Source: Paramesorhizobium salinisoli
GTDB taxonomy: Bacteria > Pseudomonadota > Alphaproteobacteria > Rhizobiales > Rhizobiaceae
Assembly: GCF_003335045.1 (NCBI RefSeq)
Contig: NZ_QOZG01000005.1
Span: 248,001 to 312,000 of the forward strand
Direction: 5' to 3'
Length of the DNA stretch: 64,000 nucleotides
The position numbers and the translations under genes were made by a program. The notes under the pieces are model-generated. The model was given only the letters and a program-made list of their open reading frames with translations, made no database searches and was not told where the DNA came from. Positions 1 to 64,000 of this stretch are shown in pieces. Position 1 is the first letter of the stretch. Every line of letters starts with the position of its first letter.

Positions 1-1595
1 TGACGGATCTCGGCGATGAGATTACCGATACCAGCGGCGGGGGCATATGGGATGCGGCGGGTGAAGGCTTCTTCTACACCCGCGTCGACGACAATCATCG
101 CCCCTCGAAGCTCTTTTATCACAAAATAGGCGCGGCCCAGCAGGATGACCGGCTGATCTATGAGGAAACGGATCCCGGCTTCTTCATGAGCGTCGGCGGC
201 AGCATTCTCGACGATTTCATCTTTATCGCTATCGGCGATCACGAAACGTCGGAGGAGTGGATCATTCCGGCGAACGATCCCACGGCCAAGCCGAGGCTGG
301 TGAGCAAGCGCGAAACCGGTGTGGAATACAACCTTACCGAAGGCGGGGACGTCTTCTTCATCCTGACCAACATCGATGGCGCAAAAGATTTCAAGATCAT
401 GAGCGCGCCCGTCGATGCGCCAGAACGTGAAAACTGGACGGAAGTGGTGCCGGAAAAGCCCGGAACGATCATCCTCAACCATTCGGCCTATCGCGATTTT
501 CTCGTCTGGCTGGAGCGTGACCAGGGTTTGCCGCGCATCCTCATCCGCAATCGCAGGACGGGTGAAGAACACGCCATCGATTTCGACGAAGAGGCCTATT
601 CGCTGGGGCTCATGGGAAGTGCCGAATACGATACGGACGTCATCCGTTTCTCCTATTCCTCGATGACGACACCGGCTCAGGAATACGATTACAATATGCG
701 TACCCGCGAGCGCACGCTCCTCAAGACGCAGGATGTTCCCTCCGGGCACAATCCCGAGGATTACGTGACGAGACGGCTTCTGGCACCGGCGCGGGATGGC
801 GAGCTCGTCCCCGTCTCGATCCTCTATCGCAGGGATACGCCGCTCGACGGCACGGCGCCCTGCCTGCTCTATGGCTATGGCTCCTATGGCATGACCATGC
901 CGGCGAGTTTCAACACCGGTTGCCTTTCCCTCGTCGATCGCGGCTTCGTCTATGCCATCGCCCATATCCGCGGCGGCAAGGACAAGGGTTTTGCCTGGTA
1001 TGAAAATGGCAAGCGCGACAAGAAGATCAACACGTTCACCGATTTCATCGCTGTGGCCGAACATCTGGTCGCCGAGAAATTCACTGGGCATGACCGCATC
1101 GTCGCGCATGGCGGCTCGGCCGGCGGCCTGCTGATGGGCGCGATCGCCAATATGGCGCCGCAGGCTTTCGGCGGAATCATCGCCGAGGTGCCTTTTGTCG
1201 ATGTGCTCAACACTATCCTTGACGAAACCCTGCCGCTGACGCCGCTCGAATGGCCGGAATGGGGAAATCCCATTATTTCGGAAGCGGACTATCGCTATAT
1301 CGCCTCCTATTGCCCCTATTCCAATGTCAGCGCGAAAGCCTATCCGCCTATCCTGGCCGCAGCCGGCCTGACCGACCCGCGCGTTACCTATTGGGAACCG
1401 GCGAAGTGGGTTGCCAAGCTCAGGGCGTTGAAGACGGACGAAAACCCTGTCCTGTTCCGCATCAACATGGATGCAGGCCATGCCGGCGCTTCGGGGCGTT
1501 TCTCACGGCTTGAGGAGGTCGCCCATAATTATGCCTTCGCATTGAAAGTCACGGGGAAAACGGCGGCAAGCGTGGCCGGGAAGGCTGCAGCTTAG
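1..1595 (+). CDS. ptrB: Oligopeptidase B (S9 family), 5' end cut by the window
   Basis: Serine peptidase of the prolyl oligopeptidase family; oligopeptidase B cleaves short peptides after Arg or Lys, normally in the cytoplasm. The open frame runs in from the window edge (first whole codon at base 3), with family-typical sequence before the first internal ATG at 186. About 531 residues are present of the roughly 700 usual, so part of the N-terminal beta-propeller is missing. The alpha/beta-hydrolase domain is complete: nucleophile Ser in GGSAGG (codon 1116-1118), Asp in GLTDPRV (codon 1374) and His in DAGHAG (codon 1479). The family call is secure. The exact Arg/Lys specificity is inferred from overall similarity to PtrB. 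Confidence 0.92.
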   Translation, partial: TDLGDEITDTSGGGIWDAAGEGFFYTRVDDNHRPSKLFYHKIGAAQQDDRLIYEETDPGFFMSVGGSILDDFIFIAIGDHETSEEWIIPANDPTAKPRLVSKRETGVEYNLTEGGDVFFILTNIDGAKDFKIMSAPVDAPERENWTEVVPEKPGTIILNHSAYRDFLVWLERDQGLPRILIRNRRTGEEHAIDFDEEAYSLGLMGSAEYDTDVIRFSYSSMTTPAQEYDYNMRTRERTLLKTQDVPSGHNPEDYVTRRLLAPARDGELVPVSILYRRDTPLDGTAPCLLYGYGSYGMTMPASFNTGCLSLVDRGFVYAIAHIRGGKDKGFAWYENGKRDKKINTFTDFIAVAEHLVAEKFTGHDRIVAHGGSAGGLLMGAIANMAPQAFGGIIAEVPFVDVLNTILDETLPLTPLEWPEWGNPIISEADYRYIASYCPYSNVSAKAYPPILAAAGLTDPRVTYWEPAKWVAKLRALKTDENPVLFRINMDAGHAGASGRFSRLEEVAHNYAFALKVTGKTAASVAGKAAA

Positions 1596-1686
1596 GACAG
1601 CATTAGCCACATCGGGCGGTACAGGAACATTTGGACATAATCGCTGTTATCATGTGCAACATCCTGTACCTGAAGGTTTCGAGGCC

Positions 1687-2016
1687 ATGAAACATTTCGC
1701 TTTCGCTGTTCTCCTGGGATCGGCCACGATCCTGCAATCATTCGGCACTTTCTCGGCAGCCGAGGCCGCCGTTCTCAAGAATGTGAGCGAATATGCCGGC
1801 CAACGCTGCAATACGCCGCCGCGCGGCAGCGGCGTGATCGTCGGCATCTTCAGCGGCGTGAAGGAGTCGCCCTTCATCAGCGACGACGATGCCCGCGTTC
1901 CGGTCGACCGCTTCCGCTGCTTCACCTCGATGGATGAATGCAGGGGCTGGCTCTATACGATGCAGAGCAAATACGACGCCGGCGCCCCGCGCGCGGTATC
2001 CTGCCGGAGGCGTTGA
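1687..2016 (+). CDS. Small secreted cysteine-containing protein, unknown function
   Basis: A 109-residue protein starting MKHFAFAVLLG, with a typical signal peptide that ends near the Ala-rich stretch SAAEAA. The mature part is about 85 residues with four cysteines (QRC, FRC, DEC, VSC), which suggests two disulfide bonds in the periplasm. An in-frame ATG 33 bases upstream would put a non-hydrophobic leader before the signal peptide, so the internal start at 1687 is preferred. The gene ends 2 bases before the stop of the convergent cytochrome gene. I do not recognise a family with confidence. It resembles the short exported DUF-type proteins common in Rhizobiales. Confidence 0.6.
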   Translation: MKHFAFAVLLGSATILQSFGTFSAAEAAVLKNVSEYAGQRCNTPPRGSGVIVGIFSGVKESPFISDDDARVPVDRFRCFTSMDECRGWLYTMQSKYDAGAPRAVSCRRR

Positions 2017-2018
2017 CC

Positions 2019-2957
2019 TCAGTTGGAGGGATAGCCATCCGGATGGCCCGGGATAGCCTTGAGATAGGCGGCGATGGCCTCACGGTCGCTGGCGGGCAGC
2101 TTGCTCATATTCGCCACGACATCGGTCATGGAACCGCCGAGTGAATCGAAATCCGGGGTAAAACCGCTTTCCAGCGCATAAGCGATATCGCTTTCGCTCC
2201 AGTCCGAGATACCGCCCTCCCCGCCGGTGATGTTTGGAATGGTGCCCTGTTTGCCGCCGGGACCGATTTCGGGCGACACGGATCCAGCCATCCAACGTGA
2301 TTTGTCGAGCCCGCCGATTTCATTGCGCGGCGTATGGCATTCACCGCAGTGCCCGGGCCCTTCGACCAGATATTGCCCGCGCTTCACCGCGTCGGAAGCA
2401 TTGGCTAATGTCACCACCGGTTCCGGCGAGAGATAGAGCCGCTTCCACAGGCCTATCCCGCGGCGAATGTTAAAGGGAAAGCCGAGCCTGTGCGGGCCTG
2501 CCACATGATCGGACGGCGGCAAGGTCTTCAAATAGGCGAAGAGATCGGCAACGTCCTGCGGCCGCATGCGGGTATAGGACGTATAGGGGAAGGATGGGTA
2601 GAGATGGCTACCGTCCGGCGCGACGCCCTCAAGCATCGCGTCGGCAAAGTTCTCCAGCGTCCAGCCACCTATCCCCTTTTCCGACGGCGATATGTTGGGG
2701 GCGACGAAGGTGCCGAAGGCGGAGACGATCTCGCGTCCTCCGGCCAGCACCAGCCTTGCGTCGCCTTCCGATCCCGGCGCGGCATGGCAGGAGGTGCAGC
2801 CGCCGGCCCAGAACATCCTTTCGCCATTCACGGGATCGCCCGGCGCAAGGCTTGATAGCACCTGCGCATCGACGCGCTGCGGCGCAGACAGGAACCAGAA
2901 ACCGGCTGCCGCGACGGCAGCGAGGATGGCGACAGAGGCGATCAGTTTTCGCCGCAT
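2019..2957 (-). CDS. Membrane-anchored diheme cytochrome c
   Basis: A 312-residue protein with an N-terminal hydrophobic segment (about residues 5-24) acting as signal or anchor, followed by two cytochrome c domains. The heme-attachment motifs CTSCH and CGECH are both intact. The layout matches the cytochrome subunit of periplasmic dehydrogenases and similar electron shuttles to the terminal oxidase; the electron donor cannot be read from the sequence. The start at MRRKLIAS (2957) is preferred over an upstream ATG because AAGGA sits just before it and the hydrophobic segment follows at once. It lies 26 bases after the cytochrome c' gene on the same strand, so the two are probably cotranscribed. 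Confidence 0.85.
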   Translation of the reverse strand: MRRKLIASVAILAAVAAAGFWFLSAPQRVDAQVLSSLAPGDPVNGERMFWAGGCTSCHAAPGSEGDARLVLAGGREIVSAFGTFVAPNISPSEKGIGGWTLENFADAMLEGVAPDGSHLYPSFPYTSYTRMRPQDVADLFAYLKTLPPSDHVAGPHRLGFPFNIRRGIGLWKRLYLSPEPVVTLANASDAVKRGQYLVEGPGHCGECHTPRNEIGGLDKSRWMAGSVSPEIGPGGKQGTIPNITGGEGGISDWSESDIAYALESGFTPDFDSLGGSMTDVVANMSKLPASDREAIAAYLKAIPGHPDGYPSN

Positions 2958-2983
2958 GACATTCCTTGCCGGGCCTTGCCGGG

Positions 2984-3421
2984 TTAGTTCTTCTTCACGC
3001 GGAAGTCCTGATGACATCCGCTGCAATTGGCCGCCACTGTCTTGAACTGGGCTCTTAAACTGTCGAGATCCTTGGGGTCAGCCGCAGCGGCAGCGGCGGC
3101 ATCGGCCTCGAACTTATCGGCCTTGGCCTTGAAACCCGGCATGTCCTCCCAGATCTTCGGCGATGCGGTGGTTTCCCCGGTATCGGAGCCTTCGGGGAAC
3201 AACGCATCGACATCGATCTTCTGGGCAAATTCATTGAGCTTGGTCAATGCACCCGAAGCAGCGGCGGCGTCGAAGGGCTTCTCGCCCTTTATCATCGGAG
3301 CGATGACGCCAACCGACTTCCCGATCCCCTTCATCAATGCCTGGCGGTCGGCCACGGCATCCGCATGAGCGAGACCGGCGGAAGCGATGAGAAGAGCGGC
3401 GACACAGATCAATTTGCGCAT
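2984..3421 (-). CDS. Cytochrome c' / c-556 family protein
   Basis: A 145-residue periplasmic monoheme cytochrome. It has a cleavable signal peptide (MRKLICVAALLIASAGLAHA), an all-helical body rich in Ala, Lys and Asp, and a single heme motif CSGCH close to the C-terminus. A C-terminal CxxCH in a four-helix bundle is the signature of the cytochrome c'/c-556 family. The start at 3421 has a strong GGAGGA ribosome-binding site; a longer reading frame exists but would bury the signal peptide. It is the first gene of a likely two-gene unit with the downstream diheme cytochrome, suggesting they pass electrons to each other. That pairing is inference. Confidence 0.88.
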   Translation of the reverse strand: MRKLICVAALLIASAGLAHADAVADRQALMKGIGKSVGVIAPMIKGEKPFDAAAASGALTKLNEFAQKIDVDALFPEGSDTGETTASPKIWEDMPGFKAKADKFEADAAAAAAADPKDLDSLRAQFKTVAANCSGCHQDFRVKKN

Positions 3422-3535
3422 GAATTCCTCCAGAATCGACAGGCAGTGTATTTCTGGAGCCATAGTGTGACATTTCATGCGACCAGGGACCTCACACCTC
3501 CGTGATATACCTGACCGTTCCAGTCATCTTGCAAA

Positions 3536-3563
3536 GAAAAACCCCGGCAGAACCGGGGCTTTT
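3536..3563 (-). terminator. Rho-independent terminator downstream of sodB
   Basis: On the minus strand the sequence reads AGCCCCGG, loop TTCTG, CCGGGG, then a run of five T. It lies about 35 bases after the sodB stop codon, as expected for its terminator. Confidence 0.85.
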
Positions 3564-3598
3564 CGGAGTGGTCTCGCAATGAAACCCAAACAGGCCGA

Positions 3599-4198
3599 TT
3601 ACGATGCCTTTTCGTAGAGCTCGAGGACGTAGTCCCAGTTGACGAGGCTGTCGACGAAGGCTTCGAGATATTTCGGGCGGGCGTTGCGGTAATCGATATA
3701 ATAGGAATGTTCCCACACATCGACGCCGAGAATCGGGGTGGCGCCGTGGACGAGCGGGTTTTCACCGTTCGGCGTCTTGGAAATCTCCAGCTTGCCGTTC
3801 TTGACCGACAGCCAGGCCCAGCCGGAGCCGAACTGCGTGGCGCCAGCGGCGAGGAAGTCTTCGCGGAACTTGTCGTAGCCGCCGAGATCGGAATCGATGG
3901 CCGCCTGCAGCTTGCCCGGCAATTTCTTGCCGCCGCCGCCCTTCTTCATCCAGTTCCAGAAATGGATATGGTTGTAGTCCTGGCCGGCGTTGTTGAAGAT
4001 GCCCTGGTTCTTGCCATAGCTCTCCTTGACGACGTCTTCGAGGCTCTTGCCTTCGAGACCCGAGCCTTCCAGAAGCTTGTTGAGGTTGGTCACATAGGCC
4101 TGATGGTGCTTGTCATGGTGATATTCCAGCGTCTCGCGCGACATGAACGGAGCAAGCGCATCATAATCATACGGCAGTGCGGGCAATTCAAAAGCCAT
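3599..4198 (-). CDS. sodB: Superoxide dismutase [Fe]
   Basis: A 199-residue cytosolic superoxide dismutase that converts superoxide to hydrogen peroxide and oxygen. The N-terminal helical domain has the first metal ligand in EYHHDKHH (His27) and the second in YNHIHFW (His77). The C-terminal domain carries the signature DVWEHSYY with Asp160 and His164. Gln73 in NAGQDYNH, rather than a Gly or His at that position, points to the iron type, although metal choice in this family is not always predictable. The length is normal. It stands alone with its own terminator, so it is likely monocistronic. The upstream 4199-4408 region carries no other gene. Confidence 0.95.
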   Translation of the reverse strand: MAFELPALPYDYDALAPFMSRETLEYHHDKHHQAYVTNLNKLLEGSGLEGKSLEDVVKESYGKNQGIFNNAGQDYNHIHFWNWMKKGGGGKKLPGKLQAAIDSDLGGYDKFREDFLAAGATQFGSGWAWLSVKNGKLEISKTPNGENPLVHGATPILGVDVWEHSYYIDYRNARPKYLEAFVDSLVNWDYVLELYEKAS

Positions 4199-4408
4199 GG
4201 GAACTCTCCTCTAATCTGACTGCAAACAGGCGCGGCGATGACCTGCCTGAAACATCATGCAACAGCTACATAGGCCGCCTCATTCCACCGGGCAATGCTT
4301 AAGGCAGGAATGAGAACCTAATATTATCGAATTCGGGGGACGATCATTCCGGTTTGAGATGACAGGGGAATGGACCCCACGCATTCGGGGCTCGAGAGAA
4401 AGACGGTC

Positions 4409-5062
4409 ATGAACTATTCCACCTATGTGTTCGATGCCTATGGCACGTTGTTCGATGTGCATGCGGCGGTGAGGCGGCATGCCGACAGGATTGGGCCCGA
4501 CGGGCAATTGCTCTCGGAACTGTGGCGCGCCAAACAGCTGGAATATTCCTGGGTGCGAACGCTGATGGGCGCCTATACGGATTTCTGGGCATTGACCGAA
4601 CAGGCGCTCGACTTCGCCTTCAGCAAGGTGCCGAGCGCCGATCGCAAGCTGCGCAGCGCGCTGCTCGACGCCTATTGGCAGCTCGACTGCTATCCGGAAG
4701 TACCCGCCGTTCTCAAGGCGCTGAAGGCCAGGGGGGCGCGGCTCGCCATCCTCTCCAACGGGTCGCAGGCCATGCTGGACGCGGCGGTGAAATCGGCCGC
4801 GCTGGATATCGTGCTGGATGAAGTCTTCTCGGTCGAAACCGTGCGGCGCTTCAAGACCGCTCCGGAAGTCTACGATCTGGTGACGACCGAATGGCGGCTC
4901 TATCCTGACGCGATTTCCTTCCAGTCGTCCAATCGCTGGGATGTCGCAGGGGCGGCCAAGTTCGGGTTCCGAACCGTCTGGATCAACCGCAGCAGCCAGC
5001 CGGACGAGTATTTCGACTATGCGCCATCGTTGATATTGCCGGATCTGAAACAACTGGCCTGA
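4409..5062 (+). CDS. Haloacid dehalogenase type II (HAD superfamily)
   Basis: A 217-residue HAD-like hydrolase. Motif I is FDAYGTLFD with nucleophile Asp9, motif II is LSNGS, a conserved Lys lies in the RRFKTAPEVY stretch, and the closing motif is SSNRWDVAGA. This set is characteristic of L-2-haloacid dehalogenases, which hydrolyse 2-haloalkanoic acids to 2-hydroxy acids with inversion. Many close relatives act on other small substrates, so the reaction is a family-level call. The start at 4409 (MNYSTYVF) places the nucleophile at the usual position; an in-frame ATG 39 bases upstream adds only a polar leader. No operon partner is visible. Confidence 0.88.
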   Translation: MNYSTYVFDAYGTLFDVHAAVRRHADRIGPDGQLLSELWRAKQLEYSWVRTLMGAYTDFWALTEQALDFAFSKVPSADRKLRSALLDAYWQLDCYPEVPAVLKALKARGARLAILSNGSQAMLDAAVKSAALDIVLDEVFSVETVRRFKTAPEVYDLVTTEWRLYPDAISFQSSNRWDVAGAAKFGFRTVWINRSSQPDEYFDYAPSLILPDLKQLA

Positions 5063-5285
5063 TGCTCATCACCGAGATGTGAACAGGGAGGCAGCCATTG
5101 GAGATGGCCATCCCGGACCTATTTGTTGCAGGAAAGCAACATCTTCGGCGGAGCCATCTTTGTGCCTGATTCTTACCGGCGCGAGGCCATATTCCTCGTG
5201 CGATAAGCATCTTCTGGCGACCCGGTTGCTATTCGTTAACCCTAAGAAGGTTATAAAATCCTCCCTCCACAAGTCTGGTTCTAGA

Positions 5286-5996
5286 ATGGAAAATGTTCTT
5301 TCTCGCCGCTCGTTCCTGACGGCAATGACCGTTACCGCCGCAGCCGGCCTTTCAGGCTGCGCGCAACTTCGCCAGGACGTTCCCGTTATCAATGTCGGCT
5401 TTGACGGCCGACCGCTTTCGCCCCAGGAAAGCGTCGATTCCGCGATGGGGCCATACGCGGCCATGTACGGCCCGATGGAAGACGGCGGTTTTCAACTACC
5501 GGCCATCCCCATAGACAAGATGCAGAAGCAGTATCTGCGGCAGATCGTCAGCGATCCGACGGGAGAACAGCCGGGCACGGTGGTGGTCGATACGGCCAAC
5601 CGCTTCCTCTATCTCGTCCGCGAGGGTGGCCAGGCGATCCGCTACGGCGTCGGCATCGGGAAAGAAGGTTTCGCCTGGTCCGGTCGCGCCATCATCCAGT
5701 GGAAGCGCAAATGGCCGACCTGGACCCCGCCGGAAGAGATGATCGGCCGCCAGCCGGAACTGGCGCAGTACAGCGCCGCCAATGGCGGCATGCAACCCGG
5801 CCTGCAGAACCCGCTCGGCGCGCGCGCGCTCTACATCTTCAAGGACGGCAAGGACACGCTCTACCGCCTGCACGGCTCGCCGGAATGGTGGTCCATCGGC
5901 AAGGCGGTTTCTTCAGGCTGCGTGCGCCTGATCAACCAGGACATCATCGATCTCTACGACCGGGTTCCGGCGAAGACGCCTATTCTGGTTATGTAA
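5286..5996 (+). CDS. L,D-transpeptidase (YkuD domain), predicted lipoprotein
   Basis: A 236-residue cell-envelope enzyme. The N-terminus has a twin-arginine-like RRSFL and a lipobox LSGC (Cys25), so it is predicted to be exported and lipid-anchored. The YkuD catalytic domain spans about residues 97-236 with HGSPEWW (His196) and SSGCVRL (nucleophile Cys212). Such enzymes make 3-3 peptidoglycan cross-links or attach outer-membrane proteins to peptidoglycan; which of these applies is not visible. The long upstream in-frame extension has no signal peptide, so the ATG at 5286 is chosen. A strong bidirectional hairpin follows the stop. Confidence 0.92.
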   Translation: MENVLSRRSFLTAMTVTAAAGLSGCAQLRQDVPVINVGFDGRPLSPQESVDSAMGPYAAMYGPMEDGGFQLPAIPIDKMQKQYLRQIVSDPTGEQPGTVVVDTANRFLYLVREGGQAIRYGVGIGKEGFAWSGRAIIQWKRKWPTWTPPEEMIGRQPELAQYSAANGGMQPGLQNPLGARALYIFKDGKDTLYRLHGSPEWWSIGKAVSSGCVRLINQDIIDLYDRVPAKTPILVM

Positions 5997-6003
5997 ACAT
6001 ACA

Positions 6004-6032
6004 AAAACTCGCCGGGGAAACCGGCGAGTTTT
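6004..6032. terminator. Bidirectional rho-independent terminator
   Basis: Perfect 12-bp inverted repeat AAAACTCGCCGG / CCGGCGAGTTTT with a 5-base loop. It lies between the stop of the L,D-transpeptidase and the stop of the convergent ATPase gene. The A-tract and T-tract allow it to end transcription from both sides. Confidence 0.92.
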
Positions 6033-6056
6033 CACGCAAAGCTCCAACTACAATCT

Positions 6057-7571
6057 TCAGCGCTTCAAACTGCCCAGAACGCCGCGCACCAGCGCCCTGC
6101 CGAGCGAAGAGGCAACGGAACGCGCGACGGATTTCACCGCCGCTTCCACCACTGTCTGGCGACCGGAGGAGCGGGATCCGCCGCCGAGTGCGCTTTCCAG
6201 CATGCCGCCCCAGCCGCCACCCGCATTCTCGCTGTCGGTCTTCATCTTGTCCTGCGCGGCGGCGATCTCCTGCGCGCGGCGCTGAAGGATTTCATAAGCG
6301 GATTCCGGATCGACCGCCTGGTCGTACAGTCCGGCAACCGGGCTTGCGGCCATGATCTTCGCGCGCTCGTCCGGCGCCAGCGGGCCGATGCGCGATGCCG
6401 GTGGCCGCATCAGGGTGCGCTGGACGATAGAGGGCACGCCCTTGTTCTGAAGCGTTGAAATCAGGGCCTCGCCGGTGCCCAGATTTGTGATCGCCTTGAA
6501 GGTATCGAAATCCGGGTTCGGGCGGAATGTGTCGGCCGCTGTCTTCACGGCGTTGGTCTCGCGCGGGGTATAGGCGCGCAAAGCGTGCTGCACGCGGTTG
6601 CCCAACTGCGCAAGAACCGTTTCCGGCACGTCGAGCGGGTTCTGCGTAACGAAATAGACACCGACACCCTTCGAGCGGATGAGGCGAACCACCTGCTCGA
6701 CGCGATCGAGCAGCGCCTTGGGCGCCTCGTTGAAGAGCAGATGCGCCTCATCGAAGAAGAACACCAGCCGCGGCTTGTCGGGATCGCCCACTTCGGGCAG
6801 TTCCTCGAACAGCTCCGAGAGGAGCCAGAGGAGGAATGTCGAATAGAGGCGCGGGTTCATCATCAGCTTGTCGGCGGCAAGCACGTTGACGACGCCGCGC
6901 CCGTTGGTCGTCGTGCGCATGATATCGGCGATTCGGAGCGCCGGCTCACCGAAGAACTTGGTGCCGCCCTGCTGCTCCAACACCAGAAGCGAACGCTGGA
7001 TGGCGCCGACCGACGTCTTGTTGACATTGCCGTATTTGATGGAAAGTTCGGCTGAGCGTTCGGCGACATTCGTCAGCAGCGCCTGCAGGTCCTTCATGTC
7101 GAGAAGCAGAAGGCCTTCCTCGTCGGCTATGCGGAAAGCGATATTGAGCACGCCTTCCTGCGCCTCGGTCAGGTCCATCAGGCGCGACAGCAGAAGCGGG
7201 CCCATTTCGGTAATGGTGGCCCGGATCGGATGGCCCTGTTCGCCGAAAATATCCCAGAAAATTGTCGGCGCCGCCTCGAATTCATAGGGATCGAGCTTCA
7301 CCTCCTCTGCCCGCTTGAGCAGGAAATCCTTCGGTTCGCCCTTGGCCGCGATGCCTGACAGATCACCCTTGATGTCGGCACAGAAAACCGGAACGCCGGC
7401 ATCGGAAAAGCCCTGCGCCAGAATCTGGAGACTGACGGTCTTGCCCGTACCCGTCGCACCGGTCACGAGACCATGGCGGTTGCCATATTGAAGCAGAAGC
7501 GATTCCGGCTGCTGATAGCTATCGTCGGGCTTCCGGCTTGCGCCAAGAAAAATCCTGTCTTCGGCGAGCAT
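6057..7571 (-). CDS. HerA/FtsK-like ATPase, DUF853 (YjgR-type)
   Basis: A 504-residue P-loop ATPase of the DUF853 family, matching the size and layout of E. coli YjgR. The Walker A motif is GATGTGKT (residues 38-45), and a Walker B with LVFFFDEAHLLF lies in the middle. The C-terminal tail is Ala/Gly/Ser-rich and basic. Family members belong to the HerA/FtsK DNA-pumping clan, but a defined physiological role for DUF853 is not established. The start at 7571 is supported by the AGGAGAGG ribosome-binding site. A longer frame exists upstream but lacks family-like sequence. It appears monocistronic and shares a terminator with the convergent upstream gene. Confidence 0.88.
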   Translation of the reverse strand: MLAEDRIFLGASRKPDDSYQQPESLLLQYGNRHGLVTGATGTGKTVSLQILAQGFSDAGVPVFCADIKGDLSGIAAKGEPKDFLLKRAEEVKLDPYEFEAAPTIFWDIFGEQGHPIRATITEMGPLLLSRLMDLTEAQEGVLNIAFRIADEEGLLLLDMKDLQALLTNVAERSAELSIKYGNVNKTSVGAIQRSLLVLEQQGGTKFFGEPALRIADIMRTTTNGRGVVNVLAADKLMMNPRLYSTFLLWLLSELFEELPEVGDPDKPRLVFFFDEAHLLFNEAPKALLDRVEQVVRLIRSKGVGVYFVTQNPLDVPETVLAQLGNRVQHALRAYTPRETNAVKTAADTFRPNPDFDTFKAITNLGTGEALISTLQNKGVPSIVQRTLMRPPASRIGPLAPDERAKIMAASPVAGLYDQAVDPESAYEILQRRAQEIAAAQDKMKTDSENAGGGWGGMLESALGGGSRSSGRQTVVEAAVKSVARSVASSLGRALVRGVLGSLKR

Positions 7572-7810
7572 GTCTCGTCCTCTCCTTGTTGCGTCATCAT
7601 CCGGAGCGCAGCGAGCGTCCAGAGGACCCTTTTCTTCGGTATAGTGCGGGTTGCGGATGCGGACAATCATGAATTGGACGACATGACAGGTCGACATGAT
7701 TGGCCCGCTGAATTGGCGAGCCGAAAAAGCCCCGACGCCTGTGCTGCCCGCTTGCATTCGCCGGCACCGGATGCATATTACGTAAACGTAACATTTTTTG
7801 GAGAGAACCC

Positions 7811-8179
7811 ATGGACGAACTCGTCGCGCGCATCACTTCCAATGTCGGCATCGATCCCGCCACGGCCACGAAGGCGGTCGGACTGATCCTGGCATTCCTG
7901 CAGAAGGAAGGCCCTGCGGACAAGGTCGCAGCGCTGATCGCCGCCATTCCGGGCGCGCAGGAAGCCATTACGGAAGCCAGCAGCCAGGGCGGCGGCTTCC
8001 TGTCCGGCATGATGGGCGGCGTCATGGGTCTCGGTACCCAGCTGATGGGCGCAGGTCTCGGCATGAGCGAGATTTCAGGGGTTTCGAAGGAAACCATCGC
8101 CTATGCACGGGAGAAGGCCGGGGCAGGCCCGGTGGACGCCGTGGTCGATTCGATTCCCGGCCTCAGCCAGTTCGTATAA
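7811..8179 (+). CDS. Small helical protein of the DUF2267/DUF2780-like type
   Basis: A 122-residue protein, mostly helical, with a Gly/Met-rich centre (GGGFLSGMMGGVMGLG). The N-terminal half (ELVARITSNVGIDPATATKAVGLILAFLQKEG) and the C-terminal GPVDAVVDSIPGLSQF resemble short DUF2267/DUF2780-type proteins of unknown function. There is no signal peptide or clear membrane segment. GGAGAG precedes the ATG by 8 bases and a strong terminator follows, so it is a single-gene unit. No function is assigned; the family link is by eye only. Confidence 0.65.
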   Translation: MDELVARITSNVGIDPATATKAVGLILAFLQKEGPADKVAALIAAIPGAQEAITEASSQGGGFLSGMMGGVMGLGTQLMGAGLGMSEISGVSKETIAYAREKAGAGPVDAVVDSIPGLSQFV

Positions 8180-8205
8180 GACACGGCACGTTCCAAATCT
8201 CGAAA

Positions 8206-8229
8206 GGCAGCCTCGCGGCTGCCTTTTTT
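8206..8229 (+). terminator. Rho-independent terminator
   Basis: GGCAGCC, loop TCGC, GGCTGCC followed by six T, 27 bases after the stop codon at 8179. Confidence 0.92.
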
Positions 8230-8362
8230 GTTGCGGGCATGCCTTCTGCCCAGCCCTGTGACAAGAATGAATATTAGCCTTATGGAATGCATTTTCCTCT
8301 AAACTGTCCGTTAACCAAACATTTTTACAGAACGGACTGGGTTAATTGGGGGCAGCGACTTT

Positions 8363-9262
8363 ATGATCAACCGTCATTTCTTTCTTTTATTAGCGACTTC
8401 TGTATTTCATTTCCATTCCGCAAATGCCGGCGCGGCCGATATGGACAGGCCGCTCTTTGCGCCACGGATTGTGGACGATGCGGCATATCTGCCTGACAAT
8501 GCCGCAGGAGGCATTTCCAATGTCTCAGGATTTGCCGAAGGCAGCTTCTCCTACGGGCGGGAAAGCTTCAGAGACGAAAATGCGGATATCAGAAACTGGT
8601 CGCTTCGCGGCTCGGTCAATGTCGACCTCAACAACGGGTTCAATACGCAGTTCGACGGCGGCTATCACAGGGGCGACGTCAAGGATACCTCTCAAGCCAA
8701 TACATTGAACGGCGCTTTGCATGCCTATTATCGCGTGCCGGATGCCTATGCGGTGGGCGCCTTCGCCGGAGCGGCCAGACTGGGCTCCAGCCTGTTCAAC
8801 TTTGCCGAGAGATATTACGGTCTCGACAAATACGCCACAGACCTCATCGGCGGCGTTGAAGGCGCCGTCTACTCAAGCGATGCGACCCTCTATTCACGGA
8901 TCGGCTACGGCAGGGCGTCCTATTCGGGGTTGGATATGGATCATTTCACCACCGCGCTCGGTGCCCGCGTTTATGCGGACGACAACACCCGTTACGATTT
9001 TGAAGGCACGTTCAACCGGTTGACGGCTTATGGGGCGAGCGCCGATCTCTATTCGCTGTCAGCCATTGCCAACTATCGGATTACCGACACGCCGGTCACT
9101 GCATTTGCCGGCTATCGCTATGACAGGCGTACAGTAGACAGCCAAAGCCCGCTTGAAGGGCACAGCGTTCTGACCGGACTTCGGGTGCACTTCGGCTCAG
9201 GCACGCTCAAGGACGAGGAGCGTCGCGGGCCGGCCTGGAATTCACCGATGTCCAGCTTCTGA
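8363..9262 (+). CDS. Predicted outer-membrane beta-barrel protein
   Basis: A 299-residue protein with an N-terminal signal peptide (MINRHFFLLLATSVFHFHSANA). After it comes a linker and then many alternating-hydrophobicity stretches rich in Tyr, Gly and Asn, for example SRIGYGRASYSG and LSAIANYRITD, of the kind that form amphipathic beta strands. This matches a small barrel of the porin-like/opacity type seen in Rhizobiales. The C-terminus lacks a clear aromatic final residue (it ends MSSF, which does end in Phe). The protein is intact and isolated, with no gene partner nearby. Localisation is predicted; the solute or function is unknown. Confidence 0.6.
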   Translation: MINRHFFLLLATSVFHFHSANAGAADMDRPLFAPRIVDDAAYLPDNAAGGISNVSGFAEGSFSYGRESFRDENADIRNWSLRGSVNVDLNNGFNTQFDGGYHRGDVKDTSQANTLNGALHAYYRVPDAYAVGAFAGAARLGSSLFNFAERYYGLDKYATDLIGGVEGAVYSSDATLYSRIGYGRASYSGLDMDHFTTALGARVYADDNTRYDFEGTFNRLTAYGASADLYSLSAIANYRITDTPVTAFAGYRYDRRTVDSQSPLEGHSVLTGLRVHFGSGTLKDEERRGPAWNSPMSSF

Positions 9263-9432
9263 TCGCGGAAGAATTAAGCGCGGCGTGCCGAAATCTCAAT
9301 CACATTGCGATCCCGCGCCGCCCCTCGTTCCGCCACGCTTATCCGCTTTTGTTTTATTGCGAAGCCGAATGCGAACCCCTAAGTTCAGGCGAAGCATGGT
9401 TCGCAGGCAAGCTGGGCTAAACGGGAGAAGGC

Positions 9433-10911
9433 ATGGACGCGAGCATTCTGAGGGAGGCTGGATTTCCTCCGGTCGATTTTGATCGCTGGGTCCAGCTTGC
9501 CGAAAAAGCGCTGAAGGGCGCGAGCTTCGAGGGCGCGCTGGTATCGGATACCGATGACGGGATCATCGTCGAGCCGCTTTATGACCGCACCAAGAACGCC
9601 AAGCCCCTGGCGCGCTCGCAGTCCGACCGCCGCTGGCGGATCATCCAGCGGGCGGACGACCCCGATCCGTCGCGCGCCAACCGGCAATTGATCGATGATA
9701 TCGAAAACGGCGCCGATGGCGTGGCGCTGGTTTTCGAGGGTGCGCAGAACGCATTCGGCTATGGCCTCCCTGCCCGCTCCGATACGATCAATCGCCTGTT
9801 CGAGGGCGTCAAGCTCGACAATCTGCACCTGCGGATCGACGCGCATCCCAACGGCCGCTCCTGCGCCGACTGGTTCGTAGACTATATGCGCTCGCGACGT
9901 ATCGATCCGGCGCGCACGACATTCGCGCTGGGCATCGATCCGACCGCGACGCTCGCTTCTGCGGGGTGTCTGCGCATGAGCATCGCCGCGCTGAAAGCCT
10001 CGCTGCCGCAGTCGCTTTCGGGATTTTTCGCCTCCGGCCTCCCGGGCATCGTGCTCGAAGCGGACGGGCGGCCCTACCACAATGCCGGCGCGACCGAGGC
10101 GCAGGAACTGGGTGCGATGCTCTCCGTTGCCCTTGGACATCTGCGCATGTTCGAGGATGCGCGCCAGCCGATTGTCTATGCCGCGCCGCATATCGGCTTT
10201 TCGGTTTCAGCCGATCAGGACCAGTTCGTCACCATCGCCAAGCTGCGCGCGCTGCGCCGGCTCTGGGCGCGATTGCAGGAAGCCTGCGGCATCCCGCCGT
10301 CGCCCGCGACAATCCATGTCGAGACCTCGATGCGGATGATGGCGGCCAGCGATCCTGAAACCAACGTCCTGCGCACGACGATTGCCGCCTTCGCGGCGGC
10401 GATCGGCGGGGCGGATACGATATCGGCCCTGCCGCATACCGTCACGCATGGCCTGCCCGATCCCCAGGCGCGGCGGCTCGCACGCAACACGCAGCTTATC
10501 CTGGCAAGCGAATCGCATCTCGACTTCGTTTGCGATCCGGGGGCCGGCGCAGGCGGCATCGAAGCGCTGACGGAGGCGCTGTGCCAGGCGGCATGGAATG
10601 CGTTCCAGGCGCTGGAGCGCGATGGCGGCGTTCTGGAAAGCCTGGTGCGCGGCAGCTTCCAGACGCAAATCGCCGACGCCCGCGAAAAGCGGGCCGCCGC
10701 CTATCGCAACGGGAAGAAATCGATCGTCGGCACGACGATCTATCCGCCGAAGCAGGATCGTCCCGTCACCGTGCTCGACGCTGAGCGCAAGCCGCTGCCG
10801 AGCGAAGGCGCCGTGCATTGCCCGCCGCTCGTCTTCGAGCGCATCGACGAGACGCTTGGCGAAAATATGGATGCGGCAAGCGCAACGACGGCTGGGGAGA
10901 TGGCGCGATGA
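9433..10911 (+). CDS. mutA: Methylmalonyl-CoA mutase, small (beta) subunit
   Basis: A 492-residue subunit of the adenosylcobalamin-dependent mutase that interconverts (R)-methylmalonyl-CoA and succinyl-CoA, the last step of propionyl-CoA assimilation. It has the mutase-type TIM-barrel sequence. Its C-terminal region lacks a DxHxxG cobalamin motif, as expected of the non-catalytic subunit. GGGAGAAGG precedes the start. Its stop overlaps the start of mutB by 4 bases (ATGA), so translation of the two subunits is coupled. In family terms this subunit supports the dimer with the catalytic large subunit; no chaperone or epimerase gene lies next to it here. Confidence 0.9.
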
Positions 10912-13037
10912 TCCCGGATTTCACCCAGATCGACTGGAAAGAGCCGAAAGCCAAAATGCCGAAGCCGGTTCCCGGCCAATGGAAGACGCCGGAAGGCATC
11001 AGGGTCAAGCGGGCCTATGGCGAAGCCGACCTGCGTTCCCTGCCCACTCTCGACAGCTATCCCGGGGCGGCGCCCTTCATCCGGGGCCCCTACCCTACGA
11101 TGTATATCCAGCAGCCATGGACGATTCGGCAATATGCCGGGTTTTCCACGGCCGAGGAATCGAATGCCTTTTACCGCCGCAATCTGGGAGCCGGGCAGAA
11201 GGGCCTATCCGTCGCTTTCGATCTCGCCACCCATCGCGGCTATGACAGCGATCATCCGCGCGTTGCCGGAGATGTCGGCATGGCGGGCGTGGCGATCGAT
11301 TCCATCCTCGACATGCGGCAGCTCTTCGACGGCATTCCGCTTGGCGAGATAACCGTTTCGATGACGATGAACGGCGCCGTCCTGCCAGTCCTGGCCCTCT
11401 ATATCGTGGCGGCGGAGGAACAGGGCGTCAGCCAGGAGCAGTTGGCCGGGACCATCCAGAACGATATCCTCAAGGAGTTCATGGTCCGCAACACCTATAT
11501 CTATCCGCCTCAGCCCTCCATGCGGATTGTCTCCGATATCTTCGCCTATACGGCGAAGCACATGCCGAAATTCAACTCCATCTCGATTTCCGGCTATCAC
11601 ATGCAGGAAGCGGGCGCGACGGCCGATCTGGAACTCGCCTATACCATCGCCGATGGCATCGAATATGCGCGGGCCGGCGTCGCCGCCGGGCTCGACATCG
11701 ACCGTTTCGCGCCGCGCCTCTCCTTCTTCTGGGGCATCGGCATGAACTTCTTCATGGAGGTCGCCAAGCTCAGGGCGGCGCGCCTTCTCTGGGCGGTGCT
11801 GATGAAGAAGAACTTCCAGCCGAAAGACGAGCGCTCGCTGTCGCTGCGCACCCATTGCCAGACCTCCGGCTGGTCCTTGACGGCACAGGACCCGCACAAC
11901 AACATCATTCGCACGATGATCGAGGCGATGGCGGCGACGCAGGGGGGCACGCAGTCGCTGCACACCAACGCGTTCGACGAAGCCCTGGCGCTGCCGACCG
12001 ATCATTCGGCGCGGATCGCCCGCAACACGCAACTGATCCTGCAAAAGGAATCCGGCACGACACGTATCATCGATCCGTGGGGCGGCTCGGCCTATGTGGA
12101 ACGGCTCACTTACGATCTCGCCGCCCGCGCGCTTGCCCATATCGAGGAGGTGGAGAAACTTGGCGGCATGGCCAAGGCCATCAAGCAGGGCATCCCCAAA
12201 ATGCGCATCGAAGAGGCGGCCGCCCGAACCCAGGCGCGCATCGACAGCGGCCAGCAGCCCGTCGTCGGCGTCAACGCCTATCGCCCTGCGGAGGCGATCG
12301 ATGTCGATGTGCTCAAGGTGGACAATGCGGAGGTTCGCGCCCGTCAGCTCTCCAAGCTGCAGGAGTTGAAGGGCACGCGCGATGTGGCCGATGTCGAGAC
12401 GGCGCTTTCGCAACTGACGGATGCCGCCATGTCAGGCAATGGCAACCTGCTGGAATTTGCCATCAGGGCGGCGCGCGCCAAGGCGACCGTCGGCGAAATC
12501 AGCCAGGCACTGGAAAAGGCTTTCGGTCGCCATGTCGCCGACATCAAGACGATTTCGGGCGTCTACCGCAAGGAGATGGGGAAGAGCGAGCTCGTGGAGC
12601 GCGTCCTGGCGAAAGTGGCGGCTTTCGAGCAGCGGGACGGAGGAAAACCGCGCGTCCTCGTCGCCAAGATGGGACAGGACGGCCATGACCGCGGGCAGAA
12701 GGTTATCGCTACCGCGTTTGGCGATCTTGGCTTCGATGTCATTGTGGGCGCGATGTTCCAGACGCCGGAGGAAGTGGCCGAGCTCGCTGTGACAAGCGGC
12801 GCGCACATTCTCGGCATATCCTCGCTCGCCGCCGGCCATCTGACGCTGGTGCCGGAGTTGAAGGAGGCGCTGGCCAGGCGCGGCCGCGACGATATCCTCA
12901 TCGTGGTCGGGGGCGTCATCCCGCCGCAGGATCACGATGCCGTGCTCAAGGCGGGGGCGACGGCGATCTATCCGCCGGGAACGGTGATCGGCGAGGCAGC
13001 CGACAATCTGATCGAGATCTTGCTGAACCGTCACTGA
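10908..13037 (+). CDS. mutB: Methylmalonyl-CoA mutase, large catalytic (alpha) subunit
   Basis: A 709-residue catalytic subunit. The N-terminal TIM barrel has conserved blocks such as [28 protein letters not shown] and [11 protein letters not shown]. The C-terminal domain (about residues 575-709) binds cobalamin through DGHDRG, where His593 is the lower axial ligand. The start at 10908 overlaps the mutA stop as ATGA and gives the expected [11 protein letters not shown]-terminus; the longer in-frame extension lies inside mutA and is rejected. Together with mutA it forms the complete heterodimer. The length is normal and the frame is intact. Confidence 0.96.
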
Positions 13038-13133
13038 AATCAGCGGGCGGTGAGGCAGCAGGCGGCGTGGTTATTCTATCTTAAAGCCTCGTCGGTAGAG
13101 TTTTATTTCCATCGATAGCTGCCAGAGAATTTC

Positions 13134-14126
13134 ATGATCAGGATCTACTGCCTCCAGAATGACCATCTGATACCGGTTGAGGTGCTGCCGGGAGCGGCGC
13201 TGCCTGAAAATGCGCTGTGGATCGACCTGTTCAAGCCGACGGCGGAAGAAGACAATCTGGTGGAAAAATGGGTCGGAGCCGACATTCCGACCGACGCCGA
13301 TATGGCGGAAATCGAAGAATCGAGCCGTTTCTACATGGAAAACGGCGTGCAATATCTGACCGCGCCCATTCTCTATACCGTGGACAAGGATCACAGGATG
13401 AACGCGCCGGTGTCGTTCGTGCTGGTCGGCAAGCGGCTGGTCACGGTGCGCTATACCGAGCCGAAGTCGATCGATCTTTATGCCGAGCGCGCCATGAAGC
13501 CGGGCAACGGCCTCATCGATGCAAAATGCAGCGGGCTCTCCATCCTGCTCGGCATCATCGAAGCGGCCACGGACCGGCTGGCCGACATATTGGAAGCAGT
13601 GTCGGAAAAAATCGAAACGGCGTCGCAGACGATATTTCGTCTCAGGGGCAATCAACGCCCCATGACCAACAAGGATTTCCGCGTTCTTCTGACCCAGATC
13701 GGCCGTCAGGGCGCGTTTCTCTCCAAGGTGCGCGAGAGCCTCGCCGGCATCAGCCGACTGCTCGTCTATGTCACTGCAAACGTGCGGGCAAGCGGCGCGG
13801 GCAAGGAGAAAAGCACCTGGGTCAAATCGCTGGAGCGGGACGCGCAGTCGCTTGAAAACTATGTCGACTTCCTGTCGAACAAGATCACCTTCCTGCTCGA
13901 TACCGTCGTCGGGCTGATTTCCGTCGAACAGAACGCCATCATCAAGATATTCTCGGTCGCGGCAGTCGGCTTCATGCCGCCCACATTGATCGCATCGATC
14001 TACGGCATGAACTTCCGCTTCATGCCTGAATTGAACGAAGCCTGGGGCTACCCCATGGCGCTCATCGTGATGGTCGTTTCCGCAGTCCTGCCGCTGTTCT
14101 TTTTCCGTGCAAAAGGGTGGTTGTAG
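13134..14126 (+). CDS. corA: CorA-family magnesium/cobalt transporter
   Basis: A 330-residue inner-membrane channel. The large soluble N-terminal part (about 1-265) contains long helices typical of the CorA funnel. Two transmembrane helices lie at the C-terminus, and the first is followed by the selectivity motif YGMNF. The C-terminus ends in basic residues (FFFRAKGWL), also typical. CorA proteins are pentamers that let Mg2+ (and Co2+ or Ni2+) enter down the membrane potential. The gene stands alone. The sequence just upstream shows no obvious Mg2+-sensing leader that I can support. Confidence 0.93.
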   Translation: MIRIYCLQNDHLIPVEVLPGAALPENALWIDLFKPTAEEDNLVEKWVGADIPTDADMAEIEESSRFYMENGVQYLTAPILYTVDKDHRMNAPVSFVLVGKRLVTVRYTEPKSIDLYAERAMKPGNGLIDAKCSGLSILLGIIEAATDRLADILEAVSEKIETASQTIFRLRGNQRPMTNKDFRVLLTQIGRQGAFLSKVRESLAGISRLLVYVTANVRASGAGKEKSTWVKSLERDAQSLENYVDFLSNKITFLLDTVVGLISVEQNAIIKIFSVAAVGFMPPTLIASIYGMNFRFMPELNEAWGYPMALIVMVVSAVLPLFFFRAKGWL

Positions 14127-14142
14127 ACAGGTAGCCCCAATT

Positions 14143-14162
14143 GTTATATCATGCGTTATAAC
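14143..14162 (+). promoter_or_regulatory. Likely autoregulatory operator of the toxin-antitoxin pair
   Basis: GTTATA occurs at 14143 and again at 14155, where it is part of the palindrome GTTATAAC. The arrangement forms both a direct and an inverted repeat within 20 bases. It ends 15 bases before the antitoxin ATG, with GGAGG at 14166-14170 in between. AbrB/MazE-type antitoxins commonly bind such repeats to repress their own operon. Confidence 0.5.
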
Positions 14163-14177
14163 ATTGGAGGTCGAGCT

Positions 14178-14399
14178 ATGAACGTCACCCTGCGCAAGAT
14201 CGGAAATTCCGAAGGCTTTATCATCCCGAAGGAAGTGCTCGACCGGCATAATCTGAAGGCTGGCGATGTGCTCTCCGTGACAGAAGACGGCAACGATATC
14301 GTGCTGAAGCCTGTCGATGATGCCTTCGAGCGGCAGATGAAGACTGCGCGTCAAGTCATGGACAAATACAAGGTAGCGCTCCAGAAGCTCGCGGAATGA
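14178..14399 (+). CDS. AbrB/MazE-type antitoxin
   Basis: A 73-residue DNA-binding antitoxin. The N-terminal half is a SpoVT/AbrB swapped-hairpin domain (MNVTLRKIGNSEGFIIPKEV), and the C-terminal helix (about residues 50-73) is the likely toxin-wrapping segment. The start at 14178 follows GGAGG at good spacing; an earlier in-frame ATG lies inside the operator repeat. The stop overlaps the Doc start by 4 bases (ATGA), giving the antitoxin-first coupled order usual in type II systems. It should neutralise the downstream Doc protein and repress the operon. Doc is classically paired with Phd, so the AbrB partner is a variant pairing. Confidence 0.85.
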   Translation: MNVTLRKIGNSEGFIIPKEVLDRHNLKAGDVLSVTEDGNDIVLKPVDDAFERQMKTARQVMDKYKVALQKLAE

Positions 14400-14785
14400 G
14401 CTGGGAATTTCTGACTGCTCATGTCGTGGAAGCCATGCACGCCGAACAATTGCGGCGGCATGGCGGCGCTCACGGGTTGCGTGACGGAAACATCCTTGGA
14501 TCGGCGCTGAGCCGTCCCGAAAACAAAGCTCTTTATGGGGCGCCGGATGCTGCAGAAATTGCCGCAGCCTACCTCTTCGGGATTGCCCGCAACCATCCGT
14601 TCGTTGACGGCAACAAGCGCACCGCCCTTGTCGCTACGGCCACGTTTCTGATCCTCAACGGCTACCAGCTTAACGCGGACAATGGCATGGTCTATGAGTT
14701 CGTCATGGGCGTCGCCTCGGGTGAGATCGATGAGGCGGGAGCCACGGCCTTTTTCCGCGACCATACCGACAGGATTGCTCCTTAA
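14396..14785 (+). CDS. doc: Doc-family toxin (Fic fold, death-on-curing type)
   Basis: A 129-residue Fic-fold protein with the active-site motif HPFVDGNKRT. The motif matches the Doc pattern HxFx(D/E)xNKR, where Lys replaces the Gly of AMP-transferring Fic enzymes. Known Doc toxins phosphorylate elongation factor Tu and stop translation. The N-terminal MSWEFLTAHVVEAMHAEQLRRHGG and the GLRDGNILGSALSRPEN block are typical of the family. All key residues are present, so the toxin looks functional. It is translationally coupled to the AbrB-type antitoxin. An imperfect hairpin overlaps its stop codon. Confidence 0.88.
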   Translation: MSWEFLTAHVVEAMHAEQLRRHGGAHGLRDGNILGSALSRPENKALYGAPDAAEIAAAYLFGIARNHPFVDGNKRTALVATATFLILNGYQLNADNGMVYEFVMGVASGEIDEAGATAFFRDHTDRIAP

Positions 14786-14800
14786 CGAAGCGGAGCAATC
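14773..14800 (+). terminator. Possible terminator hairpin after doc
   Basis: Perfect 9-bp inverted repeat GATTGCTCC / GGAGCAATC with a 10-base loop, overlapping the doc stop codon. The T-run that follows is weak and 12 or more bases away, so termination is uncertain. Confidence 0.4.
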
Positions 14801-14854
14801 AGGGCGGTTTCAATTTTGACGGAAATCGCGAGGCGTACCCCCCCTCTTCCCTCA

Positions 14855-15331
14855 TCACCCTATCGCAGTGATTTCCCATTCCTTGTCGTTGACAGTGATC
14901 ACATCGCCGATGCCCTTGCCGAATAGCGCCACGGCGACCGGCGAGACGTGGGAAATCTTGCCATGCGCGGCATCCGCCTCGTCCTCGCCGACGATCTTCC
15001 AGATCTGGACCTTGCCTTCGTCATTCTCGATGGTGACGGTCATGCCGAAACGCACGACATCGCTCCCGGGATCGGGCACGGAGATTTCCGCCGTTTCGCG
15101 ACGGGCCGTCCAGTAGCGCAGGTCGCGGTTGATGCGGGGGGCGGCTTGCCTGTTGTCTTCAGCGTCGGCCTTCTCGTCACCTGCCTTGCGCAGTTGCTCC
15201 TGAAGCGCCGCGATCTCGCTTTCAATCTGCCTCAGCCCTTCCGGCGTGACCAGATTGCGATGTGGACTGACGGGGCGCTCGGCCAGATCAATGGGAGCGT
15301 CGTCCTGCTCCTTCGTAAAAGCTCGGCTCAT
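14855..15331 (-). CDS. GreA/GreB-family transcription factor, divergent tip
   Basis: A 158-residue protein with a GreB-like leader (MSRAFTKE...ERPVSPHRNLVTPEGL), an N-terminal helical hairpin (about residues 28-85) and a C-terminal FKBP-like Gre domain ending in VNDKEWEITAIG. Gre factors insert the hairpin into the RNA polymerase secondary channel and trigger transcript cleavage. The classical tip motif GDxxENAEY, which holds the catalytic acidic residues, is not recognisable here. The corresponding stretch reads GDEKADAEDNRQAAPRI. The protein may therefore bind polymerase without standard cleavage activity. Its stop lies 69 bases beyond the convergent doc gene. Confidence 0.8.
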   Translation of the reverse strand: MSRAFTKEQDDAPIDLAERPVSPHRNLVTPEGLRQIESEIAALQEQLRKAGDEKADAEDNRQAAPRINRDLRYWTARRETAEISVPDPGSDVVRFGMTVTIENDEGKVQIWKIVGEDEADAAHGKISHVSPVAVALFGKGIGDVITVNDKEWEITAIG

Positions 15332-15372
15332 CTATCGAATCTAGGGCGCGGAGCCCCGACAAACAAGGGAGA

Positions 15373-16392
15373 TTATCCGATTTCGGCCGAGGTCAGTTCC
15401 TCCACCGGGGCCACGACGCCGTAGGGAATGCCGTTCCAGTTTTTCATCTCGCGGGCCGAGTAGCGTTCGAACTTGGCGCATAGGTCCGGCTCGAATGCGA
15501 AAAGCCGCGACAAGAGCCCAGCGACCATGGCCTCCGAGGCCCGCGTGGCGCCATCGTCGCATTTGATCGCAAAGCCCAGCCCCAGTTCCGGCACGGCGCC
15601 GGTAAAGACGCCCTCCGCTCCCGTCTTCACGAAAACACGGTCCGGCGCCATGCCCATCAGCATCGTGCAGGCGCGTTTCGTACCGGCAACATAGAACGGT
15701 TCCGCCATGCAGGCATCCATGAGACGCCGGGCGGCCCTTGCCCTTTCGGGACCGAGCCCGTTGCCGGTGGCCATCCGTGCGAAGCCGTGGGCCAAGTTCC
15801 TGAGCGGGATCGCGTAGGTCGGGATCGAGCAGCCGTCGGTTCCACAGAGGTCGATGGAATGCGGTGCGCCGGTGACCTGTTCCATCGCGTCCCGCACCAT
15901 CTCCTGTATCTGCGATCCGAGCGCGACATAGCCCTTCGTCTCCAGCCCGCAATGCACGCAGGTGGCCAGGAAGCCGGCATGCTTGCCCGAGCAATTGTTG
16001 TGCAGCGGCGTCGGCTCCTTGCCGCTCTTCGCCAGTTCGATCAGGACCGGCTGGTCGAAGGGCCAATGCGACCCGCATTTGAGCGCCGAGACATCCAGCC
16101 CGGCGCGCTCGAGCATCATAGCTGCGCGCGCGACATGTTCCGGCTCGCCGGAATGCGAGGCGCAGGCCATGGCAAGCTCGATATTGCCGAAGCCAAAGGC
16201 ATCCGCGGCCCCGCTCTCGGCCAGCGGCAGGGCCTGGATGGACTTGATCGCCGAGCGCGGAAAGACCGGGCGTTCGATATCGCCCATGGAGAACACGGTC
16301 CGTCCGTCGCCATCGACCACCGCGATCGCCCCGCGATGGCGGCTTTCCACCGTTTCGCCCCGAAAAACCTCAACGAGAACCGGATTGCTCAT
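15373..16392 (-). CDS. L-asparaginase, rhizobial zinc-dependent class
   Basis: A 339-residue asparaginase of the type first described in Rhizobium etli (Asparaginase_II Pfam family), unrelated in sequence to E. coli AnsA/AnsB. It hydrolyses L-asparagine to aspartate and ammonia. The conserved block RSAIKSIQALPL holds the nucleophilic Ser47 and Lys50. NNCSGKHAGFL and DLCGTDGCS carry the Cys and Lys residues that form the metal site in characterised relatives. There is no signal peptide, so it is cytoplasmic. It is divergent from betI and shares a 237-base intergenic region with it. Function is assigned by family. Confidence 0.88.
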   Translation of the reverse strand: MSNPVLVEVFRGETVESRHRGAIAVVDGDGRTVFSMGDIERPVFPRSAIKSIQALPLAESGAADAFGFGNIELAMACASHSGEPEHVARAAMMLERAGLDVSALKCGSHWPFDQPVLIELAKSGKEPTPLHNNCSGKHAGFLATCVHCGLETKGYVALGSQIQEMVRDAMEQVTGAPHSIDLCGTDGCSIPTYAIPLRNLAHGFARMATGNGLGPERARAARRLMDACMAEPFYVAGTKRACTMLMGMAPDRVFVKTGAEGVFTGAVPELGLGFAIKCDDGATRASEAMVAGLLSRLFAFEPDLCAKFERYSAREMKNWNGIPYGVVAPVEELTSAEIG

Positions 16393-16515
16393 GATCTCAA
16401 TTCGCTTTCAGCGTTTTATTCATTGATCTCTATAAATCGTGGCGGGCGGCATTCCAATGGAGAAAAGCTGGCGGCTCTGGCTATGCCAATTGCTCAGAGA
16501 CGTTTGCCCTATGAT

Positions 16516-16545
16516 ACCCCCCTCTGCCCTGCCGGGCATCTCCCC
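16516..16545. repeat. Half copy of the long palindromic repeat
   Basis: The stretch beginning CCCCCCTCTGCCCTGCC and ending CATCTCCCC matches one arm of the complete repeats at 20451, 22798 and 24409. The inverted partner arm is absent, so this is a truncated copy. It lies between the divergent asparaginase and betI genes. Confidence 0.75.
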
Positions 16546-16570
16546 AGCATAATCCTTCTTGCGATTTTTA

Positions 16571-16590
16571 TTGATTGACCAGTCAATCAA
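16571..16590 (+). promoter_or_regulatory. BetI operator upstream of the betaine operon
   Basis: Perfect palindrome with half sites TTGATTGAC and GTCAATCAA separated by CA, 39 bases upstream of the betI ATG. TetR-family BetI repressors bind sites of this kind and release them when choline is present. The location and symmetry fit self-repression of betI-C-A-B. Confidence 0.8.
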
Positions 16591-16629
16591 GATTAAATTA
16601 GAGGGAAAACCACGGGAAGAGCGACAGGC

Positions 16630-17223
16630 ATGCCGAAAGTCGGAATGGAACCCATGCGCAGGCGCGAGCTGATCGATGCGGCAATCCGCACGATCGGGCA
16701 GCGTGGATCGCTCGATGTGACGGTAGCGCAGATCGCGCATGAGGCGGGCGTCTCGCCGGCGCTGGCGCATCATTATTTCGGCGGCAAGGAACAGCTCATG
16801 CTGGCGACCATGCGCCATCTCCTGCACGAGCTGGGACAGGATTTGCGCACGGCGCTGCGGCAGGCCTCCAGCCCACGCGAGAGGATTTCGGCGATCATCG
16901 CGGTCAATTTTTCCGCCTCGCAATTCGCAGCCGAAACGGTCGCCGCGTGGCTCACCTTCTATGTGCATGCGCAGCAATCGGCGGAAACACGGCGGCTCCT
17001 GCGCGTCTATGCCCGCAGGCTTCATTCCAATCTCGCCGAAGCGCTCGCCGGGATTACCGACCGGGCCCAGGCGCGGTTCATCGCGGAGGGCGCGGGCGCG
17101 CTGATCGACGGGCTCTATATCCGCCATGCGCTGGGCGCGGATGCCCCGAATGCCGCCTCGGCAACCGCCCTTGTCGAAGACTACATCGCGACCAAACTTG
17201 CCGCTTCCGGAGCCTCCGCATGA
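16630..17223 (+). CDS. betI: TetR-family repressor of betaine synthesis
   Basis: A 197-residue repressor with an N-terminal helix-turn-helix ([21 protein letters not shown], about residues 30-50) in the form typical of BetI, and a helical ligand-binding domain after it. It is expected to bind the palindrome 39 bases upstream and to be relieved by choline. It is the first gene of the operon, and its stop overlaps the betC start by 4 bases (ATGA). The length and motif spacing match rhizobial BetI. An Ala-rich tail completes the protein. Confidence 0.93.
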
Positions 17224-18749
17224 ACAGCCGTCAGCCGAACATCCTCATCGTCATGGTCGACCAGTTGAACGGCACATTCATGCCGGATGGTCCCGCACTG
17301 TTCCTGCATGCGCCGCACCTGAAGGCGCTGGCCGGGCGGTCGGCCCGCTTCGCCAACACCTATACGGCCTCGCCGCTCTGTGCGCCTGCCCGCGCCTCCT
17401 TCATGTCCGGGCAGTTGCCGTCGCGCACCCGCGTCTATGACAATGCCGCCGAATTCGCCTCTGACATTCCAACCTATGCGCATCATCTGCGCCGGGCCGG
17501 TTATTACACCGCGCTTTCCGGCAAGATGCATTTCGTCGGGCCGGACCAGCTTCACGGCTTCGAGGAGCGGCTGACGACCGATATCTATCCCGCCGATTTC
17601 GGCTGGACGCCGGATTACCGCAAGCCGGGCGAGCGGATCGACTGGTGGTATCACAATCTGGGTTCCGTCACCGGCGCCGGCGTCGCCGAGATCACCAACC
17701 AGATGGAATATGACGACGAGGTCGCCTTCCACGCCACGCAGAAGCTCTATCAGCTTTCGCGCCAGTCGGACGAGGCCGCGAGACGGCCGTGGTGCCTGAC
17801 CGTTTCCTTCACCCATCCGCACGACCCCTATGTGGCGCGGCGGAAATATTGGGACCTCTATGAAGGCTCGCCCGCGCTCGATCCCGACGTCGGGGCCATT
17901 GCCTTCGAGAAACAGGACCCGCATTCCCAACGGCTGATGCGCGCCTGCGACTACACGAATTTCGATATTACGCGGGAGCATGTCCGCCGTGCGCGGCAGG
18001 GATATTTCGCCAATATCAGCTATATCGACGACAAGCTCGGGGAAATCCTCGAGGTGCTGCGCGCCACGCGGATGCTCGACGATACCATTATCGTCTTCAC
18101 CTCCGATCATGGCGACATGCTGGGCGAGCGCGGCATGTGGTTCAAGATGAGTTTCTTCGAGGGCTCGGCGCGCGTTCCGCTGATGATCGCGGGACCCGGG
18201 ATCGCGCCGCAGCTGATCCGCGAGCCTGTCTCCACGCTAGACATCACCCCGACGCTCGCCGCGCTGGCCGGCATCGACCTGTCGGCCGTTGCGCCGTGGA
18301 CGGATGGGGAAAACCTCCTGCCGCTCTTTGACGGCGCCGACCGTTCCGACGCCGTGCCGATGGAATATGCGGCCGAGGGCTCGGATGCGCCGCTCGTCGC
18401 GCTGCGCGCGGAGCGCTACAAGTTCGTCCATTGCGAGATCGATCCTCCGCAACTGTTTGATCTTGAATCGGATCCGCAGGAGCTGACCAACCTTGCCGCC
18501 GATCCGGCGCATGGCGCGCTGGTCGCGGAATTCATGGCCAGGATCAGGGCGCGCTGGGACATGGGCGCATTCGACGCGGCGGTGCGCGAAAGCCAGGCGC
18601 GGCGCTGGGTGGTCTACGAGGCGCTGCGCAACGGGGCCTATTACCCCTGGGACTACCAGCCCCTGCAAAAGGCTTCCGAGCGCTACATGCGCAACCACAT
18701 GGATCTCAACATACTGGAAGAAAGCGCTCGCTTTCCGCGCGGCGAATGA
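17220..18749 (+). CDS. betC: Choline-sulfatase
   Basis: A 509-residue sulfatase that hydrolyses choline-O-sulfate to choline and sulfate. The sulfatase signature is [11 protein letters not shown]; Cys54 is the residue converted to formylglycine, at the same position as in the characterised rhizobial enzyme. Metal-binding Asp residues appear in MVDQLNG (Asp14) and [14 protein letters not shown]-terminal family extension ends near residue 509. The start at 17220 overlaps betI as ATGA; the longer frame upstream lies inside betI. It has no signal peptide, so it acts in the cytoplasm on imported choline sulfate and feeds betA directly. Confidence 0.95.
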
Positions 18750-18753
18750 GGCA

Positions 18754-20424
18754 ATGATGGAAGCGGATTTCGTCATCATCGGCTCGGGCTCGGCAGGCTC
18801 GGCGCTCGCCTATCGCCTCTCGGAGAACGGCAAATATTCCGTGATCGTCATCGAATATGGCGGCACGGATATCGGCCCGCTTATCCAGATGCCGGCCGCC
18901 CTCTCCTTCCCCATGAACATGAGCACCTATGATTGGGGCTTTGCCTCGGAGCCGGAGCCGCATCTGGGGGGCCGCAGTCTCGTCACGCCGCGCGGCAAGG
19001 TGATCGGCGGATCGTCCTCCATCAACGGCATGGTCTATGTGCGGGGACATGCCCGCGACTTCGACCATTGGGCGGAAAGCGGCGCGCGCGGCTGGGCCTA
19101 TGCGGATGTGCTGCCCTATTTCAAGCGCATGGAGAACTCGCATTTTCAAGTGAATGAGAGGGGTGGCGAGGAAGGCTGGCGGGGAACCGACGGGCCGCTC
19201 CACGTCCAGCGCGGCAGCCGCAGCAATCCCCTGTTCCACGCCTTCGTCGAGGCGGGCAAGCAGGCGGGTTTCCAGGTCACGGAAGACTATAACGGCTCGA
19301 AGCAGGAAGGCTTCGGCGCCATGGAGCAGACGATTTACCGGGGACGCCGCTGGTCGGCTGCCAACGCTTATTTGAAGCCGGCGCTGAAGCGCCCGAATAT
19401 GAGTCTTGTCAGGGGCTTGGCGCGCAGGATTGTCATCGAGAATCAACGCGCGACCGGCGTCGAGATCCAGACGGGCAAGAATATCCAGATCATCAAGGCG
19501 CGGCGCGAGGTCGTCATCTCGGCATCCTCGATCAATTCGCCGAAACTTCTCATGCTTTCAGGCATCGGCCCTGCAGCGCATCTGAAGGAGCATGGCATCG
19601 AGGTGGTTGCCGACCGGCCGGGCGTCGGCCAGAACCTGCAGGACCATCTGGAGGTCTATATCCAGCAGGAATGCATCCAGCCGATCACGCTCTATTCCAA
19701 GCTCAACCTCTTTTCCAAGGCGCGGATAGGGGCGCAGTGGCTGTTCTTCAAGACCGGCGACGGGGCGACCAACCATTTCGAATCCGCCGCTTTCGTGCGG
19801 TCGAAGCCGGGCGTCGAATATCCGGACATTCAGTATCACTTCCTGCCGGTCGCCATCCGCTATGACGGCAAGGCGGCGGCGGAAAGCCATGGCTTCCAGG
19901 CGCATGTCGGGCCGATGCGGTCGAAATCGCGGGGGTCCGTGAGCTTGCGCTCGGCCGACCCGCTGGACAAGCCCAGGATCGCCTTCAACTACATGTCGCA
20001 TCCCGACGACTGGGCGGATTTCCGCCATTGCGTGCGGTTGACCCGGGAGATCTTCGGGCAACATGCCTTCGATCCCTATCGCGGGCGTGAAATCCAGCCG
20101 GGGACGCATGTCCAGAGCGATGAGGAGATCGACGATTTCATCCGGGCGCATGTGGAAAGCGCCTTTCACCCCTGTGGCACGGCCAAAATGGGGTCGAAGG
20201 ACGATCCATTCGCCGTCGTTGATCCCGAATGCCGGGTGATCGGCGTAGAGGGCCTGCGCGTAGCGGATTCCTCGATCTTCCCGCGCATCACCAACGGCAA
20301 TCTCAACGGCCCATCGATCATGACCGGCGAAAAGGCGGCGGACCATATATTGGGTGTAGATCCCCTGCCACGATCGAACCAGGAGCCGTGGATCAACCCG
20401 CATTGGCAGGTTTCGGATCGGTAG
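18754..20424 (+). CDS. betA: Choline dehydrogenase
   Basis: A 556-residue FAD enzyme of the GMC oxidoreductase family that oxidises choline to betaine aldehyde. The FAD-binding motif [14 protein letters not shown] is at the N-terminus. [14 protein letters not shown] is the GMC signature, and the catalytic His lies in HPCGTAKMG (about His472). The start is one of two adjacent ATG codons, 4 bases after the betC stop; the longer frame overlaps betC and is rejected. It works at the inner membrane with electrons passing to the respiratory chain. A 231-base gap containing a palindromic repeat separates it from betB. Confidence 0.94.
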
Positions 20425-20450
20425 AGATGGCGATAATGGAAATGTCGGCG

Positions 20451-20625
20451 CTCTACGTCGCCCCCCTCCGCCCTGCCGGACATCTCCCCCGCAAGGAGGG
20501 AGATTGGCTGTCACGACCGACGGCGCTTGCCTTGCGAGGTTGGCGATTAGCGAAAGCGGCAATGGCAGCGTAATCTCCCTCCTTGCGGGGGAGATGTCCG
20601 GCAGGACAGAGGGGGCGACGTAGAG
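20451..20625. repeat. Long palindromic repeat between betA and betB
   Basis: A 175-bp element with arms of about 55 bp (20451-20505 and 20572-20625) that are near-perfect inverted copies. Each arm contains its own small hairpin around CTCCCCCGCAAGGAGGGAG. It fills most of the betA-betB gap and would fold into a long stem in the transcript. The type matches the intergenic mosaic repeats of Rhizobiales (RIME or Bru-RS like). Confidence 0.85.
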
Positions 20626-20655
20626 TGCCAATGGCAAAAATAAACAAGGATCAAC

Positions 20656-22119
20656 ATGCGCGCACAACCTAAGGCATCGCACTTCATCAACGGCCAGTTC
20701 GTAGAGGACAAATCCGGCAAGGAACTACCCGTCATCTACCCCGCGACCGGAGAAACCATCGCGCGGCTCCATTCCGCCACCCCCGATATCGTCGAGCAGG
20801 CGGTACAGGCTGCGGCGGATGCGCAAGGCGCATGGGCGGCGCTGAAGCCTGTCGAGCGCGGGCGTATTCTGCGCCGCACGGCGGAAATCCTGCGTGAGAA
20901 GAACCGGGCGATCTCGGAACTCGAAACACTCGATACCGGCAAGGCGATCCAGGAGACGCTGGTGGCGGATGCGGCCTCTGCGGCGGATGCGCTGGAATTC
21001 TTCGGCGGCATCATTTCCGGCTTCAACGGCGAATTCGTCGAACTCGGCGGGTCCTTCGCCTATACGCGCCGCGAAGCGCTGGGTGTCTGCGTCGGCATCG
21101 GCGCCTGGAATTATCCGATCCAGATCGCCGCATGGAAATCCGCTCCGGCGCTCGCCATGGGCAACGCTTTCATCTTCAAGCCATCCGAGAACACGCCGCT
21201 TTCGGCGCTGGCGCTGGCGCAAGCCTACCAGGAGGCGGGCCTGCCGGACGGGCTTTTCAACGTGGTGCAGGGTTTCGGCGATGTGGGCGCGGCCCTCATC
21301 GACCATCCACGCGTCGCCAAAGTTTCGCTCACCGGCTCCGTGCCAACCGGCAAGCGCATCATGGCGCAGGCGGGCGCGCATCTGAAGCATGTCACGATGG
21401 AGCTTGGCGGCAAGTCGCCGCTGATCGTCTTCGAGGATTCCGATCTGGAAAGCGCCATCGGCGGCGCGATGTTGGGCAATTTTTATTCCACCGGCCAAAT
21501 ATGCTCGAACGGCACCCGCGTCTTCGTGCAGAAGAATATTCGCGACCGTTTTGTCGAGCGCCTGGTCGAGCGCACGCGCTCCATCCGCATCGGCGACCCT
21601 CTGGACGAGGCAACCCAGATGGGACCGCTGATCAGCGCCGCCCAGCGCGACAAGGTTTCCGGCTATATCGAAAAAGGCAAACAGGAAGGCGCGGTGCTCG
21701 CCTGCGGCGGCGGCATGCCGCGCCTGCAGGGTTTCGAGGAAGGCTTCTTCATCGAGCCGACGGTCTTCACCGGCGTGACCGACGATATGACCATTGCGCG
21801 CGAGGAAATCTTCGGGCCGGTGATGAGCGTTCTCGAATTTTCGGACGAGGACGAGGTGATCGCCCGCGCCAACGATACGGAGTTCGGCCTCGCGGCCGGT
21901 GTATTCACCGCCGACATCCAGCGCGGCCATCGCGTCATCGGCCAGATCAAGGCGGGCACCTGTTGGATCAATGCTTATAATCTGACCCCGGTGGAAGTGC
22001 CTTTCGGCGGCTACAAGCAATCGGGCATCGGACGCGAAAACGGCGTCGCGGCGCTGGCGCACTACAGCCAGATCAAGACGGTCTATGTGGAGATGGGCAG
22101 GGTGGAGAGCCCTTACTAG
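20656..22119 (+). CDS. betB: Betaine aldehyde dehydrogenase
   Basis: A 487-residue NAD(P)-dependent aldehyde dehydrogenase that makes glycine betaine from betaine aldehyde. The active-site Glu is in TMELGGKSP (Glu249) and the catalytic Cys in GQICSNGT (Cys283), both in the usual spacing. The glycine motif FTGS-like LTGSVPTGK and the C-terminal [16 protein letters not shown] are typical of BetB. It is the last gene of the operon and ends 1 base before the stop of the convergent pbpC, leaving no room for an ordinary terminator between them. Confidence 0.95.
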
Positions 22120-22120
22120 A

Positions 22121-24391
22121 CTAATTCACGAACACCCGCACGCTTGCCGCTCTGCCCTCTGCGTCGATGACCGTCAGTGTCGAATAGCCCACGCCGTCGG
22201 GGAGCCATGAGGTGGTGCGGCGGCGGGAGGCTTCCGGCAGGGGGGAGCCGTTGGCGAGCCAGCGGAAGGGCGCGCGGCCGCCCTGCAGTTTGAGCACCAG
22301 CGGGGATGCTTCGCCTGTCCCGCCCGCCATCAATTCGACCCGCGCGCCCTCCGGCGGATAGACGATCTGCGGCGCGGGCTCGATTGAGGTCGCCGTGACC
22401 AGCTTGCCCGGCGAGAAGCGACGCAGGCTCGGCGGCAATTCGGAGCGCGCCACACGGACGGCTCCCGCAGGCGCGCGTGGGAGAGGCGTGATTGCCAGGC
22501 CCGATTTGGCGAAGCCTTCGAACAGGATGGGAGCTGCGGAGCCGTAGCCGGTCAACCCCGGCACAGCGGCATTATCGGCCCGCCCGACCCAGACACCCAG
22601 CACATGACGACCATCGAAGCCGACCGACCATGCGTCGCGGTAGCCATAGCTCGTGCCGGTCTTGTAGGCGATGCCGCGCTGGAAGCTGCCCTTTGGCGGG
22701 AGGACGCCGGAGAGGATATCGGCGACCTGCCATGTGGCGGCGGGGGAGAGAAGGGTTGGGAGTTCTACAGAAGGTTCTGTTTTGATGGAATCGCCAAACA
22801 CCCCCCTCTGGCCTGCCGGACATCTCCCCCACAAGGGGGGAGATTGGCTGGCATCAATCATGCCGCCATTCTCCAGCGTCTGCGACTGGCAAGAACATCC
22901 ATGAAGGCTAATCTCCCCCCTTGTGGGGGAGATGGCCGGCAGGCCAGAGGGGGGTGTCTCAAACCAGCAGTTTCCCTTCGTAAAATACTCCCGCAGCCTC
23001 ACAGCCCTCCCCCCATTCGCCAATCCGGCATAAAGCTGGACCAGATCGCGCAATGTCATGCCGACGCCGCCGAGCCCGATGGCGAGGCCGGGCGCTTCGC
23101 CAGGCGGCAATTGGGCGTCCACCCCTGCCCGCCTGAAGCGCACCATCAGCCGCGTTGGGCCGACGCTATCGAGCAGCCGGACGGCCGGAACATTGAGCGA
23201 CAGTTGCAGGGCCTCGCGGATGCTGACATCGCCCTGGTAGCTCATGTCGAAATTGCGCGGCCTGTAGCCGGAGAAGCTGGCGGGGCGGTCTTCTATGACG
23301 GTCTCCTGCGTGACCAGGCCGTCCTCGAAGGCGAGGCCATAGATGAACGGCTTCAGCGTCGAACCGGGCGAGCGCGCAATCCCAGTCATATCGATCCAGC
23401 CGGACCGGCTGTCGTCGAAATAATCGGCCGACCCCACCTCCCCCAGGATCTCGCCCGTTCCCGCATCGGCAAGGATCATGGCGACGGAGAGTTTCGGCCC
23501 GAGTTCGGCGGCTGCCGTCTTTGCCACGTTTTCCAGCCCCTGCTGGACATTGCGGTCGAGCGTCACCTTGTGCAGACGCGCTGTCGGGTCCTTGCGCACG
23601 GCATCATTTGCCAGATGTGCCGCGAATGCAGGCAAGGCCCGGCGCTTAGAAGGCACCGCCTCCACCGCCGCGCGCTCGATCTCGCGTGCATCGATCGTCC
23701 CCGTTGCGGCCATGCGCTCCAGCACCCGGTCACGCGCGGCGCGGCTGCCTGCAGGGTTGCGATCTGGGCGGCGTCTTTCGGGCAATTGCGGCAGGGAAAC
23801 AAGAAGCGCCGCCTCAGCCAGCGTCAGCCGTCGCGGCTCCTTGCCGAACCATGCGAGGCTCGCCGCACGCACGCCTTCCAGATTGCCGCCATAGGGCGCG
23901 AGCGTCAGGTAGAGTTCGAGGATCTCCTGCTTGCTCAGGCGCCGCTCGATCTGAAGGGCGCGCGCCGCCTGCAGCAGTTTCGCGCCGATGCTGCGCTCAG
24001 CCCGTGGCTCGATCAGACGTGCTAGCTGCATGGAGAGCGTGGAGCCGCCGGAGACGATGCGACCATTGGCGACCAGTTGCCCGGCGGAGCGCAGAAGCGC
24101 CAGCGGATCGACGCCATGATGCGACCAGAAACGGCTGTCTTCATAAGCGACCAGCATCCTGACGAAACGCGGATCCACGTCGTCGACGCCGGTCTTCAAC
24201 CGCCAGCGTCCTTCATCCGTGGCAAAAGCCCGGAGGAGCCGGCCATTGCGGTCGACCACTTCCGTCGAAACGGAGCGCGCCGTGTCGAGCGGCGGAGGGT
24301 AGAGCCTGTCGAGAGCGAGAAAGATGGCCGTTGTCGCTCCGACGAGAAGGAGAGCGACTGCTGCCAGGATTATAAATTTGGGGCCTTTCAT
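22121..24391 (-). CDS. pbpC: Penicillin-binding protein 1C with an in-frame repeat insertion
   Basis: A 756-residue class A penicillin-binding protein. It has an N-terminal membrane anchor, a GT51 transglycosylase (EDSRFWSHHGVDP, GGSTLSMQLARL) and a transpeptidase with SPGSTLKPF (nucleophile Ser344), SLNVPAV and YKTGTSYGY (Lys577). A C-terminal BiPBP_C-like domain ends the protein. The start at MKGPKFIILA follows a poor ribosome-binding site; the upstream in-frame codons are repeat sequence. Residues about 479-532 are translated from the palindromic repeat at 22798-22957 and lie between the SxN and KTG motifs. The gene follows the alpha-2-macroglobulin gene on the same strand, the classical yfhM-pbpC pairing. 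Confidence 0.93.
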   Translation of the reverse strand: MKGPKFIILAAVALLLVGATTAIFLALDRLYPPPLDTARSVSTEVVDRNGRLLRAFATDEGRWRLKTGVDDVDPRFVRMLVAYEDSRFWSHHGVDPLALLRSAGQLVANGRIVSGGSTLSMQLARLIEPRAERSIGAKLLQAARALQIERRLSKQEILELYLTLAPYGGNLEGVRAASLAWFGKEPRRLTLAEAALLVSLPQLPERRRPDRNPAGSRAARDRVLERMAATGTIDAREIERAAVEAVPSKRRALPAFAAHLANDAVRKDPTARLHKVTLDRNVQQGLENVAKTAAAELGPKLSVAMILADAGTGEILGEVGSADYFDDSRSGWIDMTGIARSPGSTLKPFIYGLAFEDGLVTQETVIEDRPASFSGYRPRNFDMSYQGDVSIREALQLSLNVPAVRLLDSVGPTRLMVRFRRAGVDAQLPPGEAPGLAIGLGGVGMTLRDLVQLYAGLANGGRAVRLREYFTKGNCWFETPPSGLPAISPTRGEISLHGCSCQSQTLENGGMIDASQSPPLWGRCPAGQRGVFGDSIKTEPSVELPTLLSPAATWQVADILSGVLPPKGSFQRGIAYKTGTSYGYRDAWSVGFDGRHVLGVWVGRADNAAVPGLTGYGSAAPILFEGFAKSGLAITPLPRAPAGAVRVARSELPPSLRRFSPGKLVTATSIEPAPQIVYPPEGARVELMAGGTGEASPLVLKLQGGRAPFRWLANGSPLPEASRRRTTSWLPDGVGYSTLTVIDAEGRAASVRVFVN
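22798..22957. repeat. Long palindromic repeat inside the pbpC coding sequence
   Basis: A 160-bp element with inverted arms at 22798-22845 and 22910-22957 that match the copies at 20451 and 24409. It keeps the pbpC reading frame open on the minus strand and encodes about 53 residues, including PPSGLPAISPTRGEI from one arm and SPPLWGRCPAGQRGVFG from the other. Confidence 0.9.
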
Positions 24392-24408
24392 TTTAAGACA
24401 GAAGCGCT

Positions 24409-24589
24409 GGCGGGACAGCGCGCCCCTCTGTCCTGCCGGACATCTCCCCCGCAAGGGGGGAGATTGGCCTGAATTGATGACGGCGCTTTATCTTGAAATA
24501 TGGGCGATCGGGCGAAGCGGTAATGACAGGCTGATCTCCCCCCTCGCGGGGGAGATGGCTGGCAAGCCAGAGGGGCGCGCTGTCCCGCC
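24409..24589. repeat. Long palindromic repeat between the alpha-2-macroglobulin gene and pbpC
   Basis: A 181-bp element whose arms extend to GGCGGGACAGCGCGCCCC and its inverse at the right end. It occupies nearly all of the 213-base gap between the two cotranscribed genes. It would put a long hairpin into their shared mRNA. Confidence 0.88.
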
Positions 24590-24604
24590 GGAGCTTCCGA
24601 CTAA

Positions 24605-27600
24605 TCACCGCTCACCTGCCTTGACCTCCATCATGCCGGTGGCCGTGCGGGCTGAAAGCTGCGGGCGGTACATGTCCTCCACGCTTGCTGCCGGATGGGC
24701 GTAGACGCCGGGTGTCACGGCACGCACTACATAAGCAACCGTGAATTCGCGCGGGCTCGAAGCGTCGCGGTTGAAGGCCGCGACGAAGCGGTCGTAGCGG
24801 AACTCGCTATGCGCGGTTTCGGTCTGGCCCAGCCACTCGAAATTCTTCAAATCCGCACTGTTGACGAGGCTTGGATTGTCGATCTGGAACCCTGCCGGAA
24901 GCAGATCGGTGAGCAGTACGCGCGAAGGCCAGGCATTGTTTTCCGTGGCTTTCAGGACGACGACAAAACGCTGGTTCTGCCGGGCGTCCATGACATTGGC
25001 TTCCTTGCCGTCGAGCGTGTAATAGCGCCGATCGATGGCGAAACCGTCACCACCGGCGGGAAGCGGCTGCACGGGGGCTGCAATCGTCGTGACCGTCGCC
25101 TCGATCGGAATGTCGCCGCGATTGACAATGGTCTGCGGGGCATCGATCACCTCCTGCCCGCTCAGCATTTCGGCGAAATTTCCGGTGTGCGCGGTTCCGT
25201 TGACCTCAAGGGCGAGCTTGTCATTGTCCTGCTGCAAAGCCCGGGCCGCGAGCAGCATCCAGGCATCGTCCTGCGTGCTGAGATAGGTCGTCTGGCTGCG
25301 GAACGAGGAAACGAGGCCGATCATCTGGGGCACCAACGACGGCACCGGCCGGCTTTCCGCCGCGAGCGTCAGCATCGCCGCGCCGTCGCGCAGCTGCGAA
25401 CCGTAATCGTCGCGGGCGGGATTGGCAGGCGCTGTGCGCGCCAGCTCATAGGCAGAGGCGAACGTGCTCTGCGCCCGCTGGGCGTCGCCATAGAGCGACA
25501 GACCGGCGGCCAGCTGGGCGCGCGCCAATGGCGAGCGGAAATCATCGAGCTGCGTGTCCGTATAATAGCGCAGGTCGCTGACATTGGCGCGGCGGTTGCG
25601 CGCCAGCACATAGAGCGCATAGGCGATATCGCTGCCCTGCCCCTTCACATCGGTATCGTAGGACAGGGCGTTCTGCAGATTGTCCAGCGCCTGGCCCATC
25701 GCCTCTTCCGGTACGGCATAATTCTGCTCGCGAGCCCGCGTCAGGAAATCCGTGACATAGGCGTCGAGCCAGAGATCGCCGGAACCGGGGCTCCACAGGC
25801 CGAAGCTGCCGGAAGACGACTGATAGGCGAGAACGCTGTAGATGGCCTTCTGCACGCGCTCGCGCACATCGGGAGCCGCTGCAACACCCGAACCGGCCGA
25901 TAATTCGCTCATATAGAGGAGCGGCAGAGCGCGGCTCGTCGTCTGCTCGGCGCAGCCATAGGGATAGCGCTCAAGGGACATCAGGAGCCCTTGAACATCG
26001 AAGCCCCGCGTGCGCGAAACGGCGATGCCAACCGAAGCGCCCTGAAGCAGGCTTGCCGCCAGCAACTCGCGGTCGACGGTGATGCTTCCGCCATTTGCCG
26101 CAAGCGTAAGCTCGCGCCGCGTGGTCACAGGCAGGATGGAGGGCCGAACCGGAATGTTCAGCGCCTGCTCGAGGTGGAGGCCACTGGCATGGGTGAGCCG
26201 CACCGACAGACTGCCATTGCCAAGCGCGATCGCCCTCAGAGGAAGTGTCACGCTCGTCCGTCCGCCGGCAGCAAGCTGTACGGTTTTGGACGTATTCGCC
26301 TGTTCGACGACAACCGGCCCTTCCGTATCGATGCCGACCATATAGTCGCCTGCCGGACCATCCGTATTGGCGATATCGAGGCGCAGCTGGGAACGGTCAC
26401 CCGGCGCCAGGAACTCCGGCAGGCTGGCAGTGACCACGACCGGATCGCGAATGATCACGTCACGCTCGGCATGGCCGACGCCCGTCTTCGTCCAGGCGGC
26501 GACCATGACACGGGCAGTACCGTTGAACTGCGGAATGTCGAAGCTGACATTGGCCCGCCCTTGAGCGTCAAGCTTGACCGGGCCCGAGAAGAAGGCGACC
26601 AGCTTCTCCGTCGGCGCGCTTCCCTCCGTCGTCATCTGCGCGCCGTCGCCGCCGGTGCGGATGCGCCCCATCGCGCCCAGCGAGCCATCGATCAGCCGCC
26701 CGTAGAGATCGCGGATTTCGAGCCCGAGCTGCCGCTGGCCAAAATACCAGCCATCGGGATCGGGCGTCTGGTATTTCGTCAGGTTGAGGATGCCGACATC
26801 GACGGCGGCGACGGTGACATAGGCCGTGTCATCGGCGCCAAGCCCTGCGACCTGCACGGGGATATTGAGCGGCTTGCGCGGCTCGGTCTTGGCGGGCGGG
26901 TCGAGCGTTACCGCAAGCTTGCGATTGCCGGGATCGACCTTCAGCCATTTGATGCCGATGGCGCGCATTGGCATGCGGCTTTGCTGTGCGTCGCCCGGGC
27001 GGTACAGCGCCGCCGTCACATAGGCGCCGGCGCCCCAATCGCCACTCACCGGGATCTCGATAGTCGCGCCCTCCTCGGGCACGCTTTGCGTCTTGACCAG
27101 TTGCAGGCGGTCGGCGCCCACCGTCACCAGCACCTCGCCGGCGAAACGTGGCGAAATCTGCAGTTTCGCCACGTCGCCGGGGGCATAGCTTTCCTTGTCG
27201 AGCGCGATTTCCAGGCCGTCGGGCGTTTCGGTCGACCGCGCCTCGACATACCATCCCGCGGTGAATTCGACGCTGGTCGCCGGGCCCGATGTATCGGCGG
27301 TTTCAACCTCCAGCCGGTAGCGTCCCCATGCGACGGGAACCGAGATATCGGCTTCGCCCTCGGCTGTGAGCACAAGCTTTCCGTCAGCGACTTTCTTGGT
27401 ATAGGTCACCGGCTCGTAGTTCCAGGCATCGCCATTGCGATACCACTGGTAGTTCTGCTCGATCTTGACGAGCGACCAGTTCGCGCCGTCGAGGTTCTGG
27501 CGCTTGCCCGCGGCATCGACCGCGATCACCTTGAAAGCCGCCGTCGAATTTTCGGCCACCTGATTGCCCGAAAATACCGGCCTGATGCCGATCGCCGGAC

Positions 27601-30172
27601 CATCTGGCGCAATTGGCAGCGAAAGCGAGCGCTCGATGGCGCGGCCGCCGCCCTCGCGCATGCGCACGACCACATCCGCCATGAGCGGGCGCGTCGTGGA
27701 TGGCGCCTGATCGATATTCACGTCGAAGGAGGCCTTGCCCTTGTCGTCGAGCACCGGGAGGCTGCCCAGATCTATGCGGCTGTCGTCGCTCGCTTCCTCG
27801 TCGGCGAGGCCGAAGAGATAGTCGGGATAGCCGGCGCGCGCGCGCACCGTCTTCAGTTGCACCTCCCCTTCCAGCGTCAGCCCGGCAGCGGGCGCGCCGT
27901 AGAGATAGCGGCCATCGACATTGACCCGCGCCGGCTGGCCGATGGCGATCTCCTGCTTGTCGCTCGTGAGATCGAAGGTGATGCGGTCGGGGACGAAATC
28001 CTCCACCAGAAAGGACTGGCTGGCGATCGCGGCGGCCTTCGGATCGGTGAAGATGCGCATCTGCCATGTGCCGCGCATCGCATTGTCAGGCAGCGGCAGT
28101 TCGGCGACATGGCCGCCGAGCGCCGCGCCATCGCTGACCATGCGCCGGTCCTCGACACCGTCCGGCCGCAGGAAGACAAAGGTCAGGGGCAGGTTTTCCA
28201 CGGCGACAGCCGCATGATCGCGGGCGAGCGCTACCGCATGCACGGTTTCGCCGGCGCGGTAGATGCCGCGTTCCGTCCAGCTCATCACATCGATGGGTCC
28301 CGGGACCGGCCTTCCCGTTACGCCACGGTCGGAAAGATCGAACCCGGCGCGCGTCATGTCGAGGAAGACATAATCGCTCTCGCCGTCCTTCGCGGTCAGG
28401 ACGGCGGGCGCCAGACCGGCGCTGCCGCGCGTAAGACCGGCGGTGAAAACGGCGCGGCCATCTGCATCCGTCGTCGCGGTGCCGAGAATTTCGTTGTTGC
28501 GGGCGAGAAGCTGCAGTTCGACGCCCAGGAGAGGCTTGGCAGTCGCCAGCGAGCGGACGAAGACATTGAGCCCATCCTCGCCGGCATAGGTGGCGAGGCC
28601 GATATTGGAGACGACGAACCATTGCGTGGCGAGCGCGCCGCTGGTGTCGGGCGCGCCATCGGGGGCGGCCGTCAGCACATAGACACCGGGCTTGCGCTCA
28701 GGCAGCGCCTCATCGACGGGGAAGCTCGTCACCACATCCTTGTTGCGCTGCGGCGTGATGTCGAGCTTTCCCTGCCACACCAGCTCGCCGAAACTCTGGT
28801 TGATATTGGCGGCAGAGTATTCATCCAACTGCCTCAGGAATTGCGATCCGGTCATCACTTCGCTCAGCGAGCGGTCATTGACGCGGTAGAGCTTGAGCGC
28901 GGCGACGGAGGTGTTGACCGTCACCAGCGGTATGCCCCGCCGCGCGGTCGCCGGCAGCACGAAATTCTCGCCGGTGAAGCGGGCGGACGGGGTGCGGTCG
29001 CGGATATAGAGGTTGAGGACGACAGGCTTTTCCAGCATGTCGCCGATGGCATCGGGGAGACCGGCGCGCAAGACGACATTGTAGCGCTTGCCATGCTCCA
29101 GCCCCTCGATGCAGATCTGGCGGTCCTTGGCGTCGATCGCCTTGGGCGGGGCATTGTCGACCGTGACGAATTGGGTGTAATCGACGCCCGATTTCACCAG
29201 TTGCTCGGAAAGCTGCACGCAGATGCGCGGCGTCTGGTTATCGGAATCGACTGTGTTGTCCACCACGCGAAAACCCTGCCGGGTCTTGAGATCCTCATAG
29301 GCGGCCTGGACCGGCGGCGAAGGGGCGAGCGCCAGGCTGGCGCGATAGGCGTCGAGCGCCGGACGGTAGAGCGCCCGCTTTTCAAGACCTGCGGCGAGCG
29401 CGGCCAGCGTCTCGGCCCGGACTGCCGCCGTCCGCGAAAGCTGGTAGGCATTGAACGCCGCCGATGTCGCGGCCTTCGCATAAGCGGCCGGATTTTCCCC
29501 GGGGACCGGCTGGGCGCCAAGGGCCGCGCGCGCAAGTTCCAGCCAAAGGGCTCCATCGTCGGGTGACTTGGACAGAGCCGTGACATATCCGTCCAGTGGG
29601 CCGCTCGCGGCATTGTCCGAAGAAGAGGCTTGCGGGAGCATGGCGGCAGGCTGGTTTCTGATGGCCGGCCTTGCCGGAGTTGGAGCGCGGCTGCCGGGCA
29701 TGCCGCCTGCCTCCCCACCTTGGGGAGCCGCTTGCGGGAGTGAAGCGCCGGACTGCGCCAGCGCCGCTATCCTTTGCTTGTACTGGCGTGCATCGTCCAT
29801 AACGGACGCGGGGAGGAAGACCAGCGCCGGCGGCGCCCCAATGTCCGGCCCTGCCGCCACATCGACCACTTTTCCGGCTATGGCGCCCGGCGACGGATTG
29901 AGCGTCTTGAAATCGGATTTGAGGAAGCACCATTTGGCCGCAACATTATAGGTAAAGGCGCGGCAGGCATTGTCGCCGACACAGGCCGCCTCGCATTGCT
30001 GGAGTGAGACATTCTCCTGCGTGCGCAGATCGGACCCGAAATAATCCGAATCGGGGGTGGTGACGACCTGCCGCGCGCCTTCCGCCGCCAAAGCGGGAGA
30101 ACCCGCAAGCATGACGCCCATGATGGAAGCCGCGAGGAAACCGATGAACCCTGAAGCTGCGCGAACCGGCAT
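24605..30172 (-). CDS. Bacterial alpha-2-macroglobulin with N-terminal PAN domain
   Basis: An 1855-residue periplasmic protease trap (YfhM type). The signal peptide ends near GSPALAAEG and has no lipobox, so the protein is predicted soluble in the periplasm, unlike lipidated E. coli YfhM. A PAN/Apple-like domain follows (about residues 35-90, with cysteines in QQCEAACVGDNACRAF). Then come a Pro/Ala-rich linker, many macroglobulin (MG) beta-sandwich domains and the alpha-2-macroglobulin core. The thioester motif YGCAEQ is intact (Cys1407), so covalent trapping of attacking proteases should work. The start at 30172 has a strong AGGAGGG site. It is paired with pbpC, which repairs peptidoglycan after envelope attack. 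Confidence 0.94.
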   Translation of the reverse strand: MPVRAASGFIGFLAASIMGVMLAGSPALAAEGARQVVTTPDSDYFGSDLRTQENVSLQQCEAACVGDNACRAFTYNVAAKWCFLKSDFKTLNPSPGAIAGKVVDVAAGPDIGAPPALVFLPASVMDDARQYKQRIAALAQSGASLPQAAPQGGEAGGMPGSRAPTPARPAIRNQPAAMLPQASSSDNAASGPLDGYVTALSKSPDDGALWLELARAALGAQPVPGENPAAYAKAATSAAFNAYQLSRTAAVRAETLAALAAGLEKRALYRPALDAYRASLALAPSPPVQAAYEDLKTRQGFRVVDNTVDSDNQTPRICVQLSEQLVKSGVDYTQFVTVDNAPPKAIDAKDRQICIEGLEHGKRYNVVLRAGLPDAIGDMLEKPVVLNLYIRDRTPSARFTGENFVLPATARRGIPLVTVNTSVAALKLYRVNDRSLSEVMTGSQFLRQLDEYSAANINQSFGELVWQGKLDITPQRNKDVVTSFPVDEALPERKPGVYVLTAAPDGAPDTSGALATQWFVVSNIGLATYAGEDGLNVFVRSLATAKPLLGVELQLLARNNEILGTATTDADGRAVFTAGLTRGSAGLAPAVLTAKDGESDYVFLDMTRAGFDLSDRGVTGRPVPGPIDVMSWTERGIYRAGETVHAVALARDHAAVAVENLPLTFVFLRPDGVEDRRMVSDGAALGGHVAELPLPDNAMRGTWQMRIFTDPKAAAIASQSFLVEDFVPDRITFDLTSDKQEIAIGQPARVNVDGRYLYGAPAAGLTLEGEVQLKTVRARAGYPDYLFGLADEEASDDSRIDLGSLPVLDDKGKASFDVNIDQAPSTTRPLMADVVVRMREGGGRAIERSLSLPIAPDGPAIGIRPVFSGNQVAENSTAAFKVIAVDAAGKRQNLDGANWSLVKIEQNYQWYRNGDAWNYEPVTYTKKVADGKLVLTAEGEADISVPVAWGRYRLEVETADTSGPATSVEFTAGWYVEARSTETPDGLEIALDKESYAPGDVAKLQISPRFAGEVLVTVGADRLQLVKTQSVPEEGATIEIPVSGDWGAGAYVTAALYRPGDAQQSRMPMRAIGIKWLKVDPGNRKLAVTLDPPAKTEPRKPLNIPVQVAGLGADDTAYVTVAAVDVGILNLTKYQTPDPDGWYFGQRQLGLEIRDLYGRLIDGSLGAMGRIRTGGDGAQMTTEGSAPTEKLVAFFSGPVKLDAQGRANVSFDIPQFNGTARVMVAAWTKTGVGHAERDVIIRDPVVVTASLPEFLAPGDRSQLRLDIANTDGPAGDYMVGIDTEGPVVVEQANTSKTVQLAAGGRTSVTLPLRAIALGNGSLSVRLTHASGLHLEQALNIPVRPSILPVTTRRELTLAANGGSITVDRELLAASLLQGASVGIAVSRTRGFDVQGLLMSLERYPYGCAEQTTSRALPLLYMSELSAGSGVAAAPDVRERVQKAIYSVLAYQSSSGSFGLWSPGSGDLWLDAYVTDFLTRAREQNYAVPEEAMGQALDNLQNALSYDTDVKGQGSDIAYALYVLARNRRANVSDLRYYTDTQLDDFRSPLARAQLAAGLSLYGDAQRAQSTFASAYELARTAPANPARDDYGSQLRDGAAMLTLAAESRPVPSLVPQMIGLVSSFRSQTTYLSTQDDAWMLLAARALQQDNDKLALEVNGTAHTGNFAEMLSGQEVIDAPQTIVNRGDIPIEATVTTIAAPVQPLPAGGDGFAIDRRYYTLDGKEANVMDARQNQRFVVVLKATENNAWPSRVLLTDLLPAGFQIDNPSLVNSADLKNFEWLGQTETAHSEFRYDRFVAAFNRDASSPREFTVAYVVRAVTPGVYAHPAASVEDMYRPQLSARTATGMMEVKAGER

Positions 30173-30281
30173 GGCGTCCCTCCTGCATTTCCTCTCGGAT
30201 CGTGGGATTGGAGACCAGGGCAGGGCCGATGTCAATCTCAGGTTGCCGGAGGGCAGCCTATTACTACAGTTGTATCTGACT

Positions 30282-30440
30282 CTATTCTTGTAGGAGCGCT
30301 CTTGCCGCGTCGACAGCGGGCATGTCCAGGTCATCGAACAGATCTCGCTGAAGCTCGCCTCCAGCACCGCCAGCCGATGGTGTCAGCCATCCGCACCAGT
30401 TCATGGTTCGTGTGAGGACCTGATCATGGCGGAGGTAGAG
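30282..30440 (-). pseudogene. Frameshifted N-terminal fragment of an IS transposase
   Basis: On the minus strand, three short pieces in different frames line up as one sequence. They read NHELVRMADTIGW (30370-30408), AVLEASFSEIC (ending at 30370) and DDLDMPAVDAARALLQE before a stop at 30282. HELVR-A-xIxW-xxLE-xxF is the usual beginning of IS5/IS1182-type transposases (InsH N-terminal domain). Nothing of the catalytic region remains and I see no terminal inverted repeats. The rest of the 30173-30554 gap contains no gene I can support; it is AT-richer towards 30555. This is a small relic, called by eye. Confidence 0.45.
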
Positions 30441-30554
30441 CCTTGATAGCTACCCGAAAAATACTGTCTTAATATGCGAGTATGTACGATTTTAAGTTAA
30501 TTGACCAGATCATGAACTCCGTCTAGGTATACTTTCGCTAGGGAGTGTGGAACT

Positions 30555-31490
30555 TTGCAGAAGCGTATTTCCGTCGTGACGCCGTTTTATAACGAATCTG
30601 TTGCTGTCGGATACTACGAACGAGCGATTGCTTCGCTCATCGCACAGATGCACGACTATCATTTCGAGATTGTTTGCGTCGACGATGGAAGTTCGGACGA
30701 CACGCTAGAGCAATTGATCGCAATCGCTTGCCGCGACCCCAATTATGTCGTGGTCGAGCTCTCCCGGAATTTTGGCAAGGAACCGGCGCTTACGGCAGGT
30801 CTGGATATCGCCAGTGGCGATGCTGTCATTCCTTTCGACGCTGATCTCCAGGATCCGCCCGAGATTATCCCTGACATGGTGAAAGCCTGGGAAGCCGGTG
30901 CCGAAGTGGTACTCGCCAGAAGATCGGACCGGGCCACGGATTCGCATGTGAAGCGCAAGACTGCTGAATGGTTCTATCAGCTCCACAACAAGGTTTCGCG
31001 CACCAAAATACCGGAGAATGTCGGTGATTTCCGCCTGATGGATCGTCGTGTTGTTGATGCGCTGAAGCAATTGCCGGAACGCCAGCGGTTCATGAAGGGT
31101 CTGTTCGCCTGGGTCGGGTTCAAGACAGATGTCATTGAATATGTTCGCCAGCCGAGATCAGCCGGTAAGACAAAATTTTCGGGCTGGCGCCTGTGGAATC
31201 TCGCACTTGAGGGAATGACTGGGTTCAGCACGGTTCCGTTGCGCATCTGGACTTATATCGGCCTTTTTGGCGCTCTGATCTCCGTTGCCTTTGCCGTCTT
31301 CATCGTCGTCAGGACGATTCTTTTCGGCGTTAGCACCCCCGGCTACGCCTCGTTGTTGGTCGCGGTCACGTTTCTGGGTAGCCTCCAGTTGATAAGCATC
31401 GGTATAATCGGTGAATATATCGGGCGCATATATCTCGAAACCAAACAGCGGCCCAATTACCTCATCCGCCACCTGTATCGGAAATCCTGA
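30555..31490 (+). CDS. GtrB-like polyprenyl-phosphate glycosyltransferase (GT2)
   Basis: A 311-residue GT-A enzyme anchored by two C-terminal transmembrane helices (about residues 228-255 and 262-290). VDDGSSDDT and FDADLQDPPE are the nucleotide- and metal-binding motifs of the GT2 DPM1/GtrB group. Such enzymes transfer a sugar from its nucleotide to undecaprenyl phosphate on the cytoplasmic face. The start is TTG, with GGGAG 9 bases upstream; no in-frame ATG is available nearby. The stop overlaps the next start by 1 base (TGATG). It heads a four-gene coupled unit that also holds a methyltransferase, a GtrA-like flippase and a polytopic protein. The sugar is unknown. Confidence 0.88.
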   Translation: MQKRISVVTPFYNESVAVGYYERAIASLIAQMHDYHFEIVCVDDGSSDDTLEQLIAIACRDPNYVVVELSRNFGKEPALTAGLDIASGDAVIPFDADLQDPPEIIPDMVKAWEAGAEVVLARRSDRATDSHVKRKTAEWFYQLHNKVSRTKIPENVGDFRLMDRRVVDALKQLPERQRFMKGLFAWVGFKTDVIEYVRQPRSAGKTKFSGWRLWNLALEGMTGFSTVPLRIWTYIGLFGALISVAFAVFIVVRTILFGVSTPGYASLLVAVTFLGSLQLISIGIIGEYIGRIYLETKQRPNYLIRHLYRKS

Positions 31491-32224
31491 TGGACCCAAG
31501 CGCCTACACTGAAATCTATGAAGTCGAGAACAAGCATTGGTGGTTCATCGCGCGCAGGAAGATTATCGAAGGTGTGATCCGTTCGCTCGATCTTCCTCCT
31601 GAAAGCAACATTCTTGAATTGGGCGCTGGTACCGGCGGCAATCTGGAAATGCTTTCGCGATTTGGCAAGGTTCGCGCCGCAGAAATGGATGATTATGCCC
31701 GAGAAATGGCTATCAAGCAGACGGGTGGGAAATTTGACGTTCAATATGGGTGTTGTCCTGAGATCATTCCCTTCGAGGGCGTCAAGTTCGACCTCATCTG
31801 CATGTTCGATGTGCTCGAACATATCTTTGAAGATGTCGAGACCCTTTCTGCGTTGAAAAGACGGCTTGCCCCTAAGGGACGTCTGCTCATCACAGTCCCC
31901 GCTTATCAATGGATGTGGTGCGGGCACGACGAATTCCTTCATCATATGCGGCGCTACACCAGCGGCGAGTTAAGTCGGAAGCTTCGAAAGACAGGATATC
32001 ATGTCCGGAAAATCACCTACTTCAATTCACTACTCTTTCCGCTTGCTGCGCTCGTCAGGGTCAAGGACCGGCTCACCAGCAAAAAAGTGGAATCTGTAAA
32101 CCAGTTGCCCTCACCGATGCTGAATGAGTGGCTTGAAAAGATTTTCGCGTGCGAAGCCAGGCTCGTAAAGAACAGTCATTTGCCATTCGGGGTTTCGCTC
32201 CTTGCCATTGCCGAAAACACCTAG
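31490..32224 (+). CDS. SAM-dependent methyltransferase
   Basis: A 244-residue class I methyltransferase with the SAM motif ILELGAGTGGNLEML and post-motif FDLICMFDVLEHI. The N-terminal YEVENKHWWFIARRKII block is seen in methyltransferases of polysaccharide clusters. It is translationally coupled to the GT2 gene before it and overlaps the GtrA-like gene after it by 23 bases. Position inside a polyprenyl-phosphate sugar module suggests it methylates the sugar or its lipid-linked form; the target is inference. No membrane segment is seen, so it acts in the cytoplasm. Confidence 0.85.
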   Translation: MDPSAYTEIYEVENKHWWFIARRKIIEGVIRSLDLPPESNILELGAGTGGNLEMLSRFGKVRAAEMDDYAREMAIKQTGGKFDVQYGCCPEIIPFEGVKFDLICMFDVLEHIFEDVETLSALKRRLAPKGRLLITVPAYQWMWCGHDEFLHHMRRYTSGELSRKLRKTGYHVRKITYFNSLLFPLAALVRVKDRLTSKKVESVNQLPSPMLNEWLEKIFACEARLVKNSHLPFGVSLLAIAENT

Positions 32225-32603
32225 CCAGGTGCCATCGCTGGGCACCAAGGTTTTCCGCTTCTCGACCTCGGGCGCGGCGACAACTCTGCTCCACCTTTTG
32301 GTGGCCAGTTTCTGCGCTTATGCATTCGCATTCAGCGGCACTGCCAGCAACGGGGTAGCATTCATAATCGCAAACGGCTTTTCCTATTTGATGAACTCGA
32401 TATGGAGCTTCGAGGCTGGCATTTCCATTGCCGGCTTCCAGCGCTTCTTTCTTGTGTCGGTGATCGGTCTGCTTGCTACACTTGCAATTTCGGCGGTAGT
32501 CGAGTGGCTGGGATACCCCGCCTTCTATTCGATCGCCACGGTGGTCGTGCTCCTGCCTGCGCTTTCCTTCATCGTGCACAATTTGTGGACTTTTCGAACA
32601 TGA
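32202..32603 (+). CDS. GtrA-family membrane protein, putative sugar-lipid flippase
   Basis: A 133-residue protein with four predicted transmembrane helices. The pattern FRFSTSGAATTLLHLLV near the N-terminus, ANGFSYLMNSIWSFE in the middle and a C-terminal SFIVHNLWTFRT are GtrA-family hallmarks. GtrA proteins are thought to flip undecaprenyl-phosphate-linked sugars across the inner membrane. The start is probably the TTG at 32202 or the TTG at 32208; both lie inside the end of the methyltransferase gene. The stop overlaps the next ATG (ATGA). It should work with the GtrB-like enzyme and the polytopic protein beside it. Confidence 0.82.
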   Translation: MPLPKTPSQVPSLGTKVFRFSTSGAATTLLHLLVASFCAYAFAFSGTASNGVAFIIANGFSYLMNSIWSFEAGISIAGFQRFFLVSVIGLLATLAISAVVEWLGYPAFYSIATVVVLLPALSFIVHNLWTFRT

Positions 32604-34258
32604 GTTCTGGAGTAATCCGTAATATCCTGGGGTTTTGCCTGTCCATGGCACTAGGCGCCACCATGGCATTCTTCCTCTTTCCAACAGCGATGCTGCTGGG
32701 GTTCCACTCCCATTGGGATAATGTAAATGGCGACGTCGCAACCGGTTTGGTTGGATTCTATGAATTCGCGCAGGACCGATGGCGCTGGCCTTTGCTCTAC
32801 ACGCTGAACCTAGATGCACCGACCGGAACAACGATATTTTTTACCGACCCGAACGGCATATTGGCCGTTGTCGGTAAGTTGTTTTTCAAGACCACCGGAA
32901 TTCTCTATCCATATATGGGTATATGGATACTCGCGTCCTACATGCTTAACGCGGGGTTCGGGTATCTGATATTAAAGCATCTGGGCGTCAGCATTCTTGC
33001 AGCCGTCGCCGGAAGCTGTTTGTTCTTTTTGCTTCCGGCGTTTATCTACCGATTCGGCCATCACACGCTCGCTGGCCAGTTTGTGATCGTCGCCACGATA
33101 TATGCGTATCTACGCATAACGAAGGGCGTGAACAATTCTGAGATCTATGCTTGGGCCTTTGCAGTTGGCACGCTGGTGTTCGTTACTCCTTACCTTTTTG
33201 CGATGTGCGCAGCACTTTTCCTTGCAGCTCTTATAGATGGCTATCGAAGAAGCAACGTAACATTATACCAAGCAGCCATCGGCTTCGTCGTTCTTATCGC
33301 GACCGCCGCCTTTTTCGTTAGAGCTGCGGGACTTGGCAGTGGTGGGCTTCCCAAAGCGGGCGGGTTCACCGACTGGTCCATGAACCTGTTGTCTCCTATC
33401 TGGCCGCAATTCAGCATATTGTTGCCGAATGAAACAATTCTAAAGGGCACGCCTGGCCAATATGAAGGTTTCAATTATCTGGGCATGGGGGTGCTTTCGT
33501 TGGCGATGATTGCCCTCGCAACTGGTTATCGGCAATTTTCTTGTACGATTCGTGGAAGGCCGACTTTGGCGATTGCTCTTGGAGGGATGGCAATTTATTC
33601 GCTATCCAGCGTCGTTTACGCCGGGCAAGTGAAGCTGGTCAGCCTGCACTACGAAACTCTTCCCGTTCTCTCGGAGATAACCGGTGTTTTCCGCGTACCG
33701 GGGCGTTTTTTTTGGCCCTTCGGCTACGTGCTTGTTGCCTTATCGATCACAATCATTGCCAGGAAAATGTCTCCAGCCGTTTTTCTGGCGGTGTTATCAT
33801 CCGCCGTACTGATTCAGTTTGTCGAAATAGCGCCTTTGTACAATCACGTCCGAGCCAGAGCCGCTCTGGAAGAGCCTGCCAAGGACAAAGATCTTGTCGC
33901 TCCCATAATTCCGAACTACACTGAAGTTCGCATATTCCCAGGTTTTCTATGCACCAACGGTGGGGATCGCAGAGCAATTCTTACATTTCAGATGGTTGCT
34001 GCGCTCCATGGCCTTCCCGTCAATGGCGCATATGTCAATCGAGGTGGTATGGGCTGTGCTGAGCACCAGAAGGCAGTGCTTGCCGATCCCTTCGCAGGGG
34101 CCTCGACTTCAAATCCATTGCTCATCATTTTCCGGAAATCCGCAGGGGAGGAGATGTCGGCCAAATTGATCGGTGCGGACATCCAATGTTCTGCGGCGCC
34201 GACTGTATACCTCTGTGCAAGAGATAAGGCGCCCCCGATCAAGACACCCCGAACATGA
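32600..34258 (+). CDS. Large polytopic membrane protein, probable GT-C-type transferase
   Basis: A 552-residue inner-membrane protein with about ten or more predicted transmembrane helices, followed by a soluble C-terminal region (about residues 430-552) with several cysteines. It resembles DUF6311/YfhO-like proteins. In Gtr-type modules the equivalent gene encodes the transferase that moves the sugar from the lipid carrier to the O-polysaccharide in the periplasm. That role is inferred from position and topology. The start at 32600 overlaps the gtrA-like stop as ATGA; the longer frame upstream is out of place inside that gene. The gene is convergent with the next one and has 132 bases without a visible terminator after it. 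Confidence 0.75.
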   Translation: MSSGVIRNILGFCLSMALGATMAFFLFPTAMLLGFHSHWDNVNGDVATGLVGFYEFAQDRWRWPLLYTLNLDAPTGTTIFFTDPNGILAVVGKLFFKTTGILYPYMGIWILASYMLNAGFGYLILKHLGVSILAAVAGSCLFFLLPAFIYRFGHHTLAGQFVIVATIYAYLRITKGVNNSEIYAWAFAVGTLVFVTPYLFAMCAALFLAALIDGYRRSNVTLYQAAIGFVVLIATAAFFVRAAGLGSGGLPKAGGFTDWSMNLLSPIWPQFSILLPNETILKGTPGQYEGFNYLGMGVLSLAMIALATGYRQFSCTIRGRPTLAIALGGMAIYSLSSVVYAGQVKLVSLHYETLPVLSEITGVFRVPGRFFWPFGYVLVALSITIIARKMSPAVFLAVLSSAVLIQFVEIAPLYNHVRARAALEEPAKDKDLVAPIIPNYTEVRIFPGFLCTNGGDRRAILTFQMVAALHGLPVNGAYVNRGGMGCAEHQKAVLADPFAGASTSNPLLIIFRKSAGEEMSAKLIGADIQCSAAPTVYLCARDKAPPIKTPRT

Positions 34259-34390
34259 CTAAGGTATCTTAAGCGACCACGCATGGCTCCAGTCGATCAT
34301 CCGTCTTGTCTTACTACCCAGGTTCACGCCGGGCGAATGCGCGCCTACTTCAGGGCAGCAGGATATGATCCGGACTAGACAGGATCTGCT

Positions 34391-35524
34391 CTAAGATGGT
34401 CCTTTCCCCGCGGATCCCGCGACAAGCTCGGCATAGATTTCCGCATACGCTGCGGACATTTTTTCCATGGTGAAGTTTTGCTCATAGCGCCTGCGAGCGG
34501 CCCTCCCCATGCGCTGAACCTCGGAAGGATTATTCCAGAGCGATTGCATCGCCTTTGCGAGGGCGGCCGGATCATTCGGCTTTACGTTCAGCCCGGTTTC
34601 TCCATCAAGATTGACGAAGCTCGTTCCTGTGCCGATCTCGCAGGAGATCATCGGCTTTGCGAACATCGACGCCTCGACAAGCGAGAGCCCGAAAGCCTCC
34701 GAACGCAGGTGGGAGGGGAAAACCGCCGCATAGCACAGATCGAGCAGAGCAACCTTATCCTCGTCCGGCACGGCACCGAGAAAATGGACGTCGTGCAAAT
34801 CCAGGCGCTCGGCCTGGGCCCGCAAATCCTTTTCCGTAGGCCCCGCTCCGACGATGACTACGGGAAAGCCGGTCATCTTCGCAGCTTCCAACAGGATATG
34901 AATGCCTTTGTAGTATCGCAGCACGCCGACGAACAGGAAGAATTTCTCCGGCAGCCGGGCGCGCCATCCGGCTTTCACATCCTCCTGGACAGATGGATAT
35001 GCTGCCCGGTCAAGGCCGATGGGCACCACGACAGTCTTGTTCCGGAAATCGTTCAGATACTCGCTGGATTCCAGATAGTTGGGCGACGTGACCACAATCC
35101 TGTCGACACTGTTCAGGAAGCGGTTCATGAGCGGCTTATAGCCACGCATGAGCAGCCGCTGTTTCACGATGTCGGAGTGATAGGTAACAATCGATGGCTT
35201 GCCGAGCCGCGTGGCGAAATGGACGATGTCCATGAAAGGCCAGGGGAAATGATAGTGGATGACATCGGCCCGCTTTCCCAGCTCGGCAAAACGGTGAAAA
35301 GCCTCAAATGAAAAACCGGTGGATGCTGCCTCAAGGTTGAGCCGTGCCTTGTGGGCCCAATGGCCGTCGAATTCCACCGTGTTTTCCACGGGATGGCGGC
35401 TCAGTGAAAGCACCTCGGTTTCCACGCCCTGCGCAGCAGTGCCCTTCGCTATCGCGTGGATCGTCCGCTCGATGCCACCAAACGTGTCGGGCCAATAGGT
35501 CTTGAAGAAATGGAGTATCCGCAT
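34391..35524 (-). CDS. Glycosyltransferase, GT4 family
   Basis: A 377-residue GT-B fold enzyme. The N-terminal half has GGIERTIHAIAKG in the acceptor-side domain and the C-terminal half has the donor-binding EX7E motif in SEAFGLSLVEA. FLFVGVLRYYKGIHILLEA marks the start of the second Rossmann domain. It has no membrane segment and should act at the cytoplasmic face on the growing O-polysaccharide. It is the last gene of the minus-strand core operon, 1 base after the stop of the gene before it. With GDP-rhamnose and GDP-mannose as the sugars made here, one of them is its likely donor; the linkage is unknown. Confidence 0.88.
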   Translation of the reverse strand: MRILHFFKTYWPDTFGGIERTIHAIAKGTAAQGVETEVLSLSRHPVENTVEFDGHWAHKARLNLEAASTGFSFEAFHRFAELGKRADVIHYHFPWPFMDIVHFATRLGKPSIVTYHSDIVKQRLLMRGYKPLMNRFLNSVDRIVVTSPNYLESSEYLNDFRNKTVVVPIGLDRAAYPSVQEDVKAGWRARLPEKFFLFVGVLRYYKGIHILLEAAKMTGFPVVIVGAGPTEKDLRAQAERLDLHDVHFLGAVPDEDKVALLDLCYAAVFPSHLRSEAFGLSLVEASMFAKPMISCEIGTGTSFVNLDGETGLNVKPNDPAALAKAMQSLWNNPSEVQRMGRAARRRYEQNFTMEKMSAAYAEIYAELVAGSAGKGPS

Positions 35525-35525
35525 C

Positions 35526-36641
35526 TCAGCGCGCCCGGTCTTCTATGGCTTCATGAAAGACGGCCATCAGTTCATTGGCGCTTTTTTCCCAGCTGAAGCG
35601 TGCTGCATTGGCGCGCGCCTTTGCAGCAAGACCCTTATAGAGAACATCATCCTCCGCCAGCCGTGCAAGGCCGGCGGCCATTGATTGCACATCGCTTGGA
35701 TCAATCAGCAGCGCGGCATCGCCTGCCACTTCGGGCATGGACGAGGAATTGGAGGTGAGAACGGGAATGCCAGCAGCATTTGCCTCGATGATGGGGAAAC
35801 CGAACCCCTCATAGAAGGAGGGCATGGCGAGAAATCTCGCATTTGCGTAAAGTCCGGCCAATTCGTCATCCGAGACATATCCGGTCAGGCGGACGAAAGG
35901 CTCGATGCCGAGCTGGGCTATATGCTGCCTCAAGTCGCCGAGATGCCAGCCCTGGCCGCCGGCGATCACCAGGAGCAGGTCCTTTCTGGTCCGTTCCGGC
36001 AGGCGCGCATAGGCCTCAAGTAGGTTCGGCAGGTTCTTGCGCGGCTCAAGCGTACCGACAAAGAGCGCATAGGCGCGGTCGATATGATGCTTCTCCGGCA
36101 CATCTTTCGAAGCGCCCTGCCCGATCGCGCTGAGGCCCGAATGAATGACCCTCGTCTTATCGGCGCAGGCGGGGAAAAGCACCTTCAACGCATCGGCCGT
36201 CGCAGTGGAAACCGCAACGATGCGATCCGCGCTTCCCAGCGCCGGCTTCATCAGCAAGCGCTCCGCAGCCCAAGTCTGCCACCGCATGGTTTCGGCGGCA
36301 TGGACCCATACCAGATCATGGATAGTGACGACCCGGGGAATATGCCGATCGAGAAAACGCGGCAGGCGATGCGCCGGCCCCCAGAAGACATCGAGCTTAT
36401 CTAGTCGAGCCAGGCGCGGCAGAGCCGTCTGCCCCCAGACCATGCGTCGGACACCGCCCGGATAACTGCCGATCCGCACAGTCGTGCCGGGCCAGGGCGA
36501 CAAGGCGGAAGCCGGCTTCTCCGGAAGATAGAGAAAAAGCGCGTTGTTCTTGGACGCTAGGTGGCGGCACATCTCGAAGAGATAGCGGCCGATGCCCGTC
36601 AATTCGGGAACGAGATTACGGGCGTCAATGCCGATTTTCAT
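35526..36641 (-). CDS. Glycosyltransferase, GT4 family (mannosyl/rhamnosyl type)
   Basis: A 371-residue GT4 enzyme. The N-terminus MKIGIDARNLVPELTGIGRYLFEM is typical of mannosyltransferases in O-polysaccharide clusters. The Rossmann switch FVGTLEPRKNLPNLLEAY and the EX7E motif YEGFGFPIIEA are intact. The ATG lies 22 bases after the stop of the long triple glycosyltransferase gene, so it belongs to the same operon. It is predicted to add a GDP-activated deoxyhexose or mannose in the cytoplasm. Similarity to the first domain of the triple protein (RGIGRYTTSLV, GGADWRKNIERL) suggests related donors. The precise product is unknown. Confidence 0.88.
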   Translation of the reverse strand: MKIGIDARNLVPELTGIGRYLFEMCRHLASKNNALFLYLPEKPASALSPWPGTTVRIGSYPGGVRRMVWGQTALPRLARLDKLDVFWGPAHRLPRFLDRHIPRVVTIHDLVWVHAAETMRWQTWAAERLLMKPALGSADRIVAVSTATADALKVLFPACADKTRVIHSGLSAIGQGASKDVPEKHHIDRAYALFVGTLEPRKNLPNLLEAYARLPERTRKDLLLVIAGGQGWHLGDLRQHIAQLGIEPFVRLTGYVSDDELAGLYANARFLAMPSFYEGFGFPIIEANAAGIPVLTSNSSSMPEVAGDAALLIDPSDVQSMAAGLARLAEDDVLYKGLAAKARANAARFSWEKSANELMAVFHEAIEDRAR

Positions 36642-36663
36642 GGAAATAACGGTACTCAGTGCT

Positions 36664-39600
36664 TTAACGCGATAATGCGATAAGCATATTATGTAGGCGC
36701 CGCGCTACTCGGGAATAGCGATGCTCCTGCCTCCAATGCTCAGCATATAAAAGCGTGTTCTCTGCTTGCGCATCATTTGAACGCAATTTTGCGCGAATAT
36801 CCATAATACCTTCGGCGATATCTCTCGGAGTATAGCCCGGAAACTTGAAAACGGCCTGCTGTACGTCATCGAATATTGGTAGCGGAGTAGCCGCAACGGG
36901 TCGCCCTGCGGCCAAGCCGTAGCGCACGGCAGCGCTAGATGACTCCCCGGTGCTTTGATACGGGAAAATTATAAGATCGGCTTCTTCAAGCTTTTTCAGA
37001 CAATCTATATCGTCCAGGAAATCATTCGTCATTCGGACGGCATGAGACAAACCGAGATCTTGTATTTTTTCTTTTGCCTTATTAATCATCTCCTTTGAAA
37101 TTGGTGCCGGATGCTCAGCATTAACCATATTTAACGAGACTTCTACGCCACGATCACGCACTATCGCTACCGCCTCGATAGCTTCCAAAAGCCCTTTATG
37201 AGGCAAGAAAAAGCCATATGTTGCAATTTTAAAGGCCGATTCCTCTCCAATAGCAGCAGTGCTGACATGGTCGATTACCCCGTGCGGGAATAACGCTACA
37301 TTATCTACAACACCCAACGCCTTAAGTCTGTTCATGTCATTGTGTGTATGAACCAATACTCTTTTGCATCGTCGTAGACTAGTCACAAGTTTTTCAAGCT
37401 TCCGCTCCGGTGCGTGGGCAGGATCTACGGTCGCATGTAGAAATATAACAACATGCCGACCATCTTCGACATTCTTATTTATAAACCAATTAAGCCTATC
37501 GAGATCAAAAAAGCCATAATTAAACTGGATAATAACTATATCTATACCCGATCTCACAACAGACCCATAGAGCGCGCTCAATTTCTCAAAACTATTCTCG
37601 CTCCAGCAAAAATCGACAGAATTATTGTAATTCTCCTTTTCGCGGAAATTTGTACGAGCAAATATCTTTACTTCAGCGTCAATGTTATTAATAAGATGCT
37701 TTGAATATTCTGCAATTCCACACCGCGTATCCCAAGTGGAAACCCAACCAATCTTTGGCTCCGGCTGCAATGAGCCCTTAGACCATTGCCTCGCCGCCGA
37801 GGTCAGTCTCCCCGCAACATGTTCCCACTTAAATTCATCAAGCAATAGCTTCCTGCCTCGCGCCGCACGGCTCCGACGTTCGCCTGCCGGCGTCCGAAAA
37901 ACCTCCTGTATGACGGACGCAAGAGCATCAACATCGGGCACCGCCCAGACCGAATTAAAAACATCAAAATGGGTTTCTGCGGGTTCGAAACTAAAATCCA
38001 CGAGCCAAGCGGTCTCTTCACTACAAAAATCCAGCTGCCCGCCCCAGTTAGTCGTGATAACGGGCAAACCTGCAAGCATGGCTTCCGCAAGCGGTAAGCC
38101 AAACCCCTCAGCAAAGCTGGGCGCCACCAAGACATCGCATTGTTCATAAAGGCTCTTTAGCTGCCCCTCCGATATATCTTCCATGATGATTTGGACGTCG
38201 GGAAAATTTTCGTTGCCACGCCGTTCGGTCTCCAGAATCCCCTCAACGTTGTTATGCGGGTTTGGAAAGGTCTTAATGATGAGGGATACATCATCCCTTG
38301 CCGTAAATGCCTTTCCAAATGCCTTAATCAGAACATCAGCCCCCTTGCGTGGGAAGCATGAGGAAACGTGTAAGAACCGAAACTTCTTTCCCTGGATCTT
38401 GTAAGAATTATCCGCGGCCACTCGATCCCAATGGTCTACGCCACAGCCGGAAGTCGACAACGGTATACTGACACCATTATCGATAAGAATTTTCTCGACA
38501 TGCTTGGAGAGACAAGTAATCCCTTGAAGGTAAGCATTGAAATCATCAACCCATGAAGATGGAAATCCGGATTCTTCCCATGCATAGTGATGTAGGAGAT
38601 TCAGTTTCGCATGCATGTCACTCACGCGAGGAGGATAAAGGTTGCGACTTACCACGTCGACTTGCAAGTTGTTCTTCATCAAGCCTTTATCGTGAAAGCT
38701 TTGCAAATCCGGGTTCTTTTTTAAGAATATTTCATCAGGCGGGAAATCTCCTGGCCCCTCTGTGGAATACAGACTGACATTATGGCTGAGAGCAGAAAGA
38801 GCCCTTGCTGTTTCACGATTCAATAAGGCCAAACTATAAGAACTATCAAATGGGCCTTCGATCTTCCATTCGATCGCCTTTGGCAAGCCAAATCGCTGTC
38901 GCAGTATTCGATCAACCTCATTGTCATTCTTTGCAACAGCATCAGCTACGGAAGCAGCCATCATTTTGGCCTGTTGGGATTCCTCACGCAAAAGCTTGGC
39001 AACATCCTCAACAAAACATCTATAATTCTTGGATCTCTGCTGCGAGACTTGCTCGTATGTGCTGCAATCCTCTAACTTCCCATTGCGGATGATGGAGGTA
39101 AGAGATTGAATAGCTGTATTAGCACTCTCATCCCACGTGAATTTTTTTGACTGACGTTCCGCATTGTACTTTAATTTTTGAGTAAATACTGGATCCAGTA
39201 ATGCAGATTGTATTTTATCTGCAATACTTTTCTCATCAAACGGATCAAACAATGCCTCATCTAGGCCCACAATCTCAGGCATGGAAGATGTATTGGCCGC
39301 GATAACTGGAGCCCCGCAGCGCATCGCCTCCAAAATGGGCAAACCCAACCCCTCATGCCACGATGGAAAAACAAACAAGGAGCAGTTGCTATATAACTGC
39401 CGCAATACTTCGTCCGAAATAAATCCGGTGAAGATCACGTCACCGGCAGGCACTCTCAAGGTTTTGGCCAAATGCCGCAATCGAGCAACATCTCCGTCTG
39501 GCATACGCCCTGCCAAGACAACTTTATATTGGCCACGAATCGAGGATGACAGCTTGGAATAAGCGCCGATTAATCTCTCTATATTCTTCCGCCAATCCGC

Positions 39601-40293
39601 TCCGCCTGTATATAATATATACTTATCTTCCACACCTATGCTTGATAAAAAATTTGCATCGATGAAATCTTCGCGATAGAATACATCGCTTGTGGCCCCT
39701 CTTATGTTAACAATACGCCCTTCATCTATATTTAAATGCTCTATACCTTCGTTTCTTGAACTTTCAGATATTGAAAATAAAATATCAACATTTTTTATAA
39801 ATTTAATCTTCTGCAAATAGAAATCACTATATATTTTATCTCCCTCCAAATACTCTTTCGGGTTAAGAAATGGTATTATATCATAAATAATTGTTGATAT
39901 TATATACTTTCTATCGTGCCGCATTATTGGAGTTATTGCATCATCCACATATCCTTCAAACAAGCTACACACGTGCAACACGTCAACATCAAGATCCGCT
40001 ACTAGCTTTTCAAAAATTAACTCTGAAACTCCGCGACGCAAATTATTCCCGGGATTGGATGCACGCACAGGCCCAGGAGCATTAAATAAAATGAAGTTTT
40101 CAGGTGGGATTTTTCCTGAAAAAAGTTCCTTGATAGGAGCAATGGTTTCGGGAAATAGGCAATTCAGAATCAAATATATCTCGCTATTACTTGCCGTATC
40201 CAATATCGCCCGCACAAGTGAGGTTGTGTATCTTCCAATACCGCGATAGCGACTCTCCGTTTGAGCCCCCTGCATGTCAAACGCAATTCGCAT
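36664..40293 (-). CDS. Three-domain glycosyltransferase (three GT-B modules in tandem)
   Basis: A 1209-residue protein with three consecutive GT-B units. Domain 1 (about 1-400) starts MRIAFDMQGAQTESRYRGIGRYT, has GGADWRKNIERL and the EX7E motif HEGLGLPILE (Glu314/Glu322). A helical linker (410-465) follows. Domain 2 (about 470-835) has SSCFPRKGADVL and AEGFGLPLAE (Glu729/Glu737). Domain 3 (about 845-1209) starts GWVSTWDTRCGIAEYSKHL and keeps only the first Glu of its motif (TGESSSAAVRYG, Glu1117). Multi-domain enzymes of this kind polymerise O-polysaccharides in ABC-exported systems. The gene is AT-rich, for instance 25% G+C over 39721-39780, unlike the flanks. It is flush with the FkbM gene upstream. 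Confidence 0.9.
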   Translation of the reverse strand: MRIAFDMQGAQTESRYRGIGRYTTSLVRAILDTASNSEIYLILNCLFPETIAPIKELFSGKIPPENFILFNAPGPVRASNPGNNLRRGVSELIFEKLVADLDVDVLHVCSLFEGYVDDAITPIMRHDRKYIISTIIYDIIPFLNPKEYLEGDKIYSDFYLQKIKFIKNVDILFSISESSRNEGIEHLNIDEGRIVNIRGATSDVFYREDFIDANFLSSIGVEDKYILYTGGADWRKNIERLIGAYSKLSSSIRGQYKVVLAGRMPDGDVARLRHLAKTLRVPAGDVIFTGFISDEVLRQLYSNCSLFVFPSWHEGLGLPILEAMRCGAPVIAANTSSMPEIVGLDEALFDPFDEKSIADKIQSALLDPVFTQKLKYNAERQSKKFTWDESANTAIQSLTSIIRNGKLEDCSTYEQVSQQRSKNYRCFVEDVAKLLREESQQAKMMAASVADAVAKNDNEVDRILRQRFGLPKAIEWKIEGPFDSSYSLALLNRETARALSALSHNVSLYSTEGPGDFPPDEIFLKKNPDLQSFHDKGLMKNNLQVDVVSRNLYPPRVSDMHAKLNLLHHYAWEESGFPSSWVDDFNAYLQGITCLSKHVEKILIDNGVSIPLSTSGCGVDHWDRVAADNSYKIQGKKFRFLHVSSCFPRKGADVLIKAFGKAFTARDDVSLIIKTFPNPHNNVEGILETERRGNENFPDVQIIMEDISEGQLKSLYEQCDVLVAPSFAEGFGLPLAEAMLAGLPVITTNWGGQLDFCSEETAWLVDFSFEPAETHFDVFNSVWAVPDVDALASVIQEVFRTPAGERRSRAARGRKLLLDEFKWEHVAGRLTSAARQWSKGSLQPEPKIGWVSTWDTRCGIAEYSKHLINNIDAEVKIFARTNFREKENYNNSVDFCWSENSFEKLSALYGSVVRSGIDIVIIQFNYGFFDLDRLNWFINKNVEDGRHVVIFLHATVDPAHAPERKLEKLVTSLRRCKRVLVHTHNDMNRLKALGVVDNVALFPHGVIDHVSTAAIGEESAFKIATYGFFLPHKGLLEAIEAVAIVRDRGVEVSLNMVNAEHPAPISKEMINKAKEKIQDLGLSHAVRMTNDFLDDIDCLKKLEEADLIIFPYQSTGESSSAAVRYGLAAGRPVAATPLPIFDDVQQAVFKFPGYTPRDIAEGIMDIRAKLRSNDAQAENTLLYAEHWRQEHRYSRVARRLHNMLIALSR

Positions 40294-41529
40294 TTATTTT
40301 CCCCTATCGACTCGCTTTAACTCTTCAGTGATATCGCGATATATTTTCATCGCCTTGGGGCCGAGATTATCGCCTGCAGTACTATCGGAACCAGACCGGC
40401 TAACACGTGTCTGTGAGGCTAAAAAATCTGAAGATTGCCGAGACGAGACAAACGCCAATAGCCGTTGTTCTAAAGAAGGGAAAAATCTGGCTAACCTGCG
40501 TAGATATTTTTTGAGTTGTGGACGCCTGTTAACGCTGAGAAGTGCATATTCAAGTATCACCGTCTTATCAGCAATCCGTTTAAATTTTTGAACAAAACGA
40601 TGTACCTCCCGGAGAGGCCTTGTTAATCTCCACGATCTACTTGAATAGATACGCGATATCTCATAAAAAAGTTCATCCGATTTTCGTCCATTTTCTTCAG
40701 ACCGAGAAGAAATAATTTTGAAATCGCGATGCAATTCTTCATTCATTAACTCAAGTCGCTTGATATAAAAAGTAAACCTCTCCGATTCCCGTCGCTGTTT
40801 CTCTATATATGCATTTAGTTCACTTGTCTCTACTAACGGTGATGTATGAGATAACACAAACCGATCAAAAAAGTTTGGGCCTTGTCCGAATGTTTTTTCC
40901 AGTTCAGGGTGTTTTTTTGACACGTAAAACCGGCTCAGACCATCGAAATAAACGAATTTGTAGCCGAGCTTGATCAAAATCCGCTCCCACGTATCATGAG
41001 AGGGAACTTGAGTATTTGGGACCGTGCTTTCGACAACAACAACCCACGGTCGGACCTTCGAAGGTAACCAACTCTCAATGACCGATTTTTCCATCCCTTC
41101 AACGTCAACTTTGAGCCAATGGATTTCCCGGTCGCCGATCCGGTCAAAAATCGTGGCCAAGGGTTGCAGAGGAACCTCCGTTTCAACGACCTCCAACCCC
41201 TTCTCTCGATGGGTCTCGGCGAGCTCCAGATCGCCGGTACTCAAACCTGTTTCCGGTATTTCGAAGAAGCGGATACTGTTGCCGCCCTTGCCGATTGCAA
41301 TCTGAAGAACATCCTCATCAGGCCGGTTTTCACGTAATTTATCGGCATAGGCTGCGGTCGGCTCCACATGAACACCGCGCCAGCCTTTTTCATAAAAACC
41401 CCGGCTCACGGAGTCGACGACCGGATCCTGAGCGCCAATATCGATATAAAAGCCATTCTCGACGTGCTGCAACGCACGCCATAAAATAACATCCTCAAAA
41501 TTTTGCGCGTATGAAATGAACATCATCAT
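40294..41529 (-). CDS. FkbM-family methyltransferase with coiled-coil tail
   Basis: A 411-residue protein. Residues about 1-225 form an FkbM-type SAM methyltransferase (FYIDIGAQDPVVDSVS, WLKVDVEGMEKSVIE). Residues about 232-300 are highly charged and helical, a likely coiled coil, then a basic SRSWRLTRPLRE motif and a helical tail. The start overlaps the wzt stop as ATGA, although two further ATG codons follow at once. The position, between the Wzt exporter and the long glycosyltransferase, resembles WbdD, the chain-capping methyltransferase/kinase with a coiled-coil ruler in E. coli O8/O9a. A kinase domain is absent. The capping role is inference. Confidence 0.85.
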   Translation of the reverse strand: MMMFISYAQNFEDVILWRALQHVENGFYIDIGAQDPVVDSVSRGFYEKGWRGVHVEPTAAYADKLRENRPDEDVLQIAIGKGGNSIRFFEIPETGLSTGDLELAETHREKGLEVVETEVPLQPLATIFDRIGDREIHWLKVDVEGMEKSVIESWLPSKVRPWVVVVESTVPNTQVPSHDTWERILIKLGYKFVYFDGLSRFYVSKKHPELEKTFGQGPNFFDRFVLSHTSPLVETSELNAYIEKQRRESERFTFYIKRLELMNEELHRDFKIISSRSEENGRKSDELFYEISRIYSSRSWRLTRPLREVHRFVQKFKRIADKTVILEYALLSVNRRPQLKKYLRRLARFFPSLEQRLLAFVSSRQSSDFLASQTRVSRSGSDSTAGDNLGPKAMKIYRDITEELKRVDRGK

Positions 41530-42761
41530 CCTTGCCGACTAATCATAAATTTTGCATCAAGCCAGGAACTCCCAATAAAAAATGTTCCATCAACATTTAC
41601 GACATCAAAAACGAGTGCATTATCCTGCCATTCATAATTGTTCTCCAAATGCGTATCGGAACTGACCAGCGTCGGGGAGAACGCATAGGATCCGGGGCCA
41701 AGCGTGCAGGTGAACGGCAGATCATATTCTATCTTTTCACCAGCGGTTACGTTTTCGATCACCTGCTTCGTATGCCAGGTATTCGTACCCCACATAACGT
41801 GGCCTGCGCGGTCCCGGAGCATATAGCCAAGGACGAGCCGGGGAATGTCCTGGTTCGAATGTGCAACCAATTTCAATAGAAGCTGCTGCCCAACCCGCGC
41901 TGTATTCACCGGATCTAACGTCTTGGCGTCGAGGAGCATTATGCTGTCGATGACAACCTCAAAACTCCCGGAACGCGTGTTCAGCCAGCCATTCTGATTA
42001 CGCTTCTGCTCGACGGTCATCTTGGCGTTTTCGCGTTCGGCGATCATCGCGTTATAATAATCCACCACCTCGTCGGGTGCACCGTCTTTCATCACGGTGC
42101 CCTTATCGAGCAGGATCACGCGATCGCAGAGCGCGCGTACATCGCCCAAGCTGTGGGTAACGAGGATGATGGATGTTCCCTCCTGTTTGAACTGCCTAAT
42201 CCGGTCGAAGCTCTTATGCTGGAAATAGCTGTCGCCTACCGACAGGACTTCGTCAACGATCAGGACATCCGGACGTTTCGCAGTCGCAAGCGCGAAGGCC
42301 AGACGCGCCTGCATGCCGCTCGAATAAACCCTTGTCGGCTGGTCAAAAAATTCGCCGATTTCCGCGAAATCCTCGATAGCTGGCATCAGTTCAGTCAATT
42401 CCGCTTGAGAGAACCCCATCAGGCCGCCAGCCTGATAGATGTTCTGGCGGCCGGTGAACTCGGAATTGAACCCTAGCCCCAGTTCGAGAATAGCGCTGAT
42501 GCGTCCAGCCACTGTCACAGAGCCGGACGTCGGACGGACCGTGCCAGTGATGATCTTGAGAAGCGTGCTCTTTCCCGCGCCGTTCTGCCCGATCAGCGCC
42601 AGCGCCTCGCCCTGTTTGACCTGAAAAGAAATGTCACGGTTTGCCCAAAACTCGCTTTCAGGCGCGATCGACGCGCCGAACCAGTTGGCAAATCGCTGCA
42701 AATTGCTTCGGTATGCTGCGTAGCATTTGCTTACATGGGAAATATCAAGAACGACGGACAT
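41526..42761 (-). CDS. wzt: O-polysaccharide ABC exporter, ATP-binding subunit with C-terminal binding domain
   Basis: A 411-residue ATPase of the ABC-2 polysaccharide export group. Walker A is GQNGAGKST (near residue 60), the signature is YSSGMQARLA and Walker B is DVLIVDEVLS. A separate C-terminal beta-rich domain (about 260-411) matches the Wzt carbohydrate-binding domain that recognises the finished chain end in E. coli O8/O9a. Presence of this domain implies export coupled to chain capping. The ATG at 42761 overlaps the wzm stop (TGATG); a TTG one codon earlier is also possible. It is followed directly by the FkbM gene. Confidence 0.94.
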   Translation of the reverse strand: MSVVLDISHVSKCYAAYRSNLQRFANWFGASIAPESEFWANRDISFQVKQGEALALIGQNGAGKSTLLKIITGTVRPTSGSVTVAGRISAILELGLGFNSEFTGRQNIYQAGGLMGFSQAELTELMPAIEDFAEIGEFFDQPTRVYSSGMQARLAFALATAKRPDVLIVDEVLSVGDSYFQHKSFDRIRQFKQEGTSIILVTHSLGDVRALCDRVILLDKGTVMKDGAPDEVVDYYNAMIAERENAKMTVEQKRNQNGWLNTRSGSFEVVIDSIMLLDAKTLDPVNTARVGQQLLLKLVAHSNQDIPRLVLGYMLRDRAGHVMWGTNTWHTKQVIENVTAGEKIEYDLPFTCTLGPGSYAFSPTLVSSDTHLENNYEWQDNALVFDVVNVDGTFFIGSSWLDAKFMISRQG

Positions 42762-43546
42762 CAAAGGGCATCCACAAGTTCAGGGCTGGCGCGGCGGAAA
42801 ACCACGAAGGACAGGACCACCGCCACGCCACCGATCACGACCGCCGGCCACAGACTGGGCCAGGACGGCGCCTGGTTCAGAAGGAGCGCGTCCTGATAGA
42901 GATTGACCAGCGGGGTCATCGGATTGAGTTCGATGAGTGGGCGGAATTTTTCGGGGACCACGGATTTAACATAGACGATCGGGGTAAACCAGAACCAGAG
43001 CTGCATGAAGACCGTCATGAACTGCGCCACGTCCCGGACGAAGACGTTCAGGACTCCGAGGAAAACGCCTATCCCGAAGGCCATGACCGAAATCAGCAAC
43101 ATTCCGGGAATGAGATAGAGCCATGCAAGCCCCGGATAATGGCCGAAGAAAAGAAAGATAACTGCGATGGCGGCAAGTAGCAGCACATGATTGATCAGCG
43201 CACTCCCCCATATGATAAGCGGAAGGCAGAGCTTGGGAAACGAGATCTTCTTCATAGCAGATCCCTGCTCGATGAAAATCCCGATGCTCCTGTTCATGAT
43301 CTCGCTGAACAAACCCCAAGCAGCCATCCCTGAAAGAAGATAGATCGGATAGGCTGCACGGCTGTCGATATTGGGCATGCGGGCATGCATGACTTCCGCC
43401 AGCACGATCGAAAATATCAGCGCCTGCGCAAGCGGATGCAGGATGAACCAGAACGCGCCGAGTCGCGACCGCGCGAAACGCCCGCGAAGATCGCCGCGGA
43501 TCGATGCCAAGATAAAGTGGCGATAATGCCATACGCTCTTCAGCAT
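42761..43546 (-). CDS. wzm: O-polysaccharide ABC exporter, permease subunit
   Basis: A 261-residue ABC-2 type permease with six predicted transmembrane helices. The N-terminal amphipathic stretch SIRGDLRGRFARSRLGAFWF and the later VFVRDVAQFMTVFMQLWFWFTPI are typical of Wzm/KpsM-like proteins. Together with Wzt it exports the completed undecaprenyl-diphosphate-linked polymer to the periplasm. It is 52 bases after rmd on the same strand and translationally coupled to wzt. The full length and intact motifs suggest it is functional. Confidence 0.94.
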   Translation of the reverse strand: MLKSVWHYRHFILASIRGDLRGRFARSRLGAFWFILHPLAQALIFSIVLAEVMHARMPNIDSRAAYPIYLLSGMAAWGLFSEIMNRSIGIFIEQGSAMKKISFPKLCLPLIIWGSALINHVLLLAAIAVIFLFFGHYPGLAWLYLIPGMLLISVMAFGIGVFLGVLNVFVRDVAQFMTVFMQLWFWFTPIVYVKSVVPEKFRPLIELNPMTPLVNLYQDALLLNQAPSWPSLWPAVVIGGVAVVLSFVVFRRASPELVDAL

Positions 43547-43598
43547 ACCAAGTGCCTTCCGCGAAGTACGGGCCGGGGATGTCCTGCCTGATGGATTA

Positions 43599-44597
43599 CT
43601 ATGATGCTGACCCAGTGCGTTGTCGTGCTCCCGGGTCCTGCTCCGCCGCTACGCGTTGCTTCCAATCGTCCAGGACATCGATCAAGGTGGTCTCGAACGA
43701 GATTTCCGGCTTCCAATTGAAGACTTCCAAAGCGGCACCCGCATCTCCGCTCGCGATCGCCACTTCGCTACCGCGCAAGCGTTCAGGATCAACGCGGATT
43801 TCGATCTTCAGGCCGGACTTCTCAACGAGAGCATCAAGAATGGCATGAATCTGGCGAGGTTTGCCGGAGGCTAGATTGAATACGCGACCAAAAGCATCGG
43901 GAATATCGGCGAGGGCTGCATCCGCATAGGCGCGGACCACATCGCGAACATCCATGAAATCTCGCTGCGCAGCGAGATTTCCCACTTCGATCAGCGGCGG
44001 CTTCAAGCCTGCAGAGATTTCCGCAACCTGCCGGGCAAAGGCCGGCACAACATAAGCGTCGGATTGGCCCGGCCCCGTGTGATTGAATGGCCTGAAACGA
44101 ATGGATTTCAACCCCTCACCCGCCAACTGCCCAAGGAGGATATCCGCAGCCGCCTTGGTCGCACCATAGACGCTGAGCGGCTTGAGGGCGGCCTTTTCAG
44201 TGACAGGTTCGCCGTCTGCCTCGATAAAGGATTCTCCATAGGCGTCGGCGCTTCCCGCAAAAATGAGGCGGGCATGCGGGGCGATCTCCATTGCAGCCTG
44301 GGCGACGTTCATCGTGCCCGTGACATTGATATCCCATGCCCGCCGATAGGCTCTGCGGGCGTCATTGGGTGCCGCGACCGCCGCCAGATGAACGATGGCG
44401 GTCGGCTTCGCCTCCCGGATCGCCTCAGCGACCTGATGGTAATCGGTGATGTCCACCCGTTGACCGGCCGCGCTTCCGTGCCCGACAGGAAAAACAGATA
44501 ACCCGCCCAAAGACTTCCTCGAAGCCAGCTCGCGCTGAAGCCAGGTTCCGACAAAGCCGTTCGCACCGGTTATAAGAATGCGGTTTTCAAGCACCAT
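43599..44597 (-). CDS. rmd: GDP-4-keto-6-deoxy-D-mannose reductase (GDP-D-rhamnose forming)
   Basis: A 332-residue short-chain dehydrogenase/epimerase fold enzyme. The NAD(P) motif is ITGANGFVG, the catalytic YxxxK is in VYGATKAAAD and the family block RFRPFNHTGPGQ follows. Blocks such as EVGNLAAQRDFMDV and RVFNLASGKPRQI match Pseudomonas RMD, which reduces the GMD product to GDP-D-rhamnose. A related enzyme makes GDP-6-deoxy-D-talose, so that product is the main alternative. It lies 37 bases after gmd and completes the pathway from mannose-1-phosphate. Confidence 0.85.
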   Translation of the reverse strand: MVLENRILITGANGFVGTWLQRELASRKSLGGLSVFPVGHGSAAGQRVDITDYHQVAEAIREAKPTAIVHLAAVAAPNDARRAYRRAWDINVTGTMNVAQAAMEIAPHARLIFAGSADAYGESFIEADGEPVTEKAALKPLSVYGATKAAADILLGQLAGEGLKSIRFRPFNHTGPGQSDAYVVPAFARQVAEISAGLKPPLIEVGNLAAQRDFMDVRDVVRAYADAALADIPDAFGRVFNLASGKPRQIHAILDALVEKSGLKIEIRVDPERLRGSEVAIASGDAGAALEVFNWKPEISFETTLIDVLDDWKQRVAAEQDPGARQRTGSAS

Positions 44598-44634
44598 TCA
44601 GACACCTTTGCCGGGACATCCCAGCATAGAGGGT

Positions 44635-45627
<993 letters not shown>

Positions 45628-45695
45628 TTATTCTCGCACGAACAGACATTTGCCGCCTGCTCAACCCCTGCTCTTCATCACCTGAATGATAGAGC

Positions 45696-47111
45696 TCATT
45701 TTCGTCCGTAGACATCCTCGAAGCGCACGATATCGTCTTCGCCCAGATAATCCCCGCTCTGTACCTCGATCATCACAAGGCGCATGATTCCGGGATTTTC
45801 AAGGCGGTGCTTGTTTCCACAGGGAATATATGTGGATTCGTTGGTGGTCAGGATCAGTTCGCGATCACCATTCACAACTTTTGCCGTGCCGCTCACGACA
45901 ACCCAGTGCTCCGACCTGTGATGATGCATCTGCAGACTGAGGCTTGCTCCCGGCTTCACCTCGATGCGTTTGATCTTGAAGCGCTCGCCTTCCTCGAGGA
46001 CCGTGTAGGTGCCCCAGGGCCGGTGCACCGTCCTATGCAGGCTGTGAGCCTCGTGCCCGCTGTCCTTCAACTGCGAGAAGAGCTGCTTGACGTTCTGGGC
46101 CTGGTCCTTGTGCGCGACCAGAACCGCGTCCGCCGAATCGACGATGATCAAATCCTTCACGCCGACCGCGCCGATGAGACGGTCGGAGCTTTGGACGTAA
46201 CAGTTTTCCGCCTCGTGAAGCACCGTATCGCCATTGATCCTGTTGCCGTGGGCATCGGGGCTGGTCAGATCGGCCAGGGCATTCCACGAGCCTATATCGC
46301 TCCAGCCGATATTGCAGCCGACGACGGCGATATTGGCAGCCTTTTCCAGGACGGCATAATCGATCGACTTCTTCGGCACCTGCGCAAAATTTTCCGCATC
46401 CAGTTCGATCTGGGTGCCGCTCGCCACCGGCGATTGTTCGGCGGCAAGTAGGCTCTTGCGGCTCTGGTCCAGAATATCAGGACAATGCTCTTCCATCAGT
46501 TTCGTCATGGTTCCGGCGGAAAAGCAGAACATGCCCGAATTCCAGTAGAAGCGCCCCGATGCGATATATTCCCTGGCGCGCGCCAGATCGGGCTTTTCGA
46601 CGAAGCGGACGACATCCTCGCCCGCGGCCTCGATATAGCCATATCCAGTTTCGGGATATTCCGGCATGATTCCGAATGTCACCAGCCGTCCCGCTTGCGC
46701 GAGCGTGATCGCCTTTACCGCCGCCGCGCGAAAGGCCTCGATATCGCGGATCATATGATCGGCCGGGAAAAGCGTGATGATCGCATCGTCGCCATAGACC
46801 TGCTGCACATGCAATGCCGCAATGGCGGTTGCGGCCGCCGTATCGCGGCCCATCGGCTCCAGCAGATAGGTGCATTCCAGCCGGGGAATATCCAGTTCGC
46901 GATATTCATCCTCGGTCTTGAAGAAAAGCTCGCGATTGGTGATCGTCAGGACCTGCTCGACATCCGGCAGCGCCGCGGCGCGCAGGAAGGCATGCTGCAA
47001 AAGGCTCTTTCCATCCGCCAGCCTGATGAACGGCTTTGGATGGGTTTCCCGCGAAACGGGCCACAGGCGAGCGCCCGCTCCCCCACTCATGATCGCCGGT
47101 ATGATCTTCAT
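45696..47111 (-). CDS. manC: Bifunctional mannose-1-phosphate guanylyltransferase / mannose-6-phosphate isomerase
   Basis: A 471-residue type II enzyme. The N-terminal nucleotidyltransferase (about 1-340) has GGAGARLWPVSRE and FVEKPD. The C-terminal cupin (about 360-471) has HRSEHWVVVSGTAKV and the isomerase residues. It converts fructose-6-phosphate-derived mannose-6-phosphate and, after ManB, makes GDP-D-mannose from mannose-1-phosphate. Its ATG overlaps the manB stop by one base (TAATG). Because it supplies both the isomerase and guanylyltransferase steps, the island makes GDP-mannose without other genes. Confidence 0.95.
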   Translation of the reverse strand: MKIIPAIMSGGAGARLWPVSRETHPKPFIRLADGKSLLQHAFLRAAALPDVEQVLTITNRELFFKTEDEYRELDIPRLECTYLLEPMGRDTAAATAIAALHVQQVYGDDAIITLFPADHMIRDIEAFRAAAVKAITLAQAGRLVTFGIMPEYPETGYGYIEAAGEDVVRFVEKPDLARAREYIASGRFYWNSGMFCFSAGTMTKLMEEHCPDILDQSRKSLLAAEQSPVASGTQIELDAENFAQVPKKSIDYAVLEKAANIAVVGCNIGWSDIGSWNALADLTSPDAHGNRINGDTVLHEAENCYVQSSDRLIGAVGVKDLIIVDSADAVLVAHKDQAQNVKQLFSQLKDSGHEAHSLHRTVHRPWGTYTVLEEGERFKIKRIEVKPGASLSLQMHHHRSEHWVVVSGTAKVVNGDRELILTTNESTYIPCGNKHRLENPGIMRLVMIEVQSGDYLGEDDIVRFEDVYGRK

Positions 47112-48553
47112 TATCGAGAGAACTCCCTGTCGCTCAACTTATCGTTCAGGGCGCGCCTCGCGCGCTCCAGTCCCCAGGCCAGCAATTCGGCTGCGCGCTC
47201 CTTCGACGCCGCCTCCGTATAGCAGCGCAATTCAGGCGCGTTGCCCGACGCGCGATAATGCACGAGATCACCGCTCGACAGCACGATGCGTGTGCCGTCG
47301 ATGCGGTCGCTTTCCCCGATGGAACCGACATCCGCGAAAAACACCTCCACGGTTCCGGCATCTTCGAGGCTTTTCAGAAAGGCGGCACTTTGCTCCGCCG
47401 CCACATGCTCTATCCGGCCGCTGCCGGTAAATCGCGCTGGCAACCCATTGACGAGCTGCGACAAGGGCACGCCTTCCTTTGCCGCCATCGCGAGGACGCT
47501 GAGGATCGGCAGCATGGCATCGCGCGTCGGCAGGGCATCGAGCGAACGGTCTGCAGTCCCGACCGAAGTGCCGAGCAGCACGCCGCCATTGGCTTCGAAG
47601 CCGATGATGCAGCGGCAGCCATCGGCTGCTGCCTTGTTCATGCCCTCGATGACATAGGGCGAGCCGACGCGAGTGCGGTAGACCTTAACGAAAAAACCGC
47701 AATGCTCGATAGAGGTGTTGGATGTCACCGGCGTCACCACGGCGTCGGCATCGAGGAAGCGGGCCGTCAGTAGCCCGACCATGTCGCCACGCAGGAAATT
47801 GCCTTTTTCATCCGATATCAGCGGCCTGTCGGCATCGCCGTCGGTCGAAACGAGCGCGTCGAGCTTGTACTCGCGGCAGGCCTTTTCGGCAAAGGCGACG
47901 TCCTCGGGGCGAAGCGCCTCCGTATCAACGGGGACGAAGACATCGGAACGCCCAAGGCCGACAGCTTCCGCGCCGGCCTTTGTCAGGATATCGACCATGA
48001 CATCGCGCGCGACCGAACTGTGCTGATAGACGCCGATCCTCCTGCCGGACAGCACGCCCGGGGCCAAGAGGGACGCGCAGCGCTCGACATAACGCTGCAA
48101 AGCCTCTTGCGATATTTCGGCATCGTCGCTTTCAGGCGCGGCAGGCTTTTCACGATCGAGAACCGCCAGAATTCCTGCCTCGTCCGCCTTGTCGATTTCG
48201 CCGTCAGGGCGATAGAATTTCAGACCGTTGCGGTCGGCGGGAATATGGCTCCCGGTCACCATGATGGCGGGCGCCTTCAGGCTCAGCGCGCGCAGGGCCA
48301 GAGCCGGCGTCGGCAGCGGCCCACAATTTTCAACGCGCATGCCGAAGGCCTTTGCGGCGGCGATGCAGGCGGCGGCAATGCGCGGACTGCTCGAACGCAG
48401 GTCATAGCCCACAAGCAGAAGGCCATCGGCCGGCACGGCATGCCGGTCTTGCATATGCGTCAGGAAAGCGAGCGTGTAGGCCGCGCAGACGTCATCGCCA
48501 AGCTCGGTGACAAGCCCGCGCAGGCCACTGGTTCCAAATTTCAAATCGCTCAT
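47111..48553 (-). CDS. manB: Phosphomannomutase
   Basis: A 480-residue member of the alpha-D-phosphohexomutase family that interconverts mannose-6-phosphate and mannose-1-phosphate. The phosphate motif FGTSGLRG, the active-site Ser loop TGSHIPADRNGLKF, the metal loop DGDADRP, the sugar loop GFEANGG and the C-terminal RASGNAPELR are all present. GFEANGG (rather than GEMSGH) fits the mannose/N-acetylglucosamine-type enzymes. The ATG at 48553 is preferred over a GTG two codons upstream. It is the first of the four sugar-nucleotide genes, which run manB-manC-gmd-rmd, and there is a 186-base gap before it where a promoter could lie. Confidence 0.92.
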   Translation of the reverse strand: MSDLKFGTSGLRGLVTELGDDVCAAYTLAFLTHMQDRHAVPADGLLLVGYDLRSSSPRIAAACIAAAKAFGMRVENCGPLPTPALALRALSLKAPAIMVTGSHIPADRNGLKFYRPDGEIDKADEAGILAVLDREKPAAPESDDAEISQEALQRYVERCASLLAPGVLSGRRIGVYQHSSVARDVMVDILTKAGAEAVGLGRSDVFVPVDTEALRPEDVAFAEKACREYKLDALVSTDGDADRPLISDEKGNFLRGDMVGLLTARFLDADAVVTPVTSNTSIEHCGFFVKVYRTRVGSPYVIEGMNKAAADGCRCIIGFEANGGVLLGTSVGTADRSLDALPTRDAMLPILSVLAMAAKEGVPLSQLVNGLPARFTGSGRIEHVAAEQSAAFLKSLEDAGTVEVFFADVGSIGESDRIDGTRIVLSSGDLVHYRASGNAPELRCYTEAASKERAAELLAWGLERARRALNDKLSDREFSR

Positions 48554-48739
48554 ATCCACATCATTGATTTGAGAAATGTCGGAAGCAATCGGCTTTACGC
48601 CGATGCTGTTCGTTCAGGATTCAATCAGGAAGCGCCGTCTAGCCGTTTTTCCCGGAAAAGACAACCGAACCCATGTTCCTCCGAAATGCCCAATCCCAAG
48701 AATGGCACCAAGTGCGTGCAGATTAGCTGAAAGCATGGT

Positions 48740-51442
48740 TCATTGATTTTTTTCGTTGGCAGGAACCAGTTCATAGCCATCGAGCCGAACCTTGTCGTCC
48801 GGTTCAACAAAAACTCTGATCTCGACATCGCTCGGATTGTCATCGATGTGAACAGGGACGTGCAATAGGACCGCCTCTCCATCCCCCTTCGTCTCGGGCA
48901 GGCTAAAATGGCCATAAACCTTAGGGTTGCTCTTTCCGGAAACGACATCGGCCCAGGCAGAACCGCCGGATGCCGATGTTCCTTTCAATGTCAGCATATA
49001 ATCTCCAGCTTTCATCGGCAAATAAGGTCCGAATATCAAGAACCCCTTCTTGCCCGACGAGAGCACAGCGCCGTCCTGGAAATGGCCGACTTGAGTCAAC
49101 GTCTGTGCAGGATCGAATTCCCCCGCCTTCAGACAGGGGGCCCCATTACACGAATTTCTATATGGGGCAGGAACCAGTTCATAACTATCGAGCCGAACCT
49201 TGTCCCCCTCCCCCACTCCGACCCTAACCTCGACGTCGTTTGCGTCATCATCAATGCGTATAGGTGCTTGCACCAAAATGGCCGACCCATCTCCCGTCGC
49301 CTGCGGCAATGCAAAACGGCCATGGCTCTTCGTGCCCTTCTGGGACACGACGTCCACCCACGTCGAACCACCGGATACGGACGTCCCCTTCAGCCTCAGT
49401 ACATAATCGCCGGCCTTCAGCGGCAGATAAGGGCCAAATAGGAGATAACCCTGTTTGCCCGACGAGAGAATACCTCCGTTTTGAACAACGCCAACCTTGG
49501 TCAACGTTCGCCCAGGATCAAACCTTTCCGCCTTCAAGCAAACAATTCCCTTGCAGTATTTCCTGTCGACCTCCCTTTCACTCACTTCCCGGTCTTTTTG
49601 GGCAACGGCCGGCTTCAGTCGCACAACTGCATAGAAATCCCGTTCGGTTACGTCGGCCAATCCCGTTTCTTTCAACTCTTTAATCACAGGCGACAGATCA
49701 TCTTCAAATGGCTGGCGGAGATGACCGTCATGAGCTGACTTGAGCATATCGAAATAGGGTAGAACAACCGCGTCCGCTTCCTTGCGGGCCAAGAGATGAA
49801 GGACGTTGAGTCCAAAATCCGGAGTTATGGCTCCTAGACTTACACTCCGCATCGTCGCAGGCCAGTTGAGGCGAGCGGCGTGCAGATTCTTATCGCCCCC
49901 GGTATTGAAGGTACGGATACCTATGCGCGGCGCCAAGTAGGTGGCCAGGAAATCATTGCGAGGCGGCAGGAAGGCGACGACCTCCGCAGGAGGCAGATCT
50001 CTGCCCAACTGACTGACGATGCCGTTCTCAAGTTTGAAAAACTTTGCCCTGTTGTCCCGGTAATTATCCCATTTTCGGCCAAGATGCGGCAAATTCAACA
50101 GCAGCAAAAGAACCATCAAACCGGATAAAGCGATTTTCATCCGGCGTTTGTTCATATGCACCATCAGCAGGACGGCTAGCGCCCAGAAACAGACAAAGCC
50201 GAGAACACTCCAGCGATAGGCGGCCCGCATGCTGTTGAAGCCCGGAAGGTTGGCGGAAAGGATTTCACTTCCCGTTGGGGCGACGGCAACGTCTACGGGC
50301 ATCAAAACGCTTGCTTGCCCCGGTTTCGTTTGCTGCATCTCAATCGGTTTCACCGAATTGATTTTCAGCGAGGGCCCAAGCGCCATGTAGAAGCCGAAAA
50401 GCCCCGCTAGCAGAAAAGCTGTCGCCACCCAGGTCGCACGCCGTGAAACCCACCAGCCAATCAGCCCGACGATCATGATTGGCAGGGCGAAAGTTGTTTT
50501 CCAAACCGACGAATCCCCAAAGAATAAATGGTTTGATCTTTTGACGCTCAAGTGCAGAGCATCCAATATCCAAAGAATTCCCTGGGTTGGAATGGTAAAG
50601 AATGTCACATCCGCACCCCAGCCGCGGAAAAAATCCATCGACGAAAGATTATCAGCGACGTTGGGAAAATAGGCTATGTAAAGAAGATAACCCAACCCGA
50701 ATGACACCGCCTGGACCGGGAAAACAAACAAGAACAGATATTTACGTGACGGGGCACTACAAATGAACGCAGTCAGGAAGATAATGCCCGCGCCGACTGC
50801 GAACATTATGAACGAATAGCCGTCAGTGAACGCCGATATGATGCAAACGGCTGCATATGCCAACGCCAACAGGATAGTTGAAACCGCTCCGGTTGGAGGA
50901 TGGACTATGATCCGCAGCGCAATCCAAAAATAGAAAGGCATCAATGCCATGCCGATGGAAACTATCGAATAGCCGGCGTGAGCCCAGATGGCGGGCATCG
51001 TCATCCAGAATAGCGCCGTAAGTATTGCCAGTCGCGGTCCAACCCCTAACAATTGGCTTAACCGCCATGCCCCGTAGAAAGCTATCGCCAGCCATAACGC
51101 GGCCATGGCCGAATAGGCATCCAGCGGATTAAGCCCTGCTGCGATGAACAATCCGGTGGGATAGGCACCGGTCAATCCAAACGCGATCGGTGCGGGCGCG
51201 GGCCAGCCGAAATTGTGCGCATGGATGCTGAAAAGCGAATCGTTGATGAAGGAATGACCGAAGCCTGCTACCCAGAGTGCTTGTCCCAATGTCGGCGCGG
51301 CAATAAATGGCATTGCGCCCTGCACGAAGAGGACAAAACAAAGAGCAACCAGAAAGATAACAGCGGTTACGATTTGATCGTATGCAAAACCAGCGATCGC
51401 GATCTGCCCGTTTTTTGGCCCGGCAAGCGGTTGTGTCGACAT
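48740..51442 (-). CDS. Large polytopic membrane protein with two C-terminal repeat modules
   Basis: A 900-residue protein. Residues about 20-470 form ten or more transmembrane helices of the GT-C/YfhO-like type, ending with a basic segment. Residues about 470-628 form a soluble, presumably periplasmic domain. The rest consists of two tandem modules of about 135 residues (629-763 and 764-900), each starting with a Cys pair (YCKGIVC, SCNGAPC). They share the core FGPYLPxKAGDYxLxLKGTSxSGGS. The modules look like beta-sandwich carbohydrate-binding domains. The start at 51442 has GGGGGA upstream. It is the last gene of a four-gene unit and a likely periplasmic sugar transferase; this role is inference. 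Confidence 0.8.
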   Translation of the reverse strand: MSTQPLAGPKNGQIAIAGFAYDQIVTAVIFLVALCFVLFVQGAMPFIAAPTLGQALWVAGFGHSFINDSLFSIHAHNFGWPAPAPIAFGLTGAYPTGLFIAAGLNPLDAYSAMAALWLAIAFYGAWRLSQLLGVGPRLAILTALFWMTMPAIWAHAGYSIVSIGMALMPFYFWIALRIIVHPPTGAVSTILLALAYAAVCIISAFTDGYSFIMFAVGAGIIFLTAFICSAPSRKYLFLFVFPVQAVSFGLGYLLYIAYFPNVADNLSSMDFFRGWGADVTFFTIPTQGILWILDALHLSVKRSNHLFFGDSSVWKTTFALPIMIVGLIGWWVSRRATWVATAFLLAGLFGFYMALGPSLKINSVKPIEMQQTKPGQASVLMPVDVAVAPTGSEILSANLPGFNSMRAAYRWSVLGFVCFWALAVLLMVHMNKRRMKIALSGLMVLLLLLNLPHLGRKWDNYRDNRAKFFKLENGIVSQLGRDLPPAEVVAFLPPRNDFLATYLAPRIGIRTFNTGGDKNLHAARLNWPATMRSVSLGAITPDFGLNVLHLLARKEADAVVLPYFDMLKSAHDGHLRQPFEDDLSPVIKELKETGLADVTERDFYAVVRLKPAVAQKDREVSEREVDRKYCKGIVCLKAERFDPGRTLTKVGVVQNGGILSSGKQGYLLFGPYLPLKAGDYVLRLKGTSVSGGSTWVDVVSQKGTKSHGRFALPQATGDGSAILVQAPIRIDDDANDVEVRVGVGEGDKVRLDSYELVPAPYRNSCNGAPCLKAGEFDPAQTLTQVGHFQDGAVLSSGKKGFLIFGPYLPMKAGDYMLTLKGTSASGGSAWADVVSGKSNPKVYGHFSLPETKGDGEAVLLHVPVHIDDNPSDVEIRVFVEPDDKVRLDGYELVPANEKNQ
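48743..49558 (-). repeat. Tandem duplication encoding two carbohydrate-binding-like modules
   Basis: Two consecutive coding copies of about 405 bases (49154-49558 and 48743-49153), aligned through FDPxxTLTxVG, LSSGKxG, FGPYLPxKAGDY and DKVRLDxYELVPA. The copies are similar but diverged, so the duplication is not recent. Confidence 0.85.
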
Positions 51443-51456
51443 GTGGAGTTCCCCCA

Positions 51457-52389
51457 TCACCAAAGACGGCGTATTGCAAATTCACATAGGGCCACCATCC
51501 CATCGCCGAGAATAGTGACCAATCGATTACCCAGAGCGACAGCCGTCGCAATTCCCGCGGGAAAGCCGGCAGCCGAAAGGCCTGCGATGAGAACGGCTTC
51601 GCGGACGCCGAGGCCGCCAGGCGCGCCTGGGACGACGAAGCCTATGAGCCAGGCAGCCGCTCCGATACCGATGAGTTCAGCCGTGCTGCCGGTGCCGCCA
51701 AAGTTCAGCGCTCTGCAGAGCACTACGATCAGCAGACCGTTGCCGATGAAGAACAGGATATAGAGGAAAAATGCCATTGCAGCGGCGCTGAGGGCCTTCC
51801 GCCCAACCGATGCCATCCTGGAACGAAACAGGAGAATGATTCCGACCGCCAGGATGATGAAGCCCGTTGCCATCAATGCCGTGATCAGCATCGGATCATT
51901 CAAGCCATATCGCGCCAGGGCGTCGACAAGGACTGATTTGGACAAAAGCGTGGCCATCGCCGTCGCCGCAAGCACGAGGATTGATAATTCTCCGACTTGC
52001 GCGAAGGCAAGCGCCCTGTTGGAAACTCCGGCTTTCCTCGCCATCGCAAAGCGTCCGACCATGTGAAGGACGTTGCTCGGCAGATATTTGTAAATCTGCG
52101 TCCGCCCGAAAATAGCCAGCGCATCCTTCAGGGGGAGTGCCGGATCATCGACGGCAGCCAGCAGCCGGTGCCACGCCAACCCAATGAGTTGCAAAACCGC
52201 TGCATAGGCGACGGCGCCACCGGCGACTGCGGCTAGAAATAACGGAGAAATCAGCTGCTGCTGAAGCTCCCCGAAGGAGCGGTGGATTGCCATGCCGACA
52301 AAGGCGAGTGCTGCTAAACTTACAGCAATGCCGATCATCTGAACAACAGATCTGACCTTGCTTTCCCGCTCGATTCCCTCGGAGTGCAT
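51457..52389 (-). CDS. Flippase-like membrane protein (UPF0104 / lysylphosphatidylglycerol synthase TM-like)
   Basis: A 310-residue inner-membrane protein with about eight predicted transmembrane helices. The block RTQIYKYLPSNVLHMVGRFAMARKAG and the later GFVVPGAPGGLGVREAVL are hallmarks of the UPF0104/LPG synthase TM family, several members of which are proposed to flip lipid-linked sugars. It takes the same place in its module as the GtrA protein does in the 30.5 kb module, although the two families differ. The start at MHSEGIERES is 4 bases after the methyltransferase stop; the upstream ATG lies inside that gene. Flippase activity is inferred. Confidence 0.8.
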   Translation of the reverse strand: MHSEGIERESKVRSVVQMIGIAVSLAALAFVGMAIHRSFGELQQQLISPLFLAAVAGGAVAYAAVLQLIGLAWHRLLAAVDDPALPLKDALAIFGRTQIYKYLPSNVLHMVGRFAMARKAGVSNRALAFAQVGELSILVLAATAMATLLSKSVLVDALARYGLNDPMLITALMATGFIILAVGIILLFRSRMASVGRKALSAAAMAFFLYILFFIGNGLLIVVLCRALNFGGTGSTAELIGIGAAAWLIGFVVPGAPGGLGVREAVLIAGLSAAGFPAGIATAVALGNRLVTILGDGMVALCEFAIRRLW

Positions 52390-52393
52390 CGGC

Positions 52394-53017
52394 TCAGTCA
52401 CACCGGCACAGCACCATCGTCCAGGGAAGCGGCTTGCGCACATCCACGATCTTCACCGATTTGCTCAGCAGGTCGAGGAAGGATGCCGACGACCAGTGCT
52501 GGATATGTCCCGGCGTATTGCCCATATCCGTGATGTATTTTCCGCGGGCGAGATTGAGAGCCCGCCAGATCGGTTCACGCGGCACGCTGACGAGGAGATA
52601 GGGCTTTGCCAGAGATCTCAGGACAGCCAAGGCCTGTTCCGTATCGGGCACATGCTCCAGCACCTCGCAGCAGATCACCAGTTCGGCTGAGGCTTCTTCC
52701 GCTTTCAGATCGAAAAGCGAGCGGGTTTCGAATTTCGGCGCGATCCCGCGCGTGGCGCATTGCTGATTGGCCTCGGCAACACTGACCGCCTCCAGATCGC
52801 TTCCACGGACATCCCATTCACGGTCGTGAAGACGCATCGAGAGATTGCCCTCCCCGCAACCGACTTCATAGGCGCTGCGAACACCGGTCTTTGCCGTTAG
52901 GGCATCGAAGCTATCGAGAAAGCCGTTCATCAGATAACGGGCAATCGGGTTCCGCGTGTTGTATTTGTCGTAATAATTGCCCGGGACGTTGTCGTAGGCT
53001 GCGTGCGTTTGCGTCAT
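52394..53017 (-). CDS. SAM-dependent methyltransferase
   Basis: A 207-residue class I methyltransferase with the SAM motif AYEVGCGEGNLSMRL and post-motif AELVICCEVLEHVPD. It has no membrane segment. It starts 1 base after the stop of the GT2 gene and ends 4 bases before the flippase-like gene, so all four genes of this module are transcribed and probably translated together. The subfamily differs from the methyltransferase at 31490, although both lie second in modules of the same order. A sugar or lipid-linked sugar is the likely methyl acceptor. Confidence 0.85.
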   Translation of the reverse strand: MTQTHAAYDNVPGNYYDKYNTRNPIARYLMNGFLDSFDALTAKTGVRSAYEVGCGEGNLSMRLHDREWDVRGSDLEAVSVAEANQQCATRGIAPKFETRSLFDLKAEEASAELVICCEVLEHVPDTEQALAVLRSLAKPYLLVSVPREPIWRALNLARGKYITDMGNTPGHIQHWSSASFLDLLSKSVKIVDVRKPLPWTMVLCRCD

Positions 53018-53018
53018 C

Positions 53019-54035
53019 TTATCGTTTTCCGCTTATCTTCTTCGGCTTTACCATAATATGGTCGACGTCCGGGATGATGTGTGGAGATGTGCGCTCGCCA
53101 AGCTCCTGCCGCAACAGCCTGACCTTGATCTCCTCGAGCAATTGCCGGTTGACGGCGATCAGTTCGGCGAGAATGCCGCTCATTGCGAGGATGCCGGCCA
53201 GAGCCAGCAACGCGCCGGAAAGGATGAGCGACTGGATATTGCCGCTGCCATCTCCCATCAGGTAATGATAGAGAAACCGTGCGATCATCAACAGTCCCGG
53301 CAGTGCAACGATGGCCGCGCAGACCGAGAAGAATCGCAGCGGCGCATAGACGATGAAGATTCTCACCACGGTGATCAGCGAGCGGCGCACATAGCTCGGG
53401 ATGCTTTTCACCAGCCTCGATGGGCGCAGATCGCCATTCACCTGGATCGGCACCGACGTGATCGGAATGTTCTTGCGCCCGGCCTGGATGATCGTTTCCA
53501 GCGTATAGGTATACGGGTTGAAGACATTCAGCCTGATAGCGGCATCGCGGTGGATGGCGCGAAAGCCGCTCGGTGCGTCGGCTACTTCGGTATCGCTGGC
53601 TATCTTGACTACCCAGCTTCCGAACTTCTGCAGGAATTTCTTGATCAGTGAGAAATGCTCGATATCGCTGATCGGTCGCGCGCCGACGACGATCAGCGCG
53701 CGCTTTTCCAGGATCGGGCGGACGAGATCGGGAATGCACGATGCGTCATACTGATTGTCGGCATCGGTGTTGATAATGACATCAGCGCCGAGCTTCAACG
53801 CCGTTTCGATGCCGGTCATAAAGGCTTTGGCGAGGCCCTGATTGTGCGGAAGCGATACGATATGATCGACACCATTCTCCCGCGCGACTTCGACCGTGCG
53901 GTCCGTGGAGCCGTCGTCGATGACCATCCATTCCACCGTCTCGAAGCCTTCGACCTGCCGGGGCAGGTCGGCCAGGGTAATGGCCAGCGTTCCCTCCTCG
54001 TTGAGACAAGGTATCTGTATGATGAGCTTGTGCAA
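53019..54035 (-). CDS. Membrane GT2 glycosyltransferase, polyprenyl-phosphate sugar synthase type
   Basis: A 338-residue GT-A enzyme: IPCLNEEGTL at the N-terminus, MVIDDGSTDRTV and the DxD-like NTDADNQYD (Asp91/Asp93). Two transmembrane helices lie at about residues 233-257 and 268-293, followed by a charged tail. The architecture matches DPM1/ArnC-like enzymes that load a sugar on polyprenyl phosphate. The start is TTG, with AAGGGGGA 5 bases upstream. It heads the second four-gene module, which runs towards lower coordinates. The upstream DNA holds a decayed ugd gene. Sugar identity is unknown. Confidence 0.87.
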   Translation of the reverse strand: MHKLIIQIPCLNEEGTLAITLADLPRQVEGFETVEWMVIDDGSTDRTVEVARENGVDHIVSLPHNQGLAKAFMTGIETALKLGADVIINTDADNQYDASCIPDLVRPILEKRALIVVGARPISDIEHFSLIKKFLQKFGSWVVKIASDTEVADAPSGFRAIHRDAAIRLNVFNPYTYTLETIIQAGRKNIPITSVPIQVNGDLRPSRLVKSIPSYVRRSLITVVRIFIVYAPLRFFSVCAAIVALPGLLMIARFLYHYLMGDGSGNIQSLILSGALLALAGILAMSGILAELIAVNRQLLEEIKVRLLRQELGERTSPHIIPDVDHIMVKPKKISGKR

Positions 54036-54071
54036 GTATCCCCCTTGATAAGCTGTGTCCGTCCCAGCCAG

Positions 54072-54980
54072 TTACGGCGAAGCCATCTCGATTGCGTGGT
54101 GGGGTGATTCCGCCGCCTTTAGGTGGTGGGGTGATTCCGCCGCCTTTAGAATGGCGGTCGGATTGCCCACCGATCTATAGTCGAAACCGGTCCCCTCGAT
54201 ATCCTCAGCCTTATAGACATTGCGCAGGTCTATCAGCACGTTTCCTGTCATGAGGCTCACAATTTTCTTCAAGTCGAGCGCCCGATAGGCATTCCATTCG
54301 GTCAAAAGCGCGGTAACACCCGCGCCCTCCGCCGCTTCATAGGCCGAAGCGAACCAGATGACGCCAGGCAACACCGCCGTGGCCGCCGTCATCGCTTCCG
54401 GATCATGCGCGCGCACGGTCAGCCTCACCTTCTAGATCGCCCGGATGATATCGAGCGCCGGCGCTGCGCGGATATCGTCGGCATTGGGCTTGAAGGCGAT
54501 GCCGAGCACTGCGATGCGCGCGGTCATCGCCTGCTTGCGCGCCTCGTTGCGCCACCACCTCCTCGATCAGCGTCTGCGGCACGTTAAAGCGGCGCCCCGT
54601 CGCCGCGAAGGCGCGTGTGTCCATGGGAAAGCACCAGCCCCCGAAGCCTGGCCCCGCATGCAGGAACTTCGCCCCAATACGCTTGTCCCTCCCGATGGCA
54701 TGCGCCACCTCCTGAACGTTGCCCCAGCCTTCTGAGCGGCCGGTAGACCCGCCGTCACCGAGGCGTGACGGCGTGCCGACCGCGATGAAGATCACATCGG
54801 CTCCAGCCACACTCGTCGCGAGATCAGTGGTGAAGGACAGCCGGCCATCGCGGATATTGCGCGCCATCAGCTCGTCCAGCCCCGGCTCAAAGATCGGCGC
54901 CTCACCTGGAAGCCGAACTCCGCAAAGCAAACGCCGAAGACCAGCCCAACATACCCCGTGCCGATCATTGATATGTTCAT
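54072..54980 (-). pseudogene. Decayed UDP-glucose 6-dehydrogenase
   Basis: Remains of a UDP-glucose/GDP-mannose dehydrogenase gene. The start MNISMIGTGYVGLVFGVCFAEFG is a typical NAD-binding N-terminus. It then loses frame, and the next recognisable part is EAPIFEPGLDELMARN up to FIAVGTPSRLGDGG. The middle third, with the helical core, is deleted, and the text resumes at NVQEVAHAIG...KFLHAGPGFGG. Another frameshift follows, and an in-frame TAG interrupts the C-terminal domain near VRLTVRAHDPEAM. The catalytic Cys is preserved as WCFP instead of SCFP. A 27-bp tandem duplication lies at the 3' end. The gene cannot make an active enzyme. Confidence 0.85.
54097..54150. repeat. 27-bp tandem duplication in the ugd pseudogene
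   Basis: Two adjacent copies (54097-54123 and 54124-54150) of a 27-base unit starting TGGTGGGGTGATTCCGCC, differing only at the last base. On the minus strand they would encode LKAAESPHH twice. Confidence 0.9.
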
Positions 54981-55035
54981 ATTATTCAGTCCAATGCTTT
55001 ACTGGCAATTCCTGTTTACGGAGAAACTCTCAGTA

Positions 55036-55056
55036 CGTCAAAGCCGAAGCGGCTTT
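55036..55056 (-). terminator. Possible hairpin downstream of tRNA-Gln
   Basis: AAAAGCCG, loop CTT, CGGCTTT on the minus strand, about 115 bases beyond the tRNA. The T-run after the stem is short, so terminator function is doubtful. Confidence 0.35.
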
Positions 55057-55172
55057 TCACAATAGAAAATCACCGACCTGAGAGGTATTTCAGTTCCGCT
55101 GTGCGTTCTCCTTCGCAAAAGATCTTGCAGACCTTGGGCGGAACTCTGAAAAGCTCAATAGATTGGGACCGA

Positions 55173-55247
55173 TGGCTGGGGCGCCTGGATTCGAACCAGG
55201 GATTGCCGGTACCAAAAACCGGTGCCTTACCGCTTGGCTACGCCCCA
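55173..55247 (-). tRNA. tRNA-Gln (TTG anticodon)
   Basis: The 75-base sequence on the minus strand folds as a standard cloverleaf: acceptor TGGGGCG paired with CGCCCCA, D-arm AGCCAAGCGGTAAGGCA, anticodon stem CCGGT/ACCGG around the loop TT-TTG-GT, and a T-arm with GGTTCGAATCC. A discriminator G and encoded CCA end follow. It lies at the right edge of the polysaccharide island. The flanking stretch 55248-55531 (284 bases) holds no gene that I can support. Confidence 0.97.
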
Positions 55248-55531
55248 TTGCTCCTATCGACTGCCTGAAAAGACGGAGCGATCGGGCGGCGTTATAGCCG
55301 CTCGCGAGAGCTTGCGCAATGGAGGTCTTCGGCAGTTTGCAGCCTGACGCCGGTGTTTCCACAGGCGGCGGCGCGGTTGTGGTCCGGGAGCGGCTGGGGG
55401 CTGCAAATTCATGGCTTTGGACACGTTCGGAGATCCGGTTTCCGCGAAAGCGGGTTAATCTTTTGCCGGACTTGCTCCGATCGCGCGGCCGGTGATACTG
55501 ACATGCATCCCGTGCCCGGAGAGCCTGGCCC

Positions 55532-56575
55532 ATGTCTTTCATGAACATATCTTTTCTGAACATGCCGTTTTCCATCATTTCCTTTCTGATCAGCGCATTT
55601 CTGGCGAGTGCCGCAGCCGCGACCCTGCTTCTGGCTGTTCTGGCGAGAGTGCTGCCATCGGGCTTTCTGGCAGCCGCGCTCAATGAGCGCTCCAACCATA
55701 CGGCTCAGGCGCGGCAGATCGGCGGGCTGGCGGTCATACCGGCGGCGATTGCAGTGCTCGTCGCGCTTGGATCGGCAGCGGGCCTTGATGCGCGCCTTCT
55801 CCTCTGCCTGGCGGCTGCAACAGGGCTTCTCTGGCTGACGGGCTTCTTCGACGACAGGCACTCGCTTCCGGTGGCGGCCAGGCTTTGCGCGCAGATCCTT
55901 GCCGCCAGCCTTTGCGTCTATGGATTCGGCCCGGAGTTCCGCCTGCTTCCGGACCTTCTGCCGCAATGGCTGGAGGCAGCGCTGATGGTGTTTGTGCTTC
56001 TCTCCTTCATCAACATGACCAATTTCATGGATGGGCTCGACCTGATGACCGTGACCGGTATCGGCGTTCCGCTTCTGGCGGCAATGCTGCTTGCCGTGTT
56101 CGGGGTGGCCGGTCTGCAAAGCGGCGTGGTCGCGGCTGTCACAAGCGGCGCGCTGCTTGGCTTTGCCTTCTTCAACAGGCCCCCTGCGCGCATATTCCTC
56201 GGCGATTCGGGCAGCCTGCCGCTCGGTCTTCTCTCAGGCGCCGTGTTCCTGATGGTTGCGCGGGAGACGGCGCTGCTCGCGGGCCTGCTCTTGCCGCTTT
56301 ATTATCTCATGGATACCGGCACGACGCTGGTGAAGCGGCTCATTTCCGGCGAGAATGTTCTCGCCGCCCATTCGAAACATGCCTACCAGATTGCCCGGCG
56401 CGCCGGCTGGCCTGTCCTGCGCGTCATCGGTCATGTCGCGATGCTCAATATTGTGCTGGGAATATGCTCGGCCGGCGTGGCTGGCACGGCCAGCTTCGCG
56501 GAAGCGGCGATCTTTACCGTCACAGGATTCGCCGTAACGATCGCGCTTCTGCTGCGCTTTCGCGGAATTCTCTAA
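55532..56575 (+). CDS. wbkF: Undecaprenyl-phosphate sugar-1-phosphate transferase (WbkF/WecA type)
   Basis: A 347-residue polytopic enzyme of the MraY/WecA family with about ten transmembrane helices. Cytoplasmic-loop motifs are LTGFFDDRHSLP, NFMDGLDLM and FLGDSGSLPLG, with a late HSKHAYQ. These enzymes start O-polysaccharide synthesis by moving a sugar-1-phosphate to undecaprenyl phosphate. In Brucella the homologous wbkF is adjacent to wbkD and primes the O-chain. The start at 55532 has GGAGAG 7 bases upstream; several later Met codons are possible. The stop is 8 bases from that of the convergent wbkD-like gene. Confidence 0.87.
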   Translation: MSFMNISFLNMPFSIISFLISAFLASAAAATLLLAVLARVLPSGFLAAALNERSNHTAQARQIGGLAVIPAAIAVLVALGSAAGLDARLLLCLAAATGLLWLTGFFDDRHSLPVAARLCAQILAASLCVYGFGPEFRLLPDLLPQWLEAALMVFVLLSFINMTNFMDGLDLMTVTGIGVPLLAAMLLAVFGVAGLQSGVVAAVTSGALLGFAFFNRPPARIFLGDSGSLPLGLLSGAVFLMVARETALLAGLLLPLYYLMDTGTTLVKRLISGENVLAAHSKHAYQIARRAGWPVLRVIGHVAMLNIVLGICSAGVAGTASFAEAAIFTVTGFAVTIALLLRFRGIL

Positions 56576-56583
56576 GCTTTTCT

Positions 56584-58509
56584 TCAGGCCGACAGCCTGT
56601 GCGGCTCGCTTGCCGCCGCGTTGATCAGGCCGAAGAGAATGCGCCGCGTGCGCTCCTCATCACGCGCCTTGACGGCGGCGCGCAATCTTTCGATCTCCGC
56701 CGGCAGATCGGGAACGATGATACCGCTGTGCCGCGCCCTCATGATCTTCGGGTGCCGGGTGACTTCCGCACTCGATGGATCGTAGAAGAGTTCCTCGAAC
56801 AATTTTTCTCCATCGCGGATGCCCACGACTTCGATTGCGATATCACCCTCAGGATTATCCTCGCTGCGCACCGTCAGTCCGGCAAGCAGAATCATGTTTT
56901 CGGCAAGATCGCGGATTTTCACCGGCTCGCCCATTTCAAGAAGCACGGTATCGCCGGTTTCCGATACAGCTCCCGACTGGATGATCAATTCCGATGCCTC
57001 CCTGATCGACATAAAATAGCGTGTCATGTCTTCGTGGGTCAGCGTAATCGGACCACCCCGGGCAATCTGCTCCTGAAACAGCGGTACGACCGAGCCGTTC
57101 GAGCCAAGAACATTGCCGAACCGCACCGAGGAGAAGAACTGCTTTTGGCCGCTCGCCGACGCCTTCCTGCTATAGTGAAGGAGGATGAACTCGGCCCAAC
57201 GTTTGGTCGCGCCCATGACATTCGTCGGCCGGACCGCCTTGTCCGACGAGATCAGGACCATGCGTTCGATACCGGTCGTCAGGACGGCTGCAGCAACGGC
57301 CGCAGTGCCGAACACATTGTTGCGAATGCCTTCGAAGGGGTTGGCCTCGACCAGGGGCACGTGTTTGTAGGCAGCGCAGTGATAGACGGTATCGACGCCA
57401 TTTTCCGCGATGGTGCGCTCGACAAGTTCCTGGTCGAGAACCGAGCCCAGAACCGGGACGATTTGGCAACGCGATTCCTCGCGAAGCTTGCGGTCTATCT
57501 GATAGAGCGCGAATTCGCTCATCTCGAACAGGACGATCCTGGCGGGAGACCAATGGGCGATCGTGCGGCAAAGCTGGCTGCCGATCGACCCGCCGGCACC
57601 GGTCACCATGATCACCCTGCCCTCCACCATGCTGCGCAGAAGCGAAGCATCGGGCGGGACGGGCGAACGGCCGAGCAGATCGTCAATCTCGATATTGCGC
57701 AGCGCGCTGACCAGATATTTGCCAAGCGTCAGATCGGCGATCGCCGGCAGGATGCGCGTATTGACCGGCAGCTTGCTGAGCTGTGCGATGAGCGTGCGGC
57801 GCTGTGCGCTGTCGAGCGTCGGATCGGAGATGACGACTTCGGTGACGCCGTGGTTTTCGATGAGGTTCTGGATCTGCTCGGGCGGATATACGCGCAAGCC
57901 GGCGATATCCATGCCGTAGAACGCGGGATCGTTGTCGATGAAGCCAAGCACGAATGTGTCGCTGTGGCTGCGCAGGGCCGTCGCCAGTTGGCGGCCAGCT
58001 TCGCCTGCGCCGACAATGAGGGCGGAATGGCTGTAGGTCTTGCCGCTTTGAGCGAACTTCAGCAGCCATTTCGCGCCGAATCTGCTCGATGCAATCAGGA
58101 TCGTGCTCAACAGCCAATAGAGCAGCGGCACCGAACGCGGCACCCCCTCTCCCCCCGACATTTCGGTCAGAAAGACAAGCGTGACCCAGAACAGCGAACC
58201 AATTGCCGTCGCCTGGACGATCGGCCAGATCGCCCGCTCCGGCAGGTAGCGGATGATGGCCCTATAGAGCCCGAATCGCAGGAAAACGGGTATTGCAAGG
58301 AAAGGCGCCGTCAGCATCAAAAGGCACTGGTTCCAATTCGGCGTAAAAAGGAAGCCGAGCCGCAAGACATAAGCCAGGTAGACGCTCAGGAGCAGGACGA
58401 GGAAATCGGCGGAAACCAGAATCACCTGCTTGGAAAACCGCGGAAGAAGCGAGATTTTTCCACAAATACGATCAAATTTCATGTTCGCCGCAGGTTCCGT
58501 TTTCCGCAC
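56584..58509 (-). CDS. wbkD: Nucleotide-sugar 4,6-dehydratase/epimerase, membrane-bound (WbkD/CapD type)
   Basis: A 641-residue protein. The N-terminal part (about 25-170) has four transmembrane helices, followed by a CoA-binding-like Rossmann domain (ALIVGAGEAGRQLA). The C-terminal SDR domain has the NAD motif VTGAGGSIGSQL, the active-site region LISSDKAVRPTNVMGATKRWAE and VRFGNVLGSNGSV. The SDK in place of a YxxxK-only site is typical of the FlaA1/CapD dehydratase group. It is expected to convert UDP-GlcNAc to a 4-keto-6-deoxy sugar used as primer with wbkF. The GTG at 58509 or ATG at 58482 is the start. Confidence 0.9.
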   Translation of the reverse strand: MRKTEPAANMKFDRICGKISLLPRFSKQVILVSADFLVLLLSVYLAYVLRLGFLFTPNWNQCLLMLTAPFLAIPVFLRFGLYRAIIRYLPERAIWPIVQATAIGSLFWVTLVFLTEMSGGEGVPRSVPLLYWLLSTILIASSRFGAKWLLKFAQSGKTYSHSALIVGAGEAGRQLATALRSHSDTFVLGFIDNDPAFYGMDIAGLRVYPPEQIQNLIENHGVTEVVISDPTLDSAQRRTLIAQLSKLPVNTRILPAIADLTLGKYLVSALRNIEIDDLLGRSPVPPDASLLRSMVEGRVIMVTGAGGSIGSQLCRTIAHWSPARIVLFEMSEFALYQIDRKLREESRCQIVPVLGSVLDQELVERTIAENGVDTVYHCAAYKHVPLVEANPFEGIRNNVFGTAAVAAAVLTTGIERMVLISSDKAVRPTNVMGATKRWAEFILLHYSRKASASGQKQFFSSVRFGNVLGSNGSVVPLFQEQIARGGPITLTHEDMTRYFMSIREASELIIQSGAVSETGDTVLLEMGEPVKIRDLAENMILLAGLTVRSEDNPEGDIAIEVVGIRDGEKLFEELFYDPSSAEVTRHPKIMRARHSGIIVPDLPAEIERLRAAVKARDEERTRRILFGLINAAASEPHRLSA

Positions 58510-58595
58510 GCTTCACCATATTTTCCATAGCGGACATCAAGGGGCCGGTACAAATCCGGATGTCTCGCCGAAATCGCTGTTATCAGCATGCCTTT

Positions 58596-58693
58596 ATAAT
58601 GGATAAAACGGACATTTGTAACAATCATCAACCGAATCACACTTTTGCGTGTACCTGTGGCTCAACAGCAATTGCTATCCGTTTATCCATTAT
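58596..58693. repeat. Inverted repeat upstream of the wbkD-like gene
   Basis: ATAATGGATAAAACGG at 58596-58611 and CCGTTTATCCATTAT at 58679-58693 are inverted copies, with one extra A in the first, 67 bases apart. The stretch 58510-58771 (262 bases) contains no gene that I can support. Confidence 0.75.
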
Positions 58694-58771
58694 GGGGCTG
58701 CCGGACGCTCATCCAGGCCGTGGCGGCGCCCGACGATTTTGATCGGTCCGTTTGATGAATGATGCCGCGGA

Positions 58772-59875
58772 TCAGGCCGTGAGCGGCGCCATATAGACCA
58801 CCGTGAGAGCGAACCGGTCAACCATGGCAGTGGATGCAGCGGCGCTGTTGCCGCCCCATAGCTGGACGTAGTCGCCGGCATTGAGGGGAAGGCAGATCGC
58901 TGCGGAGAAGAACTTGTTTCCCGCCATCTGTGTAACATCCCCCGTTATTGCCGAACCGGCAGCCGCGGCTATACCGTTTACCGCAAGACGCATCGACGTG
59001 TCGCCGCCGGCCGCGACAGTGATGCCGCCGGTATAGCTGATCAGGTACAAGCCCGAAGCCGGCACCGACACCCGGTTCGTGGCGGCGTCGAACATGTTCA
59101 TCGGATTGGCGATGGCCGTGTTCAACTGGATGACGTTAGCGGCCCCTGCCGGAAGGTTCTGGTTGAAATTGAGGCCGGCCACCGCCCTGGGCAGATTGTT
59201 CTGGGAAACCAGGCCGCTGGCGCTGTCGATCGTGAGGCCGGTGAAGAAGCTCGATCCGTTGGGGGAAACCTTCACCGTGAAATTGTTATCCCCGAGGATG
59301 CCGAAGAGCGCCCGCGTCGACCAGTTCGTCTGGAAGACGAAGCCTGCATCATTGATGGGCGCCGCCTTGTTGAGCGTCGCGCGTATATTGCCGGTCCCCG
59401 GTGTCACGTCATCATGGCTCAAAAGGATGGCGTCCGATTTGAGCGCAAGACGGTTCGTATCGTCAGCGGCCGTGTTGATGCCGATCTTACGGATCGTGCC
59501 GTCCGCCAGTTGCTCTATCGTGACGCCTTCGCCATCTCCGCCGGCAATCGACCAGTCGGAGCCGGTCCATGCCACAAGAACGTCCTCGTCGGCCACCCAG
59601 GCAAGCCAGCCTTCTTCAGGCGTGAAGAACAGCCACGCGCCGTCTGCGAGGCTGGCGACTGCGCCATCCTTGCCAGCCCAGACGCCGGTTGCGCCAGAGG
59701 GGACGATATATCGGTCGCCCTCGACGAGACCCGCCGGAGGCTCCGTCAAATCGCGGTCGATGACGGAGAGCTGCACGAGCGCATCGAGGATCTGCAGCGC
59801 CTCATTATGGGTGACATGCTTCTGCGCCTGGCTCGGCAGGATATAGGGCAGTTTCAGGTTGGCGGTGTTTTCCAA
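58772..59875 (-). CDS. DUF2793 protein with C1q-like C-terminal domain
   Basis: A 367-residue protein. The N-terminal 110 residues match DUF2793 (NLKLPYILPSQAQKHVTHNEALQILDALVQ), found on prophage tail proteins and in gene-transfer-agent-like clusters. A middle beta-rich part follows, and the final 130 residues resemble a C1q/TNF-like trimer domain (VPASGLYLISYTGGITV, CLPLNAGDYVQLWGG). The start is probably the TTG at 59875, giving ENTANLKLPYIL with AAGGAT upstream; an ATG at 59992 would add an unrelated leader. No other phage genes are nearby, so it is orphaned here. It may be a surface-binding fibre; this is inference. Confidence 0.8.
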   Translation of the reverse strand: MENTANLKLPYILPSQAQKHVTHNEALQILDALVQLSVIDRDLTEPPAGLVEGDRYIVPSGATGVWAGKDGAVASLADGAWLFFTPEEGWLAWVADEDVLVAWTGSDWSIAGGDGEGVTIEQLADGTIRKIGINTAADDTNRLALKSDAILLSHDDVTPGTGNIRATLNKAAPINDAGFVFQTNWSTRALFGILGDNNFTVKVSPNGSSFFTGLTIDSASGLVSQNNLPRAVAGLNFNQNLPAGAANVIQLNTAIANPMNMFDAATNRVSVPASGLYLISYTGGITVAAGGDTSMRLAVNGIAAAAGSAITGDVTQMAGNKFFSAAICLPLNAGDYVQLWGGNSAAASTAMVDRFALTVVYMAPLTA

Positions 59876-59961
59876 GGGGCGAATCCTTTTGTTCGTTTCC
59901 GCCCAAAATTCTATGAGAACACGCAAACTGTTGGATAAGTCCTTGTTTGCGCGATATTGCT

Positions 59962-60318
59962 TCAGCTCCCCCTGTAGGTAGAGTACGACCACGGGCTTAC
60001 CAGCAGCGGCACATGATAATTGCTGTCGGCATTCGCGATGGCGAAGCGGATCGGGATGAGATCGAGGAATGGCGGATCGGAGAGTTCGGAGCTCTGGCCG
60101 GAGAAATATTCGGCGCAGTGGAATTGCAGCTCGTATCGTCCGGCCTGCAACTCCCCATCAGCCAAAAGCGGCTCGTCCGTGCGGCCATCCAGATTGGTCA
60201 CGGCGCGCTTGACGAGCTCCGTCTTGCCGTTGTCGTGGACGCGGTAAAGCTCCAGACGCATTGCCGCCGCGGGGCGGCCATGGGCCGTGTCCAGTACATG
60301 TGTGGAAAGCTTTCCCAT
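59962..60318 (-). CDS. uraH: 5-hydroxyisourate hydrolase
   Basis: A 118-residue transthyretin-related protein that hydrolyses 5-hydroxyisourate, the product of urate oxidation, to OHCU. The N-terminal [15 protein letters not shown] (His7) and the C-terminal SYSTYRGS are the diagnostic motifs of the enzyme, as opposed to transthyretin. FHCAEYF and [10 protein letters not shown] carry other conserved residues. It is the last gene of the xdhA-xdhB-uraD-uraH unit, 17 bases after uraD. The length is normal for the family. Confidence 0.95.
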
Positions 60319-60335
60319 CCTTTACCCCTATGTGC

Positions 60336-60854
60336 CTACGAGATCAGATCATCAAGGCGCAGGCGCGCTATTCTGGCGATCTGGCGCACCGCCTCGTCGA
60401 TCTCGGCTTCGACAGAGTTATCGAGCCGGGCGCGAAAGGATGCAAGTATGGAATGCGCATCGTGGGTGCGGCCATCGAAGCCGCGCACGGCGAGCACGAA
60501 GGGAAAGCCGAAGCGGGCCTTGTAGGCGTCGTTCAGCCGGTGGAATTCCTCGAACTCGGCATCGGACAGGCGGTCCAGTCCCGCGCCCTTCTGCTCGCGG
60601 GTGGATTCCTCGGTAAGCGTTCCGGCCCTTGCAGCCTTTCCCGCGAGATCGGGATGCGCGCGGATCAGGGCAAGCTGCCGGTCGCGCCCTGCCGTGGCGA
60701 CGGCTTCCGCCATCGCTTCATGCAGTGCGCCGACGCTTTCGAAAGGCCGTTCGTCCGCGACCGCCTCTGCCACCCAGGGTGAATGCTCGAAGATGCCGCC
60801 CAGTGCTGCGACAAAGACCTCCCTCGACGCTTCGTTCAGTTCGTCGAGCGTCAC
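60336..60854 (-). CDS. uraD: OHCU decarboxylase
   Basis: A 172-residue decarboxylase that turns 2-oxo-4-hydroxy-4-carboxy-5-ureidoimidazoline into (S)-allantoin. The active-site stretches IRAHPDLAGKAA, STREQKGAGLDRL and FGFPFVLAVRG are present. The start is GTG at 60854, overlapping the xdhB stop by 4 bases (GTGA). With uraH it makes the two steps after urate oxidation. The enzyme that oxidises urate to 5-hydroxyisourate is not in this window. Confidence 0.94.
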   Translation of the reverse strand: MTLDELNEASREVFVAALGGIFEHSPWVAEAVADERPFESVGALHEAMAEAVATAGRDRQLALIRAHPDLAGKAARAGTLTEESTREQKGAGLDRLSDAEFEEFHRLNDAYKARFGFPFVLAVRGFDGRTHDAHSILASFRARLDNSVEAEIDEAVRQIARIARLRLDDLIS

Positions 60855-63193
60855 GATGCAGCCTCCGCAGGGGCTTCAAGCCTGGTGATGGCGCGCAGCA
60901 CGTTTTCCGGCGTTGCGGGCGCATCGAGTTCGGGCGCGACGCCCTTGCCGGCGATGGATGCGATAGCATCGCGGATCGCAAGCCACACCGATATGCCCAG
61001 CATCAGCGGCGGTTCGCCGATGGCCTTGGAGCGGAAGATGGTTTCCTCGCGGTTCGGCGCATTGTCGAGAATGCGCACGTTGAATTGCGGCGGGACATCG
61101 CGCGAGCCGGGTATCTTGTAGGTCGAAGGGCCGACCGTCCTGAGCCTGCCCTTCCCGTCCCACCAGAGCTCCTCGCAGGTAAGCCAGCCCATGCCCTGCA
61201 CGAAAGCGCCCTCGATCTGGCCGAGGTCGATGGCCGGATTGAGCGGCGAGCCCACATCCTGCAAGATGTCGGCGCGCAGGCAGCGCGTCTCGCCGGTCAG
61301 CGTATCGACCGCGACCTCGGCCACCGCCGCCCCGTAGGTGAAATAGAAGAAGGGCCGGCCCTTCATCGCCTTGCCGTCCCAATGGATCTTCGGCGTGGCG
61401 TAGTGCGCGGCCTCGGAAAGCTGTACCCGCTTCGCCCAGGCCATCTTCGCGAGCTCACCGAAGGAAATGGATTCGTTTCCGGCATGGACGCGGCCCTCGC
61501 GGAAGACAATCTCCTCTTGCGTGACGCCGAAATGTTCGGCGGCCACGTCCGTCATCCGCGTCCTGATGGCGGTTGCCGCCTTGAAGGCGGCCATGCCGTT
61601 CAGGTCCGATCCGGTCGATGCGGCGGTGGCGCTGGTGTTCGGCACCTTGCCGGTCGCGGTGGAGGATATCTTGACCATGTCGAGATCGACCTGGAAAACC
61701 TCGGCCACCACCTGCGCCACCTTGACGAACAGGCCCTGCCCCATCTCGGTACCGCCATGGTTGAGGAAGATTGAGCCGTCGAGATAGACATGGACCAGCG
61801 CGCCGGCCTGATTGAGCGAGGTGAGATTGAAGGAAATGCCGAACTTCACCGGCATCATCGCCAGCCCGCGCCGGATGATTGGCGAGGCGGCGTTGTATTC
61901 GTCGATCTCCCGGCGGCGCTCCTGCCAGAAGGCGGAGGCGAGCACGGCATCGGTCACCTCGATGAGCCTGTTGTCCTCGACCTTCTGACCATAGGGCGTC
62001 ATGTCGCCCGTCTCGTCGCCATAATAGTTGATGCGGCGCACGTCATTGGGATCGTGGCCAAGCTCGCGGGCAACGGTGTCGATGATGGCCTCGATGGTGA
62101 GTATCCCCTGCGGCCCGCCGAAGCCCCGGAATGCGGTGTTGGAAACCGTGTTGGTCTTGCAGGCATGGCCGACGAAATGGGCATTGGCGATGAAATAGGA
62201 ATTGTCAGTGTGGGTCAACGTGCGGGTGATGACCGCGCCGGTCAGATCCGGCAAATTTCCCGCCCGCGCCAGATATTCCACCTCGAGCCCCAGAATGCGG
62301 CCTCGGTTGTCCGTGCCCGCTTTCCAGATCGCGACGTAATCATGGCGCTTGCCGGTGCCCGCCATGTCGTCGCGACGCTTCAGCCGCAGCTTGCAGGGGC
62401 GGCCCGTCTTGGCGGCGACCAGCGCCGCCGCACCGGCGATGATCGTCGATTGGCTCTCCTTGCCGCCGAAGCCGCCGCCCATGCGCCGTACCTGGCATTC
62501 CACGGCATTGGCGTGAAGGCCTAAGAGATGCGCCACATGATGCTGCACCTCGGTCGGGTGCTGGGTGGAGGAATGGACCAGCATGTCGCCGCCCTCGCCC
62601 GGAATGGCATAGGCGATATGGGTTTCCAGATAGAAATGGTCCTGGCCGCCCATGCGAAGCTTGCCGGAGAAGACATGGGGAGCCGCGGCGATTGCGCCCG
62701 CCGCATCGCCCTCGCTGACGGTCTGCGGCGGCAGGACATAGCTCTTCGCGGCATGCGCCGCCTCGACATCGACGACCGCAGGCAATTCCTCGATATCGAG
62801 CTTGACCAGCCGCGCGGCGCGATAGGCGGCCTCGAAACTGTCGGCGGCGACTACGGCGATCACCCTTCCTTCATGATCGAGCAGTTCCTCGGCGAAAAGC
62901 GGTTCGCCCGGAAAGACGGGACCAACATCGTTTATCCCCGGCACGTCCGCTGCCGACCAGACACCGGCAACGCCCGTGACTGCCAGCGCGGCGCTCGCGT
63001 CGAAGCCTCTGAGCCTGCCATGGGCCACGGGCGAAAGAACGAAGGCGGCGTGCAGCGTACCCGGTAGTTCCGGCATGTCGTCGATATAGGTCGCCTCGCC
63101 CGCGACATGGCGCGCGGCGGAATCATGCGCGATGCCGCGCCCGACGATGCTGCGCTGGACGGTCTTGGCCTGATGCGGATTTTCGATGTTCAT
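60851..63193 (-). CDS. xdhB: Xanthine dehydrogenase, molybdopterin-binding subunit
   Basis: A 780-residue large subunit of the molybdenum hydroxylase that oxidises hypoxanthine and xanthine to urate. Motifs include GGFGGKESQ, AFRGFGGPQG, EMGQGLFVKVAQV and GEPPLMLG, the last containing the catalytic Glu. The start at 63193 overlaps the xdhA stop as ATGA; a longer frame upstream lies inside xdhA. The protein is full length and intact. It pairs with XdhA, which carries the FeS clusters and FAD. Confidence 0.96.
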   Translation of the reverse strand: MNIENPHQAKTVQRSIVGRGIAHDSAARHVAGEATYIDDMPELPGTLHAAFVLSPVAHGRLRGFDASAALAVTGVAGVWSAADVPGINDVGPVFPGEPLFAEELLDHEGRVIAVVAADSFEAAYRAARLVKLDIEELPAVVDVEAAHAAKSYVLPPQTVSEGDAAGAIAAAPHVFSGKLRMGGQDHFYLETHIAYAIPGEGGDMLVHSSTQHPTEVQHHVAHLLGLHANAVECQVRRMGGGFGGKESQSTIIAGAAALVAAKTGRPCKLRLKRRDDMAGTGKRHDYVAIWKAGTDNRGRILGLEVEYLARAGNLPDLTGAVITRTLTHTDNSYFIANAHFVGHACKTNTVSNTAFRGFGGPQGILTIEAIIDTVARELGHDPNDVRRINYYGDETGDMTPYGQKVEDNRLIEVTDAVLASAFWQERRREIDEYNAASPIIRRGLAMMPVKFGISFNLTSLNQAGALVHVYLDGSIFLNHGGTEMGQGLFVKVAQVVAEVFQVDLDMVKISSTATGKVPNTSATAASTGSDLNGMAAFKAATAIRTRMTDVAAEHFGVTQEEIVFREGRVHAGNESISFGELAKMAWAKRVQLSEAAHYATPKIHWDGKAMKGRPFFYFTYGAAVAEVAVDTLTGETRCLRADILQDVGSPLNPAIDLGQIEGAFVQGMGWLTCEELWWDGKGRLRTVGPSTYKIPGSRDVPPQFNVRILDNAPNREETIFRSKAIGEPPLMLGISVWLAIRDAIASIAGKGVAPELDAPATPENVLRAITRLEAPAEAAS

Positions 63194-64000
63194 AGCGCCA
63201 TCACCTCCACCGTCTCGCCCGAAAGATCGCGGCGGAACCGCTCGGCAAGGTTGGCGGCGACCGTCAGCCGGTATTGCGCGCTGCCACGCCAATCGCTCAA
63301 GGGGGACAAGGCATTGCGAATGGCTGCGGCGCAGGCGCGCGCCGCGTCTTCATCCAGTGACTTTCCCACAAGTGCCGTCTCGGCCTCCGGCACGCGCTTC
63401 GGAATGGCTGCCATGCCGCCAAATGCGATGCGGGCGGATCTGACGATCCCGCCTTCCCGCACGATGGAAAATGCGCCGCAGACGGTCGAGATGTCCTGGT
63501 CGTAGCGCTTGGAAATCTTGTAGACGCGGAACTCCTGCCCCACCGCCGGTTTGGGGATGCGGATCGAGGCAATAACCTCATCCGGCTTCATCTCCGTCTT
63601 GCGGTAGTCGAGGAAGAAATCCTCAAGCGGCATTGTCCGCCTGTCGCCGGATGAAGCAAGCTCAATCTCCACGCCAAGCGCGATCAGCGCCGGCGGGCCG
63701 TCGCCTATCGGGCTTGCCGTGCCGATATTACCGCCAATCGTACCCATGGAGCGGATCTGCGTCGAGCCGAAGCGGCGAATAAGCGTGGCAAACGAAGGAT
63801 AGAATGGCGCGACCCGCGCCAGCACTTCCTCCCATGTCACCGCAGCGCCGAAGCCCAGATGCGTCGGCGTTTCCTCAATGCTGCGCAGTTCGCGCACATG
63901 GGCGGTGGAGATGACTTCATTCCAATCGCCGTGGAAATCCGCAAGCGCGACCCCCAGATCGGTGCCCCCGGCAAGCAGTACGGCGCCCGGCCTGTCGCGG
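63190..64000 (-). CDS. xdhA: Xanthine dehydrogenase, FeS/FAD subunit, 5' end outside the window
   Basis: The C-terminal part of XdhA, about 270 residues. It includes the FAD-binding motif LLAGGTDLG near the window edge, GGNIGTASPIGDGPPALIAL and a CO dehydrogenase flavoprotein C-terminal domain with RYDQDISTV. The frame stays open beyond base 64000, where the 2Fe-2S domains should lie. An internal GTG at 63897 is not the start. Its stop overlaps the xdhB ATG, so the two subunits are made together. Confidence 0.93.
   Translation of the reverse strand, partial: RDRPGAVLLAGGTDLGVALADFHGDWNEVISTAHVRELRSIEETPTHLGFGAAVTWEEVLARVAPFYPSFATLIRRFGSTQIRSMGTIGGNIGTASPIGDGPPALIALGVEIELASSGDRRTMPLEDFFLDYRKTEMKPDEVIASIRIPKPAVGQEFRVYKISKRYDQDISTVCGAFSIVREGGIVRSARIAFGGMAAIPKRVPEAETALVGKSLDEDAARACAAAIRNALSPLSDWRGSAQYRLTVAANLAERFRRDLSGETVEVMAL

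What the first reader, a model, noticed from the sequence alone, without database searches (positions are those of the whole stretch)
30555..54035. Two four-gene modules with the same order but different flippase and methyltransferase families flank a polysaccharide core
On the plus strand (30555-34258) the order is membrane GT2, SAM methyltransferase, GtrA-like flippase, large polytopic protein. On the minus strand (54035-48740) the order is again membrane GT2, SAM methyltransferase, flippase-like UPF0104 protein, large polytopic protein. Within each module the genes overlap or lie at most 14 bases apart. The known Gtr O-antigen modification trio is GtrA, GtrB and a polytopic transferase; a methyltransferase built in as the second gene is not part of it. 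The shared order with unrelated flippases suggests a recurring design: a sugar is loaded on polyprenyl phosphate, methylated, flipped and added to the polymer in the periplasm.
Basis: partly seen in the sequence, partly recalled or inferred. Interest (0 to 1): 0.78.

Follow-up and report, generated by a model that had tools for sequence, protein, structure and literature searches.

The report
Sugar-loading modules with built-in methyltransferase
Two gene sets beside an O-antigen cluster each look able to load a sugar onto a membrane lipid, methylate it, flip it across the membrane and attach it to the surface polymer, and the methylating gene of the first set turns out to be a tightly coupled partner of such sets in many bacteria.

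Summary
In detail: two intact, tightly packed gene quartets flank an ABC-transporter O-antigen cluster. Module 1 is a Gtr system (GtrB, GtrA, DUF6311 polytopic protein) with a methyltransferase (MT) after gtrB. The MT belongs: among its 80 nearest relatives (59 non-redundant), 49 of 59 have a GtrB-type GT2 and 40 of 59 a GtrA or SMR flippase alongside; of 32 with GT2, MT and GtrA, 25 keep the order GT2-MT-GtrA. The MT usually overlaps or abuts gtrB, while the polytopic gene is exchanged. Conversely only 2 of 52 GtrA genes sampled without regard to MTs have this MT, and some more distant MT relatives have no Gtr partner. Module 2 is looser: relatives of its GT2 and UPF0104 genes occur with MTs in 3 loci, in another order, and its polytopic protein was found nowhere else. 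GT-C folds were not shown: one model failed, the other protein was not modelled. Best reading: O-methylation of a polyprenyl-phosphate sugar between loading and flipping, as ArnD tailors Ara4FN. New variant of a known kind; the chemistry is inferred.

The parts
30555..31490 (+). GtrB-type GT2, predicted polyprenyl-phosphate sugar synthase (module 1, gene 1)
   Evidence: PF00535 5e-32; PHROG 'GtrB-like O-antigen conversion' 5e-123; solved relative Synechocystis sll0501 1e-103
31490..32224 (+). class I SAM methyltransferase (P0002), 1-base overlap with GT2 (module 1, gene 2)
   Evidence: Methyltransf_23 4.6e-15; AlphaFold pLDDT 93.3 from 65 sequences, matches class I MTs; family contexts
32229..32603 (+). 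GtrA-type flippase (ORF listed from TTG 32202; GTG 32229 is a likely start)
   Evidence: PF04138 1e-12; the only GtrA match in this genome
32600..34258 (+). DUF6311 polytopic protein, predicted GT-C transferase; ATGA overlap with gtrA
   Evidence: PF19830 1.6e-16; Asp45, in the presumed first outer loop, invariant in 14 of 14; follows gtrA-gtrB on viral contigs L148, L149
53019..54035 (-). DPMS/AglJ-type GT2 (module 2, gene 1)
   Evidence: PF00535 4e-22; AglJ model 3e-23, below its cut-off; solved dolichol monophosphate mannose synthase 5mlz 3e-10
52394..53017 (-). class I SAM methyltransferase of another subfamily (P0006)
   Evidence: Methyltransf_25 2.6e-13; own genome only among 240 of the class at E 1e-12
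51457..52389 (-). LPG_synthase_TM / UPF0104 protein, candidate flippase
   Evidence: PF03706 37.7 bits, cut-off 33.4; relatives in L051, L052, L144
48740..51463 (-). large polytopic protein P0008 with two C-terminal repeats (residues 636-769 and 770-907, 82 of 130 identical)
   Evidence: no Pfam family; repeats; own genome only in 151 genomes of the family (E 1e-10) and 6 of the genus (E 0.001)
34391..48559 (-). ABC-transporter O-antigen core: three GT4 genes, FkbM MT, wzt with Wzt_C, wzm, rmd-like, gmd, manC, manB; the presumed source of the polymer acted on
   Evidence: Pfam scan of ten proteins

Best explanation
Each quartet is a four-component periplasmic glycosylation module. The GT2 puts a sugar on polyprenyl phosphate at the cytoplasmic face. 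The MT O-methylates that sugar while it is lipid-linked (inferred). GtrA (module 1) or the UPF0104 protein (module 2) flips it, and the polytopic protein transfers it to the O-polysaccharide that is made by the GDP-mannose/deoxyhexose core and exported by Wzm/Wzt. Module 1 is a Gtr system with a dedicated MT coupled to gtrB. Shown: gene content, overlap of the genes, recurrence, and exchange of the flippase and the fourth gene. Inferred: the sugar, the methylation step and its place before the flip, the acceptor, and the GT-C activity. Module 2 is assigned by analogy and less surely.
For: Identity of module 1: GtrB, GtrA, and DUF6311 after gtrA-gtrB on two viral contigs. MT association, 80 nearest of 543 confirmed relatives: GtrB-type GT2 within 3 kb on the same strand in 66 of 80 (49 of 59 non-redundant), GtrA in 48 of 80, SMR in 9 of 80; order GT2-MT-GtrA in 25 of the 32 non-redundant loci with all three; 49 GtrA genes within 5 kb of the MT in 734 kb against 2 further out in 648 kb. 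Coupling: MT domain start lies -11 to +20 bases from the GT2 stop in 33 of the 40 non-redundant loci with GT2 upstream, and at exactly the window's one-base overlap in 12 of 40 (by title almost all of these Alphaproteobacteria). Distances of MT to GtrB and to GtrA correlate over 32 loci (0.39, 0.39), more than GtrB to GtrA (0.24). Fourth gene: 70 nearby polytopic ORFs fall in 23 BLAST groups, some in GT-C-type families (PMT_2, GT87, YfhO, PIG-V). Two sets with different MTs in one locus also in Sphingobium L038: a GT2-MT pair, and on the other strand GtrA-GT2-MT-polytopic.
Against: 10 of 59 non-redundant MT loci lack the GT2 within 3 kb and 19 of 59 lack GtrA or SMR (some contigs are short). 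Of 23 plasmid records with an MT relative I read 11; 2 of these (L042, L044) have no same-strand partner. Of 7 relatives in the window's order, the 3 most distant (31-34% identity) have no partner, and in 1 (L021) GT2 and GtrA are on the other strand. 50 of 52 GtrA genes lack a strong match to this MT (2 of them have a weak one; other MT families were not looked for). DUF6311: of 13 non-viral loci other than the window, 7 have GtrB and GtrA, 2 of these with the MT beside them; 6 have no clear Gtr partner. Module 2's order is not conserved, and P0006 and P0008 have no close relatives found. No GT-C fold was shown. Correlated distances can also come from shared descent. Loci were picked for likeness to P0002, so the sample is not neutral.
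Confidence: 0.6

Rival explanations
1. The MT belongs to the module but acts elsewhere: on the nucleotide sugar before GtrB, or on the O-polysaccharide, as chain-capping MTs do. GtrB would then load an already methylated sugar, or the polymer would be methylated independently of the side group.
For: Methylation in the cytosol is chemically simpler (general knowledge), and this locus has another MT (FkbM, 40294-41529) beside a Wzt with Wzt_C, the layout of chain terminators such as WbdD (passage of PMC11127046). The MT fold is generic.
Against: The MT stands with gtrB and gtrA in modules with unrelated fourth genes. Precedents for tailoring at the carrier exist: AglP in the dolichol-phosphate-linked glycan pathway (passages of PMC4335974) and ArnD (recalled).
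Confidence: 0.25
2. Ordinary O-antigen gene shuffling: MTs are common in such loci, and the two same-order quartets in this window are a coincidence of mobile parts, not a design.
For: The region is low in GC; module 2's order is not kept in relatives; this MT is absent from most GtrA loci sampled and some distant MT relatives have no partner.
Against: For module 1 the association is far above chance: 49 GtrA near the MT against 2 further out, with the MT overlapping or abutting gtrB in most loci where gtrB precedes it. For module 2 alone this rival is still plausible.
Confidence: 0.12

Closest known systems
Gtr O-antigen modification system (gtrA, gtrB, serotype-specific gtr)
   Same: GtrB and GtrA homologues and a polytopic protein that varies between loci; accessory, P0004 in 5 of 151 genomes of the family
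   Different: A dedicated MT sits between gtrB and gtrA. In the Salmonella gtr paper searched (PMC3688519, two passages) 'methyltransferase' occurs twice, both for the DNA methyltransferase Dam
Arn pathway (ArnC, ArnD, ArnEF, ArnT)
   Same: Works alike: GT2 loading, tailoring of the lipid-linked sugar, SMR flippase, GT-C transfer to LPS. ArnC is the nearest solved relative of P0001 after sll0501. Cyanobacterial loci pair MT and GT2 with an SMR protein
   Different: Tailoring is methylation, not deformylation; acceptor presumed O-polysaccharide. Arn roles recalled
C. metallidurans pMOL30 ubiE2 / gtrM2A2B2
   Same: MT of the same family next to GT39, GtrA and GT2 (passages of PMC2864759 and PMC7563307)
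   Different: Order MT-GT39-GtrA-GT2; in the passages read they are listed as neighbours that aid metal resistance, not as one sugar-methylating unit. That the MT in L040 is ubiE2 is inferred from gene numbers
Three-component pentofuranose system of C. youngae O1 (GT136)
   Same: Side-chain addition to O-polysaccharide outside the cytoplasm; its GT-C carries a carbohydrate-binding domain, as P0008's C-terminal repeats might (passages of PMC11127046)
   Different: MATE flippase, ribose-phosphate donor; no MT among the three components
AglP/AglJ, Haloferax N-glycosylation
   Same: AglJ-type GT2 (P0005 matches that model below its cut-off) and an MT in a dolichol-phosphate-linked glycan pathway
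   Different: Archaeal, multi-sugar glycan, protein acceptor

Membership tests
Gtr three-component system (module 1) | GtrB-type polyprenyl-phosphate glycosyltransferase | tested here: met
   phrog_841 5e-123; sll0501 1e-103
Gtr three-component system (module 1) | GtrA flippase | tested here: met
   PF04138 above cut-off
Gtr three-component system (module 1) | Polytopic GT-C transferase as the variable component | tested here: inconclusive
   DUF6311 holds this place on two viral contigs and beside GtrB and GtrA in 7 of 13 other loci, with an invariant loop Asp, but the fold model failed
Gtr three-component system (module 1) | Adds a side group to O-antigen in the periplasm | not testable with these tools
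   needs structure analysis of the polysaccharide
Gtr-like system (module 2) | GtrB- and GtrA-type proteins | tested here: not met
   GT2 is DPMS/AglJ-like; flippase candidate is PF03706; the genome's only GtrA match is in module 1. It may work like one, but is not filed as one
Arn pathway | ArnD-type deformylase and Ara4N genes | not tested
   no dedicated search; the tailoring gene here is an MT
MTs that act on polyprenyl-phosphate sugars | Activity on lipid-linked sugar | not testable with these tools
   only class I MT fold and context

The most novel reading that the evidence does not exclude
A widespread four-component branch of the Gtr systems in which the sugar is O-methylated on its lipid carrier, and the methyl mark is a licence that the flippase or transferase reads before the sugar leaves the cytoplasm; unrelated MTs, flippases and transferases have been recruited to the same logic more than once, here twice in one locus.
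Probability: 0.25. Interest if true: 0.7.

Novelty: new variant of a known kind. Interest (0 to 1): 0.5.

Why it matters
Methylated sugars are common on bacterial surfaces, and for many the methylating step is unassigned (general knowledge). A gene pair as tightly coupled as gtrB and this MT could let one predict methylated side groups from sequence, and gives a defined in vitro test of whether Gtr donors are tailored on the lipid, as in the Arn pathway.

Tried and rejected
GT-C fold of P0004: AlphaFold with two viral-contig relatives gave pLDDT 38.3, unusable, so no fold search was run on it. P0008 against the DUF6311 profile: 4.9% probability, E 0.008, at similar positions, not evidence. P0008 relatives were sought in 151 genomes of the family, 6 of the genus, plasmids and viral contigs: own genome only. 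Solved-structure searches with A3 and P0008: none. MT fold search: generic class I MTs, TM about 0.5-0.6, among them sugar and prenyl-diphosphate MTs; not diagnostic. MT on phages: none in the phage collection; none in viral contigs with P0002 alone and one with the alignment, where the MT match abuts a GT2 (L147). Defence library: only 'mad2' hits to the generic MT domain, 3e-11 and 7e-6, rejected. A tree of 75 GtrB sequences mixes MT-bearing and MT-less modules (6 changes; shuffles average 14.8, 0 of 500 as low), so MT was gained or lost several times; long branches and MT-based sampling limit it. No promoter, repeat or RNA-family search was made.

Novelty searches: (open-licence PMC library only). 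In the listings and passages seen, none described an MT as a component of a Gtr system; subscription papers are not covered, and no paper was read whole.

After the one-time check I added (partners of DUF6311 and of MT relatives in the order). It brought results for and against; I left the odds as they were.
Full report
What is there. Both quartets are real, intact and compact. Module 1 (30555-34258, plus) is GT2, MT, GtrA, DUF6311; module 2 (54035-48740, minus) is GT2, MT, UPF0104/LPG_synthase_TM, and a polytopic protein without a Pfam family. They flank manB, manC, gmd, an rmd-like gene, wzm, wzt with Wzt_C, an FkbM MT and three GT4 genes, that is, an ABC-transporter-dependent O-antigen cluster, probably of a 6-deoxyhexose (inference; gene names by Pfam family and layout). 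The proteins of the two modules are not close kin: the GT2s align only over the GT2 domain and the MTs only over the Rossmann core.

What module 1 is. Its GT2 is GtrB: it matches the phage family named GtrB-like O-antigen conversion at 5e-123 and Synechocystis sll0501 at 1e-103. Its flippase is GtrA, the only match in the genome. DUF6311 follows gtrA-gtrB on two viral contigs. In 13 other non-viral DUF6311 loci that I read, 7 have GtrB and GtrA (in two of them GtrA is fused to DUF6311) and 6 have no clear Gtr partner. It has an invariant Asp in its presumed first outer loop in 14 of 14; GT-C enzymes usually have a DxD-like motif in an outer loop (PMC8035078, passage). Its fold could not be confirmed. 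P0004 was found in 5 of 151 genomes of the family including its own.

Is the MT part of it? Counting same-strand partners within 3 kb, all 80: GT2+GtrA 42, GT2+SMR 9, GT2 only 15, GtrA only 6, none 8. Non-redundant 59 (below 80% MT identity): 32, 4, 13, 4, 6. Of the 32 with GT2, MT and GtrA, the order GT2-MT-GtrA occurs in 25, and four other orders share 7. GtrA lies within 5 kb of the MT 49 times in 734 kb, and further out twice in 648 kb. Where GT2 precedes the MT (40 of 59), the MT domain begins -11 to +20 bases from the GT2 stop in 33, and at -1, exactly as in the window, in 12. The MT's distances follow those of GtrB and GtrA at least as well as these follow each other (32 loci).

Limits of that association. 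It was measured on the nearest relatives. Among 7 MT relatives in the window's order, one (DUF6311-GT2-MT-GtrA) has the whole set, two have GT2-MT, one has its Gtr genes on the other strand, and the three at 31-34% identity have none. Of 23 plasmid records with a relative I read 11, and 9 have a same-strand GT2, GtrA or SMR gene. In the reverse direction, 106 genomes of the class gave 58 GtrA genes; leaving out the window's own and one already held (L141), I fetched 56 in 53 loci; my profile recognised 52, of which 11 have a GtrB-type GT2 and 2 this MT, plus 2 weak MT matches. So the nearer MTs are mostly tied to a Gtr-type partner, while most Gtr parts do without this MT: a dedicated accessory, not a universal component.

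What is exchanged. The fourth gene changes: 70 polytopic ORFs near the MT fall in 23 BLAST groups (the list includes some that are not adjacent), and of 33 scanned, some match PMT_2 (4), GT87 (2), DUF2079, YfhO, PIG-V or PMT (1 each), while most match nothing. GtrA leads a longer polytopic ORF in 5 of the 80 loci and in Novosphingobium L037. In Calothrix and kin the flippase is an SMR protein, in the order MT-GT2-SMR. Two Cupriavidus plasmids have MT-GT39-GtrA-GT2.

Module 2. In four others the order is GT2, a 530-570 aa protein (no Pfam family in the two scanned), UPF0104, polytopic. Twelve loci were read: MT and UPF0104 are together in 3, two of which had first been found through UPF0104; a thirteenth, Chlorohelix L146, shows neither in its annotation. 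P0008 was found only here; its two C-terminal repeats (63% identical) may bind the polymer, like the binding domain of GT136 (inference).

How it probably works. Load sugar on polyprenyl phosphate (GT2), methylate, flip, transfer to the O-polysaccharide. That the MT acts between loading and flipping rests on its coupling to gtrB and gtrA whatever the fourth gene, and on precedents (ArnD, recalled; AglP). The MT model is confident (pLDDT 93.3), but its nearest folds are generic. Methylation of the nucleotide sugar or polymer is not excluded.

Verdict. A real and recurrent arrangement: a four-component variant of the Gtr system for module 1, and a functionally similar but less certain set for module 2. 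Interest 0.5: not a new kind of system, but a clear, testable extension that I did not find described in the papers searched (listings and passages only).

Noticed in passing
48740-51463: P0008 ends in two tandem domains (residues 636-769, 770-907), 82 of 130 identical, a duplication; Pfam finds no family.
   Followed up: partly
40294-41529: FkbM MT with a long charged, coiled-coil-looking C-terminus (by eye) beside Wzt with Wzt_C: possible methyl chain terminator.
   Followed up: no
54403-54930: Partial UDP-glucose/GDP-mannose dehydrogenase (175 aa, parts of two domains) next to module 2, apparently a remnant.
   Followed up: partly
36664-40293: 1209-aa protein with three GT4 stretches in the lowest-GC part of the window (0.44 at 38-40 kb).
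   Followed up: no
L113:3069-8401, L129:1972-9176, L139, L145: GT2, a 530-570 aa protein (no Pfam family in the two scanned, L113 and L145), UPF0104, polytopic protein; in the two cyanobacterial loci it stands divergently beside an MT-GT2-SMR module.
   Followed up: partly
L038:5009-12176: Sphingobium plasmid with GT2-MT on one strand and GtrA-GT2-MT-polytopic on the other, with a different MT: a second case of two sets in one locus.
   Followed up: partly
L148, L149: DUF6311 as the third gene after gtrA-gtrB on viral contigs; the L149 protein has no match in the annotated phage collection.
   Followed up: partly
L089, L061, L188: Two MTs of this family in one module, as if the sugar were methylated twice.
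   Followed up: no
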